Below the pieces are notes generated by a model. The model was not told the DNA's origin and searched no databases. It saw nothing but the letters and a program-made list of their open reading frames with translations. A stretch of 64,000 nt of DNA from Roseococcus suduntuyensis (GTDB taxonomy: Bacteria > Pseudomonadota > Alphaproteobacteria > Acetobacterales > Acetobacteraceae): NCBI RefSeq assembly GCF_014196305.1, contig NZ_JACIDJ010000001.1:916290-980289 (forward strand). The letters run 5' to 3'. Below are positions 1-64,000 of the stretch, piece after piece. Each line of letters begins with the position of its first letter. Positions within the stretch are counted from its first letter, which is position 1. Made by a program: the position numbers and the translations under genes.

Positions 1-2
1 AG

Positions 3-404
3 CTGCGGGGCCGGGTGGGGCGGGGGTCGCGGCCTTCTTCCTGCCTGCTGGTCCATTCCGAGGAATTGTCCGAGCGGGAAAAGGAACGCCTGCTGATCCT
101 GCGGGACACCGAAGATGGCTTCGTGATCGCGGAGGAAGACCTGCGAATCCGCGGCGGGGGGGACGCGCTGGGCACCCGCCAGGCCGGCCAGCTTCTTTAC
201 CGCCTGGCCCTGCGGGGCGAGGACGAATCCGACGCCCAGCGCGCCGCCGCCCGGATGCGCGACCTGATCGCCATGGCCGCCCAGGACGCGGAATTGCTGC
301 TGCACCGCGACCCCGTGCTGGACACCCCGCGCGGCCAGGCCGCCCGCCTGCTGCTGGCGCTGTTCGGCAAGGAGGAGGCGGCGGCCTTCCTGGCGGCGGG
401 TTGA
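3..404 (+). CDS. recG: ATP-dependent DNA helicase RecG, C-terminal part (partial)
   Basis: This is the last 133 residues of RecG, the superfamily 2 helicase that drives branch migration of replication forks and Holliday junctions. The visible part opens in the motif VI region (LRGRVGRG) and continues with the C-terminal signature DGFVIAEEDLRIRGGG followed by LGTRQAG, which is diagnostic for RecG rather than UvrB or Mfd. It ends AFLAAG before a TGA at 402-404. The N-terminal wedge domain and the first helicase motifs lie outside the window. The reading frame runs open from the first bases, so no start is annotated. The next gene on the strand is an unrelated ABC ATPase, separated by two strong hairpins. 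Confidence 0.93.
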   Translation: MRGRVGRGSRPSSCLLVHSEELSEREKERLLILRDTEDGFVIAEEDLRIRGGGDALGTRQAGQLLYRLALRGEDESDAQRAAARMRDLIAMAAQDAELLLHRDPVLDTPRGQAARLLLALFGKEEAAAFLAAG

Positions 405-416
405 ATTCTTGGCTTG

Positions 417-466
417 GCACGCCGCCGCCCGCCAACCGGCGTGCGCCATGCGGCCGGCCGCATGGC
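417..466. repeat. Hairpin plus perfect palindrome downstream of recG
   Basis: Two inverted repeats stand side by side in the recG-gldA gap. The first has 8-base arms GCACGCCG (417-424) and CGGCGTGC (437-444). The second is a perfect 22-base palindrome at 445-466 with half-site GCCATGCGGCC and no spacer. No T-run follows, so a classical intrinsic terminator is not shown. Either might stop or protect the recG transcript. The rest of the 405-521 gap shows no ORF or clear promoter. Confidence 0.6.
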
Positions 467-521
467 TTGCATTGCCGCCCCAGGCTTTTAAATCGAGGCG
501 CCGGAGTATGCAGGGGGCATC

Positions 522-1235
522 GTGACCGCACTGATCGAGATCGAGGGCCTGACGAAGCGCTTCGGCGGCTTCACCGCCGTGGACGGCGTGTCCTTCACCG
601 TGGCGCGGGGCGAGGTGGTGGGCTTCCTCGGCCCCAACGGCGCCGGCAAATCCACCACCATGCGGATGCTGGCGGGCTTCATGCTGCCCAGCGCCGGCAC
701 GGCCCGCATCTGCGGCGAGGATGTGGTGGAACGCCCCGTTGCCGCCAAGCGCCATTTGGGCTTCCTGCCGGAAGGCGCCCCCACCTATCCCGAAATGGCC
801 GTCGAGGATTTTCTTCGGTTTTGCGCGCGCATCCGAGGCGTGGGCCGCGCCGAGGTGGCCCGCGCCATGGCGCTGACGCAACTGGAAGGCGTGCGGCTGC
901 AGCCCATCGAGACGCTGTCCAAGGGCTTCAAGCGCCGCGTGGGCCTCGCGCAATCCCTGCTGCATGACCCGCCGGTGCTGGTGCTGGACGAGCCGACGGA
1001 CGGGCTCGACCCCAACCAGAAGCATGAGGTGCGCGCGCTGATCCGCGAGATGGCACCGCAAAAGGCCATCATCATCTCCACGCACATCCTGGAAGAGGTC
1101 GGCGCGCTCTGCACGCGGGCCATCATCATCGCGCGCGGCCGCGTGCTGGCCGATGCGACGCCCGCCGAACTGGTGGCCGATGGTCGCAGCATGGACGAGG
1201 TGTTCCGGGAACTCACCATGAGGGATGCGGCATGA
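522..1235 (+). CDS. ABC transporter ATP-binding protein, GldA/NatA-like
   Basis: A 237-residue ABC ATPase that would energise the membrane complex encoded by the next two genes. Walker A is GPNGAGKS (37-44), the signature is the degenerate LSKGFKRR (132-139), as usual in the ABC-2/GldA/CcmA group, and Walker B plus D-loop is VLVLDEPTDGLDP (152-164). The start is a GTG at 522. An ATG at 508 is in another frame and meets a stop at once. It is followed by an ABC-2-type permease and a GldG-like auxiliary protein, the order of gliding-motility-type exporters. In non-gliding proteobacteria these sets have no firmly assigned substrate. A role in envelope assembly or export is inference. Confidence 0.9.
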   Translation: MTALIEIEGLTKRFGGFTAVDGVSFTVARGEVVGFLGPNGAGKSTTMRMLAGFMLPSAGTARICGEDVVERPVAAKRHLGFLPEGAPTYPEMAVEDFLRFCARIRGVGRAEVARAMALTQLEGVRLQPIETLSKGFKRRVGLAQSLLHDPPVLVLDEPTDGLDPNQKHEVRALIREMAPQKAIIISTHILEEVGALCTRAIIIARGRVLADATPAELVADGRSMDEVFRELTMRDAA

Positions 1236-1314
1236 GACGAGCGACCCAGCAGCCTCATCTGCGGCGGCCGACGGCCGCCGAGGCGCCGAATGGCGCCCGC
1301 CGCAAATGCGGCGA

Positions 1315-1357
1315 GCCAAGCGCGCGGAGCGCGCGCCCGGCGCCTGAGGGCAAGGAA
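1315..1357. repeat. Palindromic intergenic repeat, family B copy 1
   Basis: A roughly 43-base segment in the gldA-gldF gap that recurs at 7425-7467 with about 37 matching bases. It contains the self-complementary core GCGCGCGGAGCGCGCGC and ends GAGGGCAAGGAA. Just upstream lie two further small hairpins: GGCGGCCG-A-CGGCCGCC, and GGCGCC-GAAT-GGCGCC. The gap therefore holds a chain of hairpins rather than a gene. Confidence 0.6.
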
Positions 1358-1360
1358 TGC

Positions 1361-1395
1361 CATGCCCGCGGCCATTACGAATGGCCGCGGGCATG
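1361..1395 (+). promoter_or_regulatory. Perfect 15-base-pair hairpin covering the gldF start region
   Basis: The arms 1361-1375 and 1381-1395 are perfect reverse complements (CATGCCCGCGGCCAT and its complement) around the 5-base loop TACGA. The right arm contains in-frame ATG codons at 1381 and 1393, and the next in-frame ATG is at 1402. Folded in mRNA, the structure would hide the upstream start codons. It may simply be a repeat of the same kind as its neighbours. Confidence 0.6.
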
Positions 1396-2124
1396 AGGGC
1401 CATGCTCGCCGTCGCGCGGCGCGAATTCGCCGCCTATTTCGCAACCCCCGTCGCCACCGTCTTCATCGTGATCTTCCTGGTGATGTCGGGCACGCTGACC
1501 TTCACGGTGGGCGGCTTCTTCGCGCGCGGGCAGGCGGATCTGCTGCCCTTCTTCAACTTCGTGCCCTGGCTGTTCCTGTTCCTGGTGCCCGCACTCACCA
1601 TGCGGCTCTGGGCCGAGGAAAGGCGCCTCGGCACCGTCGAACTGCTGCTGACGCTGCCCATCACGGCCGGGCAGGCGGTGGTGGGGAAATTCCTCGCCGC
1701 CTGGGCGTTCTGCGCGGTGGCGCTGGCGCTGACCTTCCCGCTGGTCATCACCGTCAACTACCTGGGCGAGCCGGACAATGGCGTGATCCTGACGGGCTAT
1801 CTCGGCTGCCTGATGGTGGCGGGGGCCTATCTCGCGGTGGGGGCGGCCATCTCGGCCATGACGCGCAACCAGGTCATCGCCTTCGTCCTCGCGGTGGCGG
1901 GGTGCTTCCTGTTCGCGGCGGCGGGCTCGACCATCGTGACCGAGTTCCTCTCCACCAACCTGCCCTGGCTGGCCGAGGTGGCGCGCGGGCTTTCCGTCGC
2001 CGAACGCTTCGCGGGCTTCGCGCGCGGCGTGATCGCGGCGCGCGACGTCGTCTTCTTCGCGAGCTTCATCGCGGTCTGGCTGCTGCTGAACGCCGCCATC
2101 CTCGAACACAGGAAGGCCGATTGA
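1393..2124 (+). CDS. ABC-2-type permease, GldF-like
   Basis: About 243 residues of integral membrane protein, and the likely transmembrane partner of the ATPase upstream. It begins MRAMLAVARREFAAYF and continues into ATPVATVFIVIFLVMSGTL, the characteristic N-terminus of GldF-type permeases. About six hydrophobic segments follow, ending with ASFIAVWLLLNAAIL near the C-terminus. In-frame ATGs at 1357, 1381, 1393 and 1402 are possible starts. I prefer 1393 because the ARREFAAYF block should lie very near the N-terminus, but 1402 is equally compatible. Its TGA (2122-2124) overlaps the ATG of the next gene by one base, so the two are probably translationally coupled. Confidence 0.85.
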   Translation: MRAMLAVARREFAAYFATPVATVFIVIFLVMSGTLTFTVGGFFARGQADLLPFFNFVPWLFLFLVPALTMRLWAEERRLGTVELLLTLPITAGQAVVGKFLAAWAFCAVALALTFPLVITVNYLGEPDNGVILTGYLGCLMVAGAYLAVGAAISAMTRNQVIAFVLAVAGCFLFAAAGSTIVTEFLSTNLPWLAEVARGLSVAERFAGFARGVIAARDVVFFASFIAVWLLLNAAILEHRKAD

Positions 2125-4043
2125 TGCGCCGCACCCGTCTTGCCTTCTCGACATTGGGCGTGCTGGCCGCGCTGCTGCTGGCCATCGGCGTCAATTTGCT
2201 GGCCGACCGGCTGCTCTCCTCGGCCCGCCTCGATCTGACGGAAAACCGCCTCTACACCCTCTCGCCCGGCACGCGGCAGGTGCTGGAAGGGCTGCGCGAC
2301 CCGGTCACGCTGCGCTTCTTCTACTCCCGCCGCCTGGGTGCGGAGATCCCGCAATACGGCGCCTATGCCGAGCGCGTGCGCGACATGCTGCGCGAATATG
2401 TTGCGGCCTCGCGCGGGATGGTGCGGCTGGAACTCTATGACCCCGAGCCCTTCTCCGAGACCGAGGACCGTGCCATCGCGCTGGGCCTGCAGGGCGTGCC
2501 GCTGGACCAGGGCGGCGAGCAGGTCTTCTTCGGCCTGGCCGGCGCCAACCTCGTGGACACCGAACGCGCCATCCCCTTCTTCCAGCCCGAGCGCGAGCGC
2601 TTCCTGGAAGCCGACCTGACGCGTGTCGTCTTCGAACTGTCCAACCCCGAGAAGCCCGTGCTGGCCGTGCTCTCGCCTCTGCCGTTGAGCGGCGATCCGC
2701 GCGCGATGATGATGCGCCAGCCGCAGCTCGCCCAGCCCCAGGTCGTGATCCGCCAGCTGCGCGAGGCCTATACGGTGCAGGACCTCGGCTATGACGCCCA
2801 GGTGATCCCGCCCGAGGTGCAGGTGCTGCTGCTGGCCCATCCGCAAAACCTACCGGAAGCGGCGCAATACGCGGTGGACCAGTTCGTGATGCGCGGCGGG
2901 CGGCTGATCGTGATGATCGACCCGCACAGCGAGATGCAGGCGACGCGCCCCGGCCCGACCGGCCAGCCGCCCACCGACACGGCCTCGCGCCTCGACCGCT
3001 TGCTGGAAGCCTGGGGCGTGGAGGCCCCGGCCGACCAGGTGGTGCTCGACCTGCGCGGCGCCTGGCGCGTGCGCGCGGGCCCGAATGAGCGCGTGCAGGC
3101 GGTGGACTACGTCGCCTGGTTCAACCTGCAGGGCGACAGCCTGAACCGCGACGAACAATCCACCGCGCTGCTGGAACAGGTGAGCGTGGCGTCCGCCGGG
3201 CATCTGCGCGCGCGGCAGGGTGCGGGCATCGAGTTCATCCCGCTGCTGACCAGCTCCGCGCAGTCCATGCTGCTGGACGCGGCGCAGGTGCGGCGCGAGC
3301 CCTCGCCCACACGCATTCTTGCCGAGTTCCGCGCCGATGGGGAACGCCGGGTGATCGCGGCGCGCATCCGGGGGAACCTGCTCTCGGCCTTCCAGGACGG
3401 GCCGCCGGCCCTGGCCGAGGGCGCCACGCGGCCGGAGGGTTTCCCCGCGCATCTGGCGCGCAGCAATGGCCCCGCGAACCTCGTCGTCATCCATGACAGC
3501 GACATCCTGGAGGACCGCTTCTGGGTGCGCGTGCAGGAGTTCTTCGGGCAGCAATCCATCGCGCCCTTCTCCAACAACGGGCCCTTCGTGGTGAACTTGG
3601 CCGACAGTCTCTCGGGCAGCGACGCCATGATCGGCCTGCGCTCGCGCGGGGAGAGCCAGCGGCCCTTCGAGGTGGTGGAGGACATCCGCCGCCGCGCCGA
3701 CGCCCAGTTCCGCCAGACCGAGCGGCAACTGACGGAACGCCTCCAGGCCACGGAACGCCGCTTGCGCGACCTGCGCCAGGGCACGCCGGGCGAGGGCGCG
3801 CGCAACACCAACCAGGTGGTCATCACCGAGGCGCAGCGCGCCGAGATCGAGCGCGCGCGCGAGGAGATCGCGGCCACGCGCAGGCAGCTCCGCGCCGTGC
3901 AGCTGGAGCTGCGGCGCGACATCGAGGCGCTGGACCGCAACCTGCGCATCCTGAACATCGTGGCGGTGCCGCTGCTGCTGACGCTGCTGGCCATCGTGCT
4001 GGGCGTCCTGCGCGCGCGGCGTCGCGCGGCGGCGCGCGCATGA
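2124..4043 (+). CDS. GldG-like ABC transporter auxiliary protein
   Basis: A 639-residue protein of the GldG / ABC-type uncharacterised transport family. It has an N-terminal membrane anchor (about 8-30), then SSARLDLTENRLYTLSPGT, the family's entry motif, and a large periplasmic region. Around residues 525-610 comes a charged, coiled-coil-like stretch rich in RRLRDLR and EIERAREEIAATRRQL, then a C-terminal membrane helix (IVAVPLLLTLLAIVLGVL) with a short Arg-rich tail. The start overlaps the permease stop (TGATG). The 3' end, encoding AAARA-stop, is iterated in a 29-base tandem repeat that now separates this gene from the next. Confidence 0.88.
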   Translation: MRRTRLAFSTLGVLAALLLAIGVNLLADRLLSSARLDLTENRLYTLSPGTRQVLEGLRDPVTLRFFYSRRLGAEIPQYGAYAERVRDMLREYVAASRGMVRLELYDPEPFSETEDRAIALGLQGVPLDQGGEQVFFGLAGANLVDTERAIPFFQPERERFLEADLTRVVFELSNPEKPVLAVLSPLPLSGDPRAMMMRQPQLAQPQVVIRQLREAYTVQDLGYDAQVIPPEVQVLLLAHPQNLPEAAQYAVDQFVMRGGRLIVMIDPHSEMQATRPGPTGQPPTDTASRLDRLLEAWGVEAPADQVVLDLRGAWRVRAGPNERVQAVDYVAWFNLQGDSLNRDEQSTALLEQVSVASAGHLRARQGAGIEFIPLLTSSAQSMLLDAAQVRREPSPTRILAEFRADGERRVIAARIRGNLLSAFQDGPPALAEGATRPEGFPAHLARSNGPANLVVIHDSDILEDRFWVRVQEFFGQQSIAPFSNNGPFVVNLADSLSGSDAMIGLRSRGESQRPFEVVEDIRRRADAQFRQTERQLTERLQATERRLRDLRQGTPGEGARNTNQVVITEAQRAEIERAREEIAATRRQLRAVQLELRRDIEALDRNLRILNIVAVPLLLTLLAIVLGVLRARRRAAARA

Positions 4044-4134
4044 GCCGGTTGCGGCGGCGCGCGCATGAGCCGGCATCTTGCGGCGGCGCGCGCATGAGCC
4101 GGCACCTTGCGGCGGCGCGGGCGTGATGCGCCGG
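4026..4134 (+). repeat. 29-base tandem repeat across the gldG/DUF4340 junction
   Basis: Copies at 4026-4050 (25 bases), 4051-4079 and 4080-4108 (29 bases each) share GCGGCGGCGCGCGCATGAGC. A diverged fourth copy starts at 4109 and contains the start codon of the next gene. Copy 1 holds the last codons and the TGA of the GldG-like gene. Each full copy carries ATGAGC, an overlapping start/stop like those at the neighbouring junctions. Confidence 0.85.
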
Positions 4135-5118
4135 CGCAGCGTGATCGTCGTCGGTGGGCTGGGGGCGGTGGCCGTGGGGGCCGCCATCCTGCTGGCGCCG
4201 GCGGGCGAGCGGCCGGGCCAGTTCACACCGGGCGCGCCGGCCTTTCCGGACCTCGCCGCGCGGCTGCCGCAGGCGGCGCGCGTCGAGATCATCCGCCACG
4301 CCGAGCGCAGCACCATGCTCCGCATGGGCGAGGGCTGGGGGGTGGAGGAACTCGCCCTCTACCCCGCGCGCGTGCCGAAGCTGCGCGAGTTGCTGTCGGG
4401 CGTGAGCGAACTCCGCCTTGTCGAGGAACGCACCAGCGACATGTCCCTGCACGCGCGCCTCGGCGTGGATGACCCAGCCACGCCGGGCAGCACGGCCACC
4501 CGCCTGCGCGTGCTGGACGCGCAGGGCGGCGTGATCCTGGACGTGATCCTCGGCACGCGCCGCACCCGCCCCCAGGCGCAGGTGCCGGACGCCGTCTTCC
4601 TGCGCCGCGAGGGCGAGGCGCGCTCCTGGCTGGCCGAGGGCCGCGTGGTGCCCGATGGCGACCCGCATCTCTGGGTGGACCGAGAGATCGCGATGCTGGC
4701 GCCCGACCGGCTGCGCCGCGTGGACATCCAGCGCGCGGGCGAGGCACCGCTGGTGCTGGAACGCGCGGGCGAGGTGGACGCGCCCTTGCGCGTCACCACG
4801 CCCGCCGAGGCCCCCGGCACCGCGCCCGCGGCACTTGAGGATGTCGGCCGCGCCTTCGACCTGCTGACCTTCACCGATGTCCGCCCCGCCACGGCGCTGG
4901 CGGGAGAGGCGCTGGGCGAGGCCCGCTTCACCTACACCGACGAGGTGAACATCACCGCCTGGCCACGCCTGCTGGACGGCCAGCTCTGGGTCGTGCTGCG
5001 CGCCGATGGCGGGCCCGAGGCCCAGGCGCTGCACGCGCGCTGGCAGGGCTGGGCCTACCAGGTGGGCGAGTGGAAGGAAAAGGCGCTGATCCCGCGCCTC
5101 GCCGACCTGCTGCCCTGA
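4126..5118 (+). CDS. DUF4340 domain-containing protein
   Basis: A 330-residue protein typically encoded after GldG-type genes. It begins MRRRSVIVVGG with one N-terminal membrane segment (VVGGLGAVAVGAAILLAP). The rest is soluble and presumably periplasmic, with the DUF4340 pattern of a compact beta-rich repeat, for example VEIIRHAERSTMLRMGEGW followed by VPKLRELLSGVSELRLVEE. The ATG at 4126 lies in the last copy of the tandem repeat. A GTG at 4123 is also possible, and ATGs at 4078 and earlier are products of the repeat. Its TGA overlaps the next ATG by one base. No enzymatic function is known for the family. The operon suggests a subunit of the same envelope complex. Confidence 0.82.
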   Translation: MRRRSVIVVGGLGAVAVGAAILLAPAGERPGQFTPGAPAFPDLAARLPQAARVEIIRHAERSTMLRMGEGWGVEELALYPARVPKLRELLSGVSELRLVEERTSDMSLHARLGVDDPATPGSTATRLRVLDAQGGVILDVILGTRRTRPQAQVPDAVFLRREGEARSWLAEGRVVPDGDPHLWVDREIAMLAPDRLRRVDIQRAGEAPLVLERAGEVDAPLRVTTPAEAPGTAPAALEDVGRAFDLLTFTDVRPATALAGEALGEARFTYTDEVNITAWPRLLDGQLWVVLRADGGPEAQALHARWQGWAYQVGEWKEKALIPRLADLLP

Positions 5119-5573
5119 TGAGCCGCGAATATCCGGACCGTCCCTGGATCGGCATCGGTGTCATCGCCTTCCGTGGGGATGAGGTGCTGCTGGTCCGCCG
5201 CGGCAAGCCGCCGCGCCTGGGTTCCTGGTCCTTGCCCGGCGGCGCGCAGCATTTGGGCGAGACGGTTCAGGAGGCCGCGCGGCGCGAATTGCTGGAGGAG
5301 ACGGGCATCGAGGTCGGCCCCCTGCTGCTGGCCGATGTGGTGGACGCCGTCACGCATGATGACGCTGGCGCGGTGCGCTACCACTACACCATCGTGGATT
5401 TCTGCGGCGAATGGGCGGGCGGAGAGGCCCGGCCCGGCGATGACGTGGACGCGGTGGCCTGGGCGCGCCCCGAGGCGCTGGACGCCTATGCCCTGACGCG
5501 CGAGGCCCAGGCGGTGATCGCGCTCGCCCGTCTCAGGATGCAGGCTGAAGCGGCTGATTCACGCCTTCGGTGA
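5118..5573 (+). CDS. Nudix hydrolase
   Basis: A 151-residue Nudix-fold pyrophosphohydrolase. The Nudix box is complete: G-x5-E-x7-REL-x-EE-x-G appears as GAQHLGE, then RRELLEETGIEV. This predicts a metal-dependent hydrolase of a nucleoside diphosphate linked to some other moiety, and the substrate cannot be told from sequence. N-terminal IGIGVIAFRGDEVLLVRRGK fits the ADP-ribose/NADH-type subfamily. The ATG at 5118 overlaps the stop of the DUF4340 gene (TGATG). The stop at 5571-5573 lies inside the first hairpin element of the following repeat pair, so the last residues (EAADSRLR) are encoded by repeat DNA. Confidence 0.88.
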   Translation: MSREYPDRPWIGIGVIAFRGDEVLLVRRGKPPRLGSWSLPGGAQHLGETVQEAARRELLEETGIEVGPLLLADVVDAVTHDDAGAVRYHYTIVDFCGEWAGGEARPGDDVDAVAWARPEALDAYALTREAQAVIALARLRMQAEAADSRLR

Positions 5574-5655
5574 TTCCACCAAAGGCGATCAGACGCCTTC
5601 GTCCTGACGCGGCGGATTCACACCCTGGTCGAAGCCGGCCAGGGTGATCCGACGC
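5550..5655. repeat. Stop-associated hairpin element (family A), two copies
   Basis: Copy 1 spans 5550-5596: left arm GCGGCTGAT, TCA bulge at 5559-5561, right arm ATCAGACGC at 5588-5596. Copy 2 spans 5609-5655: left arm GCGGCGGAT, TCA at 5618-5620, right arm ATCCGACGC at 5647-5655. The changed T in copy 2 (CGGAT) is matched by a changed A in the partner arm (ATCCG). The copies lie between convergent genes. The Nudix stop is inside copy 1, and the last base of copy 2 is the first base of the complement of the permease TAG (5655-5657). Confidence 0.85.
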
Positions 5656-7310
5656 TACCGCCGCTTCATCGCCCGTGTCAGCGCCACAACCGGCAACAGC
5701 CCCGCCACCACGATGAGCAGCGCGGAGGTGCTGGCCTCCGCCAGCCTTTCGTCGGAGGCGAGGTTGTAGACGCGCACCGCCAGCGTGTCGAAGTCGAAGG
5801 GGCGCACGATCAGCGTGGCCGGCAGCTCCTTCATCGTGTCCACGAAGACCAGGATGGCGGCGGTGAAGATGGCCCCGCGCGAGAGCGGCAATTCCACGCG
5901 CCGCACCGCCTCGCCCGGCCCGCAGCCGAGCGAACGCGCGGCCATGCCGAAGGAGGGCTTGAGGCGTGTCAGCCCGCTTTCCACCGCCTGCAAGGCCACG
6001 CCCAGGAAGCGTGCGAGATAGGCGAAGACCAGCGCCACGATGGTGCCCGACAGCAGCAGCCCCGTGCTGATGCCGAAATTGGCGCGCATCCAGGCGTCCA
6101 GTGCGTTGTCGAACAGGCCGAAGGGCACCAGCACCCCCACCGCGATGACCGAGCCCGGCACGGCATAACCCAAGGATACCAGCCGGTTCGCCGCGCGCTG
6201 CCCCCGCCCCGGATGCAGCCGCGCCGCCCATGCCAGCCAGGCGGCGATGATCACGGCCAGGAAGGCGGTGATGGAGGCGAGCGTCAGCGAGTTCAGCAGG
6301 AAGGGCAGGAAGCGGTGCGGCGAGAGTGGGTCCCCCGCCTCCAGCATCAGGGCGAAGAGCGCGCCGGCCGGCACCAGGAAGCCCAGCGCCAGTGGTGCCA
6401 GGCAGGCCAGCAGTGCAAGCCACGCCTTTACGCCGCGCAGGGGCACGGGCTGGAAGGGGGCGTGGCGCGTCGTCATCGGGTGGAAGCGGCGGCCGCCGCG
6501 GCTCGCGTGTTCCAGCGCCAGCAGCAGGGCCACGCACATCAGCAGCACGGCGGCCAATTGGCTGGCCGCACCCCGGTCGGCCATGCCGAACCAGGCCTCG
6601 TAGATGCCGGTGGTGAAGGTGCGCAGGCCGAAATACTGCACGGTGCCGAAATCGGCGAAGGTCTCCATCAGCACCAGGGCCACGCCGGCGGCCAGGGCAG
6701 GCCGCGCCAGCGGCAGCGCCACATGCCAGAACACCCGCCCGAGCGAATGCCCCAGCGTGCGCGAGACCTCCACCAGGCAGGTGGATTGCGCGAGGAAAGC
6801 GGCCCGGCACAGTAGGTATACATAGGGGTAGAGCACCATGGAGAGCACCAGCGCGGCGCCCTCCAGGCTGCGCATCTCGGGGAACCAGTATTCGCCGAAG
6901 CGCAGCCCCGTCACGTCGCGCACCAGGCTTTGCGCGGGGCCCGCCACGTCCATCAGCCAGGTCCAGGCATAGCCGGCCACATAGGCCGGCATGGCGAGTG
7001 GCAGCAGCAGCGCCACCTCCAGCACGCGATGGCCCGGAAAGCGGCAGCAGGTGACCAGCCAGGCGGTGACGGCCCCCGCGCTGCCGGCCAGCAGCGCCAC
7101 CAGCAGCCCCAGCACCAGGGTGGTGGCCAGCATCTCGGGCAGGAAGGTGGTGGCGATGTGCCACCACACGGCGCCCGCCGGCGTCACGGCCGCCGCCAGC
7201 ACCGCCCCGATGGGCATGGCCAGCACGAGCGCCACCAGCAGCGTCAGCCGCGCCCAGGCCGGGGTGCGGCGGGGGCGGGCCATGCTGGGGGGGGCCGTCG
7301 TTACGCCCAT
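5655..7310 (-). CDS. ABC transporter permease, FbpB-type iron(III) uptake
   Basis: A 551-residue permease with two fused BPD transmembrane domains, the architecture of FbpB/ThiP-type importers. Each half carries an EAA loop: SRTLGHSLGRVFWHVALPLA in the N half and ARSLGCGPGEAVRRVELPLS in the C half. About twelve hydrophobic segments are visible. The family imports Fe3+ or related ligands with a periplasmic binding protein and an ATPase, and neither is encoded nearby, so partners must lie elsewhere. The chosen start is at 7310, and an internal ATG at 7283 (MARPRRTP) is an alternative. It converges on the Nudix gene across two family A elements. Confidence 0.88.
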   Translation of the reverse strand: MGVTTAPPSMARPRRTPAWARLTLLVALVLAMPIGAVLAAAVTPAGAVWWHIATTFLPEMLATTLVLGLLVALLAGSAGAVTAWLVTCCRFPGHRVLEVALLLPLAMPAYVAGYAWTWLMDVAGPAQSLVRDVTGLRFGEYWFPEMRSLEGAALVLSMVLYPYVYLLCRAAFLAQSTCLVEVSRTLGHSLGRVFWHVALPLARPALAAGVALVLMETFADFGTVQYFGLRTFTTGIYEAWFGMADRGAASQLAAVLLMCVALLLALEHASRGGRRFHPMTTRHAPFQPVPLRGVKAWLALLACLAPLALGFLVPAGALFALMLEAGDPLSPHRFLPFLLNSLTLASITAFLAVIIAAWLAWAARLHPGRGQRAANRLVSLGYAVPGSVIAVGVLVPFGLFDNALDAWMRANFGISTGLLLSGTIVALVFAYLARFLGVALQAVESGLTRLKPSFGMAARSLGCGPGEAVRRVELPLSRGAIFTAAILVFVDTMKELPATLIVRPFDFDTLAVRVYNLASDERLAEASTSALLIVVAGLLPVVALTRAMKRR

Positions 7311-7424
7311 GGGAAGGTGCGAGGCATTCTCATCTCGCGCAGCCTTACCCGAAGGCGGCCGGGCCCGCCATGCCCCTGCGGGTCATGGCCTGCGGCGGGC
7401 GGCGCCTGCCGCCGGTGCCGCGCA

Positions 7425-7467
7425 GCCAGGCGCGCGGATGCGCGCGCCCGGCGATGGAGGGCAGGAA
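7425..7467. repeat. Palindromic intergenic repeat, family B copy 2
   Basis: This matches 1315-1357 closely: GCCAGGCGCGCGGATGCGCG against GCCAAGCGCGCGGA-GCGCG, then both end GAGGGCA(A)GGAA. It is followed by a 10-base imperfect hairpin GCAGGAAGGG / CCCTTCTTGC just beyond the stop of the flavin reductase gene. The rest of the 7311-7472 gap is a run of GC hairpins without an ORF. Confidence 0.55.
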
Positions 7468-7472
7468 GGGCC

Positions 7473-8108
7473 TCAACCCTTCTTGCGGGCCTCCCACTCC
7501 GCCATGGTCAGGCGGGGCACCTCGACCCGGTCGGTGGTGCGGGCATACCAGCCGCGGCCGTGCATGCGGCCCACGAGGTCGAGCTTGGGGGTGTCGATGT
7601 AGTGGCGGGCGGGGTCCATCACCGCGTCGTCGCGCACATGCATGCCCACGACCTTGCCGAGCACGATGGTGTGCTCACCGGCCTCGACCAGCTGGAAGGT
7701 CTCGCATTCCAGGGCGACGGGGCTTTCGCCGATGCGGGGCGGCTTCACCTTGGCGGAGGGCACCTGGGTGAGTTCCGCCTCGGCCAGCTCGTCCACGCCG
7801 GGGGCGAAGTCGGTGGCCGTGATGTTCATGTGCTGGATGTGCGAGAAGGGCACCAGGCACACCACGAACTGGCCGGTGGCCTTGATGTTGGCCAGCGTGT
7901 CCTTCGGGCTGCCCTCGGGGCGCGGCCCGCAGCCGATGCCCACCACCACGGGGTTCGAGGAGAAGGCATTGAAGAAGGAATAGGGGGCGGCGTTCACCAC
8001 GCCCGCCTCGTCCTGCGTCACCACCCAGGCGATGGGGCGCGGCACCACGGTGCTGACCACCAGCTTGTAGCAGTCGGCGGGGGACATCTTCTCGAAATCG
8101 AACATCAT
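7473..8108 (-). CDS. Flavin reductase-like FMN-binding protein
   Basis: A 211-residue protein of the flavin reductase domain family (DIM6/NTAB type), a split-barrel FMN-binding fold. Recognisable blocks are VVPRPIAWVVTQDEAGVVN near residue 22, AAPYSFFNAFSSNPVVVGIG and the KDTLANIKATGQFVVCLV segment. Members act as NAD(P)H:flavin oxidoreductases for two-component monooxygenases or as FMN-dependent oxygenases. No monooxygenase lies next to it, so the physiological partner is unknown. The start is the first of two adjacent ATGs, preceded by GGAGG at about nine bases. It diverges from the chemoreceptor gene across 125 bases. Confidence 0.88.
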   Translation of the reverse strand: MMFDFEKMSPADCYKLVVSTVVPRPIAWVVTQDEAGVVNAAPYSFFNAFSSNPVVVGIGCGPRPEGSPKDTLANIKATGQFVVCLVPFSHIQHMNITATDFAPGVDELAEAELTQVPSAKVKPPRIGESPVALECETFQLVEAGEHTIVLGKVVGMHVRDDAVMDPARHYIDTPKLDLVGRMHGRGWYARTTDRVEVPRLTMAEWEARKKG

Positions 8109-8233
8109 GGGCGGGGGCCTCCGGTTGTGGCCGCAAGTTGGGCGGGGTCGCCCTGCCTGTCGAGGGGGTGGTGTTCATCGTCGCTTAAGCGGCGTGGGCG
8201 ATCCTGGGCCCGATCGGCCTGCGAGGAAAACCC

Positions 8234-10552
8234 ATGCGTGTCTTCAATAACCTGCGTGTCGCGACGAAACTGTCTATCAGCGCGGGCCTGACCATCACGC
8301 TGCTGACGGCGCTCGCCGCGGCCGTGATGTTCCAGGCCAACCAGCTGGAGCGCGCCAATGGCGAGGCGCGGCAGGGCAGCGAGGCAAGGCACTATTCCAT
8401 CGAGGTCGGCCAGGGGGTCTGGCGTGCCTACAGCCACGAACGCGGCGTGGTCCTGGCCCAGTCGGCGCCCGAGCTGGAGCGGGAGGCGGAGGCCCAGCGC
8501 CGCGCCCTGGCCGATGCCGCCGCCGCGCTGGGTGCGGCGCGGGACCGCGCGGGCACGGCCGGCCCCGCCGTGCTGGCGGCACTTTCCGCCGCCGAGGCCC
8601 GGCTGCGCGAGCTGGAGGCGCTGGCCGCCTCCCTGGTGGAGGCGCGCGCCGCGCTGCTGACCACGCGCGATGGGGAATTCTTCGCCCGCCAGCCGGATTT
8701 CGACCATGCCGTGGAATCCTCCAACGCCAATGTGCAGTTCGCCGCCGAGGGCGAGCAGCGCGAGGAACTGCGCGACACGCTGAATACCTATGTGCAGGCG
8801 GTGAATGAGACGCGCCTCAGCGCCCAGCGCTTCCTCGCCACTGGCGATGCCGCGGCGGTCAACCGGCTGCGGCGCGCGGCCGCGCAGTCTCGCGTGCATG
8901 GGCGGCGCTTCGCCTCCCAGGTGCCGGAGAGCATGCGCTTCGAGGCGGAGCGCCTGACCGATGCCGGCGCCGCCGTGGCCAGTGCGGCCGAGGCGCTGGC
9001 GACCCGCAATGCCGAGATCGCGACCATCCAGTCCGAGCGCCTGGCGCCGGCGCGCGACGCGCTGATGTCCACGCTGGACACCGCCGGGGCGGGGCTGCGC
9101 GCCAGCAGCGAGGACCTGGCCGCGGAGGCCATGCAGAGCGCGTCCCTGCTGCAACAGGTGGTGGTGGTGACGGGCGGCGTCATCGTGGCCTTCATGCTGG
9201 CCTTCGCCGTCCTCACCACGCGGGCCATCGCCACGCCGCTGTCGCGGCTGGCCGGCGCCATCCGCGACATCGCGGCGGGCGACACCGCGGCCAGCGTGCC
9301 GCACCAGGACCGCAGCGACGAGATCGGCCGCATCGCCGGCGCGCTGGAGGGGCTGCGCGGCGAGGTGCGCAAGGCCTTCGCCCAGGGCCAGATGCTGGAA
9401 CAGCTGAACATCGGCGTCATGACCGCCGACCCGCGCAATGACTTCCGCATCACCTATGTGAACCCGGAGGCCGTGCGCGTGATCCGCGCCGTGGAGCATG
9501 TGCTGTCGGTGAAGGCCGATGCGCTGATGGGCGCCAGCATGGACAGCTTCCACAAGAACCCCGCGCACCAGCGCGAGATGATGACCGATGACCGCCATCT
9601 GCCGCACCGCACCCGCATCAGCCTGGGCGGCGAGGTGATCGAGCTGAACGTCACCGCCATCCGTGACCGTGAGGGAACCTATGTCGGCCCCATGCTGACC
9701 TGGCAGCTGGTGACGGCCCAGGCCCGCCTGGCCGACAGCTTCGAGGTCGAGGTGGGTGGCGTGGTGGATGCCGTGGCCAATGCGGCGGGGCAGATGCAGA
9801 GCTCCGCGAACGGGCTGACCCAGGCGGCCGCGCTGTCGGGCCGCGAGGCGGAGGCGGTGGCCGAGGCCTCGGCCCGCGCCGGCGCCGATGTGCAGGCCGT
9901 GGCGGCCAGCGCCGAGGAATTGGCCGCCTCGGTCGCCGAGATCACGCGCCAGGTCTCCGAAGGCGCGCAGGTGGCGCGCAGCGCGGCCGAGGAAGCGCGG
10001 GCGACGGATGGCACGGTGCAGGGCCTGGCCCAGGCCGCGCAGCGCATCGGCGATGTGGTGCGCCTGATCAGCGACATCGCGGGCCAGACCAATCTTCTGG
10101 CGCTGAATGCCACCATCGAGGCCGCGCGCGCCGGTGAGGCCGGCAAGGGCTTCGCCGTGGTGGCGAGCGAGGTGAAGAACCTCGCCGCCCAGACCGCCAA
10201 GGCCACGGAGGAGATCGCGGCGCAGATCGGCGGCATCCAGGGCACGACCGAGCAGGCGGTGACCGCGCTGCGCTCCATCACCGCCACCATCGAGCGCATG
10301 AACGAGGTGACGGCCGCCATCGCCGCCGCCGTCGAGGAGCAGGGGGCCGCCACGCGCGAGATCGCCCGCAGCGCCACCCTGGTCGCCGACGGCACGGCCG
10401 TGGTGGCGCGCCGCATCGAGGATGTGCGCCGCGTCTCGGGCGAGACGGGCGGCGCGGCCGGCCATGTGCTGGAAGCGGCCAATGATCTGGCGGACCAGGC
10501 CGGATCGCTGCGCGGCAAGGCCTCCGAATTCCTGCGGCAGGTGCGGGCGTAG
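8234..10552 (+). CDS. Methyl-accepting chemotaxis protein with PAS domain
   Basis: A 772-residue chemoreceptor. Helices TM1 (about 12-34) and TM2 (about 306-328) enclose a periplasmic, mostly helical sensor of some 270 residues. A HAMP domain follows (about 328-376), then a PAS-like domain (about 385-495, with [20 protein letters not shown]), and the cytoplasmic signalling domain. The hairpin tip [20 protein letters not shown] (about 612-631) then [20 protein letters not shown] is nearly canonical, so coupling to CheA/CheW is expected. No other che gene is nearby, and no C-terminal CheR-binding pentapeptide is seen. The start is an ATG after GAGGAAAACCC. The PAS domain may sense redox or a cofactor, which is inference. 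Confidence 0.93.
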
Positions 10553-10561
10553 GCTTGTTGC

Positions 10562-10659
10562 GCGACTGATTCACGCGGCCGGCTGTGCCGCCCGCGATCA
10601 GGCGCGGGTCGCTGCGCGACTGATTCACGCGGCCGGCTGCGCCGCCCGCGATCAGGCGC
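10562..10659. repeat. Stop-associated hairpin element (family A), two copies
   Basis: Copies at 10562-10605 and 10616-10659 are nearly identical (period 54). Left arm GCGACTGAT, then TCA, then a GC-rich inner stem, then right arm ATCAGGCGC. They fill the gap between the convergent chemoreceptor and xerD genes. The xerD stop codon (10652-10654) is read from the right arm of copy 2. The chemoreceptor TAG lies nine bases before copy 1. Confidence 0.88.
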
Positions 10660-11548
10660 GGGACAGCGGGTGGTGCTCCGCCAGCACCGCCCGCAGCTTC
10701 TCCTCCATCACGCGCGTGTAGATCTGCGTGGTGGCGATATCGGCATGGCCCAGCAGCATTTGCAGGCTGCGCAGATCGGCGCCGCGCGCCAGCAGGTGCG
10801 TGGCGAAGGAATGGCGCAGCACGTGGGGGCTCACGCGCTCGGGGTCGAGCCCCGCCGCCTCGGCCGCCTGCTTCAGCAGCAGCCCCACGCTCTGCCGCGT
10901 CATGTGGCCATTGGCCCCGCGCGAGGGCAGCAGGTAGCGCCCCGTGCGCGGTCTGCCCTTGGTGCTTTCCACCAGCCCCGCCCGTGCCTGGGCCGCCGCC
11001 TCCTTCGCGCGGCGTGACAGCGGCACCAGCCGTTCCCGCCCGCCCTTCCCGCGCACCATGACCAGCGGCGTGTCCTCGCGCAGCGCGCCGGCGGGCAGCG
11101 TCACCAGCTCGGAGACGCGCAGGCCGGAGGCATAGATCATCTCGATGGCGGCCACGGCCAGCGCGGCCTTGCTCTCGGGCAGGGTTTCGGCGCCGGCCAG
11201 CAGGGCTTGCACCTCGGCCTCGGTGAGCGCCCGGGGGAGGGGGGCGGGCAGCTTGGGGCTGTCCAGCAGCTCGGTCGGGTCGTCGGCGCGGTGGCCCTCG
11301 CGCGCCAGGAAGCGGTAGAACTGCCGCAGGGCGGAGAGGCGCCGCGCCTGGGTGCGGGGCGAGAGACCGATGGCGGCCAGGCCGCGCAGATAGGTCCGCA
11401 GCGAATCGGGGTCGGCCGTGGCGAGGTCGCCGCCCAGGGCGACCAGCGCATCCTCCAGGTCACGGCGATAGGCATCTGTGGTGTTGCGGGCGGCGCCGCG
11501 CTCGGCCGCCATCATCTCCAGGAAGGCTTCGAGCAGCGCGCCGGACAC
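10652..11548 (-). CDS. xerD: Site-specific tyrosine recombinase XerD
   Basis: A 298-residue tyrosine recombinase that resolves chromosome dimers at dif together with XerC. All catalytic residues are present: R144 (SGLRVSEL), K168 (RGKGGRE), H242 and R245 (PHVLRHSF), H268 (LLGHAD) and nucleophile Y277 (QIYTRV). The N-terminal SAM-like core-binding domain (1-100) and full family length argue for a Xer protein rather than a phage integrase. XerD fits slightly better than XerC, which I cannot exclude. The start is a GTG at 11548, one base after the stop of a 48-codon ORF. The stop is inside a family A repeat, so the C-terminal SRA is encoded by the repeat edge. Confidence 0.9.
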   Translation of the reverse strand: MSGALLEAFLEMMAAERGAARNTTDAYRRDLEDALVALGGDLATADPDSLRTYLRGLAAIGLSPRTQARRLSALRQFYRFLAREGHRADDPTELLDSPKLPAPLPRALTEAEVQALLAGAETLPESKAALAVAAIEMIYASGLRVSELVTLPAGALREDTPLVMVRGKGGRERLVPLSRRAKEAAAQARAGLVESTKGRPRTGRYLLPSRGANGHMTRQSVGLLLKQAAEAAGLDPERVSPHVLRHSFATHLLARGADLRSLQMLLGHADIATTQIYTRVMEEKLRAVLAEHHPLSRA

Positions 11549-11549
11549 G

Positions 11550-11696
11550 CTACCTCACCTGGAAGCGATCATTCGGAATGATGCGTTCCACCGCGGTGGG
11601 CGTCACCGGCGGGGGGAAGGCGGCGAACCACAGCACGGCCCCCGCGGCACCGAGCAGCAGAAGCAGGATCAAGGTCAGGATGGGGCGGCGGAACAT
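11550..11696 (-). CDS. Small membrane/exported protein upstream of xerD
   Basis: A 48-codon ORF beginning MFRRPILTLILLLLLGAAGA, a positively charged N-terminus and a strong hydrophobic segment (about 5-27), then a short tail rich in Pro and Val ending RIIPNDRFQVR. It is either a signal-anchored peptide or a single-pass membrane protein. Its TAG (11550-11552) is one base before the xerD GTG, suggesting a shared transcript and translational coupling. The gene faces aroK-aroB divergently. I do not recognise a family. Coding status rests on position, start/stop context and the membrane profile. Confidence 0.5.
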   Translation of the reverse strand: MFRRPILTLILLLLLGAAGAVLWFAAFPPPVTPTAVERIIPNDRFQVR

Positions 11697-11750
11697 GATG
11701 GGCGGTGCGTCCCCTCGCGCGAACAGGCCCGTGTGCTACCTTCCGTCGCC

Positions 11751-13430
11751 GTGTCACGCAACCTCGCCCCCCTGAGCCCTTTTCCCGAAACGCCATCCGC
11801 GCGCAGCATCGTGCTGGTGGGCATGCCGGGCGCCGGCAAATCCTCCATCGGCAAACGCCTGGCGGCGCGCTGGGGCATGCCCTTCCTCGACGCCGATTCG
11901 GAGATCGAGCAGGCGGCCGGCATCCCCATCACGGAAATCTTCGCCCGCTATGGCGAGGCGCATTTCCGCGAGGGCGAACGCCGCGTCATCGCGCGGCTGC
12001 TGGCGCGGCCGGAGCCCATCATCCTGGCCACCGGGGGCGGCGCCTGGCATGACCCCGTCACGCGCGCCGCGGTGCGCGAGGCGGGCGCGCTCTCCGTCTG
12101 GTTGAAATGCCGCCTGTCCGTCCTGCTGCGCCGCGTGGCGGGCCGCGAGCACCGCCCGATGTTCCAGAACGCCGACCCGCGCGCGGTGCTGGAGCGCCTG
12201 ATGACGCAACGCCACCCGAGCTATGCCGAGGCCGACATCACCTTGCTCTGCACCGACGAGAACCCCGAGGTCACGACGCGCCGCCTCGCGGAGGCCATCG
12301 GCGCGCACCGCCCGCCCGCGCGCATGCAGGTGGCGCTGGCGCGCGGCGCCTATGACATCCTGATCGGCCCCGGCCTGCTGCGGCGCGCGGGCGCCGAGAT
12401 CGCGCAGCGCGTCGAAGGCCGCCGCGCCGTGGTGGTCAGCGACGCCGCCGTGGGGCCGCTGCACCTGCCCGCGCTGCGCGAGGGGCTGGCGGATGGCGGC
12501 ATCCAGCTCGCCGCCGAAATCCTGGTGCCGCCGGGCGAGGCCAGCAAATCCTTCGCGGAATTCGAACGTGTGGTGGATGCCATCCTGTCCGCGCGTGCCG
12601 ACCGGCGGCTGGTCGTGATCGCGCTGGGGGGTGGCGTGGTGGGGGATCTCGCGGGTTTCGCCGCGGCCTCGGTGCTGCGCGGCCTGCCCTTCGTGCAATG
12701 CCCCACCACTTTGCTGGCCCAGGTGGACAGTTCGGTGGGCGGCAAGACCGGCATCAACACGTCGCACGGCAAGAACCTGGTGGGCGCCTTCCATCAGCCC
12801 AGGCTGGTCCTGGCCGACACCGCCACGCTGACCACCCTGCCGCCGCGCGAACTGCGCGCGGGCTGGGCGGAGGTGGCCAAGCACGGGCTGCTGCAAGGCC
12901 CGCTCTGGGATTGGTGCGAGGCGAATGGCGCCGCCGCGATGCAGGGCGACGCCGCCGCGCTGACGCACGCCGTGCTGGAAAGCTGCCGCCTCAAGGCCGG
13001 CGTGGTGGCGGAGGATGAGTTCGAATCCAAGGCGGAGGGCGGCCGCGCGCTGCTGAACCTCGGCCACACCTTCGGCCACGCGCTGGAGGCCGAATGCGGC
13101 TATGGCGGCGAGCTGCTGCATGGCGAGGCCGTGGCGGTGGGCCTGGGTCTCGCCGCCGAGATCTCCGCGCGCATGGGGCTGTGCAGCCAGGAATGGCCCG
13201 GCCGCGTGCGCGAACACCTGCGCGAGGTGGGCCTGCCCGCCCGCATCGCGACGCTTCCGCGCGTGTTTTCGGCGACGAGGCTCATCGCGCGGATGAAGGC
13301 CGACAAGAAGGCACGCGAGGGCGCCATGCGCTTCGTGCTGCTGCGCGGCGCGGGCGAGTGCTTCACCGATTCCTCGGTGCAGGAAGACGCCGTGCGCCGC
13401 CTGCTGGTGGATGAAGGATGTTCCGAATGA
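11751..13430 (+). CDS. Bifunctional shikimate kinase / 3-dehydroquinate synthase
   Basis: One 559-residue polypeptide carries two steps of the chorismate pathway. Residues about 18-180 are shikimate kinase (AroK): P-loop GMPGAGKSS at 24-32, DADSEIEQ binding-site block, TGGGAW and the lid GREHRPM. Residues about 190-555 are 3-dehydroquinate synthase (AroB): GGGVVGDLAGFAA near 293, QVDSSVGGKTGIN, GHTFGHALE near 438 and LHGEAVAVG near 456, with the metal and NAD ligands in place. Separate aroK and aroB genes are commonly adjacent. Here no stop or start separates them. The start is taken as GTG 11751, and an in-frame GTG at 11730 is possible. It overlaps the next gene by four bases (ATGA). Confidence 0.92.
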   Translation: MSRNLAPLSPFPETPSARSIVLVGMPGAGKSSIGKRLAARWGMPFLDADSEIEQAAGIPITEIFARYGEAHFREGERRVIARLLARPEPIILATGGGAWHDPVTRAAVREAGALSVWLKCRLSVLLRRVAGREHRPMFQNADPRAVLERLMTQRHPSYAEADITLLCTDENPEVTTRRLAEAIGAHRPPARMQVALARGAYDILIGPGLLRRAGAEIAQRVEGRRAVVVSDAAVGPLHLPALREGLADGGIQLAAEILVPPGEASKSFAEFERVVDAILSARADRRLVVIALGGGVVGDLAGFAAASVLRGLPFVQCPTTLLAQVDSSVGGKTGINTSHGKNLVGAFHQPRLVLADTATLTTLPPRELRAGWAEVAKHGLLQGPLWDWCEANGAAAMQGDAAALTHAVLESCRLKAGVVAEDEFESKAEGGRALLNLGHTFGHALEAECGYGGELLHGEAVAVGLGLAAEISARMGLCSQEWPGRVREHLREVGLPARIATLPRVFSATRLIARMKADKKAREGAMRFVLLRGAGECFTDSSVQEDAVRRLLVDEGCSE

Positions 13431-14446
13431 CCGATAAGAACCTGCAGGTCCTGCTGCGCCGCCGCCCCCAGGGCGCCCCCGTGCCCGAGGATTTCGAGGT
13501 GGTGGAAACCGCCATCCCCACCCCTGGCCCGGGCCAGGTGCTGGTCCGCGCGCATTTCCTCAGCCTCGACCCCTATATGCGCGGCCGGATGAGCGACGCG
13601 AAGAGCTACGCCAAGCCCGTGGCGCTGGGCGCCGTCATGGAAGGCGCCACGGTGGGCGAGGTGGTCACCTCCAACGACCCGTCCTTCAAGCCCGGCGATG
13701 TGGTGATGGGCGGCCAGGGCTGGCAGCGCTTCTGCGTGATGGATGCGGCGCGGCTGCGGAAGGTGGATACCTCGGTGGCGCCGCTTTCGGCCTATCTCGG
13801 CCTGCTGGGCATGCCCGGGCTGACGGCCTGGGTCGGCCTTGAGGATATCGGCACGCCCAAGGCCGGCGAGACGGTGGTGGTCAGCGCCGCCTCCGGCGCT
13901 GTGGGCCAGGTGGTGGGGCAGCTCGCCAAGGCGCGCGGCTGCCGCGTGGTGGGCATCGCCGGCGGTGCGGCCAAGTGCGACTTCGTGGTGAAGGAGCTGG
14001 GCTTCGACGCCTGCCTCGATCACCGCCAGCCGCTCGACCCGCAGCTCGACGCCGCCTGCCCGGACGGCATTGATGTCTATTGGGAAAACGTGGGCGGCCA
14101 TGTGCAGGAGGCGGTCTTCCCCCGCTTCAACGATTTCGGCCGGATGGTGATGTGCGGGATGATCGCGCAGTACAACATCGCCCCCGGCGCCGATGCGGCC
14201 GGCGCGCCGCCGGGCCCCAACCTCGGCCCCGTGGTGCGGAAGCGGCTGCGCATCCAGGGCTTCATCGTGAGCGACACGGGCTGGGGCCGCTATGACGCCT
14301 TCCTGGCGGAGATGACGCCGCTGATCGCCGAGCGCCGCATGCGCTGGCGCGAGGATGTGGCCGACGGCCTGGCCGCCGCGCCGCGCGCCTTCATCGGCCT
14401 TCTGCAGGGCGAAAACTTCGGCAAGCTGGTGGTCCGCATCGGCTGA
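13427..14446 (+). CDS. NADP-dependent medium-chain oxidoreductase (CurA/YncB type)
   Basis: A 339-residue zinc-free medium-chain reductase of the leukotriene B4 dehydrogenase/CurA group (COG2130). The N-terminal catalytic fold contains SLDPYMRGRMSD. The Rossmann domain has AASGAVGQVVGQLAK (AxxGxxG) and later YWENVGGHVQEAVF, both typical of double-bond reductases acting on enones and prostaglandin-like substrates. The structural and catalytic zinc ligands of alcohol dehydrogenases are absent, as expected. The ATG at 13427 overlaps the aroK-aroB TGA, whereas the upstream ATG at 13418 would give a longer overlap. The physiological substrate is unknown. Confidence 0.88.
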   Translation: MTDKNLQVLLRRRPQGAPVPEDFEVVETAIPTPGPGQVLVRAHFLSLDPYMRGRMSDAKSYAKPVALGAVMEGATVGEVVTSNDPSFKPGDVVMGGQGWQRFCVMDAARLRKVDTSVAPLSAYLGLLGMPGLTAWVGLEDIGTPKAGETVVVSAASGAVGQVVGQLAKARGCRVVGIAGGAAKCDFVVKELGFDACLDHRQPLDPQLDAACPDGIDVYWENVGGHVQEAVFPRFNDFGRMVMCGMIAQYNIAPGADAAGAPPGPNLGPVVRKRLRIQGFIVSDTGWGRYDAFLAEMTPLIAERRMRWREDVADGLAAAPRAFIGLLQGENFGKLVVRIG

Positions 14447-14451
14447 GTTGC

Positions 14452-14475
14452 GCGCGGGGCCACAAGGCCCCGCGC
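14452..14475 (+). terminator. Candidate terminator hairpin after the oxidoreductase gene
   Basis: A perfect 10-base stem, GCGCGGGGCC / GGCCCCGCGC, with loop ACAA, begins eight bases after the stop. It is followed by AAGTTCTCTTC, only weakly T-rich. The remainder of the gap to 14701 contains a T-rich patch (about 14500-14517) that may belong to the promoter of the next gene, and an SD-like GAGGAGAA just before 14702. Confidence 0.6.
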
Positions 14476-14701
14476 AAGTTCTCTTCGACATAATTTGGGC
14501 GTTTTTTCGGAACCCGCGCGCCGCTGGCGGGTTGGTTCAGCACGGGCCGCCCACGTGGCGGCACCGTAGCGGGGGCTTCAGCCGATGACGGCGACGCCCA
14601 CCCCAAGACCAAGGGACCCGTGAACCAACGCGCCGCAAGGCGCGGAGGAAGAACTGCGGCCTCCGGGCCGCAAACACACCCGTCTCGAGGAGAACAGTTG
14701 C

Positions 14702-15640
14702 ATGAAGAAGCATTTCATCACCACCACCGCGCTCGCGGGCGTCTTCGCCATCGGTATTGCTGGTGCGCCTTTCGCGCAGGGTGTGAACCCGAGCGCCCCC
14801 GGCAGCGCCGCCGGTGGCACCATGGCCCAAGGTGGGACCCAGGGCGGAACCGCTGGCACGCAGGGCGGCACCACCGCGCCGGGCGCCGGCCAGGCTGGCA
14901 CGCAGCGCGGCCCGACTTCGCCTGACGCCCGCAGCGGCACGCTGGGCGGCGCGACCACGCCGGGCGGCCAGGCTGGCACGCAGGGCGGCACCACGACCCC
15001 CGGCGGCCAGACCGGCACGCAGGGTGGCCAGCGCGGCACCCAGGGTGACGCCACGCGTCCCGGCCAGGGCACGCAGGGCGGCGCGACCCAGCCCGGTGGC
15101 CAGCGCGGCACGCAGGGCGGTTCGCTGATGCAGGACCAGCCCATTCTCGCCCAGGCCACCGTGCCCGGGCAGACCGGCGCGCAGCCCGGCCAGATGGGCG
15201 CCCAGCCCGGTATGACCGGCGCGCCGCAGGCCGGTGCGACGGGCCAGCGTGACCCCATGCGTCCGGGCGGTGCGGCCCCCGGCCAGCAGGCCACGATGAA
15301 CGAGGAGCAGATCCGCGGCATGCTCTCCGCCCGCGGCTACACCGACATCAGCGGCGTCGAGCGTGATGGCGATCACTTCAAGGTGAGCGAGGCCAAGCGT
15401 TATGGCCGCGACGTCGAGGACCTGCGCGTCAATGCCCGCACCGGCCAGGTGCAGGACGAGGCGCGGCTGAACGAGGACCAGGCCCGCAACCTGCTGGAGC
15501 AGCGCGGCTACACCGAGGTCAGCGACGTCTCGCGCGATGGTGACACCATCACCGCCCAGGCGAAGCGCGATGACCGCGAGATGCGCGTCCGCATTGACGG
15601 CAATACCGGCGCGGTGATGCCGCAGCCCGCCTCGAACTGA
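14702..15640 (+). CDS. Secreted Gly/Thr/Gln-repeat protein with two PepSY-like C-terminal domains
   Basis: A 312-residue exported protein of unknown function. A signal peptide (1-25, ending APFA before QGV) is followed by a low-complexity region (about 34-195) built on GTQGG, GGQ and TTPGGQ motifs, with GTQGG or GTQGD at about 45, 52, 93, 105, 112, 123 and 136. Residues about 199-250 and 255-308 are two copies of one domain. Each has an L-rich helix (EEQIRGMLSARGY and EDQARNLLEQRGY), a strand, D-G-D, and a closing TG-V turn (RTGQV, NTGAV). This resembles PepSY domains. The repeat region looks disordered and could be a surface or matrix component. It is followed 121 bases later by another Gln-rich secreted protein. 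Confidence 0.8.
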   Translation: MKKHFITTTALAGVFAIGIAGAPFAQGVNPSAPGSAAGGTMAQGGTQGGTAGTQGGTTAPGAGQAGTQRGPTSPDARSGTLGGATTPGGQAGTQGGTTTPGGQTGTQGGQRGTQGDATRPGQGTQGGATQPGGQRGTQGGSLMQDQPILAQATVPGQTGAQPGQMGAQPGMTGAPQAGATGQRDPMRPGGAAPGQQATMNEEQIRGMLSARGYTDISGVERDGDHFKVSEAKRYGRDVEDLRVNARTGQVQDEARLNEDQARNLLEQRGYTEVSDVSRDGDTITAQAKRDDREMRVRIDGNTGAVMPQPASN

Positions 15641-15761
15641 GGCATGGCACCGGCCGGGCGGGGGCATCCCCGCCCGGCCATCTCCGATGAATGGCCTGTC
15701 CGAACACGGCAACCGACGCCCCCGCGCCGGCGCTATGCCTCCAAACACAAGGACGCAGAAC

Positions 15762-17051
15762 ATGAACCACGAGATCACACGGCGACCCCCCGGGCGGGCC
15801 AGCCTGCTGGCCACCGCCGCCATGGGCGCGACGCTCGCCTTCGGCTTTACCGGCATGGCCCAGGCCCAGCAGACCCAGCCGCAGCAGCCCCCCGCCCAGG
15901 CCCAGCAGGGCCAGCAGCAGGCCGCGCAGCAGTTGCAGCAGGCCGAACAGCGCCTTCAGCGGGCGCAACAGCAATTCCAGGGCAGCGGCAATGCCCAGCC
16001 CCAGGCCTTGCAGCAGGCCCGCCAGGCCGTGCAGCAGGTGCAGCAGGCCATGGGTCAGGTGCCCGAGGCGCAGCGGCAGGAGCAGGGCTATCGCCTCGCC
16101 CAGCAGCATGTGGCCGCGGCGCAGCAGACGCTGCAGGGTGACAATGTCAACGCGCAGCAGGCCCGCACCGCCGTGCAGAACCTCCTGGGCGTGATCCCTG
16201 CGATGCGCGCGCAGCTCGCCGGCGGGCAGCCCGCCCCCGGCCAGGCCCAGGCGCAGGACCAGGGCGCGCGGGAATCCGCGGTGGTCGTGGAGCAGCCGAC
16301 GGCGCAGCTCCAGGTCACGCAGGCGCCGCCGCAGGTGACGGTGACGCAGCCCGAGCCCGTGATCACGGTCATCGTGCCGCAGCCCGAGATCATCGTGCGC
16401 CAGCCCGCCCCGCAGGTGACGGTGCAGATGCCCGACCCGCAGGTGCAGGTGGAGCAGGAGCAGCCGCGCGTGGCCCTCTCGGAAGCCGCGCAGCCGCAGG
16501 TGCGCGTCTCGGAAGGCCAGCCGCGCGTGCAGGTGCAGCGGGTGGAGCCGCGCGTGATCGTTCGGCAGGCCGAGGGCCAGCCGCAGATCCGCTACGAACA
16601 GCAGGGCGAGGCCACGGTGCGGCATGAGCGCCAGGCCGAGGCCCAGCAGCCCGCCGCCGCGGCGCAGCAGCCCGCCCCGGCGCAGCAGCCCGCCCCGGCC
16701 CAGCAGGCCGAGGCCCAGCCGCGGCCCGCGACTGGCGTCACGGTCGAGCAGGCCTCCGGCCTGATCGGCACCAATGTCGTCGGCGCAAATGGCCGCGATG
16801 CCGGCGAAGTCGAGAATCTTCTCGTGGACAACCAGGGCGTCGTGCGCGCCGCGGTGGTCGAATGGGGCGGGTTCCTGGGCATCGGCACGCGCCAGGCGGT
16901 GGTGCCGATCGAGAACATCAACATCAATGGTGACCGCGCCGAGATGAACCTCACGCGCCAGCAGCTCGAAGAGCTGCCCCGCTACGAGCGCGGCAACGTG
17001 GCGCAGGTCGGCCAGCAGCGCGGCTGGGACGGCGTGCGGATGTACCGCTAA
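15762..17051 (+). CDS. Secreted Gln-rich protein with C-terminal PRC-barrel domain
   Basis: A 429-residue protein. An N-terminal signal peptide ends about residue 35 (GMAQA before QQT). A Gln/Ala-rich coiled-coil-prone stretch (about 36-150) is followed by a Val/Pro/Gln-rich region (about 180-290) with alternating beta-type repeats such as PQVTVTQPEPVITVIVPQPE. A second QQPAPA run is followed by a PRC barrel (about 325-405: VNLLVDNQG-like block read here as VENLLVDNQGVVRAAVVEWG, then GIGTRQAVVPIENI). PRC barrels bind RNA or other proteins, and exported ones occur in alphaproteobacteria without a defined role. ATG 15762 has AAGGAC upstream. The TAA overlaps the TAG of the convergent oxidoreductase gene. 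Confidence 0.82.
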   Translation: MNHEITRRPPGRASLLATAAMGATLAFGFTGMAQAQQTQPQQPPAQAQQGQQQAAQQLQQAEQRLQRAQQQFQGSGNAQPQALQQARQAVQQVQQAMGQVPEAQRQEQGYRLAQQHVAAAQQTLQGDNVNAQQARTAVQNLLGVIPAMRAQLAGGQPAPGQAQAQDQGARESAVVVEQPTAQLQVTQAPPQVTVTQPEPVITVIVPQPEIIVRQPAPQVTVQMPDPQVQVEQEQPRVALSEAAQPQVRVSEGQPRVQVQRVEPRVIVRQAEGQPQIRYEQQGEATVRHERQAEAQQPAAAAQQPAPAQQPAPAQQAEAQPRPATGVTVEQASGLIGTNVVGANGRDAGEVENLLVDNQGVVRAAVVEWGGFLGIGTRQAVVPIENININGDRAEMNLTRQQLEELPRYERGNVAQVGQQRGWDGVRMYR

Positions 17052-18277
17052 AAGCGGGCGGGGCTGTAGGGCGAGGGGTCCAGCCAGGGCGCCTCGCCCG
17101 TCATCATCTCCGCCAGCAGACGCCCCGTGCTGGGGCCGAGTGTGAAACCCTGGTGCGCGTGTCCAAACGCGCACCAGGCATTCGCCTGTCCGGGCATCGG
17201 GCCGATCACGGGCAGCATGTCGGGTGTGCAGGGGCGCACGCCCATCCAGGGCGTCTCCTCCACCGCATCCGCCAGTGGCAGCAGGCCGCGCGCGATGGGC
17301 TCGGCGCGGGCCAGTTGCACGGGCGTGGGCGGTGCCTCGTCGCGGGTGAATTCGGCGCCCGTGGTCAGCCGCACCCCCGCGCGCATGGGCGCCAGCAGGA
17401 AGCCGCTGCCCACATCCAGGATGGGCCGGTTCAGCACCGCATTCCCCGACAGCGCGAAATGCCGGTGATAGCCGCGCTTGCCGAACAGCGGCGGCGCATA
17501 GCCCAAGGGTCGCGTCACCCGCCCGGCCGCGGCGCCCAGCGCCACCACCACATGCGCCGCCTCCTCGCCGCCCGCGCGCCATCCGGCGCCGGCGCGTTGC
17601 AGCGTGGTGGCATCACCGCGCACGAAGCGCCCGCCCGCCTCCTCGAAGCGCCGCAGATAGGACAGTGTCAGCGCATGCGGATCGCTGACCGAGACGGGGT
17701 CGGTGAAATGGATGGCGCCCAGGCGCGGCACCTTCAGGTGCGGCTCGGCCGCCGCCAGGGCCGCGCCGTCCAGCAGGGTGTAGTTGATGCCGTAGCCCTG
17801 GCGCGCGGCCTCGGCCTGGGCCAGCGCGGCGTCGAGCTTGGCCTGGTCGTTGTAGAGGCGCATCCAGCCGATGGGCCGCAGCAGCGGCATGGCCTCGGTG
17901 CCCTGAGCGAGCGCCATGTGCTCATCCAGGCAGGTCGCGATCAGGGCGGCATGGCCGGCCACGGCGGCGGCATAGCGGCGCGGTTCGGAATGCCACCAGT
18001 AGCGCAGCAGGGGCGAGGCGAGGCCGGCCAGGGCGGAGGGGTGATAGGCCACCTCCACCGTGCGGTTGGAGGCCATGCGGCGCAACTCGGAAAAATCCCG
18101 CGGGAAGGGGTGGGGAAAGACCGCCTCGCGCTGGATCAGCCCGCCATTGCCGAAGGAGGCACCTTCGCCCGCGCCATCACGGTCCAGCAGCGCCACATCC
18201 CAGCCGCGGCGTTGCAGGTGCAGCGCCACCGAGACGCCCACCATCCCCGCCCCCAAAACCAGCGCCGACTTCGCCAT
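17048..18277 (-). CDS. FAD-dependent oxidoreductase, D-amino acid dehydrogenase (DadA) type
   Basis: A 409-residue flavoenzyme of the DAO family. The N-terminal FAD-binding fold is VLGAGMVGVSVALHLQRRGW followed by an acidic residue in LLDRD. The C-terminal closing motif MGVRPCTPDMLPVIGPMPG then FGHAHQGFTLGPSTGRLLAE is typical of DadA and related D-amino acid or glycine-type dehydrogenases. Likely reaction: oxidative deamination of a D-amino acid or similar amine, feeding electrons to the respiratory chain. The start at 18277 gives MAKSALVLGAGM. Longer in-frame extensions have no family resemblance. Its TAG overlaps the stop of the convergent PRC gene by two bases (CTAA). Confidence 0.88.
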   Translation of the reverse strand: MAKSALVLGAGMVGVSVALHLQRRGWDVALLDRDGAGEGASFGNGGLIQREAVFPHPFPRDFSELRRMASNRTVEVAYHPSALAGLASPLLRYWWHSEPRRYAAAVAGHAALIATCLDEHMALAQGTEAMPLLRPIGWMRLYNDQAKLDAALAQAEAARQGYGINYTLLDGAALAAAEPHLKVPRLGAIHFTDPVSVSDPHALTLSYLRRFEEAGGRFVRGDATTLQRAGAGWRAGGEEAAHVVVALGAAAGRVTRPLGYAPPLFGKRGYHRHFALSGNAVLNRPILDVGSGFLLAPMRAGVRLTTGAEFTRDEAPPTPVQLARAEPIARGLLPLADAVEETPWMGVRPCTPDMLPVIGPMPGQANAWCAFGHAHQGFTLGPSTGRLLAEMMTGEAPWLDPSPYSPARF

Positions 18278-18307
18278 CACAGCCCACCCGTTCCCCAGGC
18301 TGCCACG

Positions 18308-18369
18308 CTGCGGAAAACCGCAGAGCGCGGCAAGCCCCGCGCGCGGAGCGCGGAAAGCCCCGCGCGGGT
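18308..18369. repeat. Hairpin and 23-base tandem pair at the helicase gene end
   Basis: Read on the plus strand, a hairpin CTGCGG-AAAA-CCGCAG (18308-18323) is followed by two direct copies of a 23-base unit (18324-18346 and 18347-18369) that begins AGCGCGG and contains AAGCCCCGCGCG. Copy 2 touches the complement of the helicase stop codon (18369-18371). The unit also folds on itself. The array lies downstream of the helicase gene and upstream of the DadA-type gene. Confidence 0.65.
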
Positions 18370-20054
18370 CAGGCCCGTTGCGGGCGCTTGCCGGGCGGGC
18401 GGCCCATGGGCTGCATGGGTTCCACGCGGATATTCGCATCCTCGCCCACCGCGCGGCGGGCGGCGGTGGCGAAGCGGCCGGCGGCATAGGGCGCCACCTC
18501 GAACTGCGTCTCGCGCTCCATGATGCGCATGCGGCCGATCTCCTGCCGCGTCACATGGCCGCGGCGGCAGAGGAAGGGCAGCAGCCAGCGCGGATCGGCG
18601 TTCTGCGCGCGGCCCACATCCATGCGGAACCACACGCCCTGGCCGCCGCCCTCTTCCGGCGTGGGGCGCGGGTCGCGCGGCCCAGGGTCGCGCGGAAAGG
18701 TGCCGCGCGGGGCGGGGCGTTCCTGGATTTCCGACAGCTCCTCCGGCGCCGGCAGCGGCGCGCGCAGCACGCGCACCAAGGCGGCCGCCAGCGCCTCCGT
18801 CCCGCGCCCGGCCAGCGCCGGGTCCGCCATCAGGCGCCGCGCGATGGCGAGATCCTGTTCCGCCGGTTCCTCGGCGGCCAGCGCCAGGGCTTGTTCGGCC
18901 AGGCGCTCGGCATCGCGCGCGCGGATGGCGTCGGCCGAGGGCGCGGGGCCCCAGGACGCCTTCACCTTCGCCGCCTGCAACAGCCGCTCCGCGAGGCGCC
19001 GGCGGATGTGCGGCACCAGCAGCAGGCTGACACCCTTGCGCCCGGCGCGCCCCGTGCGGCCGCTGCGATGGAGCAGCGTCTCCGGATCACGCGGCAGCTC
19101 GGCGTGGATGACGAGGCCGAGATCGGGCAGGTCGATGCCGCGCGCGGCCACGTCGGTCGCCACGCAGATGCGCGCGTGCCCGTCGCGCAGGCTTTGCAGC
19201 GCGCGCAGCCGCTCGGTCTGGGACAGCTCGCCGGAAAGCGCCACGGTGGAGAAGCCGCGTTCCGACAGATTGCCGCGCAGCCGCGCGACCGTGGCGCGGG
19301 TGGCGCAGAAGATCATGGCGATGCGCGGGTTCTCCAGGCGCAGCACGTTCACCACCGCGCGCTCCAGCTCATGCGGAGCGACGAGGGCGGCGCGGTATTC
19401 GATGTCGCCATGCGCCTCGCCCTGGCTGGTGGCCTCGATGCGCAGCGCGTCGCGCTGGTAGCTCTTGGCCAGGGCCGCGATGCCGCGCGGCACGGTGGCC
19501 GAGAACATCAGCGTGCGTCGCTCGGCCGGCACCTCGTCGAGGATGGCCTCCAGCTCCTCGCGGAAGCCCAGATCCAGCATCTCATCCGCCTCGTCCAGCA
19601 CCACGGCGCGAAGCGCGGCGGGGGCGAGGTTGTTGCGCTCCAGGTGGTCGCGCAGCCGGCCCGGCGTGCCGACGACGATGTGCGCGCCCTGCATCAGAAG
19701 TCTTTTCTCCGCCACCGGGTCCATGCCGCCCACGCAGGAGACGATGCGCCCCCCGGCCGGCGCGTAGAGCCAGGTCAGTTCCGCCTTCACCTGCAGGGCG
19801 AGTTCGCGGGTGGGGGCGACGACGAGGGCGAGCGGCGCGCCGGCGGCGGGCAGGCGGGCGGCCTCGCCCAGCAGTTCGGGCGCCAGCGCCAGCCCATAGG
19901 CCACGGTCTTGCCTGAGCCGGTCTGGGCGGAGACCAGCAGGTCACGCCCCGCCGCCTCCGGCTGGAGCACGGCGGCCTGGACGGGAGTGGGGGCGGCGTA
20001 GCCGCGGCCGGAGAGGGCGGCCTGCAGCGGGGCGGGCAGATGGTCGAAGGACAT
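18369..20054 (-). CDS. DEAD-box ATP-dependent RNA helicase with DbpA-like C-terminal domain
   Basis: A 561-residue RNA helicase. Motifs in order: Q-motif region PTPVQAAVL (23-31), motif I AQTGSGKT (43-50), Ia PTREL (81-85), TPGR (130-133), DEAD (154-157), SAT (185-187), and motif VI HRSGRTGRAG in the second RecA lobe. A charged linker (about 360-465) leads to a DbpA/CsdA-type RNA-binding domain (about 465-545: WFRMDVGRAQNADPRWLLPF, then RQEIGRMRIMERETQFEV). A role in ribosome assembly or cold-adapted mRNA handling fits the family. Which 23S rRNA element it recognises cannot be read from sequence. The promoter region contains one family A element belonging to the upstream gene's 3' end. Confidence 0.92.
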   Translation of the reverse strand: MSFDHLPAPLQAALSGRGYAAPTPVQAAVLQPEAAGRDLLVSAQTGSGKTVAYGLALAPELLGEAARLPAAGAPLALVVAPTRELALQVKAELTWLYAPAGGRIVSCVGGMDPVAEKRLLMQGAHIVVGTPGRLRDHLERNNLAPAALRAVVLDEADEMLDLGFREELEAILDEVPAERRTLMFSATVPRGIAALAKSYQRDALRIEATSQGEAHGDIEYRAALVAPHELERAVVNVLRLENPRIAMIFCATRATVARLRGNLSERGFSTVALSGELSQTERLRALQSLRDGHARICVATDVAARGIDLPDLGLVIHAELPRDPETLLHRSGRTGRAGRKGVSLLLVPHIRRRLAERLLQAAKVKASWGPAPSADAIRARDAERLAEQALALAAEEPAEQDLAIARRLMADPALAGRGTEALAAALVRVLRAPLPAPEELSEIQERPAPRGTFPRDPGPRDPRPTPEEGGGQGVWFRMDVGRAQNADPRWLLPFLCRRGHVTRQEIGRMRIMERETQFEVAPYAAGRFATAARRAVGEDANIRVEPMQPMGRPPGKRPQRA

Positions 20055-20122
20055 GAGGCGGAGGGGTGTGCCCGCGCGCGGGCCGCGTCAAGCGCGGATC
20101 GCGCGGGGCAGCCACCTGATTC

Positions 20123-20163
20123 GCGGCCGATTCACGCCCGGCTATGCCGGGACGATCGGGCGC
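20123..20163. repeat. Stop-associated hairpin element (family A), one copy
   Basis: Left arm GCGGCCGAT (20123-20131), TCA bulge (20132-20134), inner stem CCGGC-TAT-GCCGG and right arm ATCGGGCGC (20155-20163). The last base is the first base of the complement of the dehydrogenase TAG (20163-20165). A partial left-arm-like CTGATTC at 20116-20122 may be a decayed second copy. It lies between two genes on the same strand, so it marks a gene end and not only a convergent junction. Confidence 0.82.
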
Positions 20164-21134
20164 TACCCCGCCAGCTCCGGAATCACCCAGAACGGCTTCT
20201 GCCCCCGCGCCACGCGCTGGCAATTGTCGAAGGCGTTGCGGAAGCGGGCGAGGACGTTGTCGGCCGTGGGGCCGGCCAGATGTGGCGTCAGCACCACATT
20301 GTCGAGCGTGAAGAGAGGGTTGGCGGGCGAGGGTGGTTCCTGCTCGAACACGTCCAGCCCCGCGCCCGCGATGCGGTTCGCGGCCAGCGCGTCATGCAGC
20401 GCCACCTCGTCCACCACCGGGCCGCGGCTGGTGTTCACCAGGATGGCGCTGGGCTTCATGGCGGCGAGTTCGGGCGCGCCGATCATGTGCCGGCTCGCCG
20501 CCGTCAGCGGCACGTGCAGGGTCACGATGTCGGACAGCGCCAGGATTTCCGGCAGCAGGCGGAAGCGCACCTCCAGCGCGTCCTCCGCTTCTTCGGTCAG
20601 GCGGGCCTGATCGAAATAGATGACGTGCATGCCGAAGGCGCGCGCCAGCCGCGCCACCTTCTTGCCGATATTGCCCAGCCCCACGATGCCGAGCGTGCGG
20701 CCGCGCAGCTCGATCAGCCCCGGCTGGTCGTTGGACTGGCCGCGCCAGCCGCCGGCGGTGACGGTGCGGTGCTGCCAGATGAGGCGCTTGCCCACCGCCA
20801 GCATCAGCATCAGCGCGTGCTCGGCCACCGCATTGCCGTTGGCGCCGCCATTGGTGCTGATGGGCACGCCCGCACCCCGGGCCGCCTCGATGTCGCAGCG
20901 GTCATAGCCGGCGCTCAGCAATTGCAGCAGCCGCAGCCTGGGCGCGCCGGCATAGAAGGCGGTGTCCAGGCCCGCGCTGGCGAAGCCCACCAGGAAGTCC
21001 GCGTCCTGCACGGCCTCCGTGAAGGCGGGCGTGCCGGGGCGGGCCACCACCATGTCGAAGCCGCGCGGCAGGATGTCGCGCGCCATCTCGGCGGGGCTCA
21101 TGGGGTTTTCCATCAGGACGAGCTTGTGGGTCAT
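20163..21134 (-). CDS. D-isomer-specific 2-hydroxyacid dehydrogenase
   Basis: A 323-residue NAD(P)-dependent dehydrogenase that interconverts 2-hydroxy and 2-oxo acids (glyoxylate, hydroxypyruvate, phosphoglycerate or similar). The nucleotide-binding motif is GIVGLGNIGKKVA (149-161). The catalytic triad is R237 (NTSRG), E266 (EQEPP) and H285 (TPHLAG). Short length without an ACT or regulatory domain argues against SerA. ATG 21134 follows GGAGAAAGACGCCCG, and the open frame upstream to 21230 shows no family similarity. It diverges from the unknown gene at 21229. The stop is fused to a family A element. Confidence 0.9.
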   Translation of the reverse strand: MTHKLVLMENPMSPAEMARDILPRGFDMVVARPGTPAFTEAVQDADFLVGFASAGLDTAFYAGAPRLRLLQLLSAGYDRCDIEAARGAGVPISTNGGANGNAVAEHALMLMLAVGKRLIWQHRTVTAGGWRGQSNDQPGLIELRGRTLGIVGLGNIGKKVARLARAFGMHVIYFDQARLTEEAEDALEVRFRLLPEILALSDIVTLHVPLTAASRHMIGAPELAAMKPSAILVNTSRGPVVDEVALHDALAANRIAGAGLDVFEQEPPSPANPLFTLDNVVLTPHLAGPTADNVLARFRNAFDNCQRVARGQKPFWVIPELAG

Positions 21135-21228
21135 CGGGCGTCTTTCTCCATGCCGGAATGATGGGCATGGACGCGGCCCGGCGACCAGCCGCGTTGACTT
21201 CGCTTCGGCGCGCACGGACCATTCCGCC

Positions 21229-22272
21229 ATGCAGGAGAAACGTTGGGCCGCGGTGGCGGAGCTCTACCACGCCTATTTCACCGGGCTGATTCTCACGGTC
21301 AGCAGCCGGCGCGGCGGGGCCGACGCCGCCAAATGGGTGTTCCGCCTGTTCCGCCACCAGCACCACGAGAAATTCCTGGCGAGCCTGGGCAAGCTCGGCC
21401 TGTCGCATTTGCCGGACGCGGTGCGGGCGGCGGCCTATCACTACCTCTCCAACCAGGTGGGCGGCGTGTCCGTCGAGTTCATGCGCGAGAGCGACCGGAA
21501 GGCCTGGGTGCGCTTCGTGCCGCCGCGCTGGGTCTACCCCGGGGCGTCCATCTGCGGCGTGCCGTCCGAGGTGTCGCGCGCCATGCTGCGCGGCTGGTAC
21601 GCCCAGAACGGGGTGTCGCTGGGCAACCCGAGGCTGGGCTTCGTCTGCACCGCGCAGACCACCGACGGCCAGCACGGGCTTTCCGGCTACTTCCTGGAAC
21701 ACGACCGCGACCTGGCGCCGGAGGAACGGCTGCTGTTTCGCCCCGGCGAGGACCCGCCGCCCTTCGATCCCGATGCCGCCCCCCGCCTGCCGGCGGCCGA
21801 CTGGCCCGCCGAGCGCCAGGCCAAGGCCGCGCGCAACTACGCGATGGAATATATCCGCAGCGGATTGCCGCGCCTCGCGGAGGTGCTGGGCCCGGCCGAG
21901 GCGCGGCACCTGGGCAATGTCGCCGGCCGCCTCGTCGGCGCGCAGAGCTTCCACGCCACCGCCGAGGGCCTGGGCGTGGCGGGCGAGGGAGGGGCGATGG
22001 GCTTCGCTCGCCTGCTCGTCGCCTGGGCGGAGGCGGAAGGGGATAGCGCCGAAATCACGCAGGAGGGCGCATCGGTGCTGGTCCGTCGCACCGGCTTCCG
22101 CCTGCTGCGCGGCCTCGGTTCGCTGCACCCCTGCGTCTTCGAGGGCTGGCAGGGGCTGGTGGAGGGCATGCTCCAGGTCCATGACCGCTTCCTGCTGCTG
22201 GACACGCCCGAGCGCGCCGACTGGGGCGACCCCCACACCACCTGGCGCATCCGCAGGAGGCCCGCCGCATGA
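21229..22272 (+). CDS. Conserved protein of unknown function
   Basis: A 347-residue soluble protein that I do not recognise with confidence. It has no signal peptide or membrane segment. Features: a helical N-terminus (KRWAAVAELYHAYFTGLILT), a block with aromatic and basic residues (VRFVPPRWVYPGASICGVPS), an acidic Pro-rich loop near residue 180, and a C-terminal block (SFHATAEGLGVAGEGGAMGF, then VLVRRTGFRLLRGL) loosely recalling small-molecule-binding hydrolase/V4R-type folds. That comparison is only an impression. It overlaps the following VOC gene by four bases (ATGA), so the two probably act together. Confidence 0.7.
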   Translation: MQEKRWAAVAELYHAYFTGLILTVSSRRGGADAAKWVFRLFRHQHHEKFLASLGKLGLSHLPDAVRAAAYHYLSNQVGGVSVEFMRESDRKAWVRFVPPRWVYPGASICGVPSEVSRAMLRGWYAQNGVSLGNPRLGFVCTAQTTDGQHGLSGYFLEHDRDLAPEERLLFRPGEDPPPFDPDAAPRLPAADWPAERQAKAARNYAMEYIRSGLPRLAEVLGPAEARHLGNVAGRLVGAQSFHATAEGLGVAGEGGAMGFARLLVAWAEAEGDSAEITQEGASVLVRRTGFRLLRGLGSLHPCVFEGWQGLVEGMLQVHDRFLLLDTPERADWGDPHTTWRIRRRPAA

Positions 22273-22661
22273 GGTTCAACCACGTCGCCAACCGGATCGA
22301 CGCTGCGCATTTCGAGCTGGTGGTGGCGATGCTGCGCGAATGCCTGGGCTTCGTGGAATTGCGCCGCACCGAACGCGCCATCTGGCTGCGTCAGCCCGGC
22401 GCCAATGTGGACCTGCAATTCAGCCGCAGCGCCACCACGGCGCGGGACGACGACAAGCTGCGTTCCCAGGTCGCCTTCCTCAGCGACACGCCGCGCGCGG
22501 ACTTGCAGGCCCTGGCCGATTGGCTGGGCGCGCGCGGGCTGGAGGCGATGGTGGGCGCCTATTCGGACCGCGAATTCTACCTCGACGCGCCCTCCGCCTT
22601 CGTGGATTTCGTGATCGAGGCCATGCGGCCCGAATTGGCGGACTACGACATCCCCGCCTGA
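22269..22661 (+). CDS. VOC/glyoxalase superfamily protein
   Basis: A 130-residue protein with a single-unit vicinal oxygen chelate pattern: FNHVANRIDAAHFELVVAML at the start (the usual DH-V...D...FY region), ECLGFVELRRTE, and the C-terminal DREFYLDAPSAFVDFVIEAM. Members are glyoxalases, dioxygenases or resistance proteins. Here metal ligands may be H5 and a C-terminal Asp or Glu, but the substrate is unknown. The ATG overlaps the stop of the preceding gene. The pair is followed 51 bases later by an MFS carrier on the same strand, and the three may form one operon. Confidence 0.75.
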   Translation: MRFNHVANRIDAAHFELVVAMLRECLGFVELRRTERAIWLRQPGANVDLQFSRSATTARDDDKLRSQVAFLSDTPRADLQALADWLGARGLEAMVGAYSDREFYLDAPSAFVDFVIEAMRPELADYDIPA

Positions 22662-22712
22662 CGGCTTGCGGCGCGCCCCGCCCGCACGGAGACTGGCCGC
22701 CGGAGGGAACCC

Positions 22713-23933
22713 ATGCCGGATGCTGCCGAGGCCAGCGTGGAGACGCGCGCCTCCTGGACCATCGCCTTCGCCACCACCACCATGCTGGCGCTCGCGGCCG
22801 GCGCGCCGCTGACGGTGGTCATCGGCCTCGTTCCCATCGCGGAGGATCTCGGCACCGGTCGGTCCTTGCCCTCGCTCGCCACCTCGCTCGCCTATCTGGG
22901 CACGGGCGTGGGCGGGGTGATGTGCGGGCTGCTGGCTTCGCGCTTCGGGCAGCGGGCGGTGGCCATGCTGGGGGGCTTCGCCATCCTGGCCGGGCTGACG
23001 CTCGCCTCGCTGGGCGAGGCCTGGTCGCTGCTGGTGGGCATCGGGCTGGGGGTGGGGCTGTTCGGCAATGGCGCGTTGTTCGCACCCATGGTCGCCTATG
23101 CCTCGCTGTGGTTCGACCGGCGGCGGGGGACGGCGCTGGCGCTGGTTTCGTCGGGGCAATACATCGCGGGCTTCGTGTGGCCCTTTGTCTTCGAGCGCGC
23201 CATCGCCTGGGTGGGGTGGCAATGGACGATGCTGGGCTATGGCATCTTCGCCTCGGCGGTGGTGGTGACGCTGGGCGCGCTGGTGATCCGCCCCGCGCCG
23301 GTGCCGGTGGGGGGATATGGCGGGGTGCGGGCCTCGGCCGGGCGGCGGGTGTTGGGGATGCGGCCCAATGTGGCGCTGGCCGTCATCGCCTCAGCCTCCT
23401 TCCTCTGCTGCATCCCGATGGCCATGCCGGCGGCGCATCTGGTGGCCTTCTGCGGCGACCTCGGCATCGCGGCCTCGCGGGGGGCGGCCATGCTGTCGGT
23501 GCTGCTGCTCTGCGCCTTCCTGGCGCGGCAATTCTGGGGGTGGCTCTCGGATCGGATCGGCGGGCTGTGGACGGTGATGTTCGGCTCGCTCGCGCAGGTG
23601 GTCGGCATGCTGGGCTTCCTGGCGACGCAGGACGAGGCGGGGCTGTTCTTCGTCTCGGCCGCCTATGGCTTGGGCTTCGGCGGCATCATTCCCGCCTATG
23701 TGCTGGCGGTGCGCGGGCTGTTCCCGGCGCTGGAGGCGGCGTGGCGCGTGCCGGTGCTGTTGTTCGTGTCGCTGTCCGGCATGGCGGCCGGCGCCTGGCT
23801 GGCCGGCTTCATCTATGACCGGGTGGGCTTCTACGCGGCCGCCTGGTGGGTGGGGATCGCGGTGAACCTGGTGCAGCTGGTGATCATCGCGGAGCTGCTG
23901 CGGCGGCAGCACCGCGAGGGGCGCAGCGCCTGA
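22713..23933 (+). CDS. MFS transporter
   Basis: A 406-residue major facilitator with about twelve membrane helices. The loop 2-3 motif is present as GLLASRFGQRAVAMLGG (GxxxDRxGxR-like, with Ser in place of Asp), and ARQFWGWLSDRIGGLWTV is the corresponding loop in the second half. The pattern FDRRRGTALALVSSGQYIAG resembles oxalate/formate-antiporter-type and monocarboxylate carriers, though substrate assignment is not safe. ATG 22713 has GGAGGG five bases upstream. The stop TGA (23931-23933) is inside the left arm of the first of three family A elements, so the final Ser-Ala is encoded by the repeat edge. Confidence 0.88.
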   Translation: MPDAAEASVETRASWTIAFATTTMLALAAGAPLTVVIGLVPIAEDLGTGRSLPSLATSLAYLGTGVGGVMCGLLASRFGQRAVAMLGGFAILAGLTLASLGEAWSLLVGIGLGVGLFGNGALFAPMVAYASLWFDRRRGTALALVSSGQYIAGFVWPFVFERAIAWVGWQWTMLGYGIFASAVVVTLGALVIRPAPVPVGGYGGVRASAGRRVLGMRPNVALAVIASASFLCCIPMAMPAAHLVAFCGDLGIAASRGAAMLSVLLLCAFLARQFWGWLSDRIGGLWTVMFGSLAQVVGMLGFLATQDEAGLFFVSAAYGLGFGGIIPAYVLAVRGLFPALEAAWRVPVLLFVSLSGMAAGAWLAGFIYDRVGFYAAAWWVGIAVNLVQLVIIAELLRRQHREGRSA

Positions 23934-24104
23934 TCCGCGGAGGCGGAATCGGCGGAGCGGTGAATCAGTCGCGGCAAAGCGCCTGATCCGCGGAGGCGGC
24001 AGCCGGCGCGGTGAATCAGTCGCGGCAAAGCGCCTGATCCGCGGAGGCGGCAGCCGGCGCGGTGAATCAGTCGCGGCAAAGCATGGCGCAGCGCCTGATC
24101 AGGC
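23926..24104. repeat. Stop-associated hairpin element (family A), three copies plus a collapsed one
   Basis: Reverse orientation. Copies at 23926-23972, 23979-24023 and 24030-24074 each read GCGCCTGAT, inner stem, TGA, ATCAGTCGC. Periods are 53 and 51. A stemless derivative GCGCCTGATCAGGC lies at 24091-24104, in effect a left arm joined to a right arm. The MFS stop lies in copy 1 and the glutathione peroxidase stop (24099-24101) in the collapsed copy. The array fills the gap between these convergent genes. Confidence 0.88.
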
Positions 24105-24578
24105 AGGGAGTATCGCCTCGATCTTCTCGGCAAGGGCCTCGGGTTTGGTGGTGGGCGCGAAGCGGTCCACGACGCGGCCCTGCGGGTCCACCAGGAACTT
24201 GGAGAAATTCCACTTGATGGCGCTGCCCAGCACGCCGCCCTTCTCCGCCTTCAGCCATTGGTAGAGCGGGTGGGCGCCCTTGCCGTTCACCTCGATCTTC
24301 TGGAACAGCGGGAAGGTCACGCCGAAATTCTTCTCGCAGAAGGTCGCGATCTCGGCATCGGTGCCCGGTTCCTGGTGGCCGAACTGGTCGCAGGGGAAGG
24401 CCAGGATGTCCAGGCCGCGCGGGTGCAGGCGCTCATACAGCGCCTGCAAACCCTTGTATTGCGGGGTGAAGCCGCATTTGGACGCGACATTCACCACCAG
24501 CACCGCGCGGCCGCGATAGGCCGAGAGCGGCTGCTCGGTGCCGTCGTTCAGCGTCGCGGTGAAATCATGGAAGCCCAT
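24099..24578 (-). CDS. Glutathione peroxidase family protein (probably thioredoxin-dependent)
   Basis: A 159-residue peroxidase. The peroxidatic Cys35 sits in NVASKCGFTPQY, Gln65 in FPCDQFG, and Trp123-Asn124 in KWNFSKFLVD, which completes the catalytic tetrad. A further Cys81 (ATFCEKNFGV) is placed like the resolving cysteine of bacterial GPx enzymes that use thioredoxin. Cys63 is the usual FPC residue. It reduces hydroperoxides in the cytoplasm. It is the last gene of a three-gene minus-strand unit (DUF1127, methyltransferase, this gene), 17 bases behind the methyltransferase stop. ATG 24578 is preceded by GGAAGGGAGGGGCAG. Confidence 0.93.
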   Translation of the reverse strand: MGFHDFTATLNDGTEQPLSAYRGRAVLVVNVASKCGFTPQYKGLQALYERLHPRGLDILAFPCDQFGHQEPGTDAEIATFCEKNFGVTFPLFQKIEVNGKGAHPLYQWLKAEKGGVLGSAIKWNFSKFLVDPQGRVVDRFAPTTKPEALAEKIEAILPA

Positions 24579-24595
24579 CTGCCCCTCCCTTCCGG

Positions 24596-25477
24596 TCAGC
24601 GCGGCTTTTGCGCCACCGCCAGCACGTAGTCGAGGGCCGCATAGACCCGTTCCGCAGGTAGCCGCCGCAGCAGCCGGTAGGGCAGGCGGCCCGAGGCGGG
24701 CAGGCGGGCGAAGAGCGCGGGGTCCTCGGCCAGGGCGCGGTGCCAGCCGGGGAAGACGTCGTGGCCAATGGACGTGGCGGTGGTGCCCTCGAAGCCCGCC
24801 GCGCGGAACTTTTCCAGGTAGGCGTCGCGCGTGTCGGCATTGGCGGCGGGGATGTCGAACTTGGTGGCGAAGCCGCGCCAGCTCACCTCCTGCCAGCGGC
24901 GGCGCATGGGGTCCGCGTCAGGGGCCGCGCGGATGATATCGGCCAGCACCAGCCGCCCGCCCGGGCGCAGCACGCGGAAGGCCTCGGCCAGGAAGGCCTC
25001 GCGCGTGTGGAAGTGGAAAGCGCATTCCACGGCCGTCACCACGTCGCAGCTCGCATCAGGCAGGGGCATTTCGGTGGCCGAGCCCAGGCGCAGCGTGATC
25101 CGGTCGGCCAGACCCGCCCTCCGCACCCGCGCGCGGCCGAGCCGCACATGGACCGGTGTCACATTCAGCCCGGTGATGTGTCTCGGCCCGAAGCGCCTTG
25201 CCCAGAGAATGTCCTGGTCGGCGAAGCCGAAGCCCACATCCACCACCTCATCCGCGGGCCCCATCGCGGCGGCCTCGGCCACAAGGGTGGCGAGCGCGGG
25301 GCACGCCTCGTCAATGGTGCGGGCGGTGCGCCAGAGGCCGAGGTTCAGGTAGAGCCCCTCCCGCGTGAAGGCGCGGGTGGCGAGGTTTTCGTAGAGATCG
25401 GCCGCCGCCAGCCGCCGCCAGGGCGTCCAGGCCCAGAGCAGCAGGTCGGCGGCGGCGGGGAGGGGGCTGCGTGTCAC
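24596..25477 (-). CDS. Class I SAM-dependent methyltransferase
   Basis: About 293 residues. SAM motif I is VVDVGFGFADQD, with ITGLNVTPVHV as the second strand and LRPGGRLVLADIIRA as the post-motif III strand. The organisation, an N-terminal helical lid before motif I and a CAFHFHTREAFLAEAFRVL block, resembles small-molecule methyltransferases of the tocopherol/sterol/cyclopropane-synthase type. The start is a GTG at 25477 with GGAGGG just upstream. The open frame beyond it overlaps the DUF1127 gene and is not family-like. The gene is 19 bases downstream of DUF1127 and 17 bases upstream of the peroxidase. The substrate is unknown. Confidence 0.82.
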   Translation of the reverse strand: MTRSPLPAAADLLLWAWTPWRRLAAADLYENLATRAFTREGLYLNLGLWRTARTIDEACPALATLVAEAAAMGPADEVVDVGFGFADQDILWARRFGPRHITGLNVTPVHVRLGRARVRRAGLADRITLRLGSATEMPLPDASCDVVTAVECAFHFHTREAFLAEAFRVLRPGGRLVLADIIRAAPDADPMRRRWQEVSWRGFATKFDIPAANADTRDAYLEKFRAAGFEGTTATSIGHDVFPGWHRALAEDPALFARLPASGRLPYRLLRRLPAERVYAALDYVLAVAQKPR

Positions 25478-25496
25478 CCCCTCCAGATGGGGTGTC

Positions 25497-25742
25497 CTAC
25501 AGCCGCCAGAAGGGCTTTTGCGCTTCGGCCGCTGCTTCGCTGCGCGAGATGCCGATGTCGTGCAGCTGCCGGTTGTCGAGCTGTGCCAGGAGGCGACGGG
25601 TGCGGCGGCGTTGCGCGGCGTCCTGGCACCAGGCGACGAAGCGGTGCCAGGCGCCACGCGGCGCCGGCGGGGCCCAGGGATCGCGCGCGCTGGCCTGCGG
25701 CTCGCGCAACGGGGGGAAGGGGCGGGTGGGCAGATGTGTCAT
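25497..25742 (-). CDS. DUF1127 small protein
   Basis: An 81-residue basic protein. The C-terminal half is a classic DUF1127 domain: RRRTRRLLAQLDNRQLHDIG then ISRSEAAAEAQKPFWR. The N-terminal half is Pro/Arg-rich without a domain. DUF1127 proteins in alphaproteobacteria include small RNA-binding or phosphate/stress-related regulators. The arginine-rich helix suggests nucleic-acid or phosphate contact, which is inference. The ribosome binding site is unusually strong: AAGGAGGT, complementary to the 16S tail, eight bases before the ATG. It heads a unit with the methyltransferase and glutathione peroxidase and diverges from a MocR regulator. Confidence 0.9.
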   Translation of the reverse strand: MTHLPTRPFPPLREPQASARDPWAPPAPRGAWHRFVAWCQDAAQRRRTRRLLAQLDNRQLHDIGISRSEAAAEAQKPFWRL

Positions 25743-25763
25743 GGTACACTACCTCCTTGCGGA

Positions 25764-25921
25764 GACACATCGGGCCAGTGTCACGCTGATGTGTCAATCG
25801 AGCATTTCGCAGCGCAGCAACATCCGGAGGATATGGGAATGATTGATATTCAAGGGTTTCACACCATCCATGTGCGACTCGACGGGCAGCCACGCCTTGG
25901 CTACAAGTGTATTGGCACATC
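25764..25921. promoter_or_regulatory. Candidate MocR operator and promoter region
   Basis: Three copies of one half-site lie in the 164-base divergent gap: GACACATC at 25764-25771, its inverse GATGTGTC at 25788-25795 (8-base arms, 16-base spacer), and ATTGGCACATC at 25911-25921. The last matches 10 of 11 bases of the complement of 25788-25798. The minus strand also reads TTGACA across 25791-25796, a perfect -35 hexamer for the DUF1127 operon, but I see no good -10. A perfect Shine-Dalgarno complement ACCTCCTT is at 25751-25758. Confidence 0.5.
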
Positions 25922-25946
25922 CCTAGCCAGGAGCCCGGGACACTGA
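25839..25946 (+). CDS. Possible 35-codon leader ORF ahead of the MocR gene
   Basis: An ORF encoding MIDIQGFHTIHVRLDGQPRL plus 15 more residues, preceded by GGAGG (25826-25830) at optimal spacing. An ATG at 25833 is in frame but too close. It has clearly lower GC and AT-rich third positions early on, unlike its neighbours. It overlaps the annotated GTG start of the regulator in another frame, and its TGA (25944-25946) falls exactly where the conserved part of the regulator (LTDWTPRL) begins. It could be a translated leader or chance. Confidence 0.35.
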   Translation: MIDIQGFHTIHVRLDGQPRLGYKCIGTSLARSPGH

Positions 25947-27304
25947 CCGACTGGACCCCCCGCCTCTCCCCCGGAACCGGCCTCGCGCATGAGCGGCTGT
26001 CCGCCGCCCTCGCCGAGGACGTCACGCGCGGCCACCTGCCGGTGGGCGCCCGCCTGCCCGCCCACCGCGAACTCGCGCGGGAGCTGGGCCTGAGCGTCGG
26101 CACCGTCACCCGCGCCTATGCCACCTTGCAGCGCCGTGGCCTGGCACGGTCCGAGCATGGGCGGGGAATGTTCGTGCTGGCCGCCCCCCGCCGCGCGCCG
26201 GACCGGCTGGATTTCAGCGTGAACCTGCCCGCGGCCACCCTCACGCCGCGCATGCTGTCGGACATGCTGGACGCCGCCGCAGCGGCGCTCGACCCCACCC
26301 TCTTCGCCAGCTACAGCCCGCCCGCCGGCACCGCGCAGGACCGGCAATTCCTCGCCGCGCACCTCGCCGCCGCGCGAGGTCTGCGGGTGGAGCCGGGGCA
26401 TCTGCTCATCACCACCAGCGCGCAGCACGCCATCTTCATCGCCCTGGCCACCGCGCCGCCAGGCCCCGTGGCGGTGGAGGCGCTGAGCTACCCCCAGGCG
26501 CTGACCGCCGCGCGCCGGCTGGGTCGGCGCCTCGTGCCCATCGCGCTGGATGCGGAAGGCGTCTGCCCGGACGCGCTGGAGGCGGCACTGCGCGCGCCCG
26601 ACCCGCCGCGCGCCCTCTACCTCGTTCCCACCTTGCAGAACCCGACGGGTGCCGTGATGTCCGCCGCGCGCCGCGCGCGCATCGTGGCGCTCGCCCGGCG
26701 GCACGACCTGATCCTCATCGAGGACGATGTCTATGCCTGCCTGGCGCCCGAGGCGGGGCCCTCGCTGGCGGAACTGGCGCCGGAGCGGGTGTTCCACGCC
26801 TCCAGCTTTTCCAAGAGCCTCGCTCCCGGCCTGCGCCTCGGCTACCTGGCCTGCCCGCCCACCCTGGTGGACCCGGCCTGCGACTGGCTGCAATCCACCA
26901 CCTGCATGACCAGCCCGCATTCCTGCGCGCTGATGCGCCACGCGGTGGCCGATGGGCTGCTGGATTCGGTGGCCACCTCCATCCGCGCCGAGACCGCCCG
27001 CCGCCACGCCCTGGCGCTGGAGGTGCTGGGCGATGCGGTCTTCCCCACCGCGCTGCCGGGGCTGCAGGTGTGGCTGCCCATGCCGGTGGGGCGCGCGCGC
27101 GACATCGTGCGCCGGGCGGGGCAGCGCAACATCCAGATCGCCTCGCCGCTGGCCTTCATGGCGGACCCTACGGCGCAAGATGCCGGGCTGCGCCTCTGCC
27201 TGGGCAATGTGACCGAGGCGGAGCTTGGCCCCGCGCTGGAGATCATCGCCGGGCTGGTGCGCGACGAGGCCGCGGCGCGGCTGGACGAGGGCGCGGTGAT
27301 CTAG
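25907..27304 (+). CDS. MocR-type transcriptional regulator (GntR DNA-binding plus aminotransferase domain)
   Basis: About 465 residues. An N-terminal GntR winged helix (about 25-95: LPAHRELARELGLSVGTVTR then AYATLQRRGLARSEHGRGMF) is fused to a fold-type I aminotransferase (about 110-460). The PLP lysine is K303 in SSFSKSLAPGLRLGYL, and NPTG (in PTLQNPTGAVMS) and the Asp of IEDDVYACL are present. MocR proteins sense PLP or amino-compound adducts and usually control an adjacent divergent operon, here DUF1127-methyltransferase-peroxidase. The start is uncertain: GTG 25907 is the only good in-frame upstream codon, but family members often begin at the DWTP motif (about 25949). The TAG shares a base with a family A element. 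Confidence 0.88.
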   Translation: MYWHIPSQEPGTLTDWTPRLSPGTGLAHERLSAALAEDVTRGHLPVGARLPAHRELARELGLSVGTVTRAYATLQRRGLARSEHGRGMFVLAAPRRAPDRLDFSVNLPAATLTPRMLSDMLDAAAAALDPTLFASYSPPAGTAQDRQFLAAHLAAARGLRVEPGHLLITTSAQHAIFIALATAPPGPVAVEALSYPQALTAARRLGRRLVPIALDAEGVCPDALEAALRAPDPPRALYLVPTLQNPTGAVMSAARRARIVALARRHDLILIEDDVYACLAPEAGPSLAELAPERVFHASSFSKSLAPGLRLGYLACPPTLVDPACDWLQSTTCMTSPHSCALMRHAVADGLLDSVATSIRAETARRHALALEVLGDAVFPTALPGLQVWLPMPVGRARDIVRRAGQRNIQIASPLAFMADPTAQDAGLRLCLGNVTEAELGPALEIIAGLVRDEAAARLDEGAVI

Positions 27305-27396
27305 CGTCCGATCGTCGCCGCGCAGCGGCGGCGTGAATCGGCCGCGTGGCCAAGGCGCCCGATCGTCGCCGCGCAGCGGCGGCGTGAATCGGCCGC
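27304..27396. repeat. Stop-associated hairpin element (family A), two copies
   Basis: Reverse orientation copies at 27304-27345 (GCGTCCGAT ... TGA ... ATCGGCCGC) and 27355-27396 (GCGCCCGAT ... TGA ... ATCGGCCGC), period 51, with inner stem CGCCGC-GCA-GCGGCG. The first base is the last base of the MocR TAG (27302-27304). The last base is immediately followed by the complement of the amidohydrolase stop (27397-27399). The element pair is the entire intergenic region. Confidence 0.88.
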
Positions 27397-28713
27397 TCAG
27401 CCCGCCGCGATCCACTCCGCCAGCACCGCGATGGCCTCCATCAGGTCCGCCGTCTCCATCGCCTCGCGCGGGTTGTGGCTGCCATTCGCGTTGCGGACCA
27501 GCAGCATGCCCGTGGGCACGCCGGCCGCCGCGAAGTTGTTGGCGTCATGGCTGCCCGGGCTGTTCAGCCGGGGTGCCGCGACACCCAGCCGCGCGGCCGC
27601 GCCCGCCAGCCCCTCCACGATGGCGGCATCCATGATGCCCGGCGCCGCCCAGCTGCGTTCGCCCAGCACGATGGTGACGTGGCGGCGTTCCGCCACCTCG
27701 GCCGCGATGGCGCCGAGCTGTGCCTCCAGCGCCTGCAGGTGCCCCGCATCATAGGCGCGCAGGTCGAGGCTGAGGGTGAAGTCGCCCGGCACCACCGTCA
27801 TGCTGTGGCGGTCGGGCAGGGTGTGGAAGCGGCCGATGGTGACGGCCATGGGGTAGCCCGCATCCTCCTCGGCCAGCCAGAAGCGTTCGAGGGCCAGCGC
27901 GAAATCCGCCCCGGCCATCGCGGCATCGCGGCGGAAGCGGTGCGGCAGGCCGGTATGCGCGTCCTCGCCCAGGATGCGGATGCGCGGGTGGCGCAGATTG
28001 CCCGGCGTGGCGAGGCAGATGCCGAGCGGCGCGCCGGCCTCGATCAACTGCGGGGCCTGCTCGATATGGATTTCCAGGTAGGCCCCGATCTCGCGCGGGT
28101 CGCGCAGGGGCAAGCCCGCGCGCAGCCGCGCGGGGTCGCCGCCGCAGGCCGCGATGCTTTGCGCCAGGTTCAGGCCGGTGCGGGCGTGCGGCAGGTCCAG
28201 CGCGCCCGGAGGCAGCCGCGCCAGCATGCCGCGCGAGCCCACCAGGCCGAGGCCGAACCACACCGCCTCCTCGCAGCGCAGGGCCAGCACCTCGATGTCG
28301 CGGCGCGGCGTGATGCCGGCGGCCTGCAGCGCCGCCACCGCGCCCAGCCCCGCGATGACGCCCGCGGCCCCGTCGAAATTCCCGCCCTGCGCGATGCTGT
28401 CCAGATGCGAGCCGATCAGCAGGGGTTTGCCGGCGGGCTCGCGCGCCGCCCAGCGCAGCGAGAGGTTGGCGGCGGCATCCGTGCTGGCCGCGAGGCCCAG
28501 TGCCGCGCCGGCCTCGGCCACCAGGGCGAAGGCGGCGTTCTCGCCGGGGCCGAAGGCCTCGCGCGTGATGCCGGGCGGGTCGGCACCCACCCTCGCCACC
28601 TCATCGAGCAGCCGCTGCACCAGGGGCGCCTGCGCGGCCACGGCGTCGCGCAGCCCGAGGGAGGGCAACGCCATGGGCGGGAGGACGGGGCCGGGGCCGC
28701 CGCGCGGCCTCAT
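27397..28713 (-). CDS. M20-family Zn-dependent amidohydrolase (N-carbamoyl-amino acid hydrolase / allantoate amidohydrolase)
   Basis: A 438-residue M20 metallo-amidase. Metal-ligand blocks are LLIGSHLDSIAQGGNFDGAA (His and the bridging Asp), RCEEAVWFG (Glu), LEIHIEQAP (His) and SPGSHDANNFA (His). The order and the IHIEQ motif identify the hydantoinase/carbamoylase group (allantoate amidohydrolase, beta-ureidopropionase, L-carbamoylase), which release ammonia and CO2 from N-carbamoyl compounds. The ATG at 28713 overlaps the stop of the crotonase gene upstream (ATGA). An internal ATG at 28674 (MALPSLGL) also fits. No hydantoinase or allantoinase is adjacent, so the substrate remains open. Confidence 0.87.
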   Translation of the reverse strand: MRPRGGPGPVLPPMALPSLGLRDAVAAQAPLVQRLLDEVARVGADPPGITREAFGPGENAAFALVAEAGAALGLAASTDAAANLSLRWAAREPAGKPLLIGSHLDSIAQGGNFDGAAGVIAGLGAVAALQAAGITPRRDIEVLALRCEEAVWFGLGLVGSRGMLARLPPGALDLPHARTGLNLAQSIAACGGDPARLRAGLPLRDPREIGAYLEIHIEQAPQLIEAGAPLGICLATPGNLRHPRIRILGEDAHTGLPHRFRRDAAMAGADFALALERFWLAEEDAGYPMAVTIGRFHTLPDRHSMTVVPGDFTLSLDLRAYDAGHLQALEAQLGAIAAEVAERRHVTIVLGERSWAAPGIMDAAIVEGLAGAAARLGVAAPRLNSPGSHDANNFAAAGVPTGMLLVRNANGSHNPREAMETADLMEAIAVLAEWIAAG

Positions 28714-29468
28714 GCGCGCGGGGCCTTTGCCGCCTGGGTGCGGGCGCGGTGGTCCAGGATGCGCTGCCTGAGCCCCGGCCGCGCCACGGAACGCGCCAGC
28801 GCCGCGAGATCGCCCGCGTCATCGGCGCGGCGCGTGCGGCCATGCAGCGCGGCGACGGTGGGAGCATCGAGGCGCAGCGCGGCGGTGCGCGCGGCGGCGA
28901 TGGCCTTGGGCAGCGCGTCTTCCGGCAGGTGTTGCGTGGCGAGGCCGATATGGGCCGCCTCCTCCGCCGGGAGGGCGCTGCCCGCCAGCAGCAGGCGCCG
29001 CGCCACGCCATCGCCCACCAGCCCGGCCAGCCGCCCGGTGCCCAGCACCAGGCCGAAACCGGCGCCGGGGAAGGCGAAGCTGGAGCCTTCCAGGGCGAGG
29101 CGGTGGTCGCAGACGGCAAAGAGGTCCGCCCCCGCGCCCATGGCCCGGCCCTGTGCGATGGCGAGCGTCGTCACCGGCAGGGCGTGCAGCCTTTGCAGCA
29201 GCAGCTCGATCCGCAACACGCGCAGCGCCAGGTCGCCTTCCGAGGCGGTGTCGAGGTCCGAGAGATCGAAGCCCGTGCAGAAATGCCGCCCCTCGCCGCG
29301 CAGGATGATGAGGCGCGTGCCGGCGGCGAGGCTCGCATCAAGCGCCGTCTCCAGCGCCTCCACCAGCTCCGTGCCCAGCGCGTTGCCGCGCGCGGCGCGG
29401 TTGAGCCAGAGGGTGGTGACGGGGCCATCATGCTCCGCCCGCACGGCATCCGTGGTCGTGTCGTTCAA
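28710..29468 (-). CDS. Enoyl-CoA hydratase/isomerase (crotonase) family protein
   Basis: A 252-residue crotonase-fold protein. The oxyanion-hole blocks are GEGRHFCTGFDLSDL and AQGRAMGAGADLFAVCDHRL. The first catalytic glutamate of classical hydratases, expected in an F-x-x-P-E motif, is replaced here: the sequence reads FAFPGAGFGLVLG. A true hydratase reaction is therefore doubtful, and an isomerase, hydrolase or another crotonase chemistry is possible. The start is read as TTG 29468 preceded by GAGGAAGG. No ATG is available near the conserved N-terminus (NDTTTDAVRAEHDG). It is translationally coupled to the amidohydrolase gene. Confidence 0.82.
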   Translation of the reverse strand: MNDTTTDAVRAEHDGPVTTLWLNRAARGNALGTELVEALETALDASLAAGTRLIILRGEGRHFCTGFDLSDLDTASEGDLALRVLRIELLLQRLHALPVTTLAIAQGRAMGAGADLFAVCDHRLALEGSSFAFPGAGFGLVLGTGRLAGLVGDGVARRLLLAGSALPAEEAAHIGLATQHLPEDALPKAIAAARTAALRLDAPTVAALHGRTRRADDAGDLAALARSVARPGLRQRILDHRARTQAAKAPRA

Positions 29469-29539
29469 GGGCCTTCCTCGTCCTGCCTCAGCGGCAAGGG
29501 TGACGCGGAATGCGCGTCGCGTCGAGGCAAAGCAACCGG

Positions 29540-29941
29540 TCAGAACGCCGAGGCAATGACGAGGAAGAACAGGATGAACAGCGGCGGCACGCCCAGGAAG
29601 CCGTCGCCGAACAGGAACAGCTTCAGGAAGAAGAACAGGAAGGCCCCGTAGAGCGAGACGGCGAAGGGCAGCAGGAAGCCCGGCGAGAGGGGGGCGACCA
29701 GCGCCAGCATCGGGTCCGTCAGGCGCCGCAGCACCACGAAGAAGGCGATGTCGCGGTCCACGCCGATGGCGAATTCCAGCACCCCGCGCGAGAAGAGCAG
29801 CGCCGTGATGGCCGTCAGCGCATAGGTGCCGCCCAGATAGATGGCGACGATGGGCGGCGCGCCCCCGATCAGGAAGGTGCCCACCGCCAGCACATAGGCC
29901 AGCGCCAGGTAGAATAGGCCACGAAGGGCGGAAGCCTGCAT
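29540..29941 (-). CDS. Small integral membrane protein of unknown function
   Basis: A 133-residue hydrophobic protein with four likely membrane helices (about 5-25, 31-52, 78-100, 104-131). The C-terminal part, FLLPFAVSLYGAFLFFFLKL then LFILFFLVIASAF, is strikingly Phe/Leu-rich. A central charged loop (EFAIGVDRDIAFFVVLRRLTD) separates helix pairs. I do not recognise a family. The gene stands alone on the minus strand between the symporter operon and the crotonase gene, with a hairpin on its upstream side (29961-29992). Confidence 0.7.
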   Translation of the reverse strand: MQASALRGLFYLALAYVLAVGTFLIGGAPPIVAIYLGGTYALTAITALLFSRGVLEFAIGVDRDIAFFVVLRRLTDPMLALVAPLSPGFLLPFAVSLYGAFLFFFLKLFLFGDGFLGVPPLFILFFLVIASAF

Positions 29942-29960
29942 CCGGTTGCCTCATGCGGAA

Positions 29961-30046
29961 GGGGCGCGGGACCATGATGGACCCCGCGCCCCAGATGATG
30001 TTCGGTAAGAACGGGGCGGCCGGCAAGCCGGCACGCCCCGCCCCGT
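29961..30046. terminator. Two strong hairpins downstream of the symporter operon
   Basis: Hairpin 1 has perfect 10-base arms GGGGCGCGGG (29961-29970) and CCCGCGCCCC (29983-29992). Hairpin 2 has outer arms ACGGGGCG (30011-30018) and CGCCCCGT (30039-30046) enclosing GCCGGC-AA-GCCGGC. Hairpin 2 starts directly after the symporter stop on the minus strand and is followed by TTCTTAC, a weak U-tract, so it may terminate that operon. Confidence 0.55.
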
Positions 30047-30047
30047 T

Positions 30048-31904
30048 TCAGTGCGTCTGCACCATCATGTTGCCGCCCTTGGGCAGCCGCAGCCGGTCCA
30101 CGAAGTCCTGCATTTCAGGACTGGGTGGCGGCGTCACCAACGAGACCACGATGGTCACGATGAAGGCCACGGGCACGCCGAAGATGCCCGAGGAGATGGC
30201 GGCGACGCCGAACCAGCTGATCTCGTCGCCGGTGCGTGGCGTGAGGTCCATGCCGTAGACGCTGCCCACCAGGTAGAACATCGTGACCCCGAAGCCCGCC
30301 GCCATGCCGAGGATGGCGCCTGCATTGGTCGTGCGTTTCCACCACACGCCCAGAACAAGGGGCGCGAAGAGGCCCGCGGCCGCGATGGAGAAGGCCCAGG
30401 CCACCATGGACAGGATGTCCGATGGCTGGGTTCGCGCCAGCAGCGCCGCCGCGATGGCGACGACCACCAGCAGGATCTTCGCCACCAGCAGCCGGCGCTT
30501 CGTGTCGGCCTTGGGGTCGATCATCTTGTAGTAGACGTCGTGGCTGAGCGCGTTGGCGATGGCCAGCAGCAGGCCATCGGCGGTGGACAGCGCGGCCGCG
30601 AAGCCGCCCGCGCCCACCAGCCCCACGACCCAGATCGGCATGCCCGCGATGGAGGGCGTGGACAGCACGATCATGTCGTTGTTCAGCCGCAGCTCGCTGT
30701 AGGGGAAGCCCCCCACATGGCCGCGCGCCTCGCAGGCCGCCTGGATGGCCATGACGCTTTCCGCCTTCACCCCGCAGATGGTGACGAGCTGGTGCCCCGC
30801 GATGGAGCCCCATTCGAGCATCCAGGCCGGGATGGCGGTGAAGGCCAGCCGGTAGCCCTCCGCGTTCACGAAGAGGCCCATCAGGTTGAACTTCGAGAAA
30901 GCGGCGTAGGCGGGCGCCGTGAAGTACAGCAGGAAGATGAAGAACAGCGACCAGCCGACCGACTTGCGCGCCTCACGCACGGTGGGCGTGGTGAAGAAGC
31001 GCATCAGGATGTGCGGCAGCGAGGCGGTGCCGACCATCAGGCAGAAGATCAGGAAGAAGAAGTCGCGCGCGCTGTAGGTCTGGAACGGGGCCACATGGGT
31101 CCGCGCCACGTTCAGGATGCGCTCGTATTCCGCGATCTGCGTCAGCGCGCCGCCATACATGATCTGCGGCAGCGGGACGCCGGTCTGCACCGTGGACATC
31201 CAGATGGCCGGCAGCAGGTAGGCCACGATCAGCACGATGTACTGCGCCACCTGCGTCCAGGTCACCGCCTTCATCCCGCCCAGCATGGAGCAGACCAGGA
31301 TGCCCGCGAGGCCCGCGAAGACCGCCCAGCGGAAGTCGATCGCCAGGAACTGCGAGGCGATGATGCCGGAGGCATAGACCTGCGCCGTGATGTAGGTGAA
31401 GGAACAGGCGAAGAGCACGATGATGCCGACCAGCCGCGCCGCGTTGCCGCCATAGCGCGTGCCCAGGAAGTCCGGCACGGTGTAGGCGCCGAATTTCCGC
31501 AGATAGGGCGCCAGCAGCACGGCCACGAGCACATAGCCGCCCGTCCAGCCGAGCACGAAGGCGAGCCCGTCATAGCCCAGCACGAACAGCGTGCCCGCCA
31601 TGCCGACGAAGCTCGCCCCCGACATCCAGTCGGCGCCGGTGGCCATGCCGTTGTAGACCGCGGGCACCGAGCGTCCGGCCACGTAGTATTCCGAGACCTG
31701 CGCGGTGCGCGACATGATGCCGATGAAGGCATAGATGCCGATGGTCGCGGCCATATAGGCCCAGAGGATCCATCGGTCGGGCACGCCGACCATGGACGCG
31801 ATGGCCATCAGCACGACGAAGGCGGCAAAACCACCGACATAGATGCCGTAGATCTTGCCCAGGTTGTCCGTGAAATCACCCTTCATGGAGAGGGACATGT
31901 TCAT
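30048..31904 (-). CDS. Sodium:solute symporter, ActP/VC_2705-like large subunit
   Basis: A 618-residue SSS-family carrier with about 13 membrane helices, presumably Na+-coupled uptake of acetate or another short carboxylate. Characteristic blocks are YYVAGRSVPAVYNGMATGADWM, YTVPDFLGTRYGG, the SSS signature GGFAAALSTADGLLLAIANA and SHDVYYKMIDPKAD. Members partnered with a DUF4212 small protein form a two-subunit symporter, and that partner is encoded ten bases upstream. Starts at 31904 and 31898 are both in frame, and the second has better Shine-Dalgarno spacing (GGAGG, eight bases). Opposite, across 284 bases, lies the DUF294 signalling protein that often accompanies these symporters. Confidence 0.92.
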   Translation of the reverse strand: MNMSLSMKGDFTDNLGKIYGIYVGGFAAFVVLMAIASMVGVPDRWILWAYMAATIGIYAFIGIMSRTAQVSEYYVAGRSVPAVYNGMATGADWMSGASFVGMAGTLFVLGYDGLAFVLGWTGGYVLVAVLLAPYLRKFGAYTVPDFLGTRYGGNAARLVGIIVLFACSFTYITAQVYASGIIASQFLAIDFRWAVFAGLAGILVCSMLGGMKAVTWTQVAQYIVLIVAYLLPAIWMSTVQTGVPLPQIMYGGALTQIAEYERILNVARTHVAPFQTYSARDFFFLIFCLMVGTASLPHILMRFFTTPTVREARKSVGWSLFFIFLLYFTAPAYAAFSKFNLMGLFVNAEGYRLAFTAIPAWMLEWGSIAGHQLVTICGVKAESVMAIQAACEARGHVGGFPYSELRLNNDMIVLSTPSIAGMPIWVVGLVGAGGFAAALSTADGLLLAIANALSHDVYYKMIDPKADTKRRLLVAKILLVVVAIAAALLARTQPSDILSMVAWAFSIAAAGLFAPLVLGVWWKRTTNAGAILGMAAGFGVTMFYLVGSVYGMDLTPRTGDEISWFGVAAISSGIFGVPVAFIVTIVVSLVTPPPSPEMQDFVDRLRLPKGGNMMVQTH

Positions 31905-31912
31905 TCCTCCCC

Positions 31913-32179
31913 TCAGTCTTCGGCCACGCCGAATTCCTCGTCGATCTGATTTTGCCGGTGCGCGAACCAGAAAATCTGAATGACGAAGACAATCAGCGAC
32001 CCCTGCGCGGCCATGTAGAAGCCAAGCGGGAAGCCCGCGATCACGACGCCGTTCAGCACCGTGACGAACATATGGATGAAGAAGCTGAAGACCGCCCAGA
32101 TGGCCAGCGAAACCCACATCAGGTTTCGCGTCTTGGCCCAGTGCGCCTCCGCCACTTCCGGTGGCAGTTTGTCCGACAA
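31913..32179 (-). CDS. DUF4212 symporter small subunit
   Basis: An 88-residue protein with two membrane helices (LMWVSLAIWAVFSFFIHMFV and YMAAQGSLIVFVIQIFWFA), beginning LSDKLPPEVAEAHWAKTRNL. This is the DUF4212 pattern found directly before ActP-like carriers. It ends with the family's charged tail HRQNQIDEEFGVAED. The start is read as TTG 32179, with GGGAGGGATGGGCG upstream. The in-frame ATG at 32272 would add 31 residues unlike the family. It is the first gene of the symporter operon. Confidence 0.9.
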   Translation of the reverse strand: MSDKLPPEVAEAHWAKTRNLMWVSLAIWAVFSFFIHMFVTVLNGVVIAGFPLGFYMAAQGSLIVFVIQIFWFAHRQNQIDEEFGVAED

Positions 32180-32371
32180 CGCCCATCCCTCCCATCGTGA
32201 TGGGGAGAAGGCCACGCGAAGACGCCAGTCCGTGCGTCTTCGGACCCACCCCCTGGTTGCACGCGCAAACATCCCGGGCCTTGGCCGGAGTCAGAATTTC
32301 GGTTCCGCACGGTGTCTGACGACCGATTGCTGCGCGAAACAATGGTCTCGCAGCAAGGCAACGGGCGTCAA

Positions 32372-32403
32372 ACAGAAATTCTGTCAATTTTCATGTGAAA
32401 TTG
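32372..32403. promoter_or_regulatory. AT-rich operator-like inverted repeats in a divergent promoter region
   Basis: In the 284-base gap between DUF4212 and the gene at 32464, a conspicuous AT-rich island contains ACAGAA-A-TTCTGT (32372-32384) and, directly after, TTTCA-TG-TGAAA (32389-32400), flanked by CAAT and ATTG. Both are regulator-like palindromes in otherwise 70% GC DNA. The rest of the gap (32180-32371) holds no ORF that I trust. Confidence 0.5.
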
Positions 32404-32463
32404 TCGGTGTGCTTGCGGCGGCCCTCCGGCCCCCTGCACACTGGGCGCAAATGGGGGGGTGAC

Positions 32464-33096
32464 ATGGCGGTGCAGGGCTGGATCGGGGCCATCTTCAAGG
32501 AGGCGCGCGGCCGCGCGGACTGGCCCGCCGCCGTGGAGGCCATCCGCGCCGGCGCGGCCTACCTGGCCCAGGGCGCGAGCTATTCCTACCTGCGCGCCCG
32601 TACATTGCTGGCCGGGCCGCGCCTGTTCCAGGACGCGGATTTCGGCTTCGCGCTGACCATCTGCAAATGGGAGGGCTTCGGCGTCGCCGCGCAGGACCTC
32701 ATCCTGATCCTGGAGGCGGAACTGCGCGACCGCCTGCCGCCCGACCCCGAAGCCCGCGCCCCCGTGCTGGCCGCGCTCTACCGCGAGGTGCTGGAGAGCG
32801 AAGCCCTGCCCGAGCACCGCGCCGCCGCGGGCTGGGATGACCTGGTGGCGGAGTTCGACGCGCGCCTGCCCGTCTTCCTCTCCCGCCCGCCCTTGAAGCC
32901 CGACGCCATCTCCATCGCCACCGCGCTGCGCCTGCTGGAACACGCCCCCATCGAGGAGAGCGTGCGCCAGGCCGACAAGATGATGGTGGTGAACAACGTG
33001 GCGTTCCGCTTCATCGAGTATCAGGCGAAGCTGCGCCGCAAGCTCGACCTGCCCGGCCTGGCCGAGGAGCTTTCGGCGCGGATGCGCGTGCCGTGA
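32464..33096 (+). CDS. Conserved protein of unknown function, coupled to the DUF294 gene
   Basis: A 210-residue soluble protein, mostly helical, without signal peptide, membrane segment or a motif I can name. Notable blocks: WIGAIFKEARGRADWPAAVE, FGFALTICKWEGFGVAAQDL and the C-terminal DKMMVVNNVAFRFIEYQAKL. The ATG at 32464 follows a GGGGGGGTGAC sequence. Its TGA overlaps the GTG of the exonuclease-CBS-DUF294 gene (GTGA), so the two are almost certainly made together. The position opposite a symporter operon suggests a part in its regulation or in signalling with the DUF294 protein, which is inference. Confidence 0.75.
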   Translation: MAVQGWIGAIFKEARGRADWPAAVEAIRAGAAYLAQGASYSYLRARTLLAGPRLFQDADFGFALTICKWEGFGVAAQDLILILEAELRDRLPPDPEARAPVLAALYREVLESEALPEHRAAAGWDDLVAEFDARLPVFLSRPPLKPDAISIATALRLLEHAPIEESVRQADKMMVVNNVAFRFIEYQAKLRRKLDLPGLAEELSARMRVP

Positions 33097-35225
33097 CCAT
33101 CTCCGCCGCCACGCCGCTGATCGCGCTGGAGGTGGCGGTACTGGACACGGAAACGACCGGCCTCGACGTGCGGCAGGACCGCATCGTGCAGATCGGCGCG
33201 GTGCGGATGCGCGGGGCGGAGCTGGTGCCGGATGCACCCTTCGACCGCATCGTGAACCCCGGCCGCCCCATCCCGCCCGTGGCCAGCCGCGTGCATGGGC
33301 TGACCGATGCCGACGTGGCCCAGCACCCACCGCTCCCCGCCATCCTGCCCGAATTGCTGGACTGGCTGGGCGATGCGGTGGTGGTCGGCCACTCCATCCA
33401 TTTCGACCTGGCGGTGCTGCGCCACGAGGCGCGGCGCCACGACCTCACCTGGCGCGAACCGCGCGTGCTGGACGTGGCCTTCCTGGCGGCCGGGCTGGAT
33501 CGCGGGCTGGTGGACACCTCGCTGGACGGGCTGGCGCTCGGCCTCGGCATCGCGGTGGAGGGGCGGCACACCGCCTGGGGCGATGCCCAGGCCACGGCCC
33601 GCATCTATGCCGCGCTGCTGCCGCGCCTGCAGGAAGCCGGCATCCGCACCCTGGGCGAGGCGGAGACGCTCTCCCGCCGCGCCACCGATCTCATCGCGCG
33701 GCAGGAACGCGCGGGCTGGTTCGACCGCATGGCTGGCGGCGGGCGGCCGGACTACGCCCTGGCCGCCATGCGCGCGGGCGGGCAGCGGGCGACGGACAGC
33801 TTCCTCTACCGCACGCGCCTTGGGGATGTGATGTCGAGCCCCGTCATCGCCATCGCGGAGACGGCGACGGTGCACGAGGCCGCGCAGCTCATGCACGCGC
33901 GCGGCATCGGCAGCGTCTTCGTGGAGACCGCCGAAGGCCACGGCATCGTCACCGAACGCGACATGCTGCGCGCCATGTCCCAGATGGGGGCGGAAGGCGG
34001 CGCCATGGCCGCCCCCATCGCGCGCTTCATGAGCCGGCCGGTGCTGTCCGCGCCCGCCGACACCTTCCTCTACCGCGCGCTGGGGCTGATGGCGCGGCGC
34101 AACCTGCGCTACCTGGGCGTGACCGAGGGCGGGCGGCTCTGCGGCATCTTCACGCTGCGCACCCTGCTGCGCGAACGCGCGCTGGCCACGCTCGCCGTGG
34201 GCGACGAAATCGCGGCCGCGACGGGGGCCGCCGACCTCGCGCGGGTGCAGGCGGCGCTGCCGGGCCTGGCCGCCGGGCTGCTGGCCGATGGGCTGGAGGC
34301 GCGCGCCGTCGCCGCCATCATCGCCGCCGAGAACCGCGCCATGACCGCCCGCGCCGCCGAACTGGCCGAGGCCGAGCTGGGGTCGCCCCCGGCCGACTAC
34401 GCGCTGCTGGTGCTGGGCTCGGGCGGCCGGGGTGAGAGCCTGCTGGCCCCGGACCAGGACAACGCCCTGGTCATCGCCGATGGCTACACCGGCGACCTGG
34501 ATGCGGCCGAGGATTGGTTCACGCGCCTCGCCACCCGCGTGAACGCGATGCTGGACCAGGCGGGCATTCCGCTCTGCAAGGGCGGCGTGATGGCGCGCAA
34601 CCGCCCCTGGCGGCGGCGGCTGTCGGAATGGCGGGCGCAGCTGGCGGAATGGGCGCGGCGGCCGGAGCCGGCGGCCATGCTGAACCTCGACATCTTCTAT
34701 GACTTCACGCCGGCCCATGCGCCCACGGCGGGCGGCGCGGCGCTGGCCGAAGGTTTGCGCGTGGCCGCCACCGAGACGGCGCGCGGTGCGCCCGCCTTGC
34801 TGCGCGCCATGGGCGAGATCGCGGGCGGGCACACGGCGCCGCTGGGCCTGTTCGGCCGCATCCGGCGTGATGAGGCCGGGCGGGTGGATCTGAAATCGGG
34901 GGCGCTGCTGCCCATCACGGCCGGGGCACGCGTCATCGCGCTGCGCCATGGCGTCACGGCGCTCGCCACGCCGGAGCGGCTGCGCCAGGCGGCGGCCCAG
35001 GCCGGGCGCGGCGAGACGGATGCCGCGTTGCTCGCCGATGTGCACGGCTTCCTGCTGCGCCTGTTGCTGGCGCAGCAGATCGCGGATCTGGAGGCCGGCA
35101 TCACCCCCGGCAACCGGGTGGAACTGGCGCGGCTGTCGCGCCAGGACCAGGACCACCTGAAGGACGCGCTGGGCCGCATCGAGACGATGCGCGAGATGCT
35201 GCGCGACTTGTTGCAGGGGGTGTGA
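33093..35225 (+). CDS. DnaQ-type exonuclease - CBS pair - DUF294 nucleotidyltransferase fusion
   Basis: A 710-residue cytoplasmic multidomain protein. Residues about 10-180 form a DEDDh 3'-5' exonuclease with all five residues: D18 and E20 (LDTETTG), D105 (HSIHFDLAVL), H159 and D164 (RHTAWGDA). Residues about 240-360 are two CBS repeats (DVMSSPVIAIAETATVHEAA; FMSRPVLSAPADTFLYRALG), which usually bind adenosine nucleotides. Residues about 435-560 are a GlnD-like DUF294 nucleotidyltransferase with GSGGRGES and the metal-binding DQD, and about 570-705 is the DUF294 C-terminal domain. DUF294/CBS proteins commonly sit near ActP-type symporters, often with a cyclic-nucleotide domain. Here an intact exonuclease occupies the N-terminus. 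The start is GTG 33093, overlapping the upstream stop. Confidence 0.88.
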   Translation: MTISAATPLIALEVAVLDTETTGLDVRQDRIVQIGAVRMRGAELVPDAPFDRIVNPGRPIPPVASRVHGLTDADVAQHPPLPAILPELLDWLGDAVVVGHSIHFDLAVLRHEARRHDLTWREPRVLDVAFLAAGLDRGLVDTSLDGLALGLGIAVEGRHTAWGDAQATARIYAALLPRLQEAGIRTLGEAETLSRRATDLIARQERAGWFDRMAGGGRPDYALAAMRAGGQRATDSFLYRTRLGDVMSSPVIAIAETATVHEAAQLMHARGIGSVFVETAEGHGIVTERDMLRAMSQMGAEGGAMAAPIARFMSRPVLSAPADTFLYRALGLMARRNLRYLGVTEGGRLCGIFTLRTLLRERALATLAVGDEIAAATGAADLARVQAALPGLAAGLLADGLEARAVAAIIAAENRAMTARAAELAEAELGSPPADYALLVLGSGGRGESLLAPDQDNALVIADGYTGDLDAAEDWFTRLATRVNAMLDQAGIPLCKGGVMARNRPWRRRLSEWRAQLAEWARRPEPAAMLNLDIFYDFTPAHAPTAGGAALAEGLRVAATETARGAPALLRAMGEIAGGHTAPLGLFGRIRRDEAGRVDLKSGALLPITAGARVIALRHGVTALATPERLRQAAAQAGRGETDAALLADVHGFLLRLLLAQQIADLEAGITPGNRVELARLSRQDQDHLKDALGRIETMREMLRDLLQGV

Positions 35226-35232
35226 GCCGGCG

Positions 35233-36720
35233 TCAGGCCAGCGCGGCCTGGATCGCCTCCGCCACCAGCCGCCCGCTCTCGGCCGCGCCGTTCATGTAGC
35301 CGGAGTGGTCCTCGCTCATGTGTTCGCCCGCGAAATACAGGCCGGCGCGCGGGGCCAGGGCCTCGGCGAATTCCGTCATCTGCCCGGGCGCGAAGCAGGT
35401 GTAGCTGCCGCCCGCATAGGGGTTGGAGGGCCAGTGCATCCGGTTGGCGCGGCCGTTGAACCCCGCCCCGGCCCCCGCCAGCGCCGGGTCCACCGAGGCC
35501 ATGGCGGCGCGGGCGCGCGCCTCCGGGCGGCCCGTGCGGAAGCCGAGCCCCGCCTGGCCGCCTGCGAAGATGGTCATGGCCCCCGCGCCCGTGCCGGGGC
35601 GGGCGTGGTCCTCCCAGATGGTCTGGTAGCCCAGATCGTTCAGGCATTCGCCGCTCTGCCCCGCCGCGCGCCAGGGGCGGGCATTCGTGCCGGCGAAGAG
35701 CTTCGCGTTGGTGCCGTAGCGCGTCTCCGCGATGGCGCGCCGCGCGAGCGGTGGCAGGTCCAGCGTGATCTCCACCTGGCGCAGCATGGTCAGCGGCAGG
35801 GCGAGGACCATCATCTCCGCCTCCACCGCCCCGCCGCCCGCGAAGACGGCGCGATACCCCTGGCCCGCGGGGCGCAGCGCCACCAGCCGCCGCCCCGTCT
35901 CGATCCGTCCCGCATGGAGCCGCGCCAACGCCGCCGGCACGCGGTCATTGCCGCCCGCCACCTGGTAGCGCTGGTCGGAGGCGAAGAGGCCGCGACGCAG
36001 CATTTCCGGACCCGGCGTGAAACTGTGGGAGAAGTAGAGGCCGGACATCAGCTCCGGCTCCAGCCCCATCTCCTGGGTGAGGCCGATGTCGAGCAGGCGG
36101 CGCAGCCAGCCGGTGATGCCCGCCCTGTCCATCATCGCCGCCGCCGACATCGCATCCTGTTCCGCCTCGGGCAGGGATTTGAGGCGTTCGAGTGCGGGCA
36201 TGAAGCCGCCGGCCTCGGCCACGATCTCGGCCACGCCCCGCCGAGCGCCCTGCACGAAATAGGTGGTCTCGAGGTCGGCGGCGGGGCCTTCCTCGCCATC
36301 CTCCAGCGCGAGGCCGAGGCGGCGGGCCATGGCCAGCATGTCCTCGTGCTCGGAGTTGATGAAGCTGCCGCCCAGCTCCACCACCGTGCCGGCGCCCAGC
36401 AGGTCGGGTCCGCTGTGGATGCGCCCGCCGAGCCGGGTGTTTGCCTCGTGCAGGGTGACGCGGGAGAGGCCGGCGGTGACCAGACGGTCCAGCACCACCA
36501 GCCCCGCCAGCCCACCGCCGATAATGGCGACGCGCCGGTCGCTCCGCGCCAGCCCAGGCTGGGGGCGGGCGATGGCCAGGGCCGCGCCGCCGCCCAGCAA
36601 GGCGCGCCGGGGCAGGCGGTGATGGAGCAGGGCCTCGGCGGACGGTGCGCCGGGGCGCCGCGCCCAGGCGGCCAGCGCGAGGGCGCGTTGCAGATGGCCG
36701 AAAAGCGGGGTGCGTGCCAT
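35233..36720 (-). CDS. Flavin-containing amine oxidase family protein, probable Tat substrate
   Basis: A 495-residue FAD enzyme of the monoamine oxidase group. An N-terminal segment with HRLPRRALLGGGAALAIA (about 33-50) looks like a twin-arginine signal, although without the full SRRxFLK consensus. The dinucleotide fold follows directly (VAIIGGGLAGLVVLDRLVTA, then LHEANTRLGGRIHSG). The C-terminal FAD-contact motif is YFAGEHMSEDHSGYMNGAAE. Likely substrates are amines or amino acids oxidised in the periplasm. It converges on the DUF294 gene, leaving only seven bases between the stops. The Bug receptor gene upstream is separated by a 144-base gap with a hairpin. Confidence 0.85.
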   Translation of the reverse strand: MARTPLFGHLQRALALAAWARRPGAPSAEALLHHRLPRRALLGGGAALAIARPQPGLARSDRRVAIIGGGLAGLVVLDRLVTAGLSRVTLHEANTRLGGRIHSGPDLLGAGTVVELGGSFINSEHEDMLAMARRLGLALEDGEEGPAADLETTYFVQGARRGVAEIVAEAGGFMPALERLKSLPEAEQDAMSAAAMMDRAGITGWLRRLLDIGLTQEMGLEPELMSGLYFSHSFTPGPEMLRRGLFASDQRYQVAGGNDRVPAALARLHAGRIETGRRLVALRPAGQGYRAVFAGGGAVEAEMMVLALPLTMLRQVEITLDLPPLARRAIAETRYGTNAKLFAGTNARPWRAAGQSGECLNDLGYQTIWEDHARPGTGAGAMTIFAGGQAGLGFRTGRPEARARAAMASVDPALAGAGAGFNGRANRMHWPSNPYAGGSYTCFAPGQMTEFAEALAPRAGLYFAGEHMSEDHSGYMNGAAESGRLVAEAIQAALA

Positions 36721-36831
36721 GGCCTTCGGCCCTTCTCCTGGACGTGCGGCTGTTGCCGCTTGCGGCCAAGGTTAAGGTTCCGGGCACGCGCCCTGCAACC
36801 AGGACGTGTGCGGCGGCCTGGGTCGCGGGTT

Positions 36832-36852
36832 GGGCGGCCGGTCAGGCCGCCC
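36832..36852 (-). terminator. Candidate hairpin after the Bug receptor gene
   Basis: Perfect 8-base arms GGGCGGCC (36832-36839) and GGCCGCCC (36845-36852) around GGTCA, 12 bases beyond the stop of the receptor gene. There is no T-run. Elsewhere the 36721-36864 gap shows nothing notable. Confidence 0.4.
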
Positions 36853-36864
36853 TCGCGGGCGCGA

Positions 36865-37851
36865 CTAGATCCGCAGGTTCAGGCGCCGGATCATCACGCC
36901 CTCCTCCTCGAAGGTCCGGCGGGCGAAGGCGGCGTAGTCCTCGCTGTTCATGTACCAGGGCAGCATGTCGTAGCGGTCCAGCACGTCCAGATGCGCCCGG
37001 TCCTCCAGCGCCTCCTTGAAGGCGTCGTGCAGCTTGGCCACGATCTCGGCCGGGATGCCCTTCGGGCCACCGAAGCCATAGGGCGAGGCGGAGACGACGG
37101 GCACACCCACCTCCTGCAGCGTCGGCACGTCGGGGAAGCGCTTCGCGCGCTCACGCCCCCACACCGCCAGAACGCGCACGCGGCCATCGAGCGCCAGCGG
37201 CGCCCAGCCCGAGCTGTCGGCCAGCACGTCGATCTGCCCGCCCAGCAGGGCCGCGATGTTCTCCGCGAAGCCGCGGAAGGGCACGTGCAGGAACTCGGCA
37301 TCGGCGGCCAGCGCGATCTGCTCCATCGTGATGTGCAGCGAGGTGCCCACGCCCGGCGAGCCGTAGGAGAGGCGGCCAGGCTGCGCCTTCGCGCGCTCGA
37401 TCAGCTCCTGGTGGGTGCGGATGGGGCTGTCGGCGCGCACCACCGTGCCGAACAGGTAGCCCGTCAGGTGGATGACGTAGGTGAAGTCCTCCAGCGGGTT
37501 GAACAGCGGGCGCTGCACCATCTGCGGGTGACGGAACACGCTGATGGGCAGCTGGCCCAGCGTGTAGCCATCGGGCTGCGCCTGCGCGACCGCCTGCGGG
37601 CCGATGACGCCGCCGGCACCGGGCCGGTTTTCGATGGAGATGGGCTGGCCCAGCTTGCGCGACGCGATTTCCGCGATGGCGCGCATCTGCATGTCGGTGC
37701 TGCCACCCGGCGTCCAGGGGCAGATCAGGCGGATGGGGCGGTTGGGGAAGGGCGACTGGCCGATGGCGGGCGTGGCGAGGGATGCGGCGCCCGCGGCGCC
37801 CAGCATGAAGGTGCCACGGCGGCTGATGCCGCCCGCGCGGATGATGGTCAT
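36865..37851 (-). CDS. Bug-family (TctC) tripartite tricarboxylate receptor
   Basis: A 328-residue periplasmic solute receptor. The signal sequence contains SRRGTFMLGAAGAASLATPA, a twin-arginine-like start ending near AIGQ. The mature protein begins FPNRPIRLICPWTPGGSTDM and has the Bug signature IENRPGAGGVIGPQAVAQAQ then PDGYTLG. Bug receptors bind carboxylates or aromatic acids, and many are orphans without membrane partners beside them. Here it follows CaiB- and CitE-like genes on the same strand (105-base gap). That suggests uptake of the acid that those enzymes activate and cleave. The start is an ATG after GGGAGGATAAAAACCC. Confidence 0.92.
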   Translation of the reverse strand: MTIIRAGGISRRGTFMLGAAGAASLATPAIGQSPFPNRPIRLICPWTPGGSTDMQMRAIAEIASRKLGQPISIENRPGAGGVIGPQAVAQAQPDGYTLGQLPISVFRHPQMVQRPLFNPLEDFTYVIHLTGYLFGTVVRADSPIRTHQELIERAKAQPGRLSYGSPGVGTSLHITMEQIALAADAEFLHVPFRGFAENIAALLGGQIDVLADSSGWAPLALDGRVRVLAVWGRERAKRFPDVPTLQEVGVPVVSASPYGFGGPKGIPAEIVAKLHDAFKEALEDRAHLDVLDRYDMLPWYMNSEDYAAFARRTFEEEGVMIRRLNLRI

Positions 37852-37956
37852 GGGTTTTTATCCTCCCGGTGGATCGCCGGACATGCCGAGGCAGTCCGTC
37901 TGGTCGAGGCGCAGTTTGGAACCGCGAGCCCCCGGGCGCAACCCGCGCCCCCCGCC

Positions 37957-38796
37957 TCAGCCGCCGGCCAACGAGAGGGTGCGCCGCGCGCGGATCAGGA
38001 TGGGTTCGTCCACCATCATCCCGTCCACGACGAAGGAACCGCGCCCTTCGCGCGCCGCCGCCTCCGCGGCCGCGAGCTGCCGCCGCGCGAGGTCCACCTC
38101 CGCCGCACCGGGCGAGAAGCCCTCGTTCAGGATGGGCACGACGGAGGGGTGGATGCAGCTCGCCCCCACCAGCCCCGCGCGGCGCGAACGCGCCACCAGG
38201 GCGCGCAGCTTCTCGGCGTCGCGATAATCGGCCACGGTGCCGAGCGTGCCCAGCGGCGCGACACCCGCCGCGACGGCGGCCAGCACCATCTGCCGCTTGG
38301 CCAGCGCGATGATCTCGTCATCCGGCGCCGCGCCGATCTCGGCGGCCAGGTCCTCCGCGCCGATCAGCAGGCCCGCGACCAGCGGCGAGGCGCGCGCCAT
38401 CTCCGTCATGCGCGGCAGGGCGGCGGCGGTCTCGATCATCACGATCATGCGCATGGGGCGGGGTGCGGCGGCCAGCATTTCGGCCGCCAACTGCACATGG
38501 TCTGGCCCCAGCGCCTTGGTCAGCAGGATGCCATCGGCCCCCGCCGCCATTGCGGCCTCGATGTCGCCCACGGCCAGGGCGAGGGGCCGGTTCACGCGCA
38601 CCAGCACATCCGCGCCGCCGCCGCGCGCGGTGGGCACCGCTTCGGCGAGAGCCGCGCGGGCCTCCGCCTTGCGGTCGGGCGGCACGCTGTCCTCCAGGTC
38701 CAGCAGCACGGCATCGGCGCCGGCCGTGGCCGACTTCGCCACGAAACGCGGCACGTTCGCCGGCACATAGAGCATGGAGCGCCAGATGCGGTTCAT
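37957..38796 (-). CDS. CitE/HpcH-HpaI-type CoA ester lyase
   Basis: A 279-residue TIM-barrel lyase of the citrate lyase beta-subunit-like group. It begins WRSMLYVPANVPRFVAKSA, with the CoA-binding Arg. Metal and substrate residues are in LLDLEDSVPPDRKAEAR, VMIETAAAL (Mg2+-binding Glu) and IGAEDLAAEIG (Asp). These enzymes cleave malyl-, citramalyl- or methylmalyl-CoA to acetyl-CoA or propionyl-CoA and a 2-oxo acid. The ATG overlaps the CaiB stop by four bases. CoA-transferase then lyase then receptor is a coherent route: import, activation, cleavage. The precise acid cannot be read from sequence. Confidence 0.9.
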   Translation of the reverse strand: MNRIWRSMLYVPANVPRFVAKSATAGADAVLLDLEDSVPPDRKAEARAALAEAVPTARGGGADVLVRVNRPLALAVGDIEAAMAAGADGILLTKALGPDHVQLAAEMLAAAPRPMRMIVMIETAAALPRMTEMARASPLVAGLLIGAEDLAAEIGAAPDDEIIALAKRQMVLAAVAAGVAPLGTLGTVADYRDAEKLRALVARSRRAGLVGASCIHPSVVPILNEGFSPGAAEVDLARRQLAAAEAAAREGRGSFVVDGMMVDEPILIRARRTLSLAGG

Positions 38797-40025
38797 GGAT
38801 TGCGTCCTCCATCGAGCACCACGCCGGCCGCGCGCAGGCGGGCGAGTTCGGCCTCGCCCAGCAGCGGCGCCAGCAGCGCGTCATTGTCTTGCCCCAGCGC
38901 GGGGGCCGGGTTGCGCTGGATGCCGGGGGTGGCGGAAAGGCGCGCCGTCTCGCCCGCCGTGGGCAGCCAGCCGCCGGGCATCTCTTCGTCCGGCACCTCG
39001 ATCAGCGCCTCGCGTCCGGCCACGTAGCGGTCCTGCGCCAGGCCCGCCACGTCCATGATGGGACCGATGGTGACGCCGTCGCGGTCGAACTGCGCCAGGG
39101 CCTGTTCCATGGTCAGCTCCGCGATGGCGTCGCGCACCACGCCATCGATCTCGTCCAGATGGCGGATGCGGTCGGCATTGGTGCGGAAGCGTGGGTCATC
39201 CACCAGCTCGGGCCGGCCGATGCTGCGCATCAGCTTCACGAACATGGCCTGGGTGGAGCTGGACAACCCCACCCATCCGCCATCCTTCGTGCGGTAGGCG
39301 TTGCGCGGCGCGGTGTTGGTGCTGCGGCTGCCGGTGCGCGGCTTCACCTTTCCGGTGATGCGGTGGTTGGCCATCTGCGGCTCCAGCACCGTGAAGATCG
39401 GCTCGAAGAGCGAGAGGTCCATCACCTGGCCTTGCCCGGTGGCCTCGGCATGGCGCAGCGCGATCATGGCCGTCGCCGCGCCATAGAGGCCGGCATAGGC
39501 ATCGGCCATGAACATCGGCGGCAGCACGGGTTCGCGGTCCTCGAAGCCGTTGATGGCGGCGAAGCCCGAATAGCCCTCGACCAGCGTGCCGAAGCCCGGC
39601 TTGTGCGCGAAGGGCCCCGTCTGCCCCCAGCCCGAGATGCGCGCGATGACGAGGCGCGGGTTGATGGCGTGCAGCGTGGCGGGGGCGAGGCCCATCTCCT
39701 CCAGCACGCCGGGGCGGAAGCTTTCCACCAGCATGGCGGCGTCTTCCACCAGGCGCTTGATGATGGCGATGGCGTCCGGCTGGCGCAGGTCGAGGCAGAG
39801 GCTGCGCTTGTTGCGGCACCAGGTCTTCCAGGAGGTCTCGATGCCGCCGACCTTCCAGGCGCGCAGCGAATCCCCTGCCGGCGGTTCGACCTTGATGACC
39901 TCGGCGCCGTGGTCCGCCAGCACCTTCGTGAGCATGTTGCCGGCGACGAGGCGCGAGAGGTCCACGACCCGCACACCCTCCAGCGCGCCACGCGCGCTCG
40001 CGTCGAATTCCCGCCGCGTGAGCAT
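38793..40025 (-). CDS. CaiB/BaiF family III CoA-transferase
   Basis: A 410-residue family III CoA-transferase. The N-terminal signature is LEGVRVVDLSRLVAGNMLTK, with HGAEVIKVEPPAGDSLR following. The catalytic aspartate is D175 in MFMADAYAGLYGA, and NKRSLCLDL and ESFRPGVLEEMGL are typical. It would transfer CoA from a donor such as succinyl-CoA to a carboxylic acid, probably the substrate of the CitE-like lyase encoded next. A strong GGAGGAGG lies 10 bases before the ATG. Two family A elements occupy the upstream gap and belong to the end of the TAXI gene. Confidence 0.92.
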   Translation of the reverse strand: MLTRREFDASARGALEGVRVVDLSRLVAGNMLTKVLADHGAEVIKVEPPAGDSLRAWKVGGIETSWKTWCRNKRSLCLDLRQPDAIAIIKRLVEDAAMLVESFRPGVLEEMGLAPATLHAINPRLVIARISGWGQTGPFAHKPGFGTLVEGYSGFAAINGFEDREPVLPPMFMADAYAGLYGAATAMIALRHAEATGQGQVMDLSLFEPIFTVLEPQMANHRITGKVKPRTGSRSTNTAPRNAYRTKDGGWVGLSSSTQAMFVKLMRSIGRPELVDDPRFRTNADRIRHLDEIDGVVRDAIAELTMEQALAQFDRDGVTIGPIMDVAGLAQDRYVAGREALIEVPDEEMPGGWLPTAGETARLSATPGIQRNPAPALGQDNDALLAPLLGEAELARLRAAGVVLDGGRNP

Positions 40026-40108
40026 GGGCGTTGCCTCCTCCAGACTGGCGGGGCGACGCTATGGGCTGCCCCGGGGCGGGTCAATGCGACCCGCCCCGGT
40101 GCGATTTA

Positions 40109-40211
40109 GCGACTGATTCACCGCTTCGGCGATTCCGCCTCCGCGGATCAGGCGCGTATTTTCAGCGACTGATTCACCGCTTCGGCGATTCCGCCTCCGC
40201 GGATCAGGCGC
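40109..40211. repeat. Stop-associated hairpin element (family A), two copies
   Basis: Copies at 40109-40155 and 40165-40211 (period 56) are almost identical: GCGACTGAT, TCA, CCGC, inner hairpin GGCG-ATTC-CGCC, GCGG, ATCAGGCGC. They lie just downstream of the TAXI receptor gene, whose stop is at 40221-40223, and upstream of the CaiB gene on the same strand. This is the only locus where no stop codon touches the element. Confidence 0.86.
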
Positions 40212-40220
40212 GTTGCCTCC

Positions 40221-41213
40221 TCAGGCGCCGACGAGGTTGTCGGGGATGTTCTGGCCCACTTCGCGCAGGTAGCGCGCCGCACCCGGGTGGTAGGGCAGGA
40301 AGGTGTTCTTGCTGGCGTTCTCGGCCAGCGTCTCCGAACCCGCCGCAATGGCCTGGCGCAGCCGCGCATTCTGGCCCAGCACCGCCTTCGTCATCTCATA
40401 GGCCAGCGTCTCGGGCAGGCTGTGATGCGCGATGGCGAAGTTGAACATGCCCACCACGTTCAGCGCGCGGCCGGCCGTGCGATAGGTGGTGGTGGGCAGC
40501 GTGCTGGCCGTCAGCTCGGGGAAGCGCTCGGTCAGGGTGCGCGTCTCGGCCGCGGTGAAGTCGATGAAGTTCACCTCGCCCTGCGTCTCGGCCTCGGAGA
40601 AGGCCGGCACCGGCACGCCGGAGGCGAAGAGGAAGGCGTCCAGCAGCCCGTCCTGCAACTGGCCCGACATGTCGCTGCCCGAGCCGAAGCGGATGGCGGC
40701 GGGGCGGATGTTCAGCGCCTCGAACATCAGCGGGAAATAGGTGCCGGGCGTGCCGCCGCGCGGCCCCACGCCGACATTCTTGCCCGCCAGCGCGGCCATG
40801 TTGGTCAGCCCGCTGCGCTTCAGCGTGATGCCGTGGAAGGGCGTGTCATACATGGGGAACAGCGCGCGGATGTCGCGGAAGCGGTTGCCCTGCGTCCAGG
40901 GCGCCGTGCCGTTCCACGCCTGCAAGGCCACACCCATGGTGACCATGCCGACTTCCACTTCGCGGCGCTGCACCAGGATGATGTTCTGGTTCGGGCCCTG
41001 GGTGGTGCGGTAGGAGATGTTCACACCCGTGGCTTCCTGCGCGAGGCCGCCCCAGGCGGGTCCATACAGCGCGTAGGTGCCGCCGGGTGCCGCGGTGCCC
41101 ATGTTGATGGCGCGGGGCCAGGAAGGATCGCGGGGCTGGGCGAAGGCCCGGCCCATCAGGGCGGGCGCGGCGAGGCCGAGCGCGGTGCCGGCCAGCAGGA
41201 TGCGACGTTGCAT
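40221..41213 (-). CDS. TAXI-family TRAP solute-binding protein
   Basis: A 330-residue periplasmic receptor. The signal peptide (1-26, ending GRAFA before QPR) is followed by INMGTAAPGGTYALYGPAWG, the diagnostic TAXI N-terminal motif. NIILVQRREVEVGMVTMGVA and AALAGKNVGVGPRGGTPGTY are further family blocks. TAXI proteins serve TRAP transporters with fused membrane subunits for dicarboxylates or glutamate-like ligands, and no TRAP permease is in the window. ATG 41213 has GGGAGG nine bases upstream. The open frame up to 41276 is not family-like. It diverges from the SDR gene. Confidence 0.9.
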   Translation of the reverse strand: MQRRILLAGTALGLAAPALMGRAFAQPRDPSWPRAINMGTAAPGGTYALYGPAWGGLAQEATGVNISYRTTQGPNQNIILVQRREVEVGMVTMGVALQAWNGTAPWTQGNRFRDIRALFPMYDTPFHGITLKRSGLTNMAALAGKNVGVGPRGGTPGTYFPLMFEALNIRPAAIRFGSGSDMSGQLQDGLLDAFLFASGVPVPAFSEAETQGEVNFIDFTAAETRTLTERFPELTASTLPTTTYRTAGRALNVVGMFNFAIAHHSLPETLAYEMTKAVLGQNARLRQAIAAGSETLAENASKNTFLPYHPGAARYLREVGQNIPDNLVGA

Positions 41214-41240
41214 GTTTCTATAACCTCCCGTGACATGATC

Positions 41241-41266
41241 GCGCCGCGTATCAGTCCGCGCGGCGC
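41241..41266. promoter_or_regulatory. Inverted repeat in the TAXI/SDR divergent gap
   Basis: Arms GCGCCGCG (41241-41248) and CGCGGCGC (41259-41266) around TATCAGTCCG lie in the 127-base divergent promoter region. It could be an operator. Nothing else supports it. Confidence 0.3.
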
Positions 41267-41340
41267 TGTGCCTCATTTGTGGCGACCTGTCGGGTTAACC
41301 ACGGATGGCCCGGCCAGATCAATGCGCGAGGGAGTGGGGC

Positions 41341-42111
41341 ATGCGTCTCAGGGACAGGGTGGCGATCGTGACGGGCGGGGCCTCGGGCATCGGGCGCGCC
41401 ATCGCGCGGCGCTTCGCGCAAGAGGGCGCCGTGGTCGTCATCGCCGACGTGACCGAGACGGTGCGCGAGGGCGGTGAGCCCACCCGCGCGCTGATCGAGG
41501 CGGCGGGCGGCACGGCGCGCTTCCACAGCTGCGACGTGGCGCGCTGGCCTGACATGGACGGGTTGGTGACCGCCACGGTGGCGGAATTCGGCCGGCTGGA
41601 CGTGATGGTGAACAACGCGGCCATCGGCGGGCGCGGCGGCCGACTGCTCGATGTGGATGACGGCGAATGGGACCGTGTGATGGCCGTCAACGCCAAGGGC
41701 GTCTTCTTCGGCTGCAAGCGTGCGGTGCAGCAATTCCTCACCCAGCCCGTGCTGGGCGAGGCGCGGGGGCGCATCGTCAACATCTCCTCGCAGCACGGCA
41801 TGGTGGCCGCACCCGCCGACATCGCCTATGGCACGGGCAAGGCGGCGGTGGTCTATCTCACGCGGCAGGTGGCGGTGGACTACGCTTCGGACCACATCCT
41901 TTGCAATGCCGTGGCGCCAGGCCGCATCCTGACCGGCAAGCCGCTGGGCGATGCGCCGGACAGCCTGGAATATTCGCACATGCGCACACCCTGGCCACGG
42001 CTGGGAAGGCCGGATGACGTGGCCTCGGCCGCGCTGTTCCTGGCGAGCGACGAGGCCACCTACATCACCGGCCACAACCTGATGGTGGATGGGGGGTGGA
42101 TGGCCTACTGA
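41341..42111 (+). CDS. Short-chain dehydrogenase/reductase
   Basis: A 256-residue classical SDR. The cofactor motif TGGASGIG (11-18), NNAAIG (91-96), and the catalytic residues S150 (NISSQ), Y163 and K167 (YGTGK) are all in place. The acidic D36 after the second strand (VVVIADVTET) suggests NAD preference. The C-terminus has the usual MVDGGWMAY end. It stands alone on the plus strand between a divergent TAXI gene and the convergent TctA gene, 12 bases from the latter's stop. The substrate is unknown. ATG 41341 is chosen over an in-frame ATG at 41305, because SDRs start directly before the first strand. Confidence 0.92.
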   Translation: MRLRDRVAIVTGGASGIGRAIARRFAQEGAVVVIADVTETVREGGEPTRALIEAAGGTARFHSCDVARWPDMDGLVTATVAEFGRLDVMVNNAAIGGRGGRLLDVDDGEWDRVMAVNAKGVFFGCKRAVQQFLTQPVLGEARGRIVNISSQHGMVAAPADIAYGTGKAAVVYLTRQVAVDYASDHILCNAVAPGRILTGKPLGDAPDSLEYSHMRTPWPRLGRPDDVASAALFLASDEATYITGHNLMVDGGWMAY

Positions 42112-42123
42112 CCGCGCCCGACC

Positions 42124-43620
42124 TCAGCCGAGCCCCACCCGCTTCGCCAGCCGCCCGCGGATCAGCGGCACGGCCAGCACCACCAGGATCATCGCGATCA
42201 CGATCTGCGACACCACCGAGGAGACGAGCTGGATGTAGTCCCCCTGCGCGATGATGAGTGCCAGGCGCAGATTGCTCTCCGCCATGCCGCCCAGCACCAC
42301 GCCCAGCACCACCGGCGCCAGCGGGAAGCGCAGCCGGTCCATCGCGTAGCCGATCAGGCCGAAGCCGAACATCAGGTACACGTCGAACATGCTGTCCTGC
42401 ACGCTGTAGACGCCCACCACGCAGAGCCCCAGCACGCAGGGCGCCAGCAGCGCGGAGGGGATGCGCAGCACATTGGCGAAGAGCCGGCTGGCCACCACGC
42501 CGCCGAAGAAGATGATCAGCACGCTGGTGATCAGCATCTGGATCATGAAGCCATAGACCACGTCGCCATGGTCGCGGAACAGCGCCGGCCCGGGCTGCAA
42601 GCCATGGATCAGCAGCCCGCCCAGGATGATGGCCGTCACCGCGCTGCCCGGGATGCCGAGGGTGAGCGCCGGGATCAGCGCGGCCGCGTTGTCGGCGTTG
42701 TTGCCGCACTCGGCGGCCGCGATGCCGTTCTCATTGCCCTGGCCGAAGCTGTCCGGGTCCTTCGAGGCGCGCTTCTCCTCGTTGTAGGCGAGGAAGGCCG
42801 CGAGCGAGCCGCCCGCCCCGGGCAGGATGCCGATGGCGATGCCGATCAGCGAGGAGCGGATCCAGGTGCGGATGAACTTCGTCCAGCCATGGAACAGCCC
42901 CACCGAGGCGCGCAGCACGGCCATGCCTTCCCCGGCCTTTCGCCGCGCGGCGTCCTCGGCCAGCATGAAGATGGGCGGCAGCGCGTAGAGCCCCGTCAGC
43001 ACCACCACCACATGCAGGCCGCCGGCCAGGTTCATGTCGTCGAAGGTGAAGCGTTCATGGCCCGAGACGCCGTCAATACCCACCGTGCCCAGCAGCAGCC
43101 CGAAGCAGGCGGCGATGAGGCCCTTCACCGGGTCCTTGCCCAGCAGCACCGAGACGCTGCACAGGCCGAACACCGCCACCCAGAAATACTCCGCCGGGCC
43201 GAACAGCAGCGTGACCTGCACCAAGGGCGGGGCGAGCGCGATCAGCGCGATGGCCGACGCCATCCCCCCCACGGTCGAGGACAGGCAGGAGATCTGCAGC
43301 GCGCGCGCCGCATCGCCCCGCTGCGCCATGGGGTAGCCGTCCAGCGTGGTGCAGACGGCGGCCGGCGTGCCGGGAATCCGCAGCAGCACGGCGGGGATGG
43401 CGCCGCCATACATGGCGCCATTGTAGATGCCGGCCATCATGCCGAGTGCGACCAGCGGCTCCATGCCGAAGGTCAGCGGGATCAGCACCGCGATGCCCAT
43501 GGTGGCGGAAAGCCCCGGCAGCGCGCCGATGACGATGCCGCCGATGGTGCCCACCACCATGGCCAGCACATTCTGCCAGGCGAAGACGCCCGGGATCGCA
43601 TGGAGCAGCCCGTCCCACAT
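42124..43620 (-). CDS. tctA: Tripartite tricarboxylate transporter large membrane subunit TctA
   Basis: A 498-residue membrane protein with about twelve helices. Very conserved family segments are GALPGLSATMGIAVLIPLTF, MYGGAIPAVLLRIPGTPAAV, LDGYPMAQRGDAARAL and a mirrored ALIPALTLGIPGSAVTAIIL in the second half. It forms the channel of the TctABC secondary carrier for citrate or other carboxylates. It is the third gene of a tctC-tctB-tctA unit, 18 bases after tctB. The start is the ATG at 43620 (MWDGLLHAIPGVFAWQN). Confidence 0.94.
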   Translation of the reverse strand: MWDGLLHAIPGVFAWQNVLAMVVGTIGGIVIGALPGLSATMGIAVLIPLTFGMEPLVALGMMAGIYNGAMYGGAIPAVLLRIPGTPAAVCTTLDGYPMAQRGDAARALQISCLSSTVGGMASAIALIALAPPLVQVTLLFGPAEYFWVAVFGLCSVSVLLGKDPVKGLIAACFGLLLGTVGIDGVSGHERFTFDDMNLAGGLHVVVVLTGLYALPPIFMLAEDAARRKAGEGMAVLRASVGLFHGWTKFIRTWIRSSLIGIAIGILPGAGGSLAAFLAYNEEKRASKDPDSFGQGNENGIAAAECGNNADNAAALIPALTLGIPGSAVTAIILGGLLIHGLQPGPALFRDHGDVVYGFMIQMLITSVLIIFFGGVVASRLFANVLRIPSALLAPCVLGLCVVGVYSVQDSMFDVYLMFGFGLIGYAMDRLRFPLAPVVLGVVLGGMAESNLRLALIIAQGDYIQLVSSVVSQIVIAMILVVLAVPLIRGRLAKRVGLG

Positions 43621-43638
43621 GGCGCGTTGTCCGTCCGG

Positions 43639-44070
43639 TCAGTTGTCGAAGAGGAAGCCGGGCGGCAGGCGCCGGCTGAAGGCGGCGACGAAGACGAGCC
43701 ACACCGCGCCCGTGAAGGCCGCGCTGGACGCCAGCACCAGGAGCGGCCGGCGCAGGCCGAGGGTGAAGGCCAGCACCGCCACGAAGACGAAGGTCGCGGG
43801 GAAATACCCCACCGGCTCCACGGCGATGATGTAGAGGGCCGTCAGCCCCACCGTGATGGCGAGGTTGCGGGCATGCTCGACGAAGGGCATGTCCGGCGCG
43901 GCACGGCGCAGCCCGGTCGTGAACATTACCACGGCCAGGATGCCCATGGCGCCCAGGATCAGGCGCGGGAACATGGCGGCGTCGGTCGCCACCCCTTGCA
44001 GATCGTACCAGCCCCCCGCCACCAGCAGCAGGATGAACAGGGCGGCGATGCTGTCGCGGTGCAGGACCAT
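43639..44070 (-). CDS. tctB: Tripartite tricarboxylate transporter small membrane subunit TctB
   Basis: A 143-residue protein with four membrane helices (about 8-25, 38-55, 70-87 and 94-130). The family's DAAMFPRLILGAMGILAVV segment follows helix 1, and VEPVGYFPATFVFVAVLAFT follows helix 3. It is poorly conserved as usual for TctB, but length, topology and position between the receptor and TctA are decisive. It is seven bases downstream of the tctC stop. Confidence 0.92.
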   Translation of the reverse strand: MVLHRDSIAALFILLLVAGGWYDLQGVATDAAMFPRLILGAMGILAVVMFTTGLRRAAPDMPFVEHARNLAITVGLTALYIIAVEPVGYFPATFVFVAVLAFTLGLRRPLLVLASSAAFTGAVWLVFVAAFSRRLPPGFLFDN

Positions 44071-44077
44071 GGCGGGA

Positions 44078-45061
44078 TCAGCGGCGCCAGGGGTCCTCGC
44101 GCCAGAGTCGCCCGATCTCCTCGTTCAGCCCGGTGAGGTAGGTGCGGTATTCCGCGCGCGGCATGGGGGCCAGGAAGAGCAGCTGCTCGCGCGCCTTCAC
44201 CTGGAATTCGGGGTCCGCCAGCGAGGCGGTGACGGCGGTGGACAGGCGCTCGATGATCTCGGTCGGCGTGCCGGCGGGCACGGCGAGGCCACGGTCGGAC
44301 CCCGCGACGACATCAATGCCCTGCTCGCGCATGGTCTTGGCGTCGGGCAGCTCGTCCCAGCGGTTGGCGGCCATGAAGCCGAGGTTGCGGATCTGCCCTT
44401 CCTTCACGAAGGGCGCCGCCTCGCCGATCCCGAAGGTGCTGGCCATGATGTGCCGGCCCAGCAGCGCGGTGCGGTTGGGCGCGGTGCCGGGGAAGGGCAC
44501 CAGCGTGGCGCGGATGTCCACCTTCCGCATGAAGGCCAGCGTGGCCAGGTGCATGGCGGAACCCGTGCCCTGCATGCCGATGGTCATGCGGCCGGGGTTC
44601 GCCTTCGCCCAGGCCACCAGCTGGTCAATGGTCTGGAATTCGCTGGACGGATGGACGTTGATCGAGGCCGGGTCGGAGACGAGGTTCGCGACGAACTCGA
44701 AGCTCTCGAAGGTGTATCGCGTGCGCCGCTCGTGCGGGATGGTGATGAAGGCGGGCGCGTTCAGCATGCCGATGGTGTGGCCATCGGGCCGCGCCTGCGC
44801 GAGCTGCGTGAAGCCGATCTCACCGCCCGGCCCCGGACGGTTCACCACGCCGATGCGCGCGCCGCCGCCCAGGTGCTTTTCCATGAAGGGGGCCAGGGTA
44901 CGGGCCAGGATGTCCGTGCCGCCGCCCGCCGCGAAGCCGATCAGCAATTCGATGGGGCGCGAGGGCCAGGTTTGCGCGCTGGCGTGGGGCGCGATCGCGG
45001 GCGTGGCGAGCACCCCCATGGCCGTGGCGGACAACAGGCTGCGTCGGTGAAGGCGCATCAT
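44078..45061 (-). CDS. tctC: TctC/Bug periplasmic receptor of the TctCBA transporter
   Basis: A 327-residue solute receptor. Two adjacent ATGs are followed by RLHRRSLLSATAMGVLATPA, a Tat-like signal ending near ASAQ. The mature N-terminus WPSRPIELLIGFAAGGGTDI and VVNRPGPGGEIGFTQLAQA match Bug proteins. Compared with the Bug protein at 36865, sequence identity is low outside these motifs, so different ligands are likely. It is the first gene of the transporter unit. The open frame upstream to 45259 is not family-like and enters the GST gene on the same strand. Confidence 0.92.
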   Translation of the reverse strand: MMRLHRRSLLSATAMGVLATPAIAPHASAQTWPSRPIELLIGFAAGGGTDILARTLAPFMEKHLGGGARIGVVNRPGPGGEIGFTQLAQARPDGHTIGMLNAPAFITIPHERRTRYTFESFEFVANLVSDPASINVHPSSEFQTIDQLVAWAKANPGRMTIGMQGTGSAMHLATLAFMRKVDIRATLVPFPGTAPNRTALLGRHIMASTFGIGEAAPFVKEGQIRNLGFMAANRWDELPDAKTMREQGIDVVAGSDRGLAVPAGTPTEIIERLSTAVTASLADPEFQVKAREQLLFLAPMPRAEYRTYLTGLNEEIGRLWREDPWRR

Positions 45062-45176
45062 GGCGTTGGCTCCCGTTCTGTTCTGTTTCATGGACACAGG
45101 CGCCCGATGGCGCCCGCCTCCCCCTGTGCTGGCGCACGGTAACACGGGAGGGCGCGCGGTCAACGTGAACGCGGCC

Positions 45177-45866
45177 TCAGGCCTCGGCGCGGGGCGTGGC
45201 GCGGGCGATGCCGCCATAGGCGTCCAGCAGGCGTTCGCGCCAGGACCACACCGGATCATCCTCGGCCAATAGGCGCAGCGGGCTTGTGCCGCGCGCCCAC
45301 ATGAAGGCGCCCATCACGACATGATCGGCGTAGTCGGGCGCATCGCCGCCGAGGAAGGGCTGCGCCAGCACCGCGTCGCGCAACGGGCTGAGCATGGCGC
45401 GGAATTCGGGCAACCGCGCCTCGCGGTCGCGCGTCACTTCCGCCAGCTTCATGCCGAAGCGCTGCTGCCGGCTCTCGATGAAGTAGCTCCGCGCCTTCTC
45501 GTCCAGCAAAGGCGGCACGTCCGAGACGATCAGCCGGATCAGCGCGGCATGGAACACCGTGCCGGTCCAGGACTGGATGAACCGATAGGCGTGGGCGCGG
45601 CCGTGCATCAGGCTGGGCCGTTCCGGATAGGCCTCGTCGAGATACCGCGCGATGGCGAAGGAGTCCGGCACCACCCGCGCGCCATCCACCAGCACCGGCA
45701 CCTTGTCGTGCTTCGCGAAGGCAAGGCGCTCCGTCTCCGTGAAGCGCCAGGGGATGCTCTCGAAGTCGAGCCCCTTGTGCGCCAGCGCGAAACGGCTGCG
45801 CCAGCAGAAGGGGCTGAAGACGCGGGCGGGGTCGGTGCCGCAGAGTTCGTAGAGTTGCCGCGCCAT
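45177..45866 (-). CDS. Glutathione S-transferase family protein
   Basis: A 229-residue GST. The N-terminal thioredoxin-like domain begins LYELCGTDPARVFSPFCWRS, with VPVLVDG before a cis-proline and DSFAIARYLDEAYP as the glutathione-contacting block. An all-helical C-terminal domain follows, with FLGGDAPDYADHVVMGAFMW as the conserved N-capping region. A Ser in FSPFC could be the activating residue. It starts three bases after the stop of the DUF4139 gene, so the two are probably cotranscribed. The substrate is unknown. Confidence 0.88.
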   Translation of the reverse strand: MARQLYELCGTDPARVFSPFCWRSRFALAHKGLDFESIPWRFTETERLAFAKHDKVPVLVDGARVVPDSFAIARYLDEAYPERPSLMHGRAHAYRFIQSWTGTVFHAALIRLIVSDVPPLLDEKARSYFIESRQQRFGMKLAEVTRDREARLPEFRAMLSPLRDAVLAQPFLGGDAPDYADHVVMGAFMWARGTSPLRLLAEDDPVWSWRERLLDAYGGIARATPRAEA

Positions 45867-45869
45867 GGC

Positions 45870-47876
45870 TCAGCCCTCCCAGGCCACGACGCGCTGCGCC
45901 GCCGCGCGCCAGGCGGTCCAGGCGGCGTCGGCCGCGCGGCCGCTGCGTTCCGCCGCCACCGAGGCCGCGTTCAGCGCCACGCGCGCCGGTTCGCGCTCCG
46001 CGCCCGTGCGGTCCTCCAGCGCGCGGCGGGCGCGCAGCAGGGTGGCCTCGGCGGCGGCGTGGTCGCGGGCGGCGGTGCGGAAGGCGTCCATCAGCCGCAG
46101 CGCCTCGGCATAGGCGGCGATCAGCCCTTCCAGCCCGGCGCGGCCGGTGGCGTCCGCGGGGAGGCGCTGCAGCACCTCGCGCAGCGCGGCCAGGCGGTCG
46201 GTGCCGCCGGGCAGGCGGGCGGTGTCGCGGTCGAGGCTGAGGTCACGCCAGATGGGCGGCAGGGGCTCGGGCAGGGCCGGGTCCCAGAGGGGGATGATGC
46301 GGGTGGAACGGCGTTCCCATTCGTAGCCATGCTCGGCGGCGGCGCCGGCCAGCGTCACCTCCACGCGCAGGCCGAAATCCCCTTCGGCGACGGGCTGGAA
46401 TTGCGGGGTCTCGCCGCGCCGCGCGGGCAGGTCCAGCATCAGCGTGCCGCGCTGGGCACCGCCATCCACCGCCAGCCGCAGCCGGTGCACCGCGCGCTGC
46501 GCCACCAGCACCGCGCCGCGCCGGAAGGTGACGCCGGTGGGCTCGGTGCGGTCGTCGCGCGCCGTGCTGAGCTGCACGCCCTGGTCGCGCCCGAAGGCCA
46601 GCAGCCGCGTGGCGCCCGCCGGCATGCCGGGCAATTGCGCGTCGCCCAGGAAACCGTCCGTCTCGGCGCCCTGGCTGCCATAGATGGTGGCGAGGCCCGG
46701 CGGCAGCGGGTGGTCCGCCGCGTTGCGGAGGCGCAGCGCCTGGAGCGGGTGGCGCGCGGCGAGGTCCTGCACCCACCACACCCGCTCGGCCGGCAGGCGC
46801 ATGTCGAGGAAGGGGACGTTCGCCGTCTCGCCCGCCTGGATGGTCACGGGGTCCACCAGCACGAAGGCCACCCGGCCGAGGGAGGCTTCTGTCGCGACCG
46901 GGGGTGCGGCGGGGGCGGCCTCCGCCACGGGTGCCGCCGCCGGCGCGGGGGCGGGCAGGGCGAAGGCGCGGGCCAGGCGGGCCGGCGGGGGCGTGGGCTG
47001 GGGGCGGTCACCCGTGTCGGGCCGCACCTCCACCTGGCCGCTGCCCTCGATGGGCAGTTCGATGCGCGGCAGCAGCACGGGGGTGTAGAGCGCCTGCCGG
47101 AAGGCCGCCGCCTCGCTGGAGACGAGGGAGAGCCGGATACCCGACCAGTCCGCGCCCGTGTGGTTCTCCACCACGGCCCAGCCCATCAGCCGTGCCTCGG
47201 ATCCCGTCTCGCCGAAGCCCGGCACGGTGATCCGCCAGGAGGGCTTCCACAGCGGCGCGCCGGCCACATAGACGGCGGCGATCTCGCGCGGGGCATTGGC
47301 GCCCGCGCGCAGCGCCACGGTGACCGTGCGGGTGTCGGCGGTGCGCGTCTCGGCCAGCGCGGCGGCGGCGCGGGCCAGGCGCGCGGCCAGGCCGGCGTCG
47401 CGCAGCTGCACCTCATCGGCGGGGTCGAGCGCCAGGGCGCGCAGCCCCGTCGCGGTCAGCAGCGTCAGGCGCAGGCGGCCCTCATGCTCGCCCGCCTCAG
47501 CGATGCGGCCCTCGATGGCGCCGACCGTCACCTCCTGCCCGCGCAGCGCGTTGAACAGCGCGGCGCGGCTGTCGAAGTCGTGGGGGCGCAGCGGCAGGCC
47601 CCGGAAGGCCTCGGCGGCAAGGTCCTGGGCGGGCAGGCGCACGCCCTCCACCCGCCCGGCCGGGTCCGCGACCACCAGCGAGCGCAGGATGTCGTCCACA
47701 TCGGCCAGCGGGACGCGGAAGGTCACGGCGCCCGCATCGGGCGCCACCATGCCCCCCCGCATGATCTGCGCGAGGCCGGAGGAGGAGAGCATCACCCCCC
47801 GCACCGGCAACTCCGTCGCCAGGGCCGGCGTGGCGAGAACCAGCAGGAGGGCAGGCAGCAAACTGCGGCGGATCAT
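45870..47876 (-). CDS. Secreted DUF4139 domain-containing protein
   Basis: A 668-residue exported protein. The signal peptide is MIRRSLLPALLLVLATPALA (1-20). The mature part starts LPVRGVMLSSSGLAQIMRGG, and the central region carries VYVAGAPLWKPSWRITVPG then NHTGADWSGIRLSLVSSE, which is the DUF4139 signature (mucoidy-inhibitor-like beta domain). A Pro/Ala-rich linker (about 320-370) and a helical C-terminus (RTAARDHAAAEATLLRARRA) complete it. Function is not established. An envelope or periplasmic role is likely. The start at 47876 gives a clean signal peptide, and upstream in-frame ATGs do not. The region just upstream faces the AT-rich promoter at 48022. Confidence 0.85.
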   Translation of the reverse strand: MIRRSLLPALLLVLATPALATELPVRGVMLSSSGLAQIMRGGMVAPDAGAVTFRVPLADVDDILRSLVVADPAGRVEGVRLPAQDLAAEAFRGLPLRPHDFDSRAALFNALRGQEVTVGAIEGRIAEAGEHEGRLRLTLLTATGLRALALDPADEVQLRDAGLAARLARAAAALAETRTADTRTVTVALRAGANAPREIAAVYVAGAPLWKPSWRITVPGFGETGSEARLMGWAVVENHTGADWSGIRLSLVSSEAAAFRQALYTPVLLPRIELPIEGSGQVEVRPDTGDRPQPTPPPARLARAFALPAPAPAAAPVAEAAPAAPPVATEASLGRVAFVLVDPVTIQAGETANVPFLDMRLPAERVWWVQDLAARHPLQALRLRNAADHPLPPGLATIYGSQGAETDGFLGDAQLPGMPAGATRLLAFGRDQGVQLSTARDDRTEPTGVTFRRGAVLVAQRAVHRLRLAVDGGAQRGTLMLDLPARRGETPQFQPVAEGDFGLRVEVTLAGAAAEHGYEWERRSTRIIPLWDPALPEPLPPIWRDLSLDRDTARLPGGTDRLAALREVLQRLPADATGRAGLEGLIAAYAEALRLMDAFRTAARDHAAAEATLLRARRALEDRTGAEREPARVALNAASVAAERSGRAADAAWTAWRAAAQRVVAWEG

Positions 47877-48021
47877 GGGCTTGGCCTCCGTGTGCATGCG
47901 GGGCGCGTGGGCGCCCGACACGGCATCTGACCATGGCGGCCCGCCCCCGGCCACCCGCCTGCAACCGTCCAGGCGGCGGCCACGTTTAAACTCATGTGAC
48001 ATTCGGTCTTATCTATTTTAA

Positions 48022-48050
48022 TTGAAAGTTGAGCGTCGGAGCGATATTTT
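48022..48050 (+). promoter_or_regulatory. Sigma-70-like promoter in an AT-rich island
   Basis: TTGAAA (48022-48027), a 17-base spacer and TATTTT (48045-48050) match the -35 and -10 consensus in five and four positions. The surrounding 80 bases (about 47985-48065) are far more AT-rich than the rest of the window. Upstream lies CATGTGAC (47992-47999). TTAGGGGAAACGCC then leads to the ATG at 48075. The rest of the 47877-48074 gap belongs to the DUF4139 leader. Confidence 0.6.
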
Positions 48051-48074
48051 TCATTAAAGTTTAGGGGAAACGCC

Positions 48075-48620
48075 ATGGACAGCGTCGCAGCGGATCGGGT
48101 CGCGGCAGGCCGCCTCTGGCAGGGCCTTTCCGAGCCCAGCCATGCCATACGGGCCGCCGATCGCTACTTCGCCCTTATGGGCCGGCCGATGATGCAGGTG
48201 CGCCGCGCGAATGGCGAAGCCGTGCTCTTGGCGCTGGACCCCGCCACGGGCGCGTTTCTCCCCAGCTACGCCTTGCAGAACCGGTTCCGTGACGGGCTGC
48301 TCGACGCGCAGCCGCTGGATCACGCCGCGTTCCACGCTCTGGTGCGGCGTTGGCGTGCCCGGGCGCTGGCCGAGTGCGAGGCCAGCCCCATCCTCTGGAC
48401 GCGCACGACCGATGCGGATTTTCCCTATGCCGCCACCCGCGCGGGCCAGAAGCTGGCGCTGCGCTGCGGGGGGCATCTGGCGGAGCCGTCCTGGACCCTC
48501 TTCGCCGCCGGCGAGGAGGTGGGCGAACTCACCGCCTGGCCCGCCGCCTGGAACTGCGAGGAACCCCGCGTCAGCGGCGCTCGAGCCGCATGGGCAGCGT
48601 CTCGCCTGGCCGCAGGCTGA
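48075..48620 (+). CDS. Protein of unknown function with its own promoter
   Basis: A 181-residue soluble protein, not recognised. It begins MDSVAADRVAAGRLWQGLSE and has blocks IRAADRYFALMGRPMMQVRR, LLALDPATGAFLPSYALQNR and TRTTDADFPYAATRAGQKLA. Several Trp and Cys residues near the end (ASRLAAG at the terminus) suggest a compact fold. It has GGGGAAA ahead of the ATG and the best promoter match in the window. Its last 50 bases overlap the 3' end of the P450 gene on the other strand. Codon use in the overlap is acceptable for both, so either C-terminus could be slightly different from this reading. Confidence 0.65.
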   Translation: MDSVAADRVAAGRLWQGLSEPSHAIRAADRYFALMGRPMMQVRRANGEAVLLALDPATGAFLPSYALQNRFRDGLLDAQPLDHAAFHALVRRWRARALAECEASPILWTRTTDADFPYAATRAGQKLALRCGGHLAEPSWTLFAAGEEVGELTAWPAAWNCEEPRVSGARAAWAASRLAAG

Positions 48621-49953
48621 GGCGGCTGACGGCCTCCGCCACATGGCCGGGGCGCAGGCGCGGGCGGAAATGCTGGGCCAGCGTCGCCACCGCGATCATC
48701 GCCTCGTAGAGCCCGAAATGCTGGCCGGTGCAGATGCGCGGCCCCAGCGCGAAGGGCAGATAGGTGAAGCGCGCGGGCGCAGGCGCGCCGGGCAGGAAGC
48801 GCTCCGGCTTGAAGGCGTCGGGGTCGTGCCAATGGGCGCGGTGGCGGTGCACCACCCAGGGGGCCACGATGACGATGCTGCCGCGGGGCACCGGCACGCC
48901 CGTCACCTCCGTGTCGGTCGCCGCTTCGCGCGCCAGCAAGGGGATGGGCGGGTAGAGGCGCAGCGTCTCTTCCACCACCGCCCGCGTGTAGGGCAGGTTC
49001 GGCAAATCCTCGAAGCCCGGGGCGCGGCCACCCAGCACGCGGTCCAGCTCCCCGTGCAGCGCGGCCTCGGCCCAGGGCGCCTGGGAGAGCAGGTACCACA
49101 CCCAGGCCATGAGGTTGGCGGTGGTCTCGTGCCCGGCCATGAAGATGGTGATGGCCTCGTTGCGGAAGGCCTCGCGCGTCATGCCGGGGTGGGAGGCCAT
49201 GCCGGCCACCAGGGAAAGCTCGCCCCCCGCGGCGTTCAGCACCTCCTCGATCAGCCCGTCCACCACGCGATGGATGCGCCGCACCTCGCCGCGCCGCAGC
49301 AGCCCGTTCAGCCGGGGCGTCCAGTCGGGCAGGCCGATGATGGAGGTGAGGTCCGTGTTGGAAATCCGCGCCTGGTAGCGCGCGAAGGCCCCGACCACGG
49401 TCGAGGTGGCGCGCCGCCCCACCGCCGTGCCGAAGATGGTGCGGCCGATGACCTCGGCGGTGAAGCGGCCCATCTCCTCCAGCATGTCCAGCTCGGCGCC
49501 CTCCGGCAGGGCGGCCCAGGCGTCGCGGGTTTCAACGGCGACCGCCGTCATCACGGGGGTGAGGCTTGCGATGCGCGAGGGGTGGGTGACGGATTGCACC
49601 ACCCGCCGCCTCTCCTTCCACACCAGCCCGTCCGAGATCAGCAGCCCGTCGCCCAGCAGGGGTTCGAGGGCGTGGCGCATCTGGGGCGACTTGCGCTCGA
49701 ACACCTCCGGCTGGCCGATCATCACCGACTGGATGGCCGGCGGCATGTTGAAGACGAAGATGTTCCGGCTCAGCACCTTCATCCGGATGTGCGGCTGGTC
49801 GAAGAACTGCTCGCTCCAGACGCCGAGCAGGTTGCGCCGCGCGATCAGGAACAGCCGCCAGATGGGCAGCCGCCCGCGGTGCCGGGACGGCCTGGGGGGC
49901 AGGTAGGGCTCGGCCGGGGGGAGGGAAATGCTCAGGCGGCGGCCTCGGACCAA
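48571..49953 (-). CDS. Cytochrome P450
   Basis: A 460-residue P450 monooxygenase. The I-helix oxygen-binding motif is AGHETT (273-278), the K-helix ExxR is in VVEETLRLYPP, the meander has DPDAFKPERF, and the heme-ligand loop is FALGPRICTG with C408. The canonical FGxGxRxCxG has Ala in place of its first Gly here. The sequence is of the class found with lipid or terpenoid oxidation in bacteria (CYP-type with RFTYLPFALGPRI). The redox partners are not adjacent. The start is read as TTG 49953, as no ATG or GTG lies near the expected N-terminus. The gene diverges from acpP across 267 bases. Confidence 0.9.
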   Translation of the reverse strand: MVRGRRLSISLPPAEPYLPPRPSRHRGRLPIWRLFLIARRNLLGVWSEQFFDQPHIRMKVLSRNIFVFNMPPAIQSVMIGQPEVFERKSPQMRHALEPLLGDGLLISDGLVWKERRRVVQSVTHPSRIASLTPVMTAVAVETRDAWAALPEGAELDMLEEMGRFTAEVIGRTIFGTAVGRRATSTVVGAFARYQARISNTDLTSIIGLPDWTPRLNGLLRRGEVRRIHRVVDGLIEEVLNAAGGELSLVAGMASHPGMTREAFRNEAITIFMAGHETTANLMAWVWYLLSQAPWAEAALHGELDRVLGGRAPGFEDLPNLPYTRAVVEETLRLYPPIPLLAREAATDTEVTGVPVPRGSIVIVAPWVVHRHRAHWHDPDAFKPERFLPGAPAPARFTYLPFALGPRICTGQHFGLYEAMIAVATLAQHFRPRLRPGHVAEAVSRLSLRPGETLPMRLERR

Positions 49954-50014
49954 GGGGAGGGAACCCAGGCGGTAGACCAGCCCCGGGCGCGATGTCCAGG
50001 ATGATGGCCCAGAT

Positions 50015-50055
50015 GCGTCACATGCGGCCGCGTCACATGGGGAAACGCGATGTGA
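50015..50055. promoter_or_regulatory. Phased direct repeats in the P450/acpP divergent gap
   Basis: GCGTCACATG occurs twice as direct repeats (50015-50024 and 50030-50039, 15 bases apart), followed by the inverted half ATGTGA (50050-50055). This resembles a multi-site operator. I could not define a convincing -10/-35 pair for acpP. TTGTCA at 50103-50108 has only a weak partner. A TAAAAT at 50083-50088 is the only other -10-like string. Confidence 0.35.
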
Positions 50056-50220
50056 ACACTCCCCGCGCTGCGGGCACCTGGCTAAAATGCCATATCCCAG
50101 GCTTGTCAGGGTCGCGGGAGCGGCCTAGTGGCCCGCATCCTTTCATGATAACCCGCCCGAACAAGACTCGGGGGGAAGCCGGCCCGGATGTCGGGCCCGC
50201 GGCAGCAGGAGATTTTCGCG

Positions 50221-50463
50221 ATGAGTGAGACCGCCGAAAAGGTGAAGAAGATCGTGGTCGAGCATCTGGGCGTCGAAGAGGCCAAGGTGACCCCCGAGGC
50301 CTCCTTCATTGACGACCTGGGCGCGGACAGCCTCGACACTGTCGAGCTGGTGATGGCCTTCGAGGAAGCCTTCGGCGTGGAAATCCCCGACGATGCGGCC
50401 GAGAAGATCCAGACCGTCAAGGACGCGATCGAGTTCATCGAGAAGCAGCAGGCCGCGGCCTGA
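50221..50463 (+). CDS. acpP: Acyl carrier protein
   Basis: An 80-residue acidic acyl carrier protein for fatty acid synthesis. The phosphopantetheine serine is S37 in [16 protein letters not shown], the canonical DSL motif. It is strongly acidic, four-helix in pattern, and ends EKQQAAA. It is cytoplasmic and is modified by AcpS (not in the window). ATG 50221 follows CAGGAGATTTTCGCG. The longer in-frame ATG at 50188 adds 11 residues not found in ACPs. It is followed 24 bases later by fabF, the standard pairing. Confidence 0.97.
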
Positions 50464-50487
50464 GCTTTCTCCGCGGGGTTTCATAAC

Positions 50488-51771
50488 GTGTTTGCGCCAG
50501 GATTCGCGCCGCGTCGCGTCGTTGTCACCGGCATGGGAATCACGGGCCCGCTCGGGCTCGGGGTGGAGCGCTTCTGGCGCCGGCTGGTCAATGGCGAAAG
50601 CGGCATCTCCGCCATCCAGTCCTTCGACGTGAAGGACCTGCCGGCCAAGATCGCGGGCCAGGTTCCCCCCGGAACCCGCGCCGAGGGCGGCCTGGACCTC
50701 AACGAATGGATCCCCGTCAAGGAACAGAAGAAGATGGGCCGCTTCATCCAGCTTGCCTGGGTGGCCGCGGCCGAGGCCATCGAGGACAGCGGATGGGCCC
50801 CCGAGGATGAAGCGGGTCGTTGCGCCACCGGCGTGATGATCGGCTCCGGCATCGGCGGTCTGGAAGTGATCCAGGAGGCCGGCCTGCTGGTGGCCGCGGG
50901 CAAGTCCCGGCGCCTCTCGCCCTTCTTCATCCCCTCCGCGCTGGTGAACCTCGCCTCCGGGCAGGTCTCCATCCGCTACGGCTTCAAGGGCCCGAACCAT
51001 TCGGCCGTGACCGCCTGCGCCACGGGCGTGCATGCCATCGGTGACGCCGCGCGCCTCATCGCGCTGGGCGATGCCGATGTGATGGTGGCCGGCGGGGCCG
51101 AGGCGGCCATCTGCGAACTGGGCATCGGCGGCTTCTGTGCCGCGCGCGCCCTGTCCACCACCTACAACGACACGCCGGCCGAGGCCTCCCGCCCCTGGGA
51201 CAAGGGCCGCGACGGCTTCGTGATGGGCGAGGGCGCGGGCGTGGTCGTGCTCGAAGAGTATGAGCACGCCAAGGCGCGTGGCGCCAAGATCTACGCCGAG
51301 ATCATCGGCTACGGCATGAGCGGCGACGCCTACCACATCACCTCCCCCACCGAGGATGGCGAGGGCGGCTACCGCGCCATGAAGGCCGCGCTGGCCTCGG
51401 CCGGCATCACGCCCGACCAGGTGCAGTATGTGAACGCCCACGGCACCTCGACGCCCATGGGCGACGACATCGAGCTTTCGGCCGTGGAGCGCCTCTGGGG
51501 TGACGCGGCCCGCGGCCTCGCCATGTCCTCCACCAAGTCGGCCACGGGGCATCTGCTGGGCGCGGCGGGCGCGGTGGAGGCGATCTTCTCCATCCTGGCC
51601 ATCCGCGACAACGTGGCGCCCCCCACGCTGAACCTGGACGAGCCCTCGCGCCCCTCCCCGATCGATCGGGTGGCCAAGACCGCGCAGGAACGCAAGATCG
51701 AGGTGGCGCTGTCCAACAGCTTCGGCTTTGGCGGCACCAACGCCTCGGTGGTGTTCCGGGCGGCGCCTTGA
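50488..51771 (+). CDS. fabF: 3-oxoacyl-[acyl-carrier-protein] synthase II
   Basis: A 427-residue KAS II condensing enzyme that elongates acyl-ACP with malonyl-ACP. The Cys-His-His triad is complete: C177 (VTACATGVHA), H318 (VNAHGTSTP) and H355 (SATGHLLGAAG). RRVVVTGMGITGPLG at the N-terminus and NSFGFGGTNASVVF at the C-terminus are typical. The start is GTG 50488, shortly after acpP, so the two probably share a transcript. MltG follows, as in many alphaproteobacteria. Confidence 0.96.
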   Translation: MFAPGFAPRRVVVTGMGITGPLGLGVERFWRRLVNGESGISAIQSFDVKDLPAKIAGQVPPGTRAEGGLDLNEWIPVKEQKKMGRFIQLAWVAAAEAIEDSGWAPEDEAGRCATGVMIGSGIGGLEVIQEAGLLVAAGKSRRLSPFFIPSALVNLASGQVSIRYGFKGPNHSAVTACATGVHAIGDAARLIALGDADVMVAGGAEAAICELGIGGFCAARALSTTYNDTPAEASRPWDKGRDGFVMGEGAGVVVLEEYEHAKARGAKIYAEIIGYGMSGDAYHITSPTEDGEGGYRAMKAALASAGITPDQVQYVNAHGTSTPMGDDIELSAVERLWGDAARGLAMSSTKSATGHLLGAAGAVEAIFSILAIRDNVAPPTLNLDEPSRPSPIDRVAKTAQERKIEVALSNSFGFGGTNASVVFRAAP

Positions 51772-51832
51772 CGCGGGTTTCCGGGCGCCCCTCGCGGCGG
51801 CGCCCGGGCTTTCCCCTGCCGGTCAACTTCTG

Positions 51833-52801
51833 ATGTTGCGCGTGCTGCGCCTGTTGGGGACGCTTGTGCTCGCGCTGGCGGTGCTGGCCGGCATCCTGGC
51901 CTTCATGGCTTGGCGCGAGGTGGATGCGCCCGGCCCCCTGGCCGAACCCGCCCAGGTGGTGATTCCGCGCGGCGGCACGGGGGCCATCGCCGATGCCCTG
52001 GCCGAGCGGGGTGTCATTTCCGACGCCCGCCTCTTCACCGCCGCCGCCGTGCTGACCCGCAGCGAAGGCCCGCTGCGCGCCGCCGAATTCGCCTTTCCCG
52101 CCCGCGCCTCCATCCGCCAGGTGCTGACCGTGCTGCGCGAGGGAAGGCCCGTGCAGCGCCGCCTGACCATCGCCGAGGGGCTGACGGCGCGGCAGATCAC
52201 GCTTCTCATCGACAACATGGAAGGCCTGACCGGCGAGACGCCCCCCATCGCGGAAGGCGCCCTGCTGCCGGAGACCTATGCCTTCACCCTGGGCGACAGC
52301 CGCGCCTCCCTCGTGCGCCGCGCCACCGCGGCCATGGAGCAGGCGGTGGAGGAGGCCTGGGCCGCCCGCACGCCCAACCTGCCACTGGCCTCCCCGCGCG
52401 AGGCGGTGATCCTGGCCTCCATCATCGAGCGGGAGACGGGCGTGGCGGGGGAACGCGGCCTGGTGGGCGGCGTCTTCATCAACCGGCTGCGGCGCGGGAT
52501 GATGCTGCAATCGGACCCGACGGTGGCCTATGGGGCGGGGCAGGGCATGCCGCTGGACCGCGCGCTGACGCGGGCGGATTTGAACGAGGACCACCCCTTC
52601 AACACCTACCGCATCCGTGGCCTGCCGCCCGGGCCCATCGCCTCGCCGGGCCGCGAATCCCTGCGCGCCGCCACCCAGCCGGAGACGACGGACTACCTGT
52701 ATTTCGTGGCGGATGGCACGGGCGGCCACGCTTTCGGCCGCACGCTGGAGGAGCACAACAGGAATGTCGCACGCTGGCGCGCGCTGCGCAGGGCGCAATA
52801 A
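51833..52801 (+). CDS. mltG: Endolytic peptidoglycan transglycosylase MltG
   Basis: A 322-residue inner-membrane lytic transglycosylase that cuts nascent glycan strands and sets their length. One N-terminal membrane helix (5-26) precedes a LysM-like region and the YceG domain. The catalytic glutamate is E199 in ASIIERETG, and MLQSDPTVAYG, then NTYRIRGLPPGPIASPG, are family motifs. The gene lies 61 bases after fabF. Its C-terminal codons (ending RWRALRRAQ) are the first copy of a 35-base tandem repeat that continues three more times past the stop. Confidence 0.94.
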   Translation: MLRVLRLLGTLVLALAVLAGILAFMAWREVDAPGPLAEPAQVVIPRGGTGAIADALAERGVISDARLFTAAAVLTRSEGPLRAAEFAFPARASIRQVLTVLREGRPVQRRLTIAEGLTARQITLLIDNMEGLTGETPPIAEGALLPETYAFTLGDSRASLVRRATAAMEQAVEEAWAARTPNLPLASPREAVILASIIERETGVAGERGLVGGVFINRLRRGMMLQSDPTVAYGAGQGMPLDRALTRADLNEDHPFNTYRIRGLPPGPIASPGRESLRAATQPETTDYLYFVADGTGGHAFGRTLEEHNRNVARWRALRRAQ

Positions 52802-52911
52802 GGGCGCGCTGGCGTGCGCTGCGCAAGGCGCAACAAGGGCGCGCTGGCGTGCGCTGCGTCGGGCGCAATAAGGGTGCCCTGGCGCGCGCTGCGCAAGGCG
52901 CAGTAACGCCC
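52772..52911 (+). repeat. 35-base tandem repeat, four copies, seeded by the mltG 3' end
   Basis: Copies begin at about 52772, 52807, 52842 and 52877. Each contains CTGGCGYGCGCTGCG followed by GGCGCARYAAGGG or a variant. Copy 1 is the end of mltG including its TAA. Copies 2-4 repeat the same codons in shifted frames with minor changes (TAA, CAA, TAA and TAA at the equivalent position). They fill most of the gap to the convergent DUF4167 gene (52949). Confidence 0.88.
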
Positions 52912-52948
52912 GCCGAAAAGGCGAAGGGGGCGCGAAGCCCCCCATCCC

Positions 52949-53443
52949 TCAGCCCGGCTGTTCTTCCTGCTGCGGCGCGGCCCGGCGGGATTGCGGCATG
53001 GGCAGGGATTCCGCCTCGCCGGCCAGCTCGGCCTCCAGCGGGTGGGAGCCGCCATTGCCGTTGTCCTGGCCTTCGCCCTCGCCCTCCTGCGGGGAGGAAT
53101 CGGGGGTCTCGCGCTGGCGGCGTTCCTGCGGCGGGGGCTGCTGCTGGGCCGCGGCCATGGCGCCCAGGATGCGGAAGTAGTGTTCCGCGTGCTGGAAATA
53201 GCCCTCGGCTGCCACCCGGTCCCCGGCGCTGGTCGCGTCCCGGCCGAGCTGGAGGTATTTCTCGAAAAGTTGCTGGGCGGTGCCGCGAAGACGGACATCA
53301 GGCCCGCTGGAATCAAAGACGTGATTCCGGTTGAGGGGTTGGTTTCCGCTATTGCCGCCGCCCGTGTGCCGGAACTGACCGCCACCGCCGCCGCCACCAC
53401 CGCCGCCATGGCGATGGCCACGGCGCATGCGCTTCATGTTCAT
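52949..53443 (-). CDS. DUF4167 domain-containing protein
   Basis: About 164 residues. It begins MNMKRMRRGHRHGG and continues as an uninterrupted run of ten glycines, a basic low-complexity region common in this family and suggestive of RNA binding. The conserved core is SSGPDVRLRGTAQQLFEKYL then AAEGYFQHAEHYFRILGAMA, a helical hairpin diagnostic of DUF4167. The C-terminus is Gln/Pro/Glu-rich and likely disordered. ATG 53443 is favoured, and ATG 53437 and an upstream extension to 53509 are less likely. It is the distal gene after prfA and prmC, as in many alphaproteobacteria, with a 132-base gap holding the inverted repeat GTTCAC-N16-GTGAAC (53539-53566). Confidence 0.88.
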   Translation of the reverse strand: MNMKRMRRGHRHGGGGGGGGGGQFRHTGGGNSGNQPLNRNHVFDSSGPDVRLRGTAQQLFEKYLQLGRDATSAGDRVAAEGYFQHAEHYFRILGAMAAAQQQPPPQERRQRETPDSSPQEGEGEGQDNGNGGSHPLEAELAGEAESLPMPQSRRAAPQQEEQPG

Positions 53444-53575
53444 CCGCTGCTGTGCTTTTGCTGTCTCATGAAGGCGGGCCGGCCGAACCGGTCGCGCCAT
53501 TCGCTGCACTTCACCGAGGCCCCGCGGGCCCGAGCGTTGTTCACCGGCCTTCCGACCCCTGTGAACATGCCAACC

Positions 53576-54448
53576 TTAGCCCCTGTGCGCGTCGCCGCCA
53601 ATGGCTTTCTGCCCGGATTCCAGAAGGATTGCGCGCGGAATGCCCGAAAGATCGGCGCGCAGGCCGGCCACGGACAGTCCGGCGGCCCGGGCCAGCGCGC
53701 CCACCGCCCCGTCCTGGCCCTGGCCAAGCTCCAGCACCGCCACCCCGCCGGGGGCCAGCAGGCCGGGCAGGGCGGTGGCGAGGGCGCGGTAGGCGTCCAG
53801 CCCATCCGCCCCGCCATCCAGCGCGGAGGTGGGTTCATGGCGCGCCACCTCGGGCATCAGCGCCGGGATTTCGCCGGCCGCGATGTAGGGCGGGTTGGAC
53901 AGCACCAGGTCGAAGCGGGCATCGAGCGCCGTCGCCCAATCCCCGGCCAGGAAGGCCGCGCGGTGGGAAAGGCCCAGCCGTGCCGCGTTGCGCGCGGCCA
54001 AAGCCGCCGCCTCGGGCTTCAGGTCCACGCCCAGGCCGGTCGCCTCCGGGAATTCGGACAGCACCGCCAGCAGCAGCGCCCCCGTGCCGGTGCCGAGGTC
54101 CAGCACCCGGCGCGGGGCCACGCCGCGCGCCATCACGGCCTCCACCAGCGTCTCGGTGTCGGCGCGCGGGATGAGGGTGTGGGGGGCCACCTCCAGCTCC
54201 AGCGTCCAGAAGCCCGCGCGGCCGGTGATGAAGGCCAGCGGTTCGCGCGCCGCGCGGCGGGTCAGCGCCGCCTCGAAACGGGCGGCGGCGTCCTCGCCCA
54301 CGGGCGCCTGGGGGTCGCGCAGCAGGGTTTCGGGCGTCGTGTTCAGCACATGGGCCAGCAGCCAGCGCGCCTCCATCCGGGCATTCTCGATGCCCGCCTC
54401 CCGCAGCGCCGCCCCGCCCCGGCAGAGCAGGGCGCCCACGCCGGGCAT
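53576..54448 (-). CDS. prmC: Peptide chain release factor N5-glutamine methyltransferase
   Basis: A 290-residue SAM-dependent methyltransferase that methylates the GGQ glutamine of RF1 and RF2. The N-terminal helical domain binds the release factor. Motif I is DLGTGTGA (117-124), and the active-site motif NPPY is at 185-188 (LSNPPYIAAGE). Its ATG overlaps the prfA stop by one base (TGATG), linking enzyme and substrate in one transcript. Confidence 0.95.
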   Translation of the reverse strand: MPGVGALLCRGGAALREAGIENARMEARWLLAHVLNTTPETLLRDPQAPVGEDAAARFEAALTRRAAREPLAFITGRAGFWTLELEVAPHTLIPRADTETLVEAVMARGVAPRRVLDLGTGTGALLLAVLSEFPEATGLGVDLKPEAAALAARNAARLGLSHRAAFLAGDWATALDARFDLVLSNPPYIAAGEIPALMPEVARHEPTSALDGGADGLDAYRALATALPGLLAPGGVAVLELGQGQDGAVGALARAAGLSVAGLRADLSGIPRAILLESGQKAIGGDAHRG

Positions 54449-55500
54449 CAGGCCTCCGCGGCCAGGCGCTGGGCCTCGTCCTCGCTGATGAGGGCGTCGA
54501 AGATGTCGTCGAATTCGCCCATCATCACCCGGTCCACCTTGTGCAGGGTGAGGCCGATGCGGTGGTCCGTCACGCGCCCTTGCGGGAAGTTGTAGGTGCG
54601 GATGCGCTCGCTGCGGTCCCCGGTGCCGACCTGGCTGCGGCGGTCGGCGGCGCGGGCGCTGTCGAGGGATTGGCGCTGGGCGTCGAAGATGCGCGCGCGC
54701 AGCACCTTCATGGCCTTGGCGCGGTTCTTGTGCTGGGACTTCTCCTCCTGCATCGCGACCACGATGCCGGTGGGGAGGTGCGTGATGCGCACCGCGCTGT
54801 CCGTCTTGTTCACATGCTGCCCGCCAGCGCCCGAAGCGCGGTAGGTGTCGATGCGGAGGTCCTTGTCCTCGATCTTCACATCCACCTCCTCCGCCTCGGG
54901 CAGCACGGCGACGGTGATGGTGGAGGTGTGGATGCGGCCCTGCGTCTCGGTGGCCGGCACGCGCTGGACGCGGTGGACGCCGCTTTCGAATTTGAGGCGG
55001 GCGAAGACGCCGCTTCCCTCGATCTCGGCGGTGGCGCCCTTCACGCCGCCCAGCTCGTTCTCGTCATATTCCAGCACGGTGAAGCGCCAGCCGCGGGTTT
55101 CGGCGTATTTCTGGTAGGCGCGGAAGAGTTCGCTGGCGAAGAGCCCCGCCTCGTCGCCGCCGGCGGCGGGGCGGATTTCCAGGATGGCGCTGCGCTCATC
55201 CGCCGCGTCCTTCGGCAGCAGCATCAGGCGGATTTCGCGCTCCATCAGCGGCAGGCGCGCCTTGGCGTCGTGGAACTCGGCCTCGGCCAGCTCGCGCATC
55301 TCGGGGTCCGAGAGCAGGGATTCCGCCTCGGCCTGGGCGTTTTCCAGGGCGCGGTATTCGGCGACCTTCTCGACCAGCGGCTCCAGCGTGGAGAGCTCCT
55401 TGGAGAGCGCGCCGAATTGCGACCCGTCGGCGGTTTCCAGCTCCGCGCGGAGTTCGGCGGCGCGCGTCATCAGGCGGTCGAGGCTTTCGGGGAGAGGCAT
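54448..55500 (-). CDS. prfA: Peptide chain release factor 1
   Basis: A 350-residue RF1, which reads UAA and UAG. The tripeptide anticodon PAT is at 182-184 ([12 protein letters not shown]), matching RF1's PxT and not RF2's SPF. The catalytic GGQ is at 226-228 ([18 protein letters not shown]), the target of PrmC encoded next. ATG 55500 begins [20 protein letters not shown]. The open frame further upstream runs into the tandem repeats. No clear Shine-Dalgarno sequence is seen before this ATG, which is unusual here and may reflect repeat expansion into the leader. Confidence 0.95.
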
Positions 55501-55522
55501 GGGGTGGGCGATGCCCCAGGGG

Positions 55523-55671
55523 GCGCGCCAGCGCAAGAGGTTGGGCGCGTCAGCGCAAGAGGTTGGGCGCGTCAGCGCAAGAGGCTGGCGCCTCAGCCAA
55601 CCTTCCCCGCGCGCTTCAGCCAACCCTCCCCGCGCGCCTCAGCCAGCCTTCCCCGCGCGCCTCAGCGCGAC
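55523..55671 (-). repeat. Two adjoining tandem arrays between the histidine phosphatase gene and prfA
   Basis: Array I has three 22-base copies (55523-55544, 55545-55566, 55567-55588) of a unit reading GCGCGTCAGCGCAAGAGGTT then GG. Array II has three 23-base copies (55588-55610, 55611-55633, 55634-55656) of a unit beginning GCGCCTCAGCCAACC and ending CCCCGC, plus a partial copy that contains the complement of the phosphatase stop (55662-55664). Both units share GCGC-YTCAGC. The arrays fill the whole gap of 161 bases. Confidence 0.88.
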
Positions 55672-56288
55672 CCCGCCGCGGCGATGAGCTGCTCGGCGGT
55701 CACGAAGCCCAGGAATTGCCAATCCGCGCCGCGCGGGCGGAACAGGCCCATGGACCCTTCCGGGAATTCCGCCTGGGCGAGGCCGCGCCCCAGGATCATG
55801 CCCAGCGGCACGATGTGCCCGACCATGACGCGGTTCCCGCCCGTGGCAGGCTGCGCCAGCCGGCGCGAGACGGCGCGAGCATCCTCGGACGCGCTGCCCG
55901 GCGTATAGTCATCGGCGATCAGGTCGCGCTCCACCCGCGCCTGGCCGAAGGCGAGGTCCGCGGTGTCGGCGGCGCGGAAGACCTCGCTGGTCAGCACCTC
56001 CGCCACCGGGATGTCCAGGGCGCGGAAGGCCTGGCCCAAGGCGCGGGCCTGTTGGCGCCCGGCCTCGCTGAGGTTGCGCTGCCCCGCACGGTCGCCGCGG
56101 CGGCCGGTGTCCATCTGGGTGCGGTCGGTGATGGCGTGGCGGATGTAGAGGTTCAGCCCGCCCGCCCGCAGCAGGGAAAGCGCCTCGGGCGTCGGGATGA
56201 AAGCGTGCTGGGCGGTGGCGGGCGCGGCCAGCAGGGGCAGGGCCAGGAGCGTGCGGCGGTGCAACATGGGCAAACAGATGGGTTTCAC
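55662..56288 (-). CDS. Exported histidine phosphatase family protein
   Basis: A 208-residue branch of the phosphoglycerate-mutase-like superfamily. An N-terminal hydrophobic signal (MLHRRTLLALPLLAAPATA) precedes LNLYIRHAITDRTQMDTG, where the classical RHG has become RHA with the catalytic His retained. LSEAGRQQARALGQAF, LTSEVFRAADTADLAFG and the second His in VMVGHIVPLG follow. Periplasmic phosphatase activity is plausible. The start is either GTG 56288, overlapping the mutL stop (GTGA), or ATG 56267. The latter gives the neater signal peptide. The stop lies in the last partial copy of a tandem array. Confidence 0.82.
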   Translation of the reverse strand: MKPICLPMLHRRTLLALPLLAAPATAQHAFIPTPEALSLLRAGGLNLYIRHAITDRTQMDTGRRGDRAGQRNLSEAGRQQARALGQAFRALDIPVAEVLTSEVFRAADTADLAFGQARVERDLIADDYTPGSASEDARAVSRRLAQPATGGNRVMVGHIVPLGMILGRGLAQAEFPEGSMGLFRPRGADWQFLGFVTAEQLIAAAGSR

Positions 56289-58018
56289 GCCCGCCCGAAC
56301 AAGCGCGCCATCTCGCCCGCGCCCAACCGCAGATAGGTGGGTCGCCCATGGCTGCAGGTGGCGGCGCGGGGCGTGCGCTCCATGGCGCGGAGCAGGGCGT
56401 CCATCTCGGCGGGGGTCAGGCGCCGGCCGGCGCGCACCGACCCATGGCAGGCCAGCCGCGCCACGGCGGCATCGAGGCGCAGCGCCAGCGCCTGGCCCTC
56501 GCCGCCCTCGGCCAGTTCCTCCGCGAGGTCGCGCAGCATGGGCGCGGGGTCGGCGGTGCCGAGCAGGGCTGGCAGGGCGCGCACCAGCACGGCGCCCTGG
56601 CCGAAGCCCTCCACCTCCAGCCCTAGGCGGGCGAGGTCGGGCGCGGCCTCTACCAGCCGGGCTGCACCCGGCAGTTCCACCACGGCGGGGATCAGCAGGG
56701 GTTGGGACCGCACGCCGCCTTCCAGCAATTCGGCGTTCAGGCGTTCATGGGTGAGGCGTTCATGCGCGGCGTGCTGGTCCACCAGGATCAGCGCGCCATC
56801 GGGCGCCTCGGCCAGGATGTAGGTGTCCATCACCTGCGCCACCGCCCGGCCGAGCGGGTGGTCCGCCGGCACGGGCTCGGCGGGCGCCTGTTCCACCGGC
56901 GCGGGCGGGGCAAAGGTGAGCGGGAGGCGGGCCTCCGCGAAGCCCGTCAGCGGCGGCGGCGGCGTGGAGAAGCGCAGGCCGGAAGGCCCCGCATAACCCA
57001 GCGAGCCGCCCCCCACCCCCCCTTGGCCGACCCCCTGGCCCAGCGCGCGGCGCAGCGCCGAGATCACCGCGCCCCTTACCCCGGCCGAATCGCGGAAGCG
57101 CAGTTCGGTCTTCATGGGGTGGACGTTCACATCCACCTCGGCGGGGGGCACTTCCAGAAAAAGCGCCGCCACCGGGTGCCGCCCGGGCGCGGTGACGTCG
57201 CGATAGGCGGCCCGCAGCGCCATCCGCAGCATGGGGTCCTTCACCGGGCGGCCATTCACCACGAAATGCTGTTCGGCCGAGGTGGCACGGGTGAAGGCCG
57301 GGCCGCCCGCGAGGCCCGTGATGCCGGGCCCCTCCACCGGCCGCGCGGCGGCGGCGAATTCGGCACCCAGCAGCGCCTCGATCCGCGCCTCGCGGCTGGA
57401 CGGCGCGAGGTTCAGCACGCGCCGGCCGTCCTGGCTGGCCTCGAAGCCCACAAGCGGCCAGGCGAGCGCCAGGCGCCGCAGCGCGTCCATCGCCGCCTCG
57501 CCCTCGGCACGCGGGGAGCGCAGGAATTTCCGCCTGGCCGGGGTGGCGAAGAAGAGGTCCGTTACCTCCACCCGCGTGCCCGGCGCGCCGGAGGCCGGCT
57601 GCACCAGCCCCTTGCGCCCGCCCTCGACGGTGATGCGGTGGGCGACGCCGTCGCGCGATCCTGACGCGGCTCCGCCGCGGGGTGCGGTCGTGATGAAAAG
57701 CCGCGCCACCGCGCCGATCGAAGGCAGCGCCTCGCCCCGGAAGCCCAGCGTGCCGATGGCGAAGAGGGTCGCTTCCTCGGGCAGCTTGGAGGTGGCGTGG
57801 CGCTCCACGCACAGCTCCAGGTCCTCGGGCGACATGCCATGGCCGTCATCCTCGACCAGCACGCGGCCTATGCCGCCTTCCTCCAACTCCACGCGGATGT
57901 GGCTGGCGCCGGCGTCCAGCGCGTTCTCCACCAACTCCTTCACCACGGCGGCGGGGCGCTCCACCACCTCGCCGGCGGCGATGCGGTTGGCGGTGGCGTC
58001 GGGGAGGAGACGGATCAT
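56285..58018 (-). CDS. mutL: DNA mismatch repair endonuclease MutL
   Basis: A 577-residue MutL. N-terminal GHKL ATPase motifs: ENALDAGASHIRVELEEGG, DDGHGM, RHATSKL and GFRGEALPSIGA. A Pro-rich linker (about 340-385) precedes the dimerisation domain. That domain contains DQHAAHERLTHE near residue 410, which fits the DQHA-x2-E-x4-E metal-binding endonuclease motif, together with ACHGSV and CSHGRPTY. The protein should therefore nick DNA itself, as expected in bacteria without MutH. The ATG overlaps the pgi stop by four bases. Confidence 0.95.
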   Translation of the reverse strand: MIRLLPDATANRIAAGEVVERPAAVVKELVENALDAGASHIRVELEEGGIGRVLVEDDGHGMSPEDLELCVERHATSKLPEEATLFAIGTLGFRGEALPSIGAVARLFITTAPRGGAASGSRDGVAHRITVEGGRKGLVQPASGAPGTRVEVTDLFFATPARRKFLRSPRAEGEAAMDALRRLALAWPLVGFEASQDGRRVLNLAPSSREARIEALLGAEFAAAARPVEGPGITGLAGGPAFTRATSAEQHFVVNGRPVKDPMLRMALRAAYRDVTAPGRHPVAALFLEVPPAEVDVNVHPMKTELRFRDSAGVRGAVISALRRALGQGVGQGGVGGGSLGYAGPSGLRFSTPPPPLTGFAEARLPLTFAPPAPVEQAPAEPVPADHPLGRAVAQVMDTYILAEAPDGALILVDQHAAHERLTHERLNAELLEGGVRSQPLLIPAVVELPGAARLVEAAPDLARLGLEVEGFGQGAVLVRALPALLGTADPAPMLRDLAEELAEGGEGQALALRLDAAVARLACHGSVRAGRRLTPAEMDALLRAMERTPRAATCSHGRPTYLRLGAGEMARLFGRA

Positions 58019-59637
58019 CCCCCGCGCAGCCGCAGCAATTCTGTCAGCAGGCCGGCCGTGCTGGCATCATGCGCGCCCACCTCGCCCGTCTCCAATTCGC
58101 GCACAATGGGCGTCGCCATCACCTTGCCCAGCTCCACCCCCCATTGGTCGAAGGGGTTGATGCCCCAGAGGGCGCCCAGCACGAAGACCTTGTGCTCATA
58201 GAGGGCGATCAGCGCGCCCAGCGCCGCCTCGTCCATGCGCGGCATCAGGATGGTGTTGGAGGGCCGGTCGCCGCCGAAGACGCGGTGCGGCAACAGGCGC
58301 GTGATCTCGGCCTCGGCCACGCCCGCGGCTTCCATCTCGGCCCGCACGGCATCCGCGTCGCGGCCCATCAGCAGCGCCTCGGCCTGCGCCAGGCCGTTCG
58401 CCAGCAGGATGTTGTGGTTGTCGGCATGGGTGTGGTCGGGGCACGCCACCAGGATGAAGTCCACCGGCACATGGCGCGGCCCCTGGTGCACCAGCTGCAT
58501 GAAGCTGTGCTGGGCATTGGTGCCGGGCTCGCCGAAGACCACGGGGCCGGTGGCGCGGGGCACGGGCGCGCCGTCCACGGTCACGCCCTTGCCGAGGCTT
58601 TCCATCTCCAGCTGCTGCAAATGCGCGGGCAGGCGCCGCAGCCGCTCGTCATAGGGCAGCACGGCGCGGCGGTGCAGGTCGAGGCCGTTGACATGCCAGG
58701 CCTCCACCAGCGCCAGCAGCACGGGCAGGTTGGATTCGAGCGGCGCGTCGAGGAAATGCCGGTCCATCGCCCGCGCCCCGGCCAAAAGTGCCGCGAAACG
58801 GTCCCAGCCCAGCGACAGCGCCAGCGAAAGCCCGATGGCCGACCAGAGCGAGAACCGCCCCCCCACCCAGTCGCGGAAGGGAAACACCCGGTCCTCGCCG
58901 ATGCCGAATTCCGCGGTGGCCTTCAGGTTGGTGGAGAGGGCGGCGAAATGCGAGGCCGCCCCATTCGGCCCCACGCTGGCCTCCATCCAGCGCTTCACCA
59001 GATGGGCGTTGGCCATGGTCTCCTGGGTGGTGAAGGTCTTGGAGGCCACCAGCACCAGGGTCCGCCGCGCATCGAGCTGCGGCAGCACCGTCTCCCACCC
59101 ATGCCCGTCCACATTGCCGAGGTGGATGGGCCGCATCGGGTCGCCCGCCCGCCACAGGGCGCGGCCCACCATGACCGGCCCGAGGTCCGAGCCGCCGATG
59201 CCGATGTTCAGCACCGTGTCGAAGCGCTGGTTGGTGGCGCCGCGGATTTCGCCGCGATGGATGGCGGTCGTGAAGGCCTCCATGCGGGCCAGCACCTCGG
59301 CCGCCTCGCGGTGGGCCTCGCCGCCCGCGCCGGGGAGGTCGCCGCGCAGGGCTATGTGCAGGGCGGCGCGGCGCTCGGTGCTGTTCACCGCCTCGCCGCG
59401 CGCCATGGCGTCGCGGCTTCCCGCCACATCGGCCGCGCGGGCCAGGTCCAGCAGCGCGGCCAGCACCGTGTCCGAGACCGAGGTCTTGGAGATGTCCAGC
59501 AGCAGCCCGCCGCCCTTGTGGTGGAAGCGGGCGAAGCGGTCCGGATCGGCCGCGAAGAGCGGGCGGATGGCGGCCGCCCCGGGCGATGCCGCCAATGCCT
59601 CGACCTTCGCCCACGCCGCTGACACCGCTGCCGCCAT
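58015..59637 (-). CDS. pgi: Glucose-6-phosphate isomerase
   Basis: A 540-residue phosphoglucose isomerase that interconverts glucose-6-phosphate and fructose-6-phosphate. Family blocks: FHHKGGGLLLDISKTSVSD, NIGIGGSDLGPVMVGRAL, signature 1 DWVGGRFSLWSAIG, and signature 2 GEPGTNAQHSFMQLVHQGP, where the usual NGQ is NAQ. The length is that of the full-size bacterial enzyme. It is placed between an M16 peptidase pair (36-base gap) and mutL (4-base overlap), an unusual companion for a glycolytic gene. Confidence 0.95.
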   Translation of the reverse strand: MAAAVSAAWAKVEALAASPGAAAIRPLFAADPDRFARFHHKGGGLLLDISKTSVSDTVLAALLDLARAADVAGSRDAMARGEAVNSTERRAALHIALRGDLPGAGGEAHREAAEVLARMEAFTTAIHRGEIRGATNQRFDTVLNIGIGGSDLGPVMVGRALWRAGDPMRPIHLGNVDGHGWETVLPQLDARRTLVLVASKTFTTQETMANAHLVKRWMEASVGPNGAASHFAALSTNLKATAEFGIGEDRVFPFRDWVGGRFSLWSAIGLSLALSLGWDRFAALLAGARAMDRHFLDAPLESNLPVLLALVEAWHVNGLDLHRRAVLPYDERLRRLPAHLQQLEMESLGKGVTVDGAPVPRATGPVVFGEPGTNAQHSFMQLVHQGPRHVPVDFILVACPDHTHADNHNILLANGLAQAEALLMGRDADAVRAEMEAAGVAEAEITRLLPHRVFGGDRPSNTILMPRMDEAALGALIALYEHKVFVLGALWGINPFDQWGVELGKVMATPIVRELETGEVGAHDASTAGLLTELLRLRGG

Positions 59638-59673
59638 CCTGGCCTCTCCTGAAAACCTTTGCCGGACGGAAGG

Positions 59674-60954
59674 TTACAGCCCTTGCGGCTGCCCCGCCAC
59701 TGCAAGGGCCAGGGTGTTCGCGCGCAGGAAGCGCCGCCCCGCGCGCATCACATCCTCGCGCGTCAGCGCCGCCAGCCGCGCCGGCCGCCCGGCCAGCCAT
59801 TCCGGCGTGCGGCCCGTCTGGCGCAGCCCCAGCAGCAGCGAGGCGCTGCGCCGGCTGTCGGTGAATTGCAGCGGCAGCGAACCGGCCAGGAAGGCCACCG
59901 CGTCGCGCAGCTCCTCCTCCGTGGGGCCGTCCTGCGCCATCTCGGCCCAGCCTTCGCGCACCAGGCGCCAGACCTCGCTGGCCCGGGCGTTCTCGGTGGA
60001 GACGACGCCCTGCACCAGCGCCTGGCCGAAGGCGACGGACAGCCCGGCGCCGATGCCATAGGTCAGCCCGCGCTGCTCGCGGACGGTCCGCATCAGGCGC
60101 GAACTGAAACCCCCGCCCGCCAGGATGCGCAGCGCCACCTGGCTCGCCTCCCAATCGGGGTCGGTGGGGGGCAGGGCGTCCTGGCCGAAGACCATGTGGG
60201 ATTGCGGGCCCGGCATGGGGCGCAGCACCTTGCCGAACATCTCCATGGGGCCGGGGGGCGTGAGCTCGGGCGGGGTGCCGGCCGGCAGGGCGCCGAACAG
60301 CTCGCCCAGCAAGGCGCGCAGCCCGGCCGCGTCCAGCGCGCCGGCCGCCACCACCTGCACGCCGCCGCGATGAAGCTGGGCCTCCAGCGCCGTGCGGATG
60401 TCGCCGGTGGTGAGGGTGGTGATGGTCTCGGGGGTGGCGGCGCGGCCGAGGCTGGAGCGGGGGAAACCCGCCTCCCAGAAGGCGCGGCGGGCCACGGCGC
60501 CGGGGCTTTCCGTCTGCTGCCGCGCGGCCAGCAGGGCGCGGGCGCGCACGCGGGTCACGGCGTCCTCATCCAGCCGCGGCGCCGTCATGGCCAGCCGGGC
60601 CAGCGGCACGGCCTGGGGCAGGGCGTCGGTCAGCGCGCGGAAGCTGCCCTCGAAGACATCGGCGCGGGCGGAGAAGCCGAGGCCGATCCCTTCATCGGAG
60701 AGCGCATCGCTGAACTCGGTGGCGCGCAGATCCCCCGCGCCCTCGGTCAGCAGCGAGGCGGCCATGCCGGCCAGCCCCTCGCGCCCCTCGGGCTCCAGCG
60801 CCTGCCCGCCGGCCCAGGACCAGGCGACCGAGACGACGGGAACCGAATGATCCTCCACGAGCCAGGCGGTGACGCCGCCCGCCTCGACGATCTGGATGGG
60901 CACGGAGAAGCCGCGCCGCGCGGGCAGCGTCACGCCGAACTGGGTCTCGGACAT
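59674..60954 (-). CDS. M16-family peptidase homologue, non-catalytic partner
   Basis: A 426-residue M16 fold protein without the zinc-binding HxxEH. The equivalent segment reads GREGLAGMAASLLTEGAGDL. The C-terminal Arg-Tyr pair region is present as MRTVREQRGLTYGIGAGLSV. In bacterial M16B heterodimers one subunit carries the zinc site and the other supplies these residues, and this protein is the second type. The ATG overlaps the stop of the catalytic subunit gene (TGATG). Confidence 0.9.
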   Translation of the reverse strand: MSETQFGVTLPARRGFSVPIQIVEAGGVTAWLVEDHSVPVVSVAWSWAGGQALEPEGREGLAGMAASLLTEGAGDLRATEFSDALSDEGIGLGFSARADVFEGSFRALTDALPQAVPLARLAMTAPRLDEDAVTRVRARALLAARQQTESPGAVARRAFWEAGFPRSSLGRAATPETITTLTTGDIRTALEAQLHRGGVQVVAAGALDAAGLRALLGELFGALPAGTPPELTPPGPMEMFGKVLRPMPGPQSHMVFGQDALPPTDPDWEASQVALRILAGGGFSSRLMRTVREQRGLTYGIGAGLSVAFGQALVQGVVSTENARASEVWRLVREGWAEMAQDGPTEEELRDAVAFLAGSLPLQFTDSRRSASLLLGLRQTGRTPEWLAGRPARLAALTREDVMRAGRRFLRANTLALAVAGQPQGL

Positions 60955-62369
60955 CAGGCGTCTCCGGGCAGCAGCCAGCCGGCCATGTTGGCCCCCGGCG
61001 TGCCCAAAACCTGGCGCGCGGCGGCATTGACCTGTTCAAGGGTGACGGAGGCGAGGCGTTGCGGCCAGAACTCCACGGCGTCCAGCGGCAGGCCGATGGA
61101 CAGCGCGCCGCCCAGCATGCGGGGTGCGGCGCCCAAGCCATCCAGCGCCAGCAGGGCGCCGGCCGTCTCCTGGCGGATGGAGCGGCGCAGTTCCGCCTCG
61201 GTCGCGCCGGAATCCAGCAGTTCCGACAGCACGGTGTTCAGCGCCTGCTCGATCCGTTCCGGGCTCACGCCCGGGCGGGGCGAGGCGTAGAGGAAGAAGC
61301 TTCCCACCCCCAGCACCTGGCCCGAATAGGAAGCGCCGGCGCCGACGGCCAGCCCTTCCTCCACCAGCGCCTTGTGGATGCGCGAGCCCGCGCCGCCGCC
61401 CAGCAGATGCGCCAGCACGTCCAGCGCGTCATGGAGCGAGCGGTCGCCCCAGGTGGCGGAGGGCGCGGCGAAGGTGCGCAGGAAGGAGGGTTCGCGCACG
61501 CCCGGGTCGCGGCGGATCAGGCGCGCCTCGCCGGCCGCCTCGGGCGGGGCCGCGCGGTCGCGTGTCACCTCGGGGCGGGAGGGGACGGGGCCGTAGAATT
61601 CCTCGGCCCAACGGCGCAGATCGGCCTCGCGCACATCGCCCGCCACCACCAGCGTGCAGTTGGAGGGGGCGTAGAAGCGGGCGTGGAAGTCGATCATGTC
61701 CTGCCGGGTGATGGCGCGGATTTCATCTTCCCAGCCGATGATGGGGCGGCCGCGCCAATGCTGCGGGCCCCATAGGGTGGCGTCGAATTCCTCGCGGAAG
61801 CGGCTGCGCGGGTTGGATTCGATCACCTGGCGCCGTTCTTCCAGCACCACCGCGCGCTCGGCCTCGTATTCGTCGGGCGGCATGAGGGGGGAGGCCAGGC
61901 GGTCGGCTTCCAGGCGCATCATCAGCGGCAGGCGCGAGGCCTCGACCGTCTGGAAATAGGCCGTCATGTCCCGGCTGGTGAAGGCGTTGTCCTGCCCGCC
62001 CTCGCGCGCCACCACGCGGCTGAAGGCGCCGGAGGGCACGTTGGGGCTGCCCTTGAACATCATGTGCTCAAGGTAGTGGGCGATGCCGGACTTGCCGGCC
62101 GGGTCCTCGCCCGAGCCCGCGGCCACATAGAGGTAATGGGCTGCGACGGGCGCGCGGCGGTTTTCGGCCAGGACCACGCGCAGCCCGTTGTCGAGCGTCC
62201 AGGTCACGGCGCCGAACAGAGGCTGGTCCGGCCCGCGGCGAGCGGTGCGGAGCGGGGTTGTGGCCGCCTGCGCCAGCCCCTCGCGCGGGGTGGCGAGGGC
62301 GGGCAGGGCCAGGCTGGCGGCGGCGCCCTTCAGCGCGGTGCGGCGGGTCAATGCGATCATACGCCGCAT
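60954..62369 (-). CDS. M16-family zinc peptidase, catalytic subunit, probably exported
   Basis: A 471-residue metallopeptidase. The zinc motif HxxEH is in AHYLEHMMFKGSPN, and the third ligand region is EYEAERAVVLEERRQVIESN. An N-terminal segment MRRMIALTRRTALKGAAASL with ALPALA looks like a Tat or Sec signal, so it probably works in the periplasm on peptides or lipoproteins. It is followed, with a one-base overlap, by its non-catalytic partner. The start may be ATG 62369 or ATG 62360. Confidence 0.92.
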   Translation of the reverse strand: MRRMIALTRRTALKGAAASLALPALATPREGLAQAATTPLRTARRGPDQPLFGAVTWTLDNGLRVVLAENRRAPVAAHYLYVAAGSGEDPAGKSGIAHYLEHMMFKGSPNVPSGAFSRVVAREGGQDNAFTSRDMTAYFQTVEASRLPLMMRLEADRLASPLMPPDEYEAERAVVLEERRQVIESNPRSRFREEFDATLWGPQHWRGRPIIGWEDEIRAITRQDMIDFHARFYAPSNCTLVVAGDVREADLRRWAEEFYGPVPSRPEVTRDRAAPPEAAGEARLIRRDPGVREPSFLRTFAAPSATWGDRSLHDALDVLAHLLGGGAGSRIHKALVEEGLAVGAGASYSGQVLGVGSFFLYASPRPGVSPERIEQALNTVLSELLDSGATEAELRRSIRQETAGALLALDGLGAAPRMLGGALSIGLPLDAVEFWPQRLASVTLEQVNAAARQVLGTPGANMAGWLLPGDA

Positions 62370-62424
62370 GTGGGGAGGCGGGGGCGGCTTCGCCAGAATG
62401 CCGCCAAGCTTCCCATGGCCTGGA

Positions 62425-63003
62425 TCACCAGAAGCGCAGGCGATCCAGGCTGAGGCTTTCCAGCACCCCGCGCCGCTCGGGCTGGATGATGGGCGTCTCG
62501 CCCTCCGCCACGGGGCGGCCCAGGGCCGCGTTTTCGCGCAGGCGCTGGGCCTCGCGGTTCGGATCCACCGGCACGCCGGGGGGCGGCGGGTCGCGCCAGA
62601 ACAGGGCGCGGTCCACCAGGGTCCGGTTCACGTTCTCGGTCCGGGTGGCTTCCTGGTCGAGGGTGGAGCGGATGTCCTGCGGCACGGGGGTGGCGGTCTG
62701 GGCCAGCAGGGCGGCCTCGCCCGGGGTGGGGGCGGCGGGACGGCCGGGCACGCCGCCGGTCAGCAGCGCCTCGGCCTGTTCGCGCGCGGCGCGTTCCTGC
62801 GGGCGGGTGCTGCCCGGGCGCGGCGGCGGCAACTGCCCCAGCGAGGGCGGCATGGACAGCGGCGCGCGCGTCATCACCTGGAATTCATCCGGCGCATCGC
62901 GCGTCAGGCCCAGGGTGCGGGAGGTGTCCTGGCCGCAGCCGGCCAGCAGGCCCGCGACCAGCAGGGCGCCCAGCAGGGGGCGAAATTGAGGGGCAAGCTT
63001 CAT
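62425..63003 (-). CDS. DUF3035 lipoprotein (BamF-like)
   Basis: A 192-residue lipoprotein. Signal and lipobox are visible: LLGALLVAGLLAGCGQ, cleavage before Cys. The mature part is Pro/Arg-rich and mostly disordered, with LGLTRDAPDEFQVMTRAPLS near the N-terminus, the DUF3035 motif that in some alphaproteobacteria belongs to the BamF component of the outer-membrane assembly complex. ATG 63003 overlaps the lspA stop (ATGA). That is functionally apt, because LspA would process this very lipoprotein. Confidence 0.88.
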   Translation of the reverse strand: MKLAPQFRPLLGALLVAGLLAGCGQDTSRTLGLTRDAPDEFQVMTRAPLSMPPSLGQLPPPRPGSTRPQERAAREQAEALLTGGVPGRPAAPTPGEAALLAQTATPVPQDIRSTLDQEATRTENVNRTLVDRALFWRDPPPPGVPVDPNREAQRLRENAALGRPVAEGETPIIQPERRGVLESLSLDRLRFW

Positions 63004-63503
63004 GACGCTTCCTTGCGCTTGCTTTCCGGCCGGATCAAGGCGTCCCCCACCAGGGCGACGACCCCGCACACGATGGCCGCGTCCGCGACGTTAAACACAT
63101 ACCAGTGCCAGCCCCAGCCGTGAACGTCCACGAAGTCCACCACCGCGCCAAATCGCAGCCGGTCAATGACATTGCCGATGGCCCCGCCGATGACGGCGCC
63201 CAGCGCCAGGGCTACCAGCCGCGTCTCGGCGCGCGACAGCCAGCGCAGCAGGAACCCCGCCACGACCAGGGCGATGCCGGCCAGGATGACGTGGTTCCAG
63301 GCGCCCTCGCCCGAGAACAGCCCGAAGGTGACCCCCCGGTTCCAGACCATGGTGAGGTCAAGCCCCACCGGGCCCAGCGCCAGCAGCGGGATGTGCTGGC
63401 GCAGCGGCAGTTCCACGACCTCCAGGATCCACCACTTGCTGGCCTGGTCGGCCAGCAGCAGCAGGGCGGCGAAGACGAGGCCGGTTCGCAGCGGATGGGT
63501 CAC
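63000..63503 (-). CDS. lspA: Lipoprotein signal peptidase LspA
   Basis: A 167-residue inner-membrane aspartic peptidase that removes lipoprotein signal peptides after diacylglyceryl modification. It has four membrane helices. The catalytic aspartates are D123 (AVVDFVDVHGWGWHWYVFN) and D141 (NVADAAI), with GGAIGNVIDRLRFG as the conserved third box and WNRGVTFGLF near residue 54. The start is GTG 63503, overlapping the ileS stop (GTGA). Confidence 0.96.
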   Translation of the reverse strand: MTHPLRTGLVFAALLLLADQASKWWILEVVELPLRQHIPLLALGPVGLDLTMVWNRGVTFGLFSGEGAWNHVILAGIALVVAGFLLRWLSRAETRLVALALGAVIGGAIGNVIDRLRFGAVVDFVDVHGWGWHWYVFNVADAAIVCGVVALVGDALIRPESKRKEAS

Positions 63504-64000
63504 GGCCCGACCACGGCCTCGCAGCGGCGGCACAGCGTGGGGTGGGCGGCGGATTGGCCCACCTCTTCCAGCACCTTCCAGCAGCGGTCGCATTTGTGGC
63601 CGGGGGCCAGCGCCACGTCGAGGCTGGTTTCCGCCCCCTCCGCCAGCGTGACCTTCGAGACGATCAGCGTTTCTGCCCAGGTCGCGGCGTCCAGCGTGGC
63701 GGCGGCATCCTCCGGCGCCAGCGTCAGGGTGACCGCGGCCTGGAGCGAAGAGCCGAAGGTGCCATCGCGCCGATGGTCCTCCAGGCTGCCCGTGACCAGC
63801 TTCCGCAGCCGGCGGATTTCCGCCCACTTCGCCGCCAGCGCGTCATCCCGCCAATTCTCCGGCAGTTCGGGGAAGAGCTGGAGATGCACGCTGCCCGCGC
63901 CCTCGCCGAAGCGGGCCGTCCAGGCTTCCTCCGCCGTGAAGACCAGCACGGGGGCCAGCCAGGCGCAGAGGCAGCGGTGCAGGCTGTCCAGCACCGTGCG
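63500..64000 (-). CDS. ileS: Isoleucyl-tRNA synthetase, C-terminal part (partial)
   Basis: The last 166 residues of IleRS, cut by the window edge. The anticodon-binding region shows LAPVLVFTAEEAWTARFGEG then VHLQLFPELPENWRDDALAA. The C-terminal zinc finger is CDRCWKVLEEVG followed by HPTLCRRCEAVVG, typical of bacterial IleRS. The HIGH and KMSKS motifs lie beyond position 64000. It heads, within the window, a minus-strand run ileS-lspA-DUF3035-M16-M16-pgi-mutL in which most junctions overlap. Confidence 0.95.
   Translation of the reverse strand, partial: RTVLDSLHRCLCAWLAPVLVFTAEEAWTARFGEGAGSVHLQLFPELPENWRDDALAAKWAEIRRLRKLVTGSLEDHRRDGTFGSSLQAAVTLTLAPEDAAATLDAATWAETLIVSKVTLAEGAETSLDVALAPGHKCDRCWKVLEEVGQSAAHPTLCRRCEAVVGP

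Follow-up and report, generated by a model that had tools for sequence, protein, structure and literature searches.

What are the hairpin repeats that recur at gene ends in a 64 kb stretch of the Roseococcus suduntuyensis genome (hereafter the window, 64,000 nucleotides in full), and how did they come to lie there? The original prediction placed twelve copies of an imperfect palindrome at six gene ends, and reading all of the intervals confirmed 12 of 12. The strand of a copy is defined here as the strand on which TTCAC reads, and its left end is the TCA side. With TTCAC on the left, the twelve copies of the window share the pattern GCG-R-CNGAT-TCA-C...G-ATCNG-R-CGC, and in every one of them a purine stands opposite a purine at arm position 4 and the TCA has no pairing partner, as predicted. 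Minimum-energy RNA folding recovers the outer stem in 11 of the 12 copies; the remaining one (23926-23972) has a different minimum-energy fold on both strands. All 12 occurrences of GATTCAC in the window lie within a hairpin copy; 100 shuffles of the window gave a mean of 4.2 and a maximum of 10. Rfam gave no match at or above the gathering score within the window.

Hairpin copies of the window and their flanking genes

In five of the six arrays, the stop codon of the gene facing the right end lies wholly or partly within the array, and in the sixth it is 9 bp away, which upholds the predicted gene-end locations. The stops in these five are three TAG at offset -1 and two TGA at offset -8. Gene ends come from a simple in-house gene caller, and all 10 flanking proteins that were scanned have Pfam matches. 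Copies 1 (5550-5596, also matched by the model) and 2 (5609-5655) form a tandem on the plus strand, and the right foot G of copy 2 is common to the TAG stop (5655-5657) of an ABC permease gene on the minus strand (5655-7283). The TGA stop (5571-5573) of a NUDIX gene on the plus strand (5118-5573) falls within copy 1, which encodes the last 7 codons of that gene. Copies 3 (10562-10605) and 4 (10616-10659) are likewise a plus-strand tandem, and the right arm of copy 4 contains, at offset -8, the TGA stop (10652-10654) of a minus-strand gene for a XerC/XerD-type tyrosine recombinase (10652-11548). Copy 5 (20123-20163, plus strand) is single and has its G in common with the TAG stop (20163-20165) of a 2-hydroxyacid dehydrogenase gene (20163-21134, minus strand).

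The next two arrays lie on the minus strand. Copies 6 (23926-23972), 7 (23979-24023) and 8 (24030-24074), the last two identical, adjoin an MFS gene (22713-23933, plus strand) whose TGA stop (23931-23933) sits in the right arm of copy 6 at offset -8. Copies 9 (27304-27345) and 10 (27355-27396) are in tandem; the right foot G of copy 9 is common to the TAG stop (27302-27304) of a GntR/aminotransferase (MocR-like) gene (25907-27304, plus strand), and the left end of copy 10 abuts the TGA stop (27397-27399) of an M20-type hydrolase gene (27397-28674, minus strand). The stop of the GntR/aminotransferase gene is TGA in genomes G003 and G004, both of which lack the array. Copies 11 (40109-40155) and 12 (40165-40211) are identical and on the plus strand, and copy 12 is followed at 9 bp by the stop of a TRAP solute-binding gene (40221-41213, minus strand).

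A genome-wide family with a maintained stem

The model scan that the original prediction had suggested found many more copies in the same genome and in relatives. In the R. suduntuyensis genome the family occupies 269 places, while the reversed pattern, used as control, gave 1, and a strict scan of 860 kb of this genome, window included, gave 135 copies against 0 in the reversed sequence. By model scan the family is found in 21 of 21 sampled Roseococcus members. Its distribution in the Acetobacteraceae is patchy, with a strict match in 95 of 397 genomes, a count that includes many single matches possibly due to chance and misses some carriers (the congeners G007 and G010 have strict counts of 0 and model counts of 12 and 15). 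The positions of 97 copies are listed for G004. Plasmid records searched with one array gave no match. Three viral contigs have one match each.

Neighbouring copies within 300 bp have the same orientation in 95 cases and the opposite orientation in 0. The gene-end bias of the family is supported by its excess in convergent gaps, which hold 47 of 90 classed arrays (2 of the 92 arrays, one within a called gene and one at an edge, are excluded) compared with 180 of 1157 gene pairs. In tandem gaps, orientation relative to the genes is even (16 versus 15); 5 of the 77 arrays in the orientation and gap set have an overlap exceeding 30 nt with a called gene.

Pairing in the stem is maintained through compensatory change. 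Across 92 arrays, inner pair 2 is paired in 97% of cases versus 50% after swapping halves, and the variable outer pair in 98.9% versus 45.5%. Cells in which both sides have changed number 163, compared with a shuffled mean of 56 (reached in 0 of 500 shuffles). In 16 of 18 orthologous pairs there are 11 changes in 384 stem sites and 23 in 286 loop sites, 8 of the 24 stem positions being fixed by the scan. The purine-purine mismatch, which is not a scan criterion, is present in 131 of the 135 strict-scan copies. The GAT/ATC pairs are almost invariant (123 to 125 of 127 rows of the model alignment), but the scans demand GATTCAC and GATC, so conservation at those positions is built in.

One-sided junctions and stop codons

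The end of the hairpin that lies away from TCA joins stop codons in a single register, TA/GCG (the slash marks the junction), an observation that is new here. In the R. suduntuyensis genome, offset -1 occurs at 31 of 62 right-facing gene ends versus 0 of 59 left-facing ones, and two further Roseococcus genomes have it at 15 of 30 and 8 of 23 right-facing ends versus 0 of 26 and 0 of 23. The register also appears at 31 of 43 facing gene ends, and at 0 of 45 at the other end, among 87 loci of other records; these are 99 loci minus 12 from R. thiosulfatophilus (19 of the 99 may include more of that species), they keep a Streptomyces locus, and some MAG loci among them may be Roseococcus. The stop at Roseococcus register sites is TAG in 53 of 54. 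G precedes TAG/TAA at 26 of these 54, and at the 31 register sites of other records, counted by eye, the base ahead of the stop is G in 6 and C in 18. The right foot has TA in 33 of 77 arrays, and right ends with no near stop have TA next in 8 of 35, compared with 1.6% of intergenic dinucleotides. The far, TCA-side end has a variable junction. No general target-site duplication was found (direct repeat in 6 of 164 arrays; no combination of length and offset with an absolute z above 2.5), and no T-run follows the hairpin in either direction in the flank composition of 77 arrays.

Scored with the strict motif, 142 orthologous comparisons, some pairs being counted from both sides, comprise 66 empty sites, 41 with a different copy number and 35 with the same, where mutated copies that lack GATTCAC or GATC, such as that of G004 at 921839, count as empty. 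The species compared differ by about 6%. Such presence and absence between species suggests that the repeat is mobile. For 22 register sites, 27 comparisons were made with alleles that have no element at the stop. These alleles end in TGA (12), TAA (2) and TAG (13), and gene length is unchanged in 23 of the 27; three of these "empty" comparisons (936412, 3080970 and 415923; all G003, all TAG) have an element nearby, and 936412 and 3080970 in G003 are probably one site. A matching block was found in 19 of the 27, with 0 to 48 nt after the T lacking a counterpart, and insertion is thus not clean. For element-less genes ending in TGA, the orthologue ends in TAG in 22 of 66 comparisons if it bears the motif near its end, versus 36 of 1416 if it does not. 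The opposite switch is also more frequent near the element: for element-less TAG genes, the orthologue ends in TGA in 15 of 42 comparisons if it bears the motif, versus 36 of 225 if not. Empty alleles end in TAG in 13 of 27 cases, compared with 17% among all stops, and since these alleles are TAG already, neither a targeting preference for TAG nor element loss is separable from rewriting there.

Relation to known repeats and proposed explanation

The hairpin is a REP in the general sense, being a short imperfect palindrome present in many copies that are mostly intergenic and near 3' ends. What ties it to REPs is its architecture and behaviour; the marks of the described superfamilies (a GTAG or CGTC tag, inverted pairs, a RAYT) were looked for and not found. 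A REP-like family, its gene-end bias and the lack of a RAYT had all been recognised correctly in the original prediction, which missed the stop-codon register, the head-to-tail order, the one-sided junction and the presence and absence between close species. Its claim that the arms and bulge are unlike those of described families, of which the GTAG and CGTC REPs number 28, may hold, judged by text descriptions and one table passage.

GTAG REPs are also short imperfect palindromes with many copies near gene 3' ends (PMC3733652, PMC2817692 and PMC8266576). They likewise have alternative complementary stem residues, and their terminal TAG often is a stop codon, as PMC3733652 already reports; GTAG-24 of Pseudomonas aeruginosa is described in this literature as having unpaired GA residues in its stem. 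In contrast to GTAG REPs, the Roseococcus hairpin has no conserved G before TAG, and a Y1/RAYT gene was found in 1 of 58 genomes searched, where it does not adjoin a hairpin. CGTC REPs resemble the hairpin in being alphaproteobacterial, reported without a dedicated transposase and biased to gene ends, but PMC3733652 reports them missing from the Acetobacteraceae. They are described there as having 8-9 bp stems starting with A and T, 4-5 nt loops and mostly CCA tails, arranged mainly as HH dimers, and the copies studied here misfit that text description in the CGTC end, the A/T stem start, the 4-5 nt loop and the CCA tail, as well as in the HH dimers. REPINs and BIMEs resemble the hairpin as presumed non-autonomous mobile hairpins with copy-number turnover, but they are inverted doublets, and the uniform orientation of neighbouring copies argues against membership. 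Tc1/IS630-type MITEs are short palindromic elements with a TA target. The hairpin shares with them the short palindrome and TA at one junction but has no TA at its other end, and the lack of a fixed-length target-site duplication in 164 arrays rules against a DDE-type MITE. An intrinsic terminator is ruled against by the missing T-run in 77 arrays.

The original prediction saw no RAYT in the DNA shown, and a Y1/RAYT transposase was likewise not found in the R. suduntuyensis genome or in 57 of the 58 genomes searched. Matches to PF01797 (Y1_Tnp) came from 1 genome in a set of 36 and from none in a set of 22, the most copy-rich genomes being without one, and the three PF01797 loci of the positive genome have no strict hairpin copy; a Y1 transposase is thus unsupported as mobiliser. 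RVT_1 matches occur in 10 of 26 genomes, including two in R. suduntuyensis and one in G003. RVT_1 was not found in seven copy-rich genomes (G004, G035, G149, G245, G307, G203 and G065), which leaves a reverse transcriptase unsupported as well. IS91-type Y2 transposases were found in 0 of 26 genomes, but the control genomes gave no match either, which deprives that zero of weight. The 25 commonest protein clusters beside the repeats (99 loci, judged by eye) include no recognisable transposase.

These repeats are probably non-autonomous mobile hairpins that are joined 3' of a T, often that of a stop codon. An unlikely alternative is an RNA element with a function at the 3' ends of mRNAs (a stabiliser, an attenuator of translation termination or an aid to Rho) held by selection and not by mobility. 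The enrichment in convergent gaps and the conserved structure fit such an element, as does the down-regulation of translation reported for Escherichia coli REPs less than 16 nt from the stop (PMC12306157), but the many empty orthologous sites, the even orientation in tandem gaps and the lack of a T-run do not, and selection alone leaves the exact one-ended register unexplained. A standard GTAG-type REP whose RAYT has been lost or acts from elsewhere would account for TAG stops provided by the element's terminus, and mismatches and bulges matter in RAYT recognition according to PMC8266576. This is quite improbable given the inconstant G before the stop, the rarity of Y1_Tnp even among copy-rich genomes and the absence of opposite-orientation neighbours.

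The near-invariant GAT/ATC pairs, and the GATTC (a GANTC site) and GATC held by every strict copy, could point to a double-stranded binding site for a protein such as a methyltransferase or nucleoid protein. However, the scan itself imposes the GATTCAC/GATC conservation, and a duplex needs neither pairwise covariation nor a position 4 that avoids pairing, making this reading highly unlikely. A reverse transcriptase that copies an RNA hairpin by target priming would leave one end fixed and the other variable, as observed, and RVT_1 is present in R. suduntuyensis and G003; that it was not found in the seven copy-rich genomes leaves this scarcely credible.

For the mobile hairpin, single-stranded DNA or RNA of the repeat would fold with its purine-purine mismatch and TCA bulge, by which a protein may recognise the fold and insert it on the 3' side of a T. 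Read on the GCGYCNGATC strand, the element often comes after a T, in many cases that of a stop codon, and this T with AG(CG) makes a TAG stop irrespective of which stop the empty allele has. A copy placed in a stop codon would leave the protein intact and could therefore persist, and later tandem duplication may lengthen the arrays. The mobiliser would not belong to the Y1/RAYT transposases or the reverse transcriptases. More specifically, and only tentatively, as we consider it rather doubtful, an enzyme outside these classes may seek stop codons, joining the element just after the T in TGA, TAA or TAG codons so that the stop becomes TAG and the protein stays intact, a safe-harbour rule. The TCA bulge is the reverse complement of TGA and might, speculatively, aid target finding. 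In genes running into the element from the right, the stop and the hairpin are 0 nt apart, and the predicted effect is slower termination or a protected 3' end.

The presence of the element accompanies replacement of TGA by TAG and therefore bears on stop-codon usage. PMC3733652 raises, for CGTC REPs, the question of how REPs with no transposase of their own spread. Well over 100 copies in the R. suduntuyensis genome, empty sites in close relatives, a junction that is exact at one end and a constant structural mark make both the enzyme of this family and its effect on translation termination testable.

The hairpin family in Roseococcus and its relatives

The hairpin family is real, widespread and REP-like. 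All twelve copies predicted in the window (left arm GCG-R-CNGAT, unpaired TCA, inner stem-loop, right arm ATCNG-R-CGC) were confirmed in position and pattern. The 12 occurrences of GATTCAC in the window all fall within copies (shuffled mean 4.2), and Rfam gives no match there at gathering scores. Two possible methylation targets, GANTC (as GATTC) and GATC, are also present in every copy, and a short arm-like stretch adjoining the triple array (GCGCCTGATCAGGC, 24091-24104) may represent a copy that has decayed or been deleted.

A covariance model built from the twelve copies, as the original prediction had proposed, finds many more, with at least 151 matches in the R. suduntuyensis genome. GATTCAC-N(18-32)-GATC is present there at 269 places vs 1 for the reversed control, and a strict scan of 860 kb (fixed GATTCAC and GATC) recovers 135 copies, which make up 77 arrays, and none when the sequence is reversed. 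The arm mismatch, which was no condition of that scan, sets purine against purine in 131 of the 135.

At E 0.01 or better the model is positive in 29 of 60 genomes: R. suduntuyensis, all 20 of the other congeners sampled, 7 of 15 other genera of Acetobacteraceae and, outside this family, one genome with a single weak match. The strict pattern occurs in 95 of 397 Acetobacteraceae genomes, many with single hits that may be chance. Copy-rich genomes by this pattern are R. suduntuyensis (176), its congeners G003 (105) and G004 (97), three genomes of a second genus (G035, 67; G307, 66; G149, 50) and one of a third (G065, 21); the congeners G007 and G010 have 0 copies by this pattern, which is stricter than the model. 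At least 99 stretches were matched in named genomes, and the 80 matches listed are labelled Roseococcus thiosulfatophilus, Falsiroseomonas, Rhodovarius, Roseomonas, Rubritepida or Asaia, or are Acetobacteraceae, Rhodospirillales or Alphaproteobacteria MAGs, with one Streptomyces. Three viral-collection contigs (L303, L304 and L305) each hold one exact pattern match.

Gene ends, stop codons and empty sites

The bias toward gene ends suspected in the window extends to the genome, where 47 of 90 classed arrays lie in convergent gaps vs 180 of 1157 gene pairs; gene ends came from our own simple script, and Pfam/NCBIfam matches back ten flanking genes in the window. Register was counted at gene 3' ends within 150 bp facing an element end, offset -1 meaning a stop made of TA and the first base of the element. 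Ends facing the right end, the foot away from TCA, lie at exactly -1 in 31/62 (R. suduntuyensis), 15/30 (G004) and 8/23 (G003) cases, and those facing the left end in 0/59, 0/26 and 0/23. The stop at these register sites (n=54) is TAG in 53 and TAA in one; stop usage over 860 kb is TGA 621, TAG 141 and TAA 47. Once recognised R. thiosulfatophilus was removed, the named-genome scan left 87 loci, among them Rhodovarius lipocyclicus (L146) and MAGs labelled Roseomonas, some unnamed MAGs being of the window's own genus; here -1 is found at 31 of 43 right-facing and 0 of 45 left-facing ends, and the purine-purine mismatch in 112 of 115 copies. A second, smaller class has TGA inside the arm at offset -8 (R. 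suduntuyensis 5, G004 4, G003 4). Among the 35 arrays that have no stop nearby, 8 have TA just beyond the right end, vs 1.6% of intergenic dinucleotides. In the window, a NUDIX gene (5118-5573) ends in copy 1, where element sequence makes up the final seven codons and the stop, and a XerC/XerD-type tyrosine recombinase gene (10652-11548) takes its TGA stop from an arm of copy 4.

Copies 9-10 are absent from G003 and G004, both 91-94% identical to the window around that site, and the stop is TAG in the window and TGA in both congeners. Orthologues that lack the element at a register site (27 comparisons at 22 sites, some rows weak) end in TGA (12), TAA (2) or TAG (13), with gene length unchanged in 23. 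In all, 14 of 27 have a stop other than TAG vs 51 of 225 comparisons of genes without an element, where TAG is kept in 174 (p 0.002). For TGA genes that lack the element, the orthologue ends in TAG in 22 of 66 comparisons if the element motif lies near its end vs 36 of 1416 if not (p 8e-17), and the reverse direction is raised less (TAG genes with a TGA orthologue, 15/42 with the motif vs 36/225 without). All these comparisons were run both ways among three genomes and so are not independent. The empty sites suggest that the T of the stop is host DNA and that AG would have been brought by the element. At its opposite end the junction varies: a matching block was found in 19 of 27 comparisons, with 0 to 48 nt past the T having no counterpart. 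By strict motif, 142 orthologous comparisons comprise 66 empty sites, 41 with another copy number and 35 that agree.

Array arrangement and folded structure

Neighbouring copies within 300 bp share orientation in 95 cases and oppose in 0, and no mixed-orientation array occurs in 1.26 Mb of R. suduntuyensis, 0.86 Mb of G004 or 0.71 Mb of G003. Of 57 within-array gaps in the first 860 kb, 56 measure 6-11 or 12 nt and one measures 58 nt; some spacers repeat that array's left or right flank. A general target duplication was looked for at arrays and none was found. One single copy (L067 15157-15203; G000:C1:895157-895203 of R. suduntuyensis) lies between direct repeats of about 20 bp that span overlapping stop and start codons, and G004 has a short remnant only at the matching site.

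Covariation was measured on one copy from each of 92 arrays, with halves swapped between arrays as control, the underlying scan itself demanding GATTCAC, GATC and most arm pairs. Watson-Crick pairing was seen at the variable outer pair in 98.9% vs 45.5% swapped, at inner pair 2 in 97% vs 50% and at inner pair 3 in 87% vs 44%, and purine opposes purine in 85 of 92. This test is fairer than the model alignment (150 rows, 127 distinct), which was itself fitted to the model and in which 97.2% of cells are paired and 163 cells changed on both sides vs a shuffled mean of 56 (reached by 0/500 shuffles); slid versions fall to 20-38% pairing. Covariation together with one position that avoids pairing points to the folded single strand as what is recognised.

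Possible mobilisers and described REP families

The original prediction saw no RAYT transposase in the window, and its domain, Y1_Tnp (PF01797), was not found in the whole R. suduntuyensis genome either. Searches also did not find Y1_Tnp in 35 of 36 genomes of a first set, R. suduntuyensis among them, or in any of 22 further genomes of 10 genera, all carrying strict copies. The one positive genome among these 58 (G016) has its domains in three loci (L059, L060 and L061) with no strict hairpin copy. Of the commonest neighbour genes in 99 loci, none could be recognised as encoding a transposase; a Y2 transposase search carries no information because its controls gave no match. Reverse transcriptase domains (RVT_1) match in 10 of 26 genomes, including R. 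suduntuyensis and G003, and were not found in copy-rich G004, G035, G149, G245, G307, G203 and G065. The two in R. suduntuyensis (G000:C1:904460-905017 and G000:C10:87310-87774) belong to reading frames 549 and 544 aa long; the first lies some 11 kb to the left of the window.

According to PMC3733652, termini of GTAG REPs frequently supply a TAG stop codon, CGTC REPs apparently have no dedicated transposase and Acetobacteraceae have no CGTC repeats. The alphaproteobacterium Lichenicola cladoniae is credited with 1,369 predicted REPs (PMC12306157). Judged by text descriptions, the hairpin family does not show those marks of the described REP superfamilies against which it was compared. The family appears in no title or abstract opening found on palindromic repeats in Acetobacteraceae or Roseococcus, nor does stop rewriting in those found on REPs and stop codons. 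The family behaves like a non-autonomous mobile hairpin, and its interest lies in the exact, one-sided tie to stop codons and in the evidence for stop rewriting.
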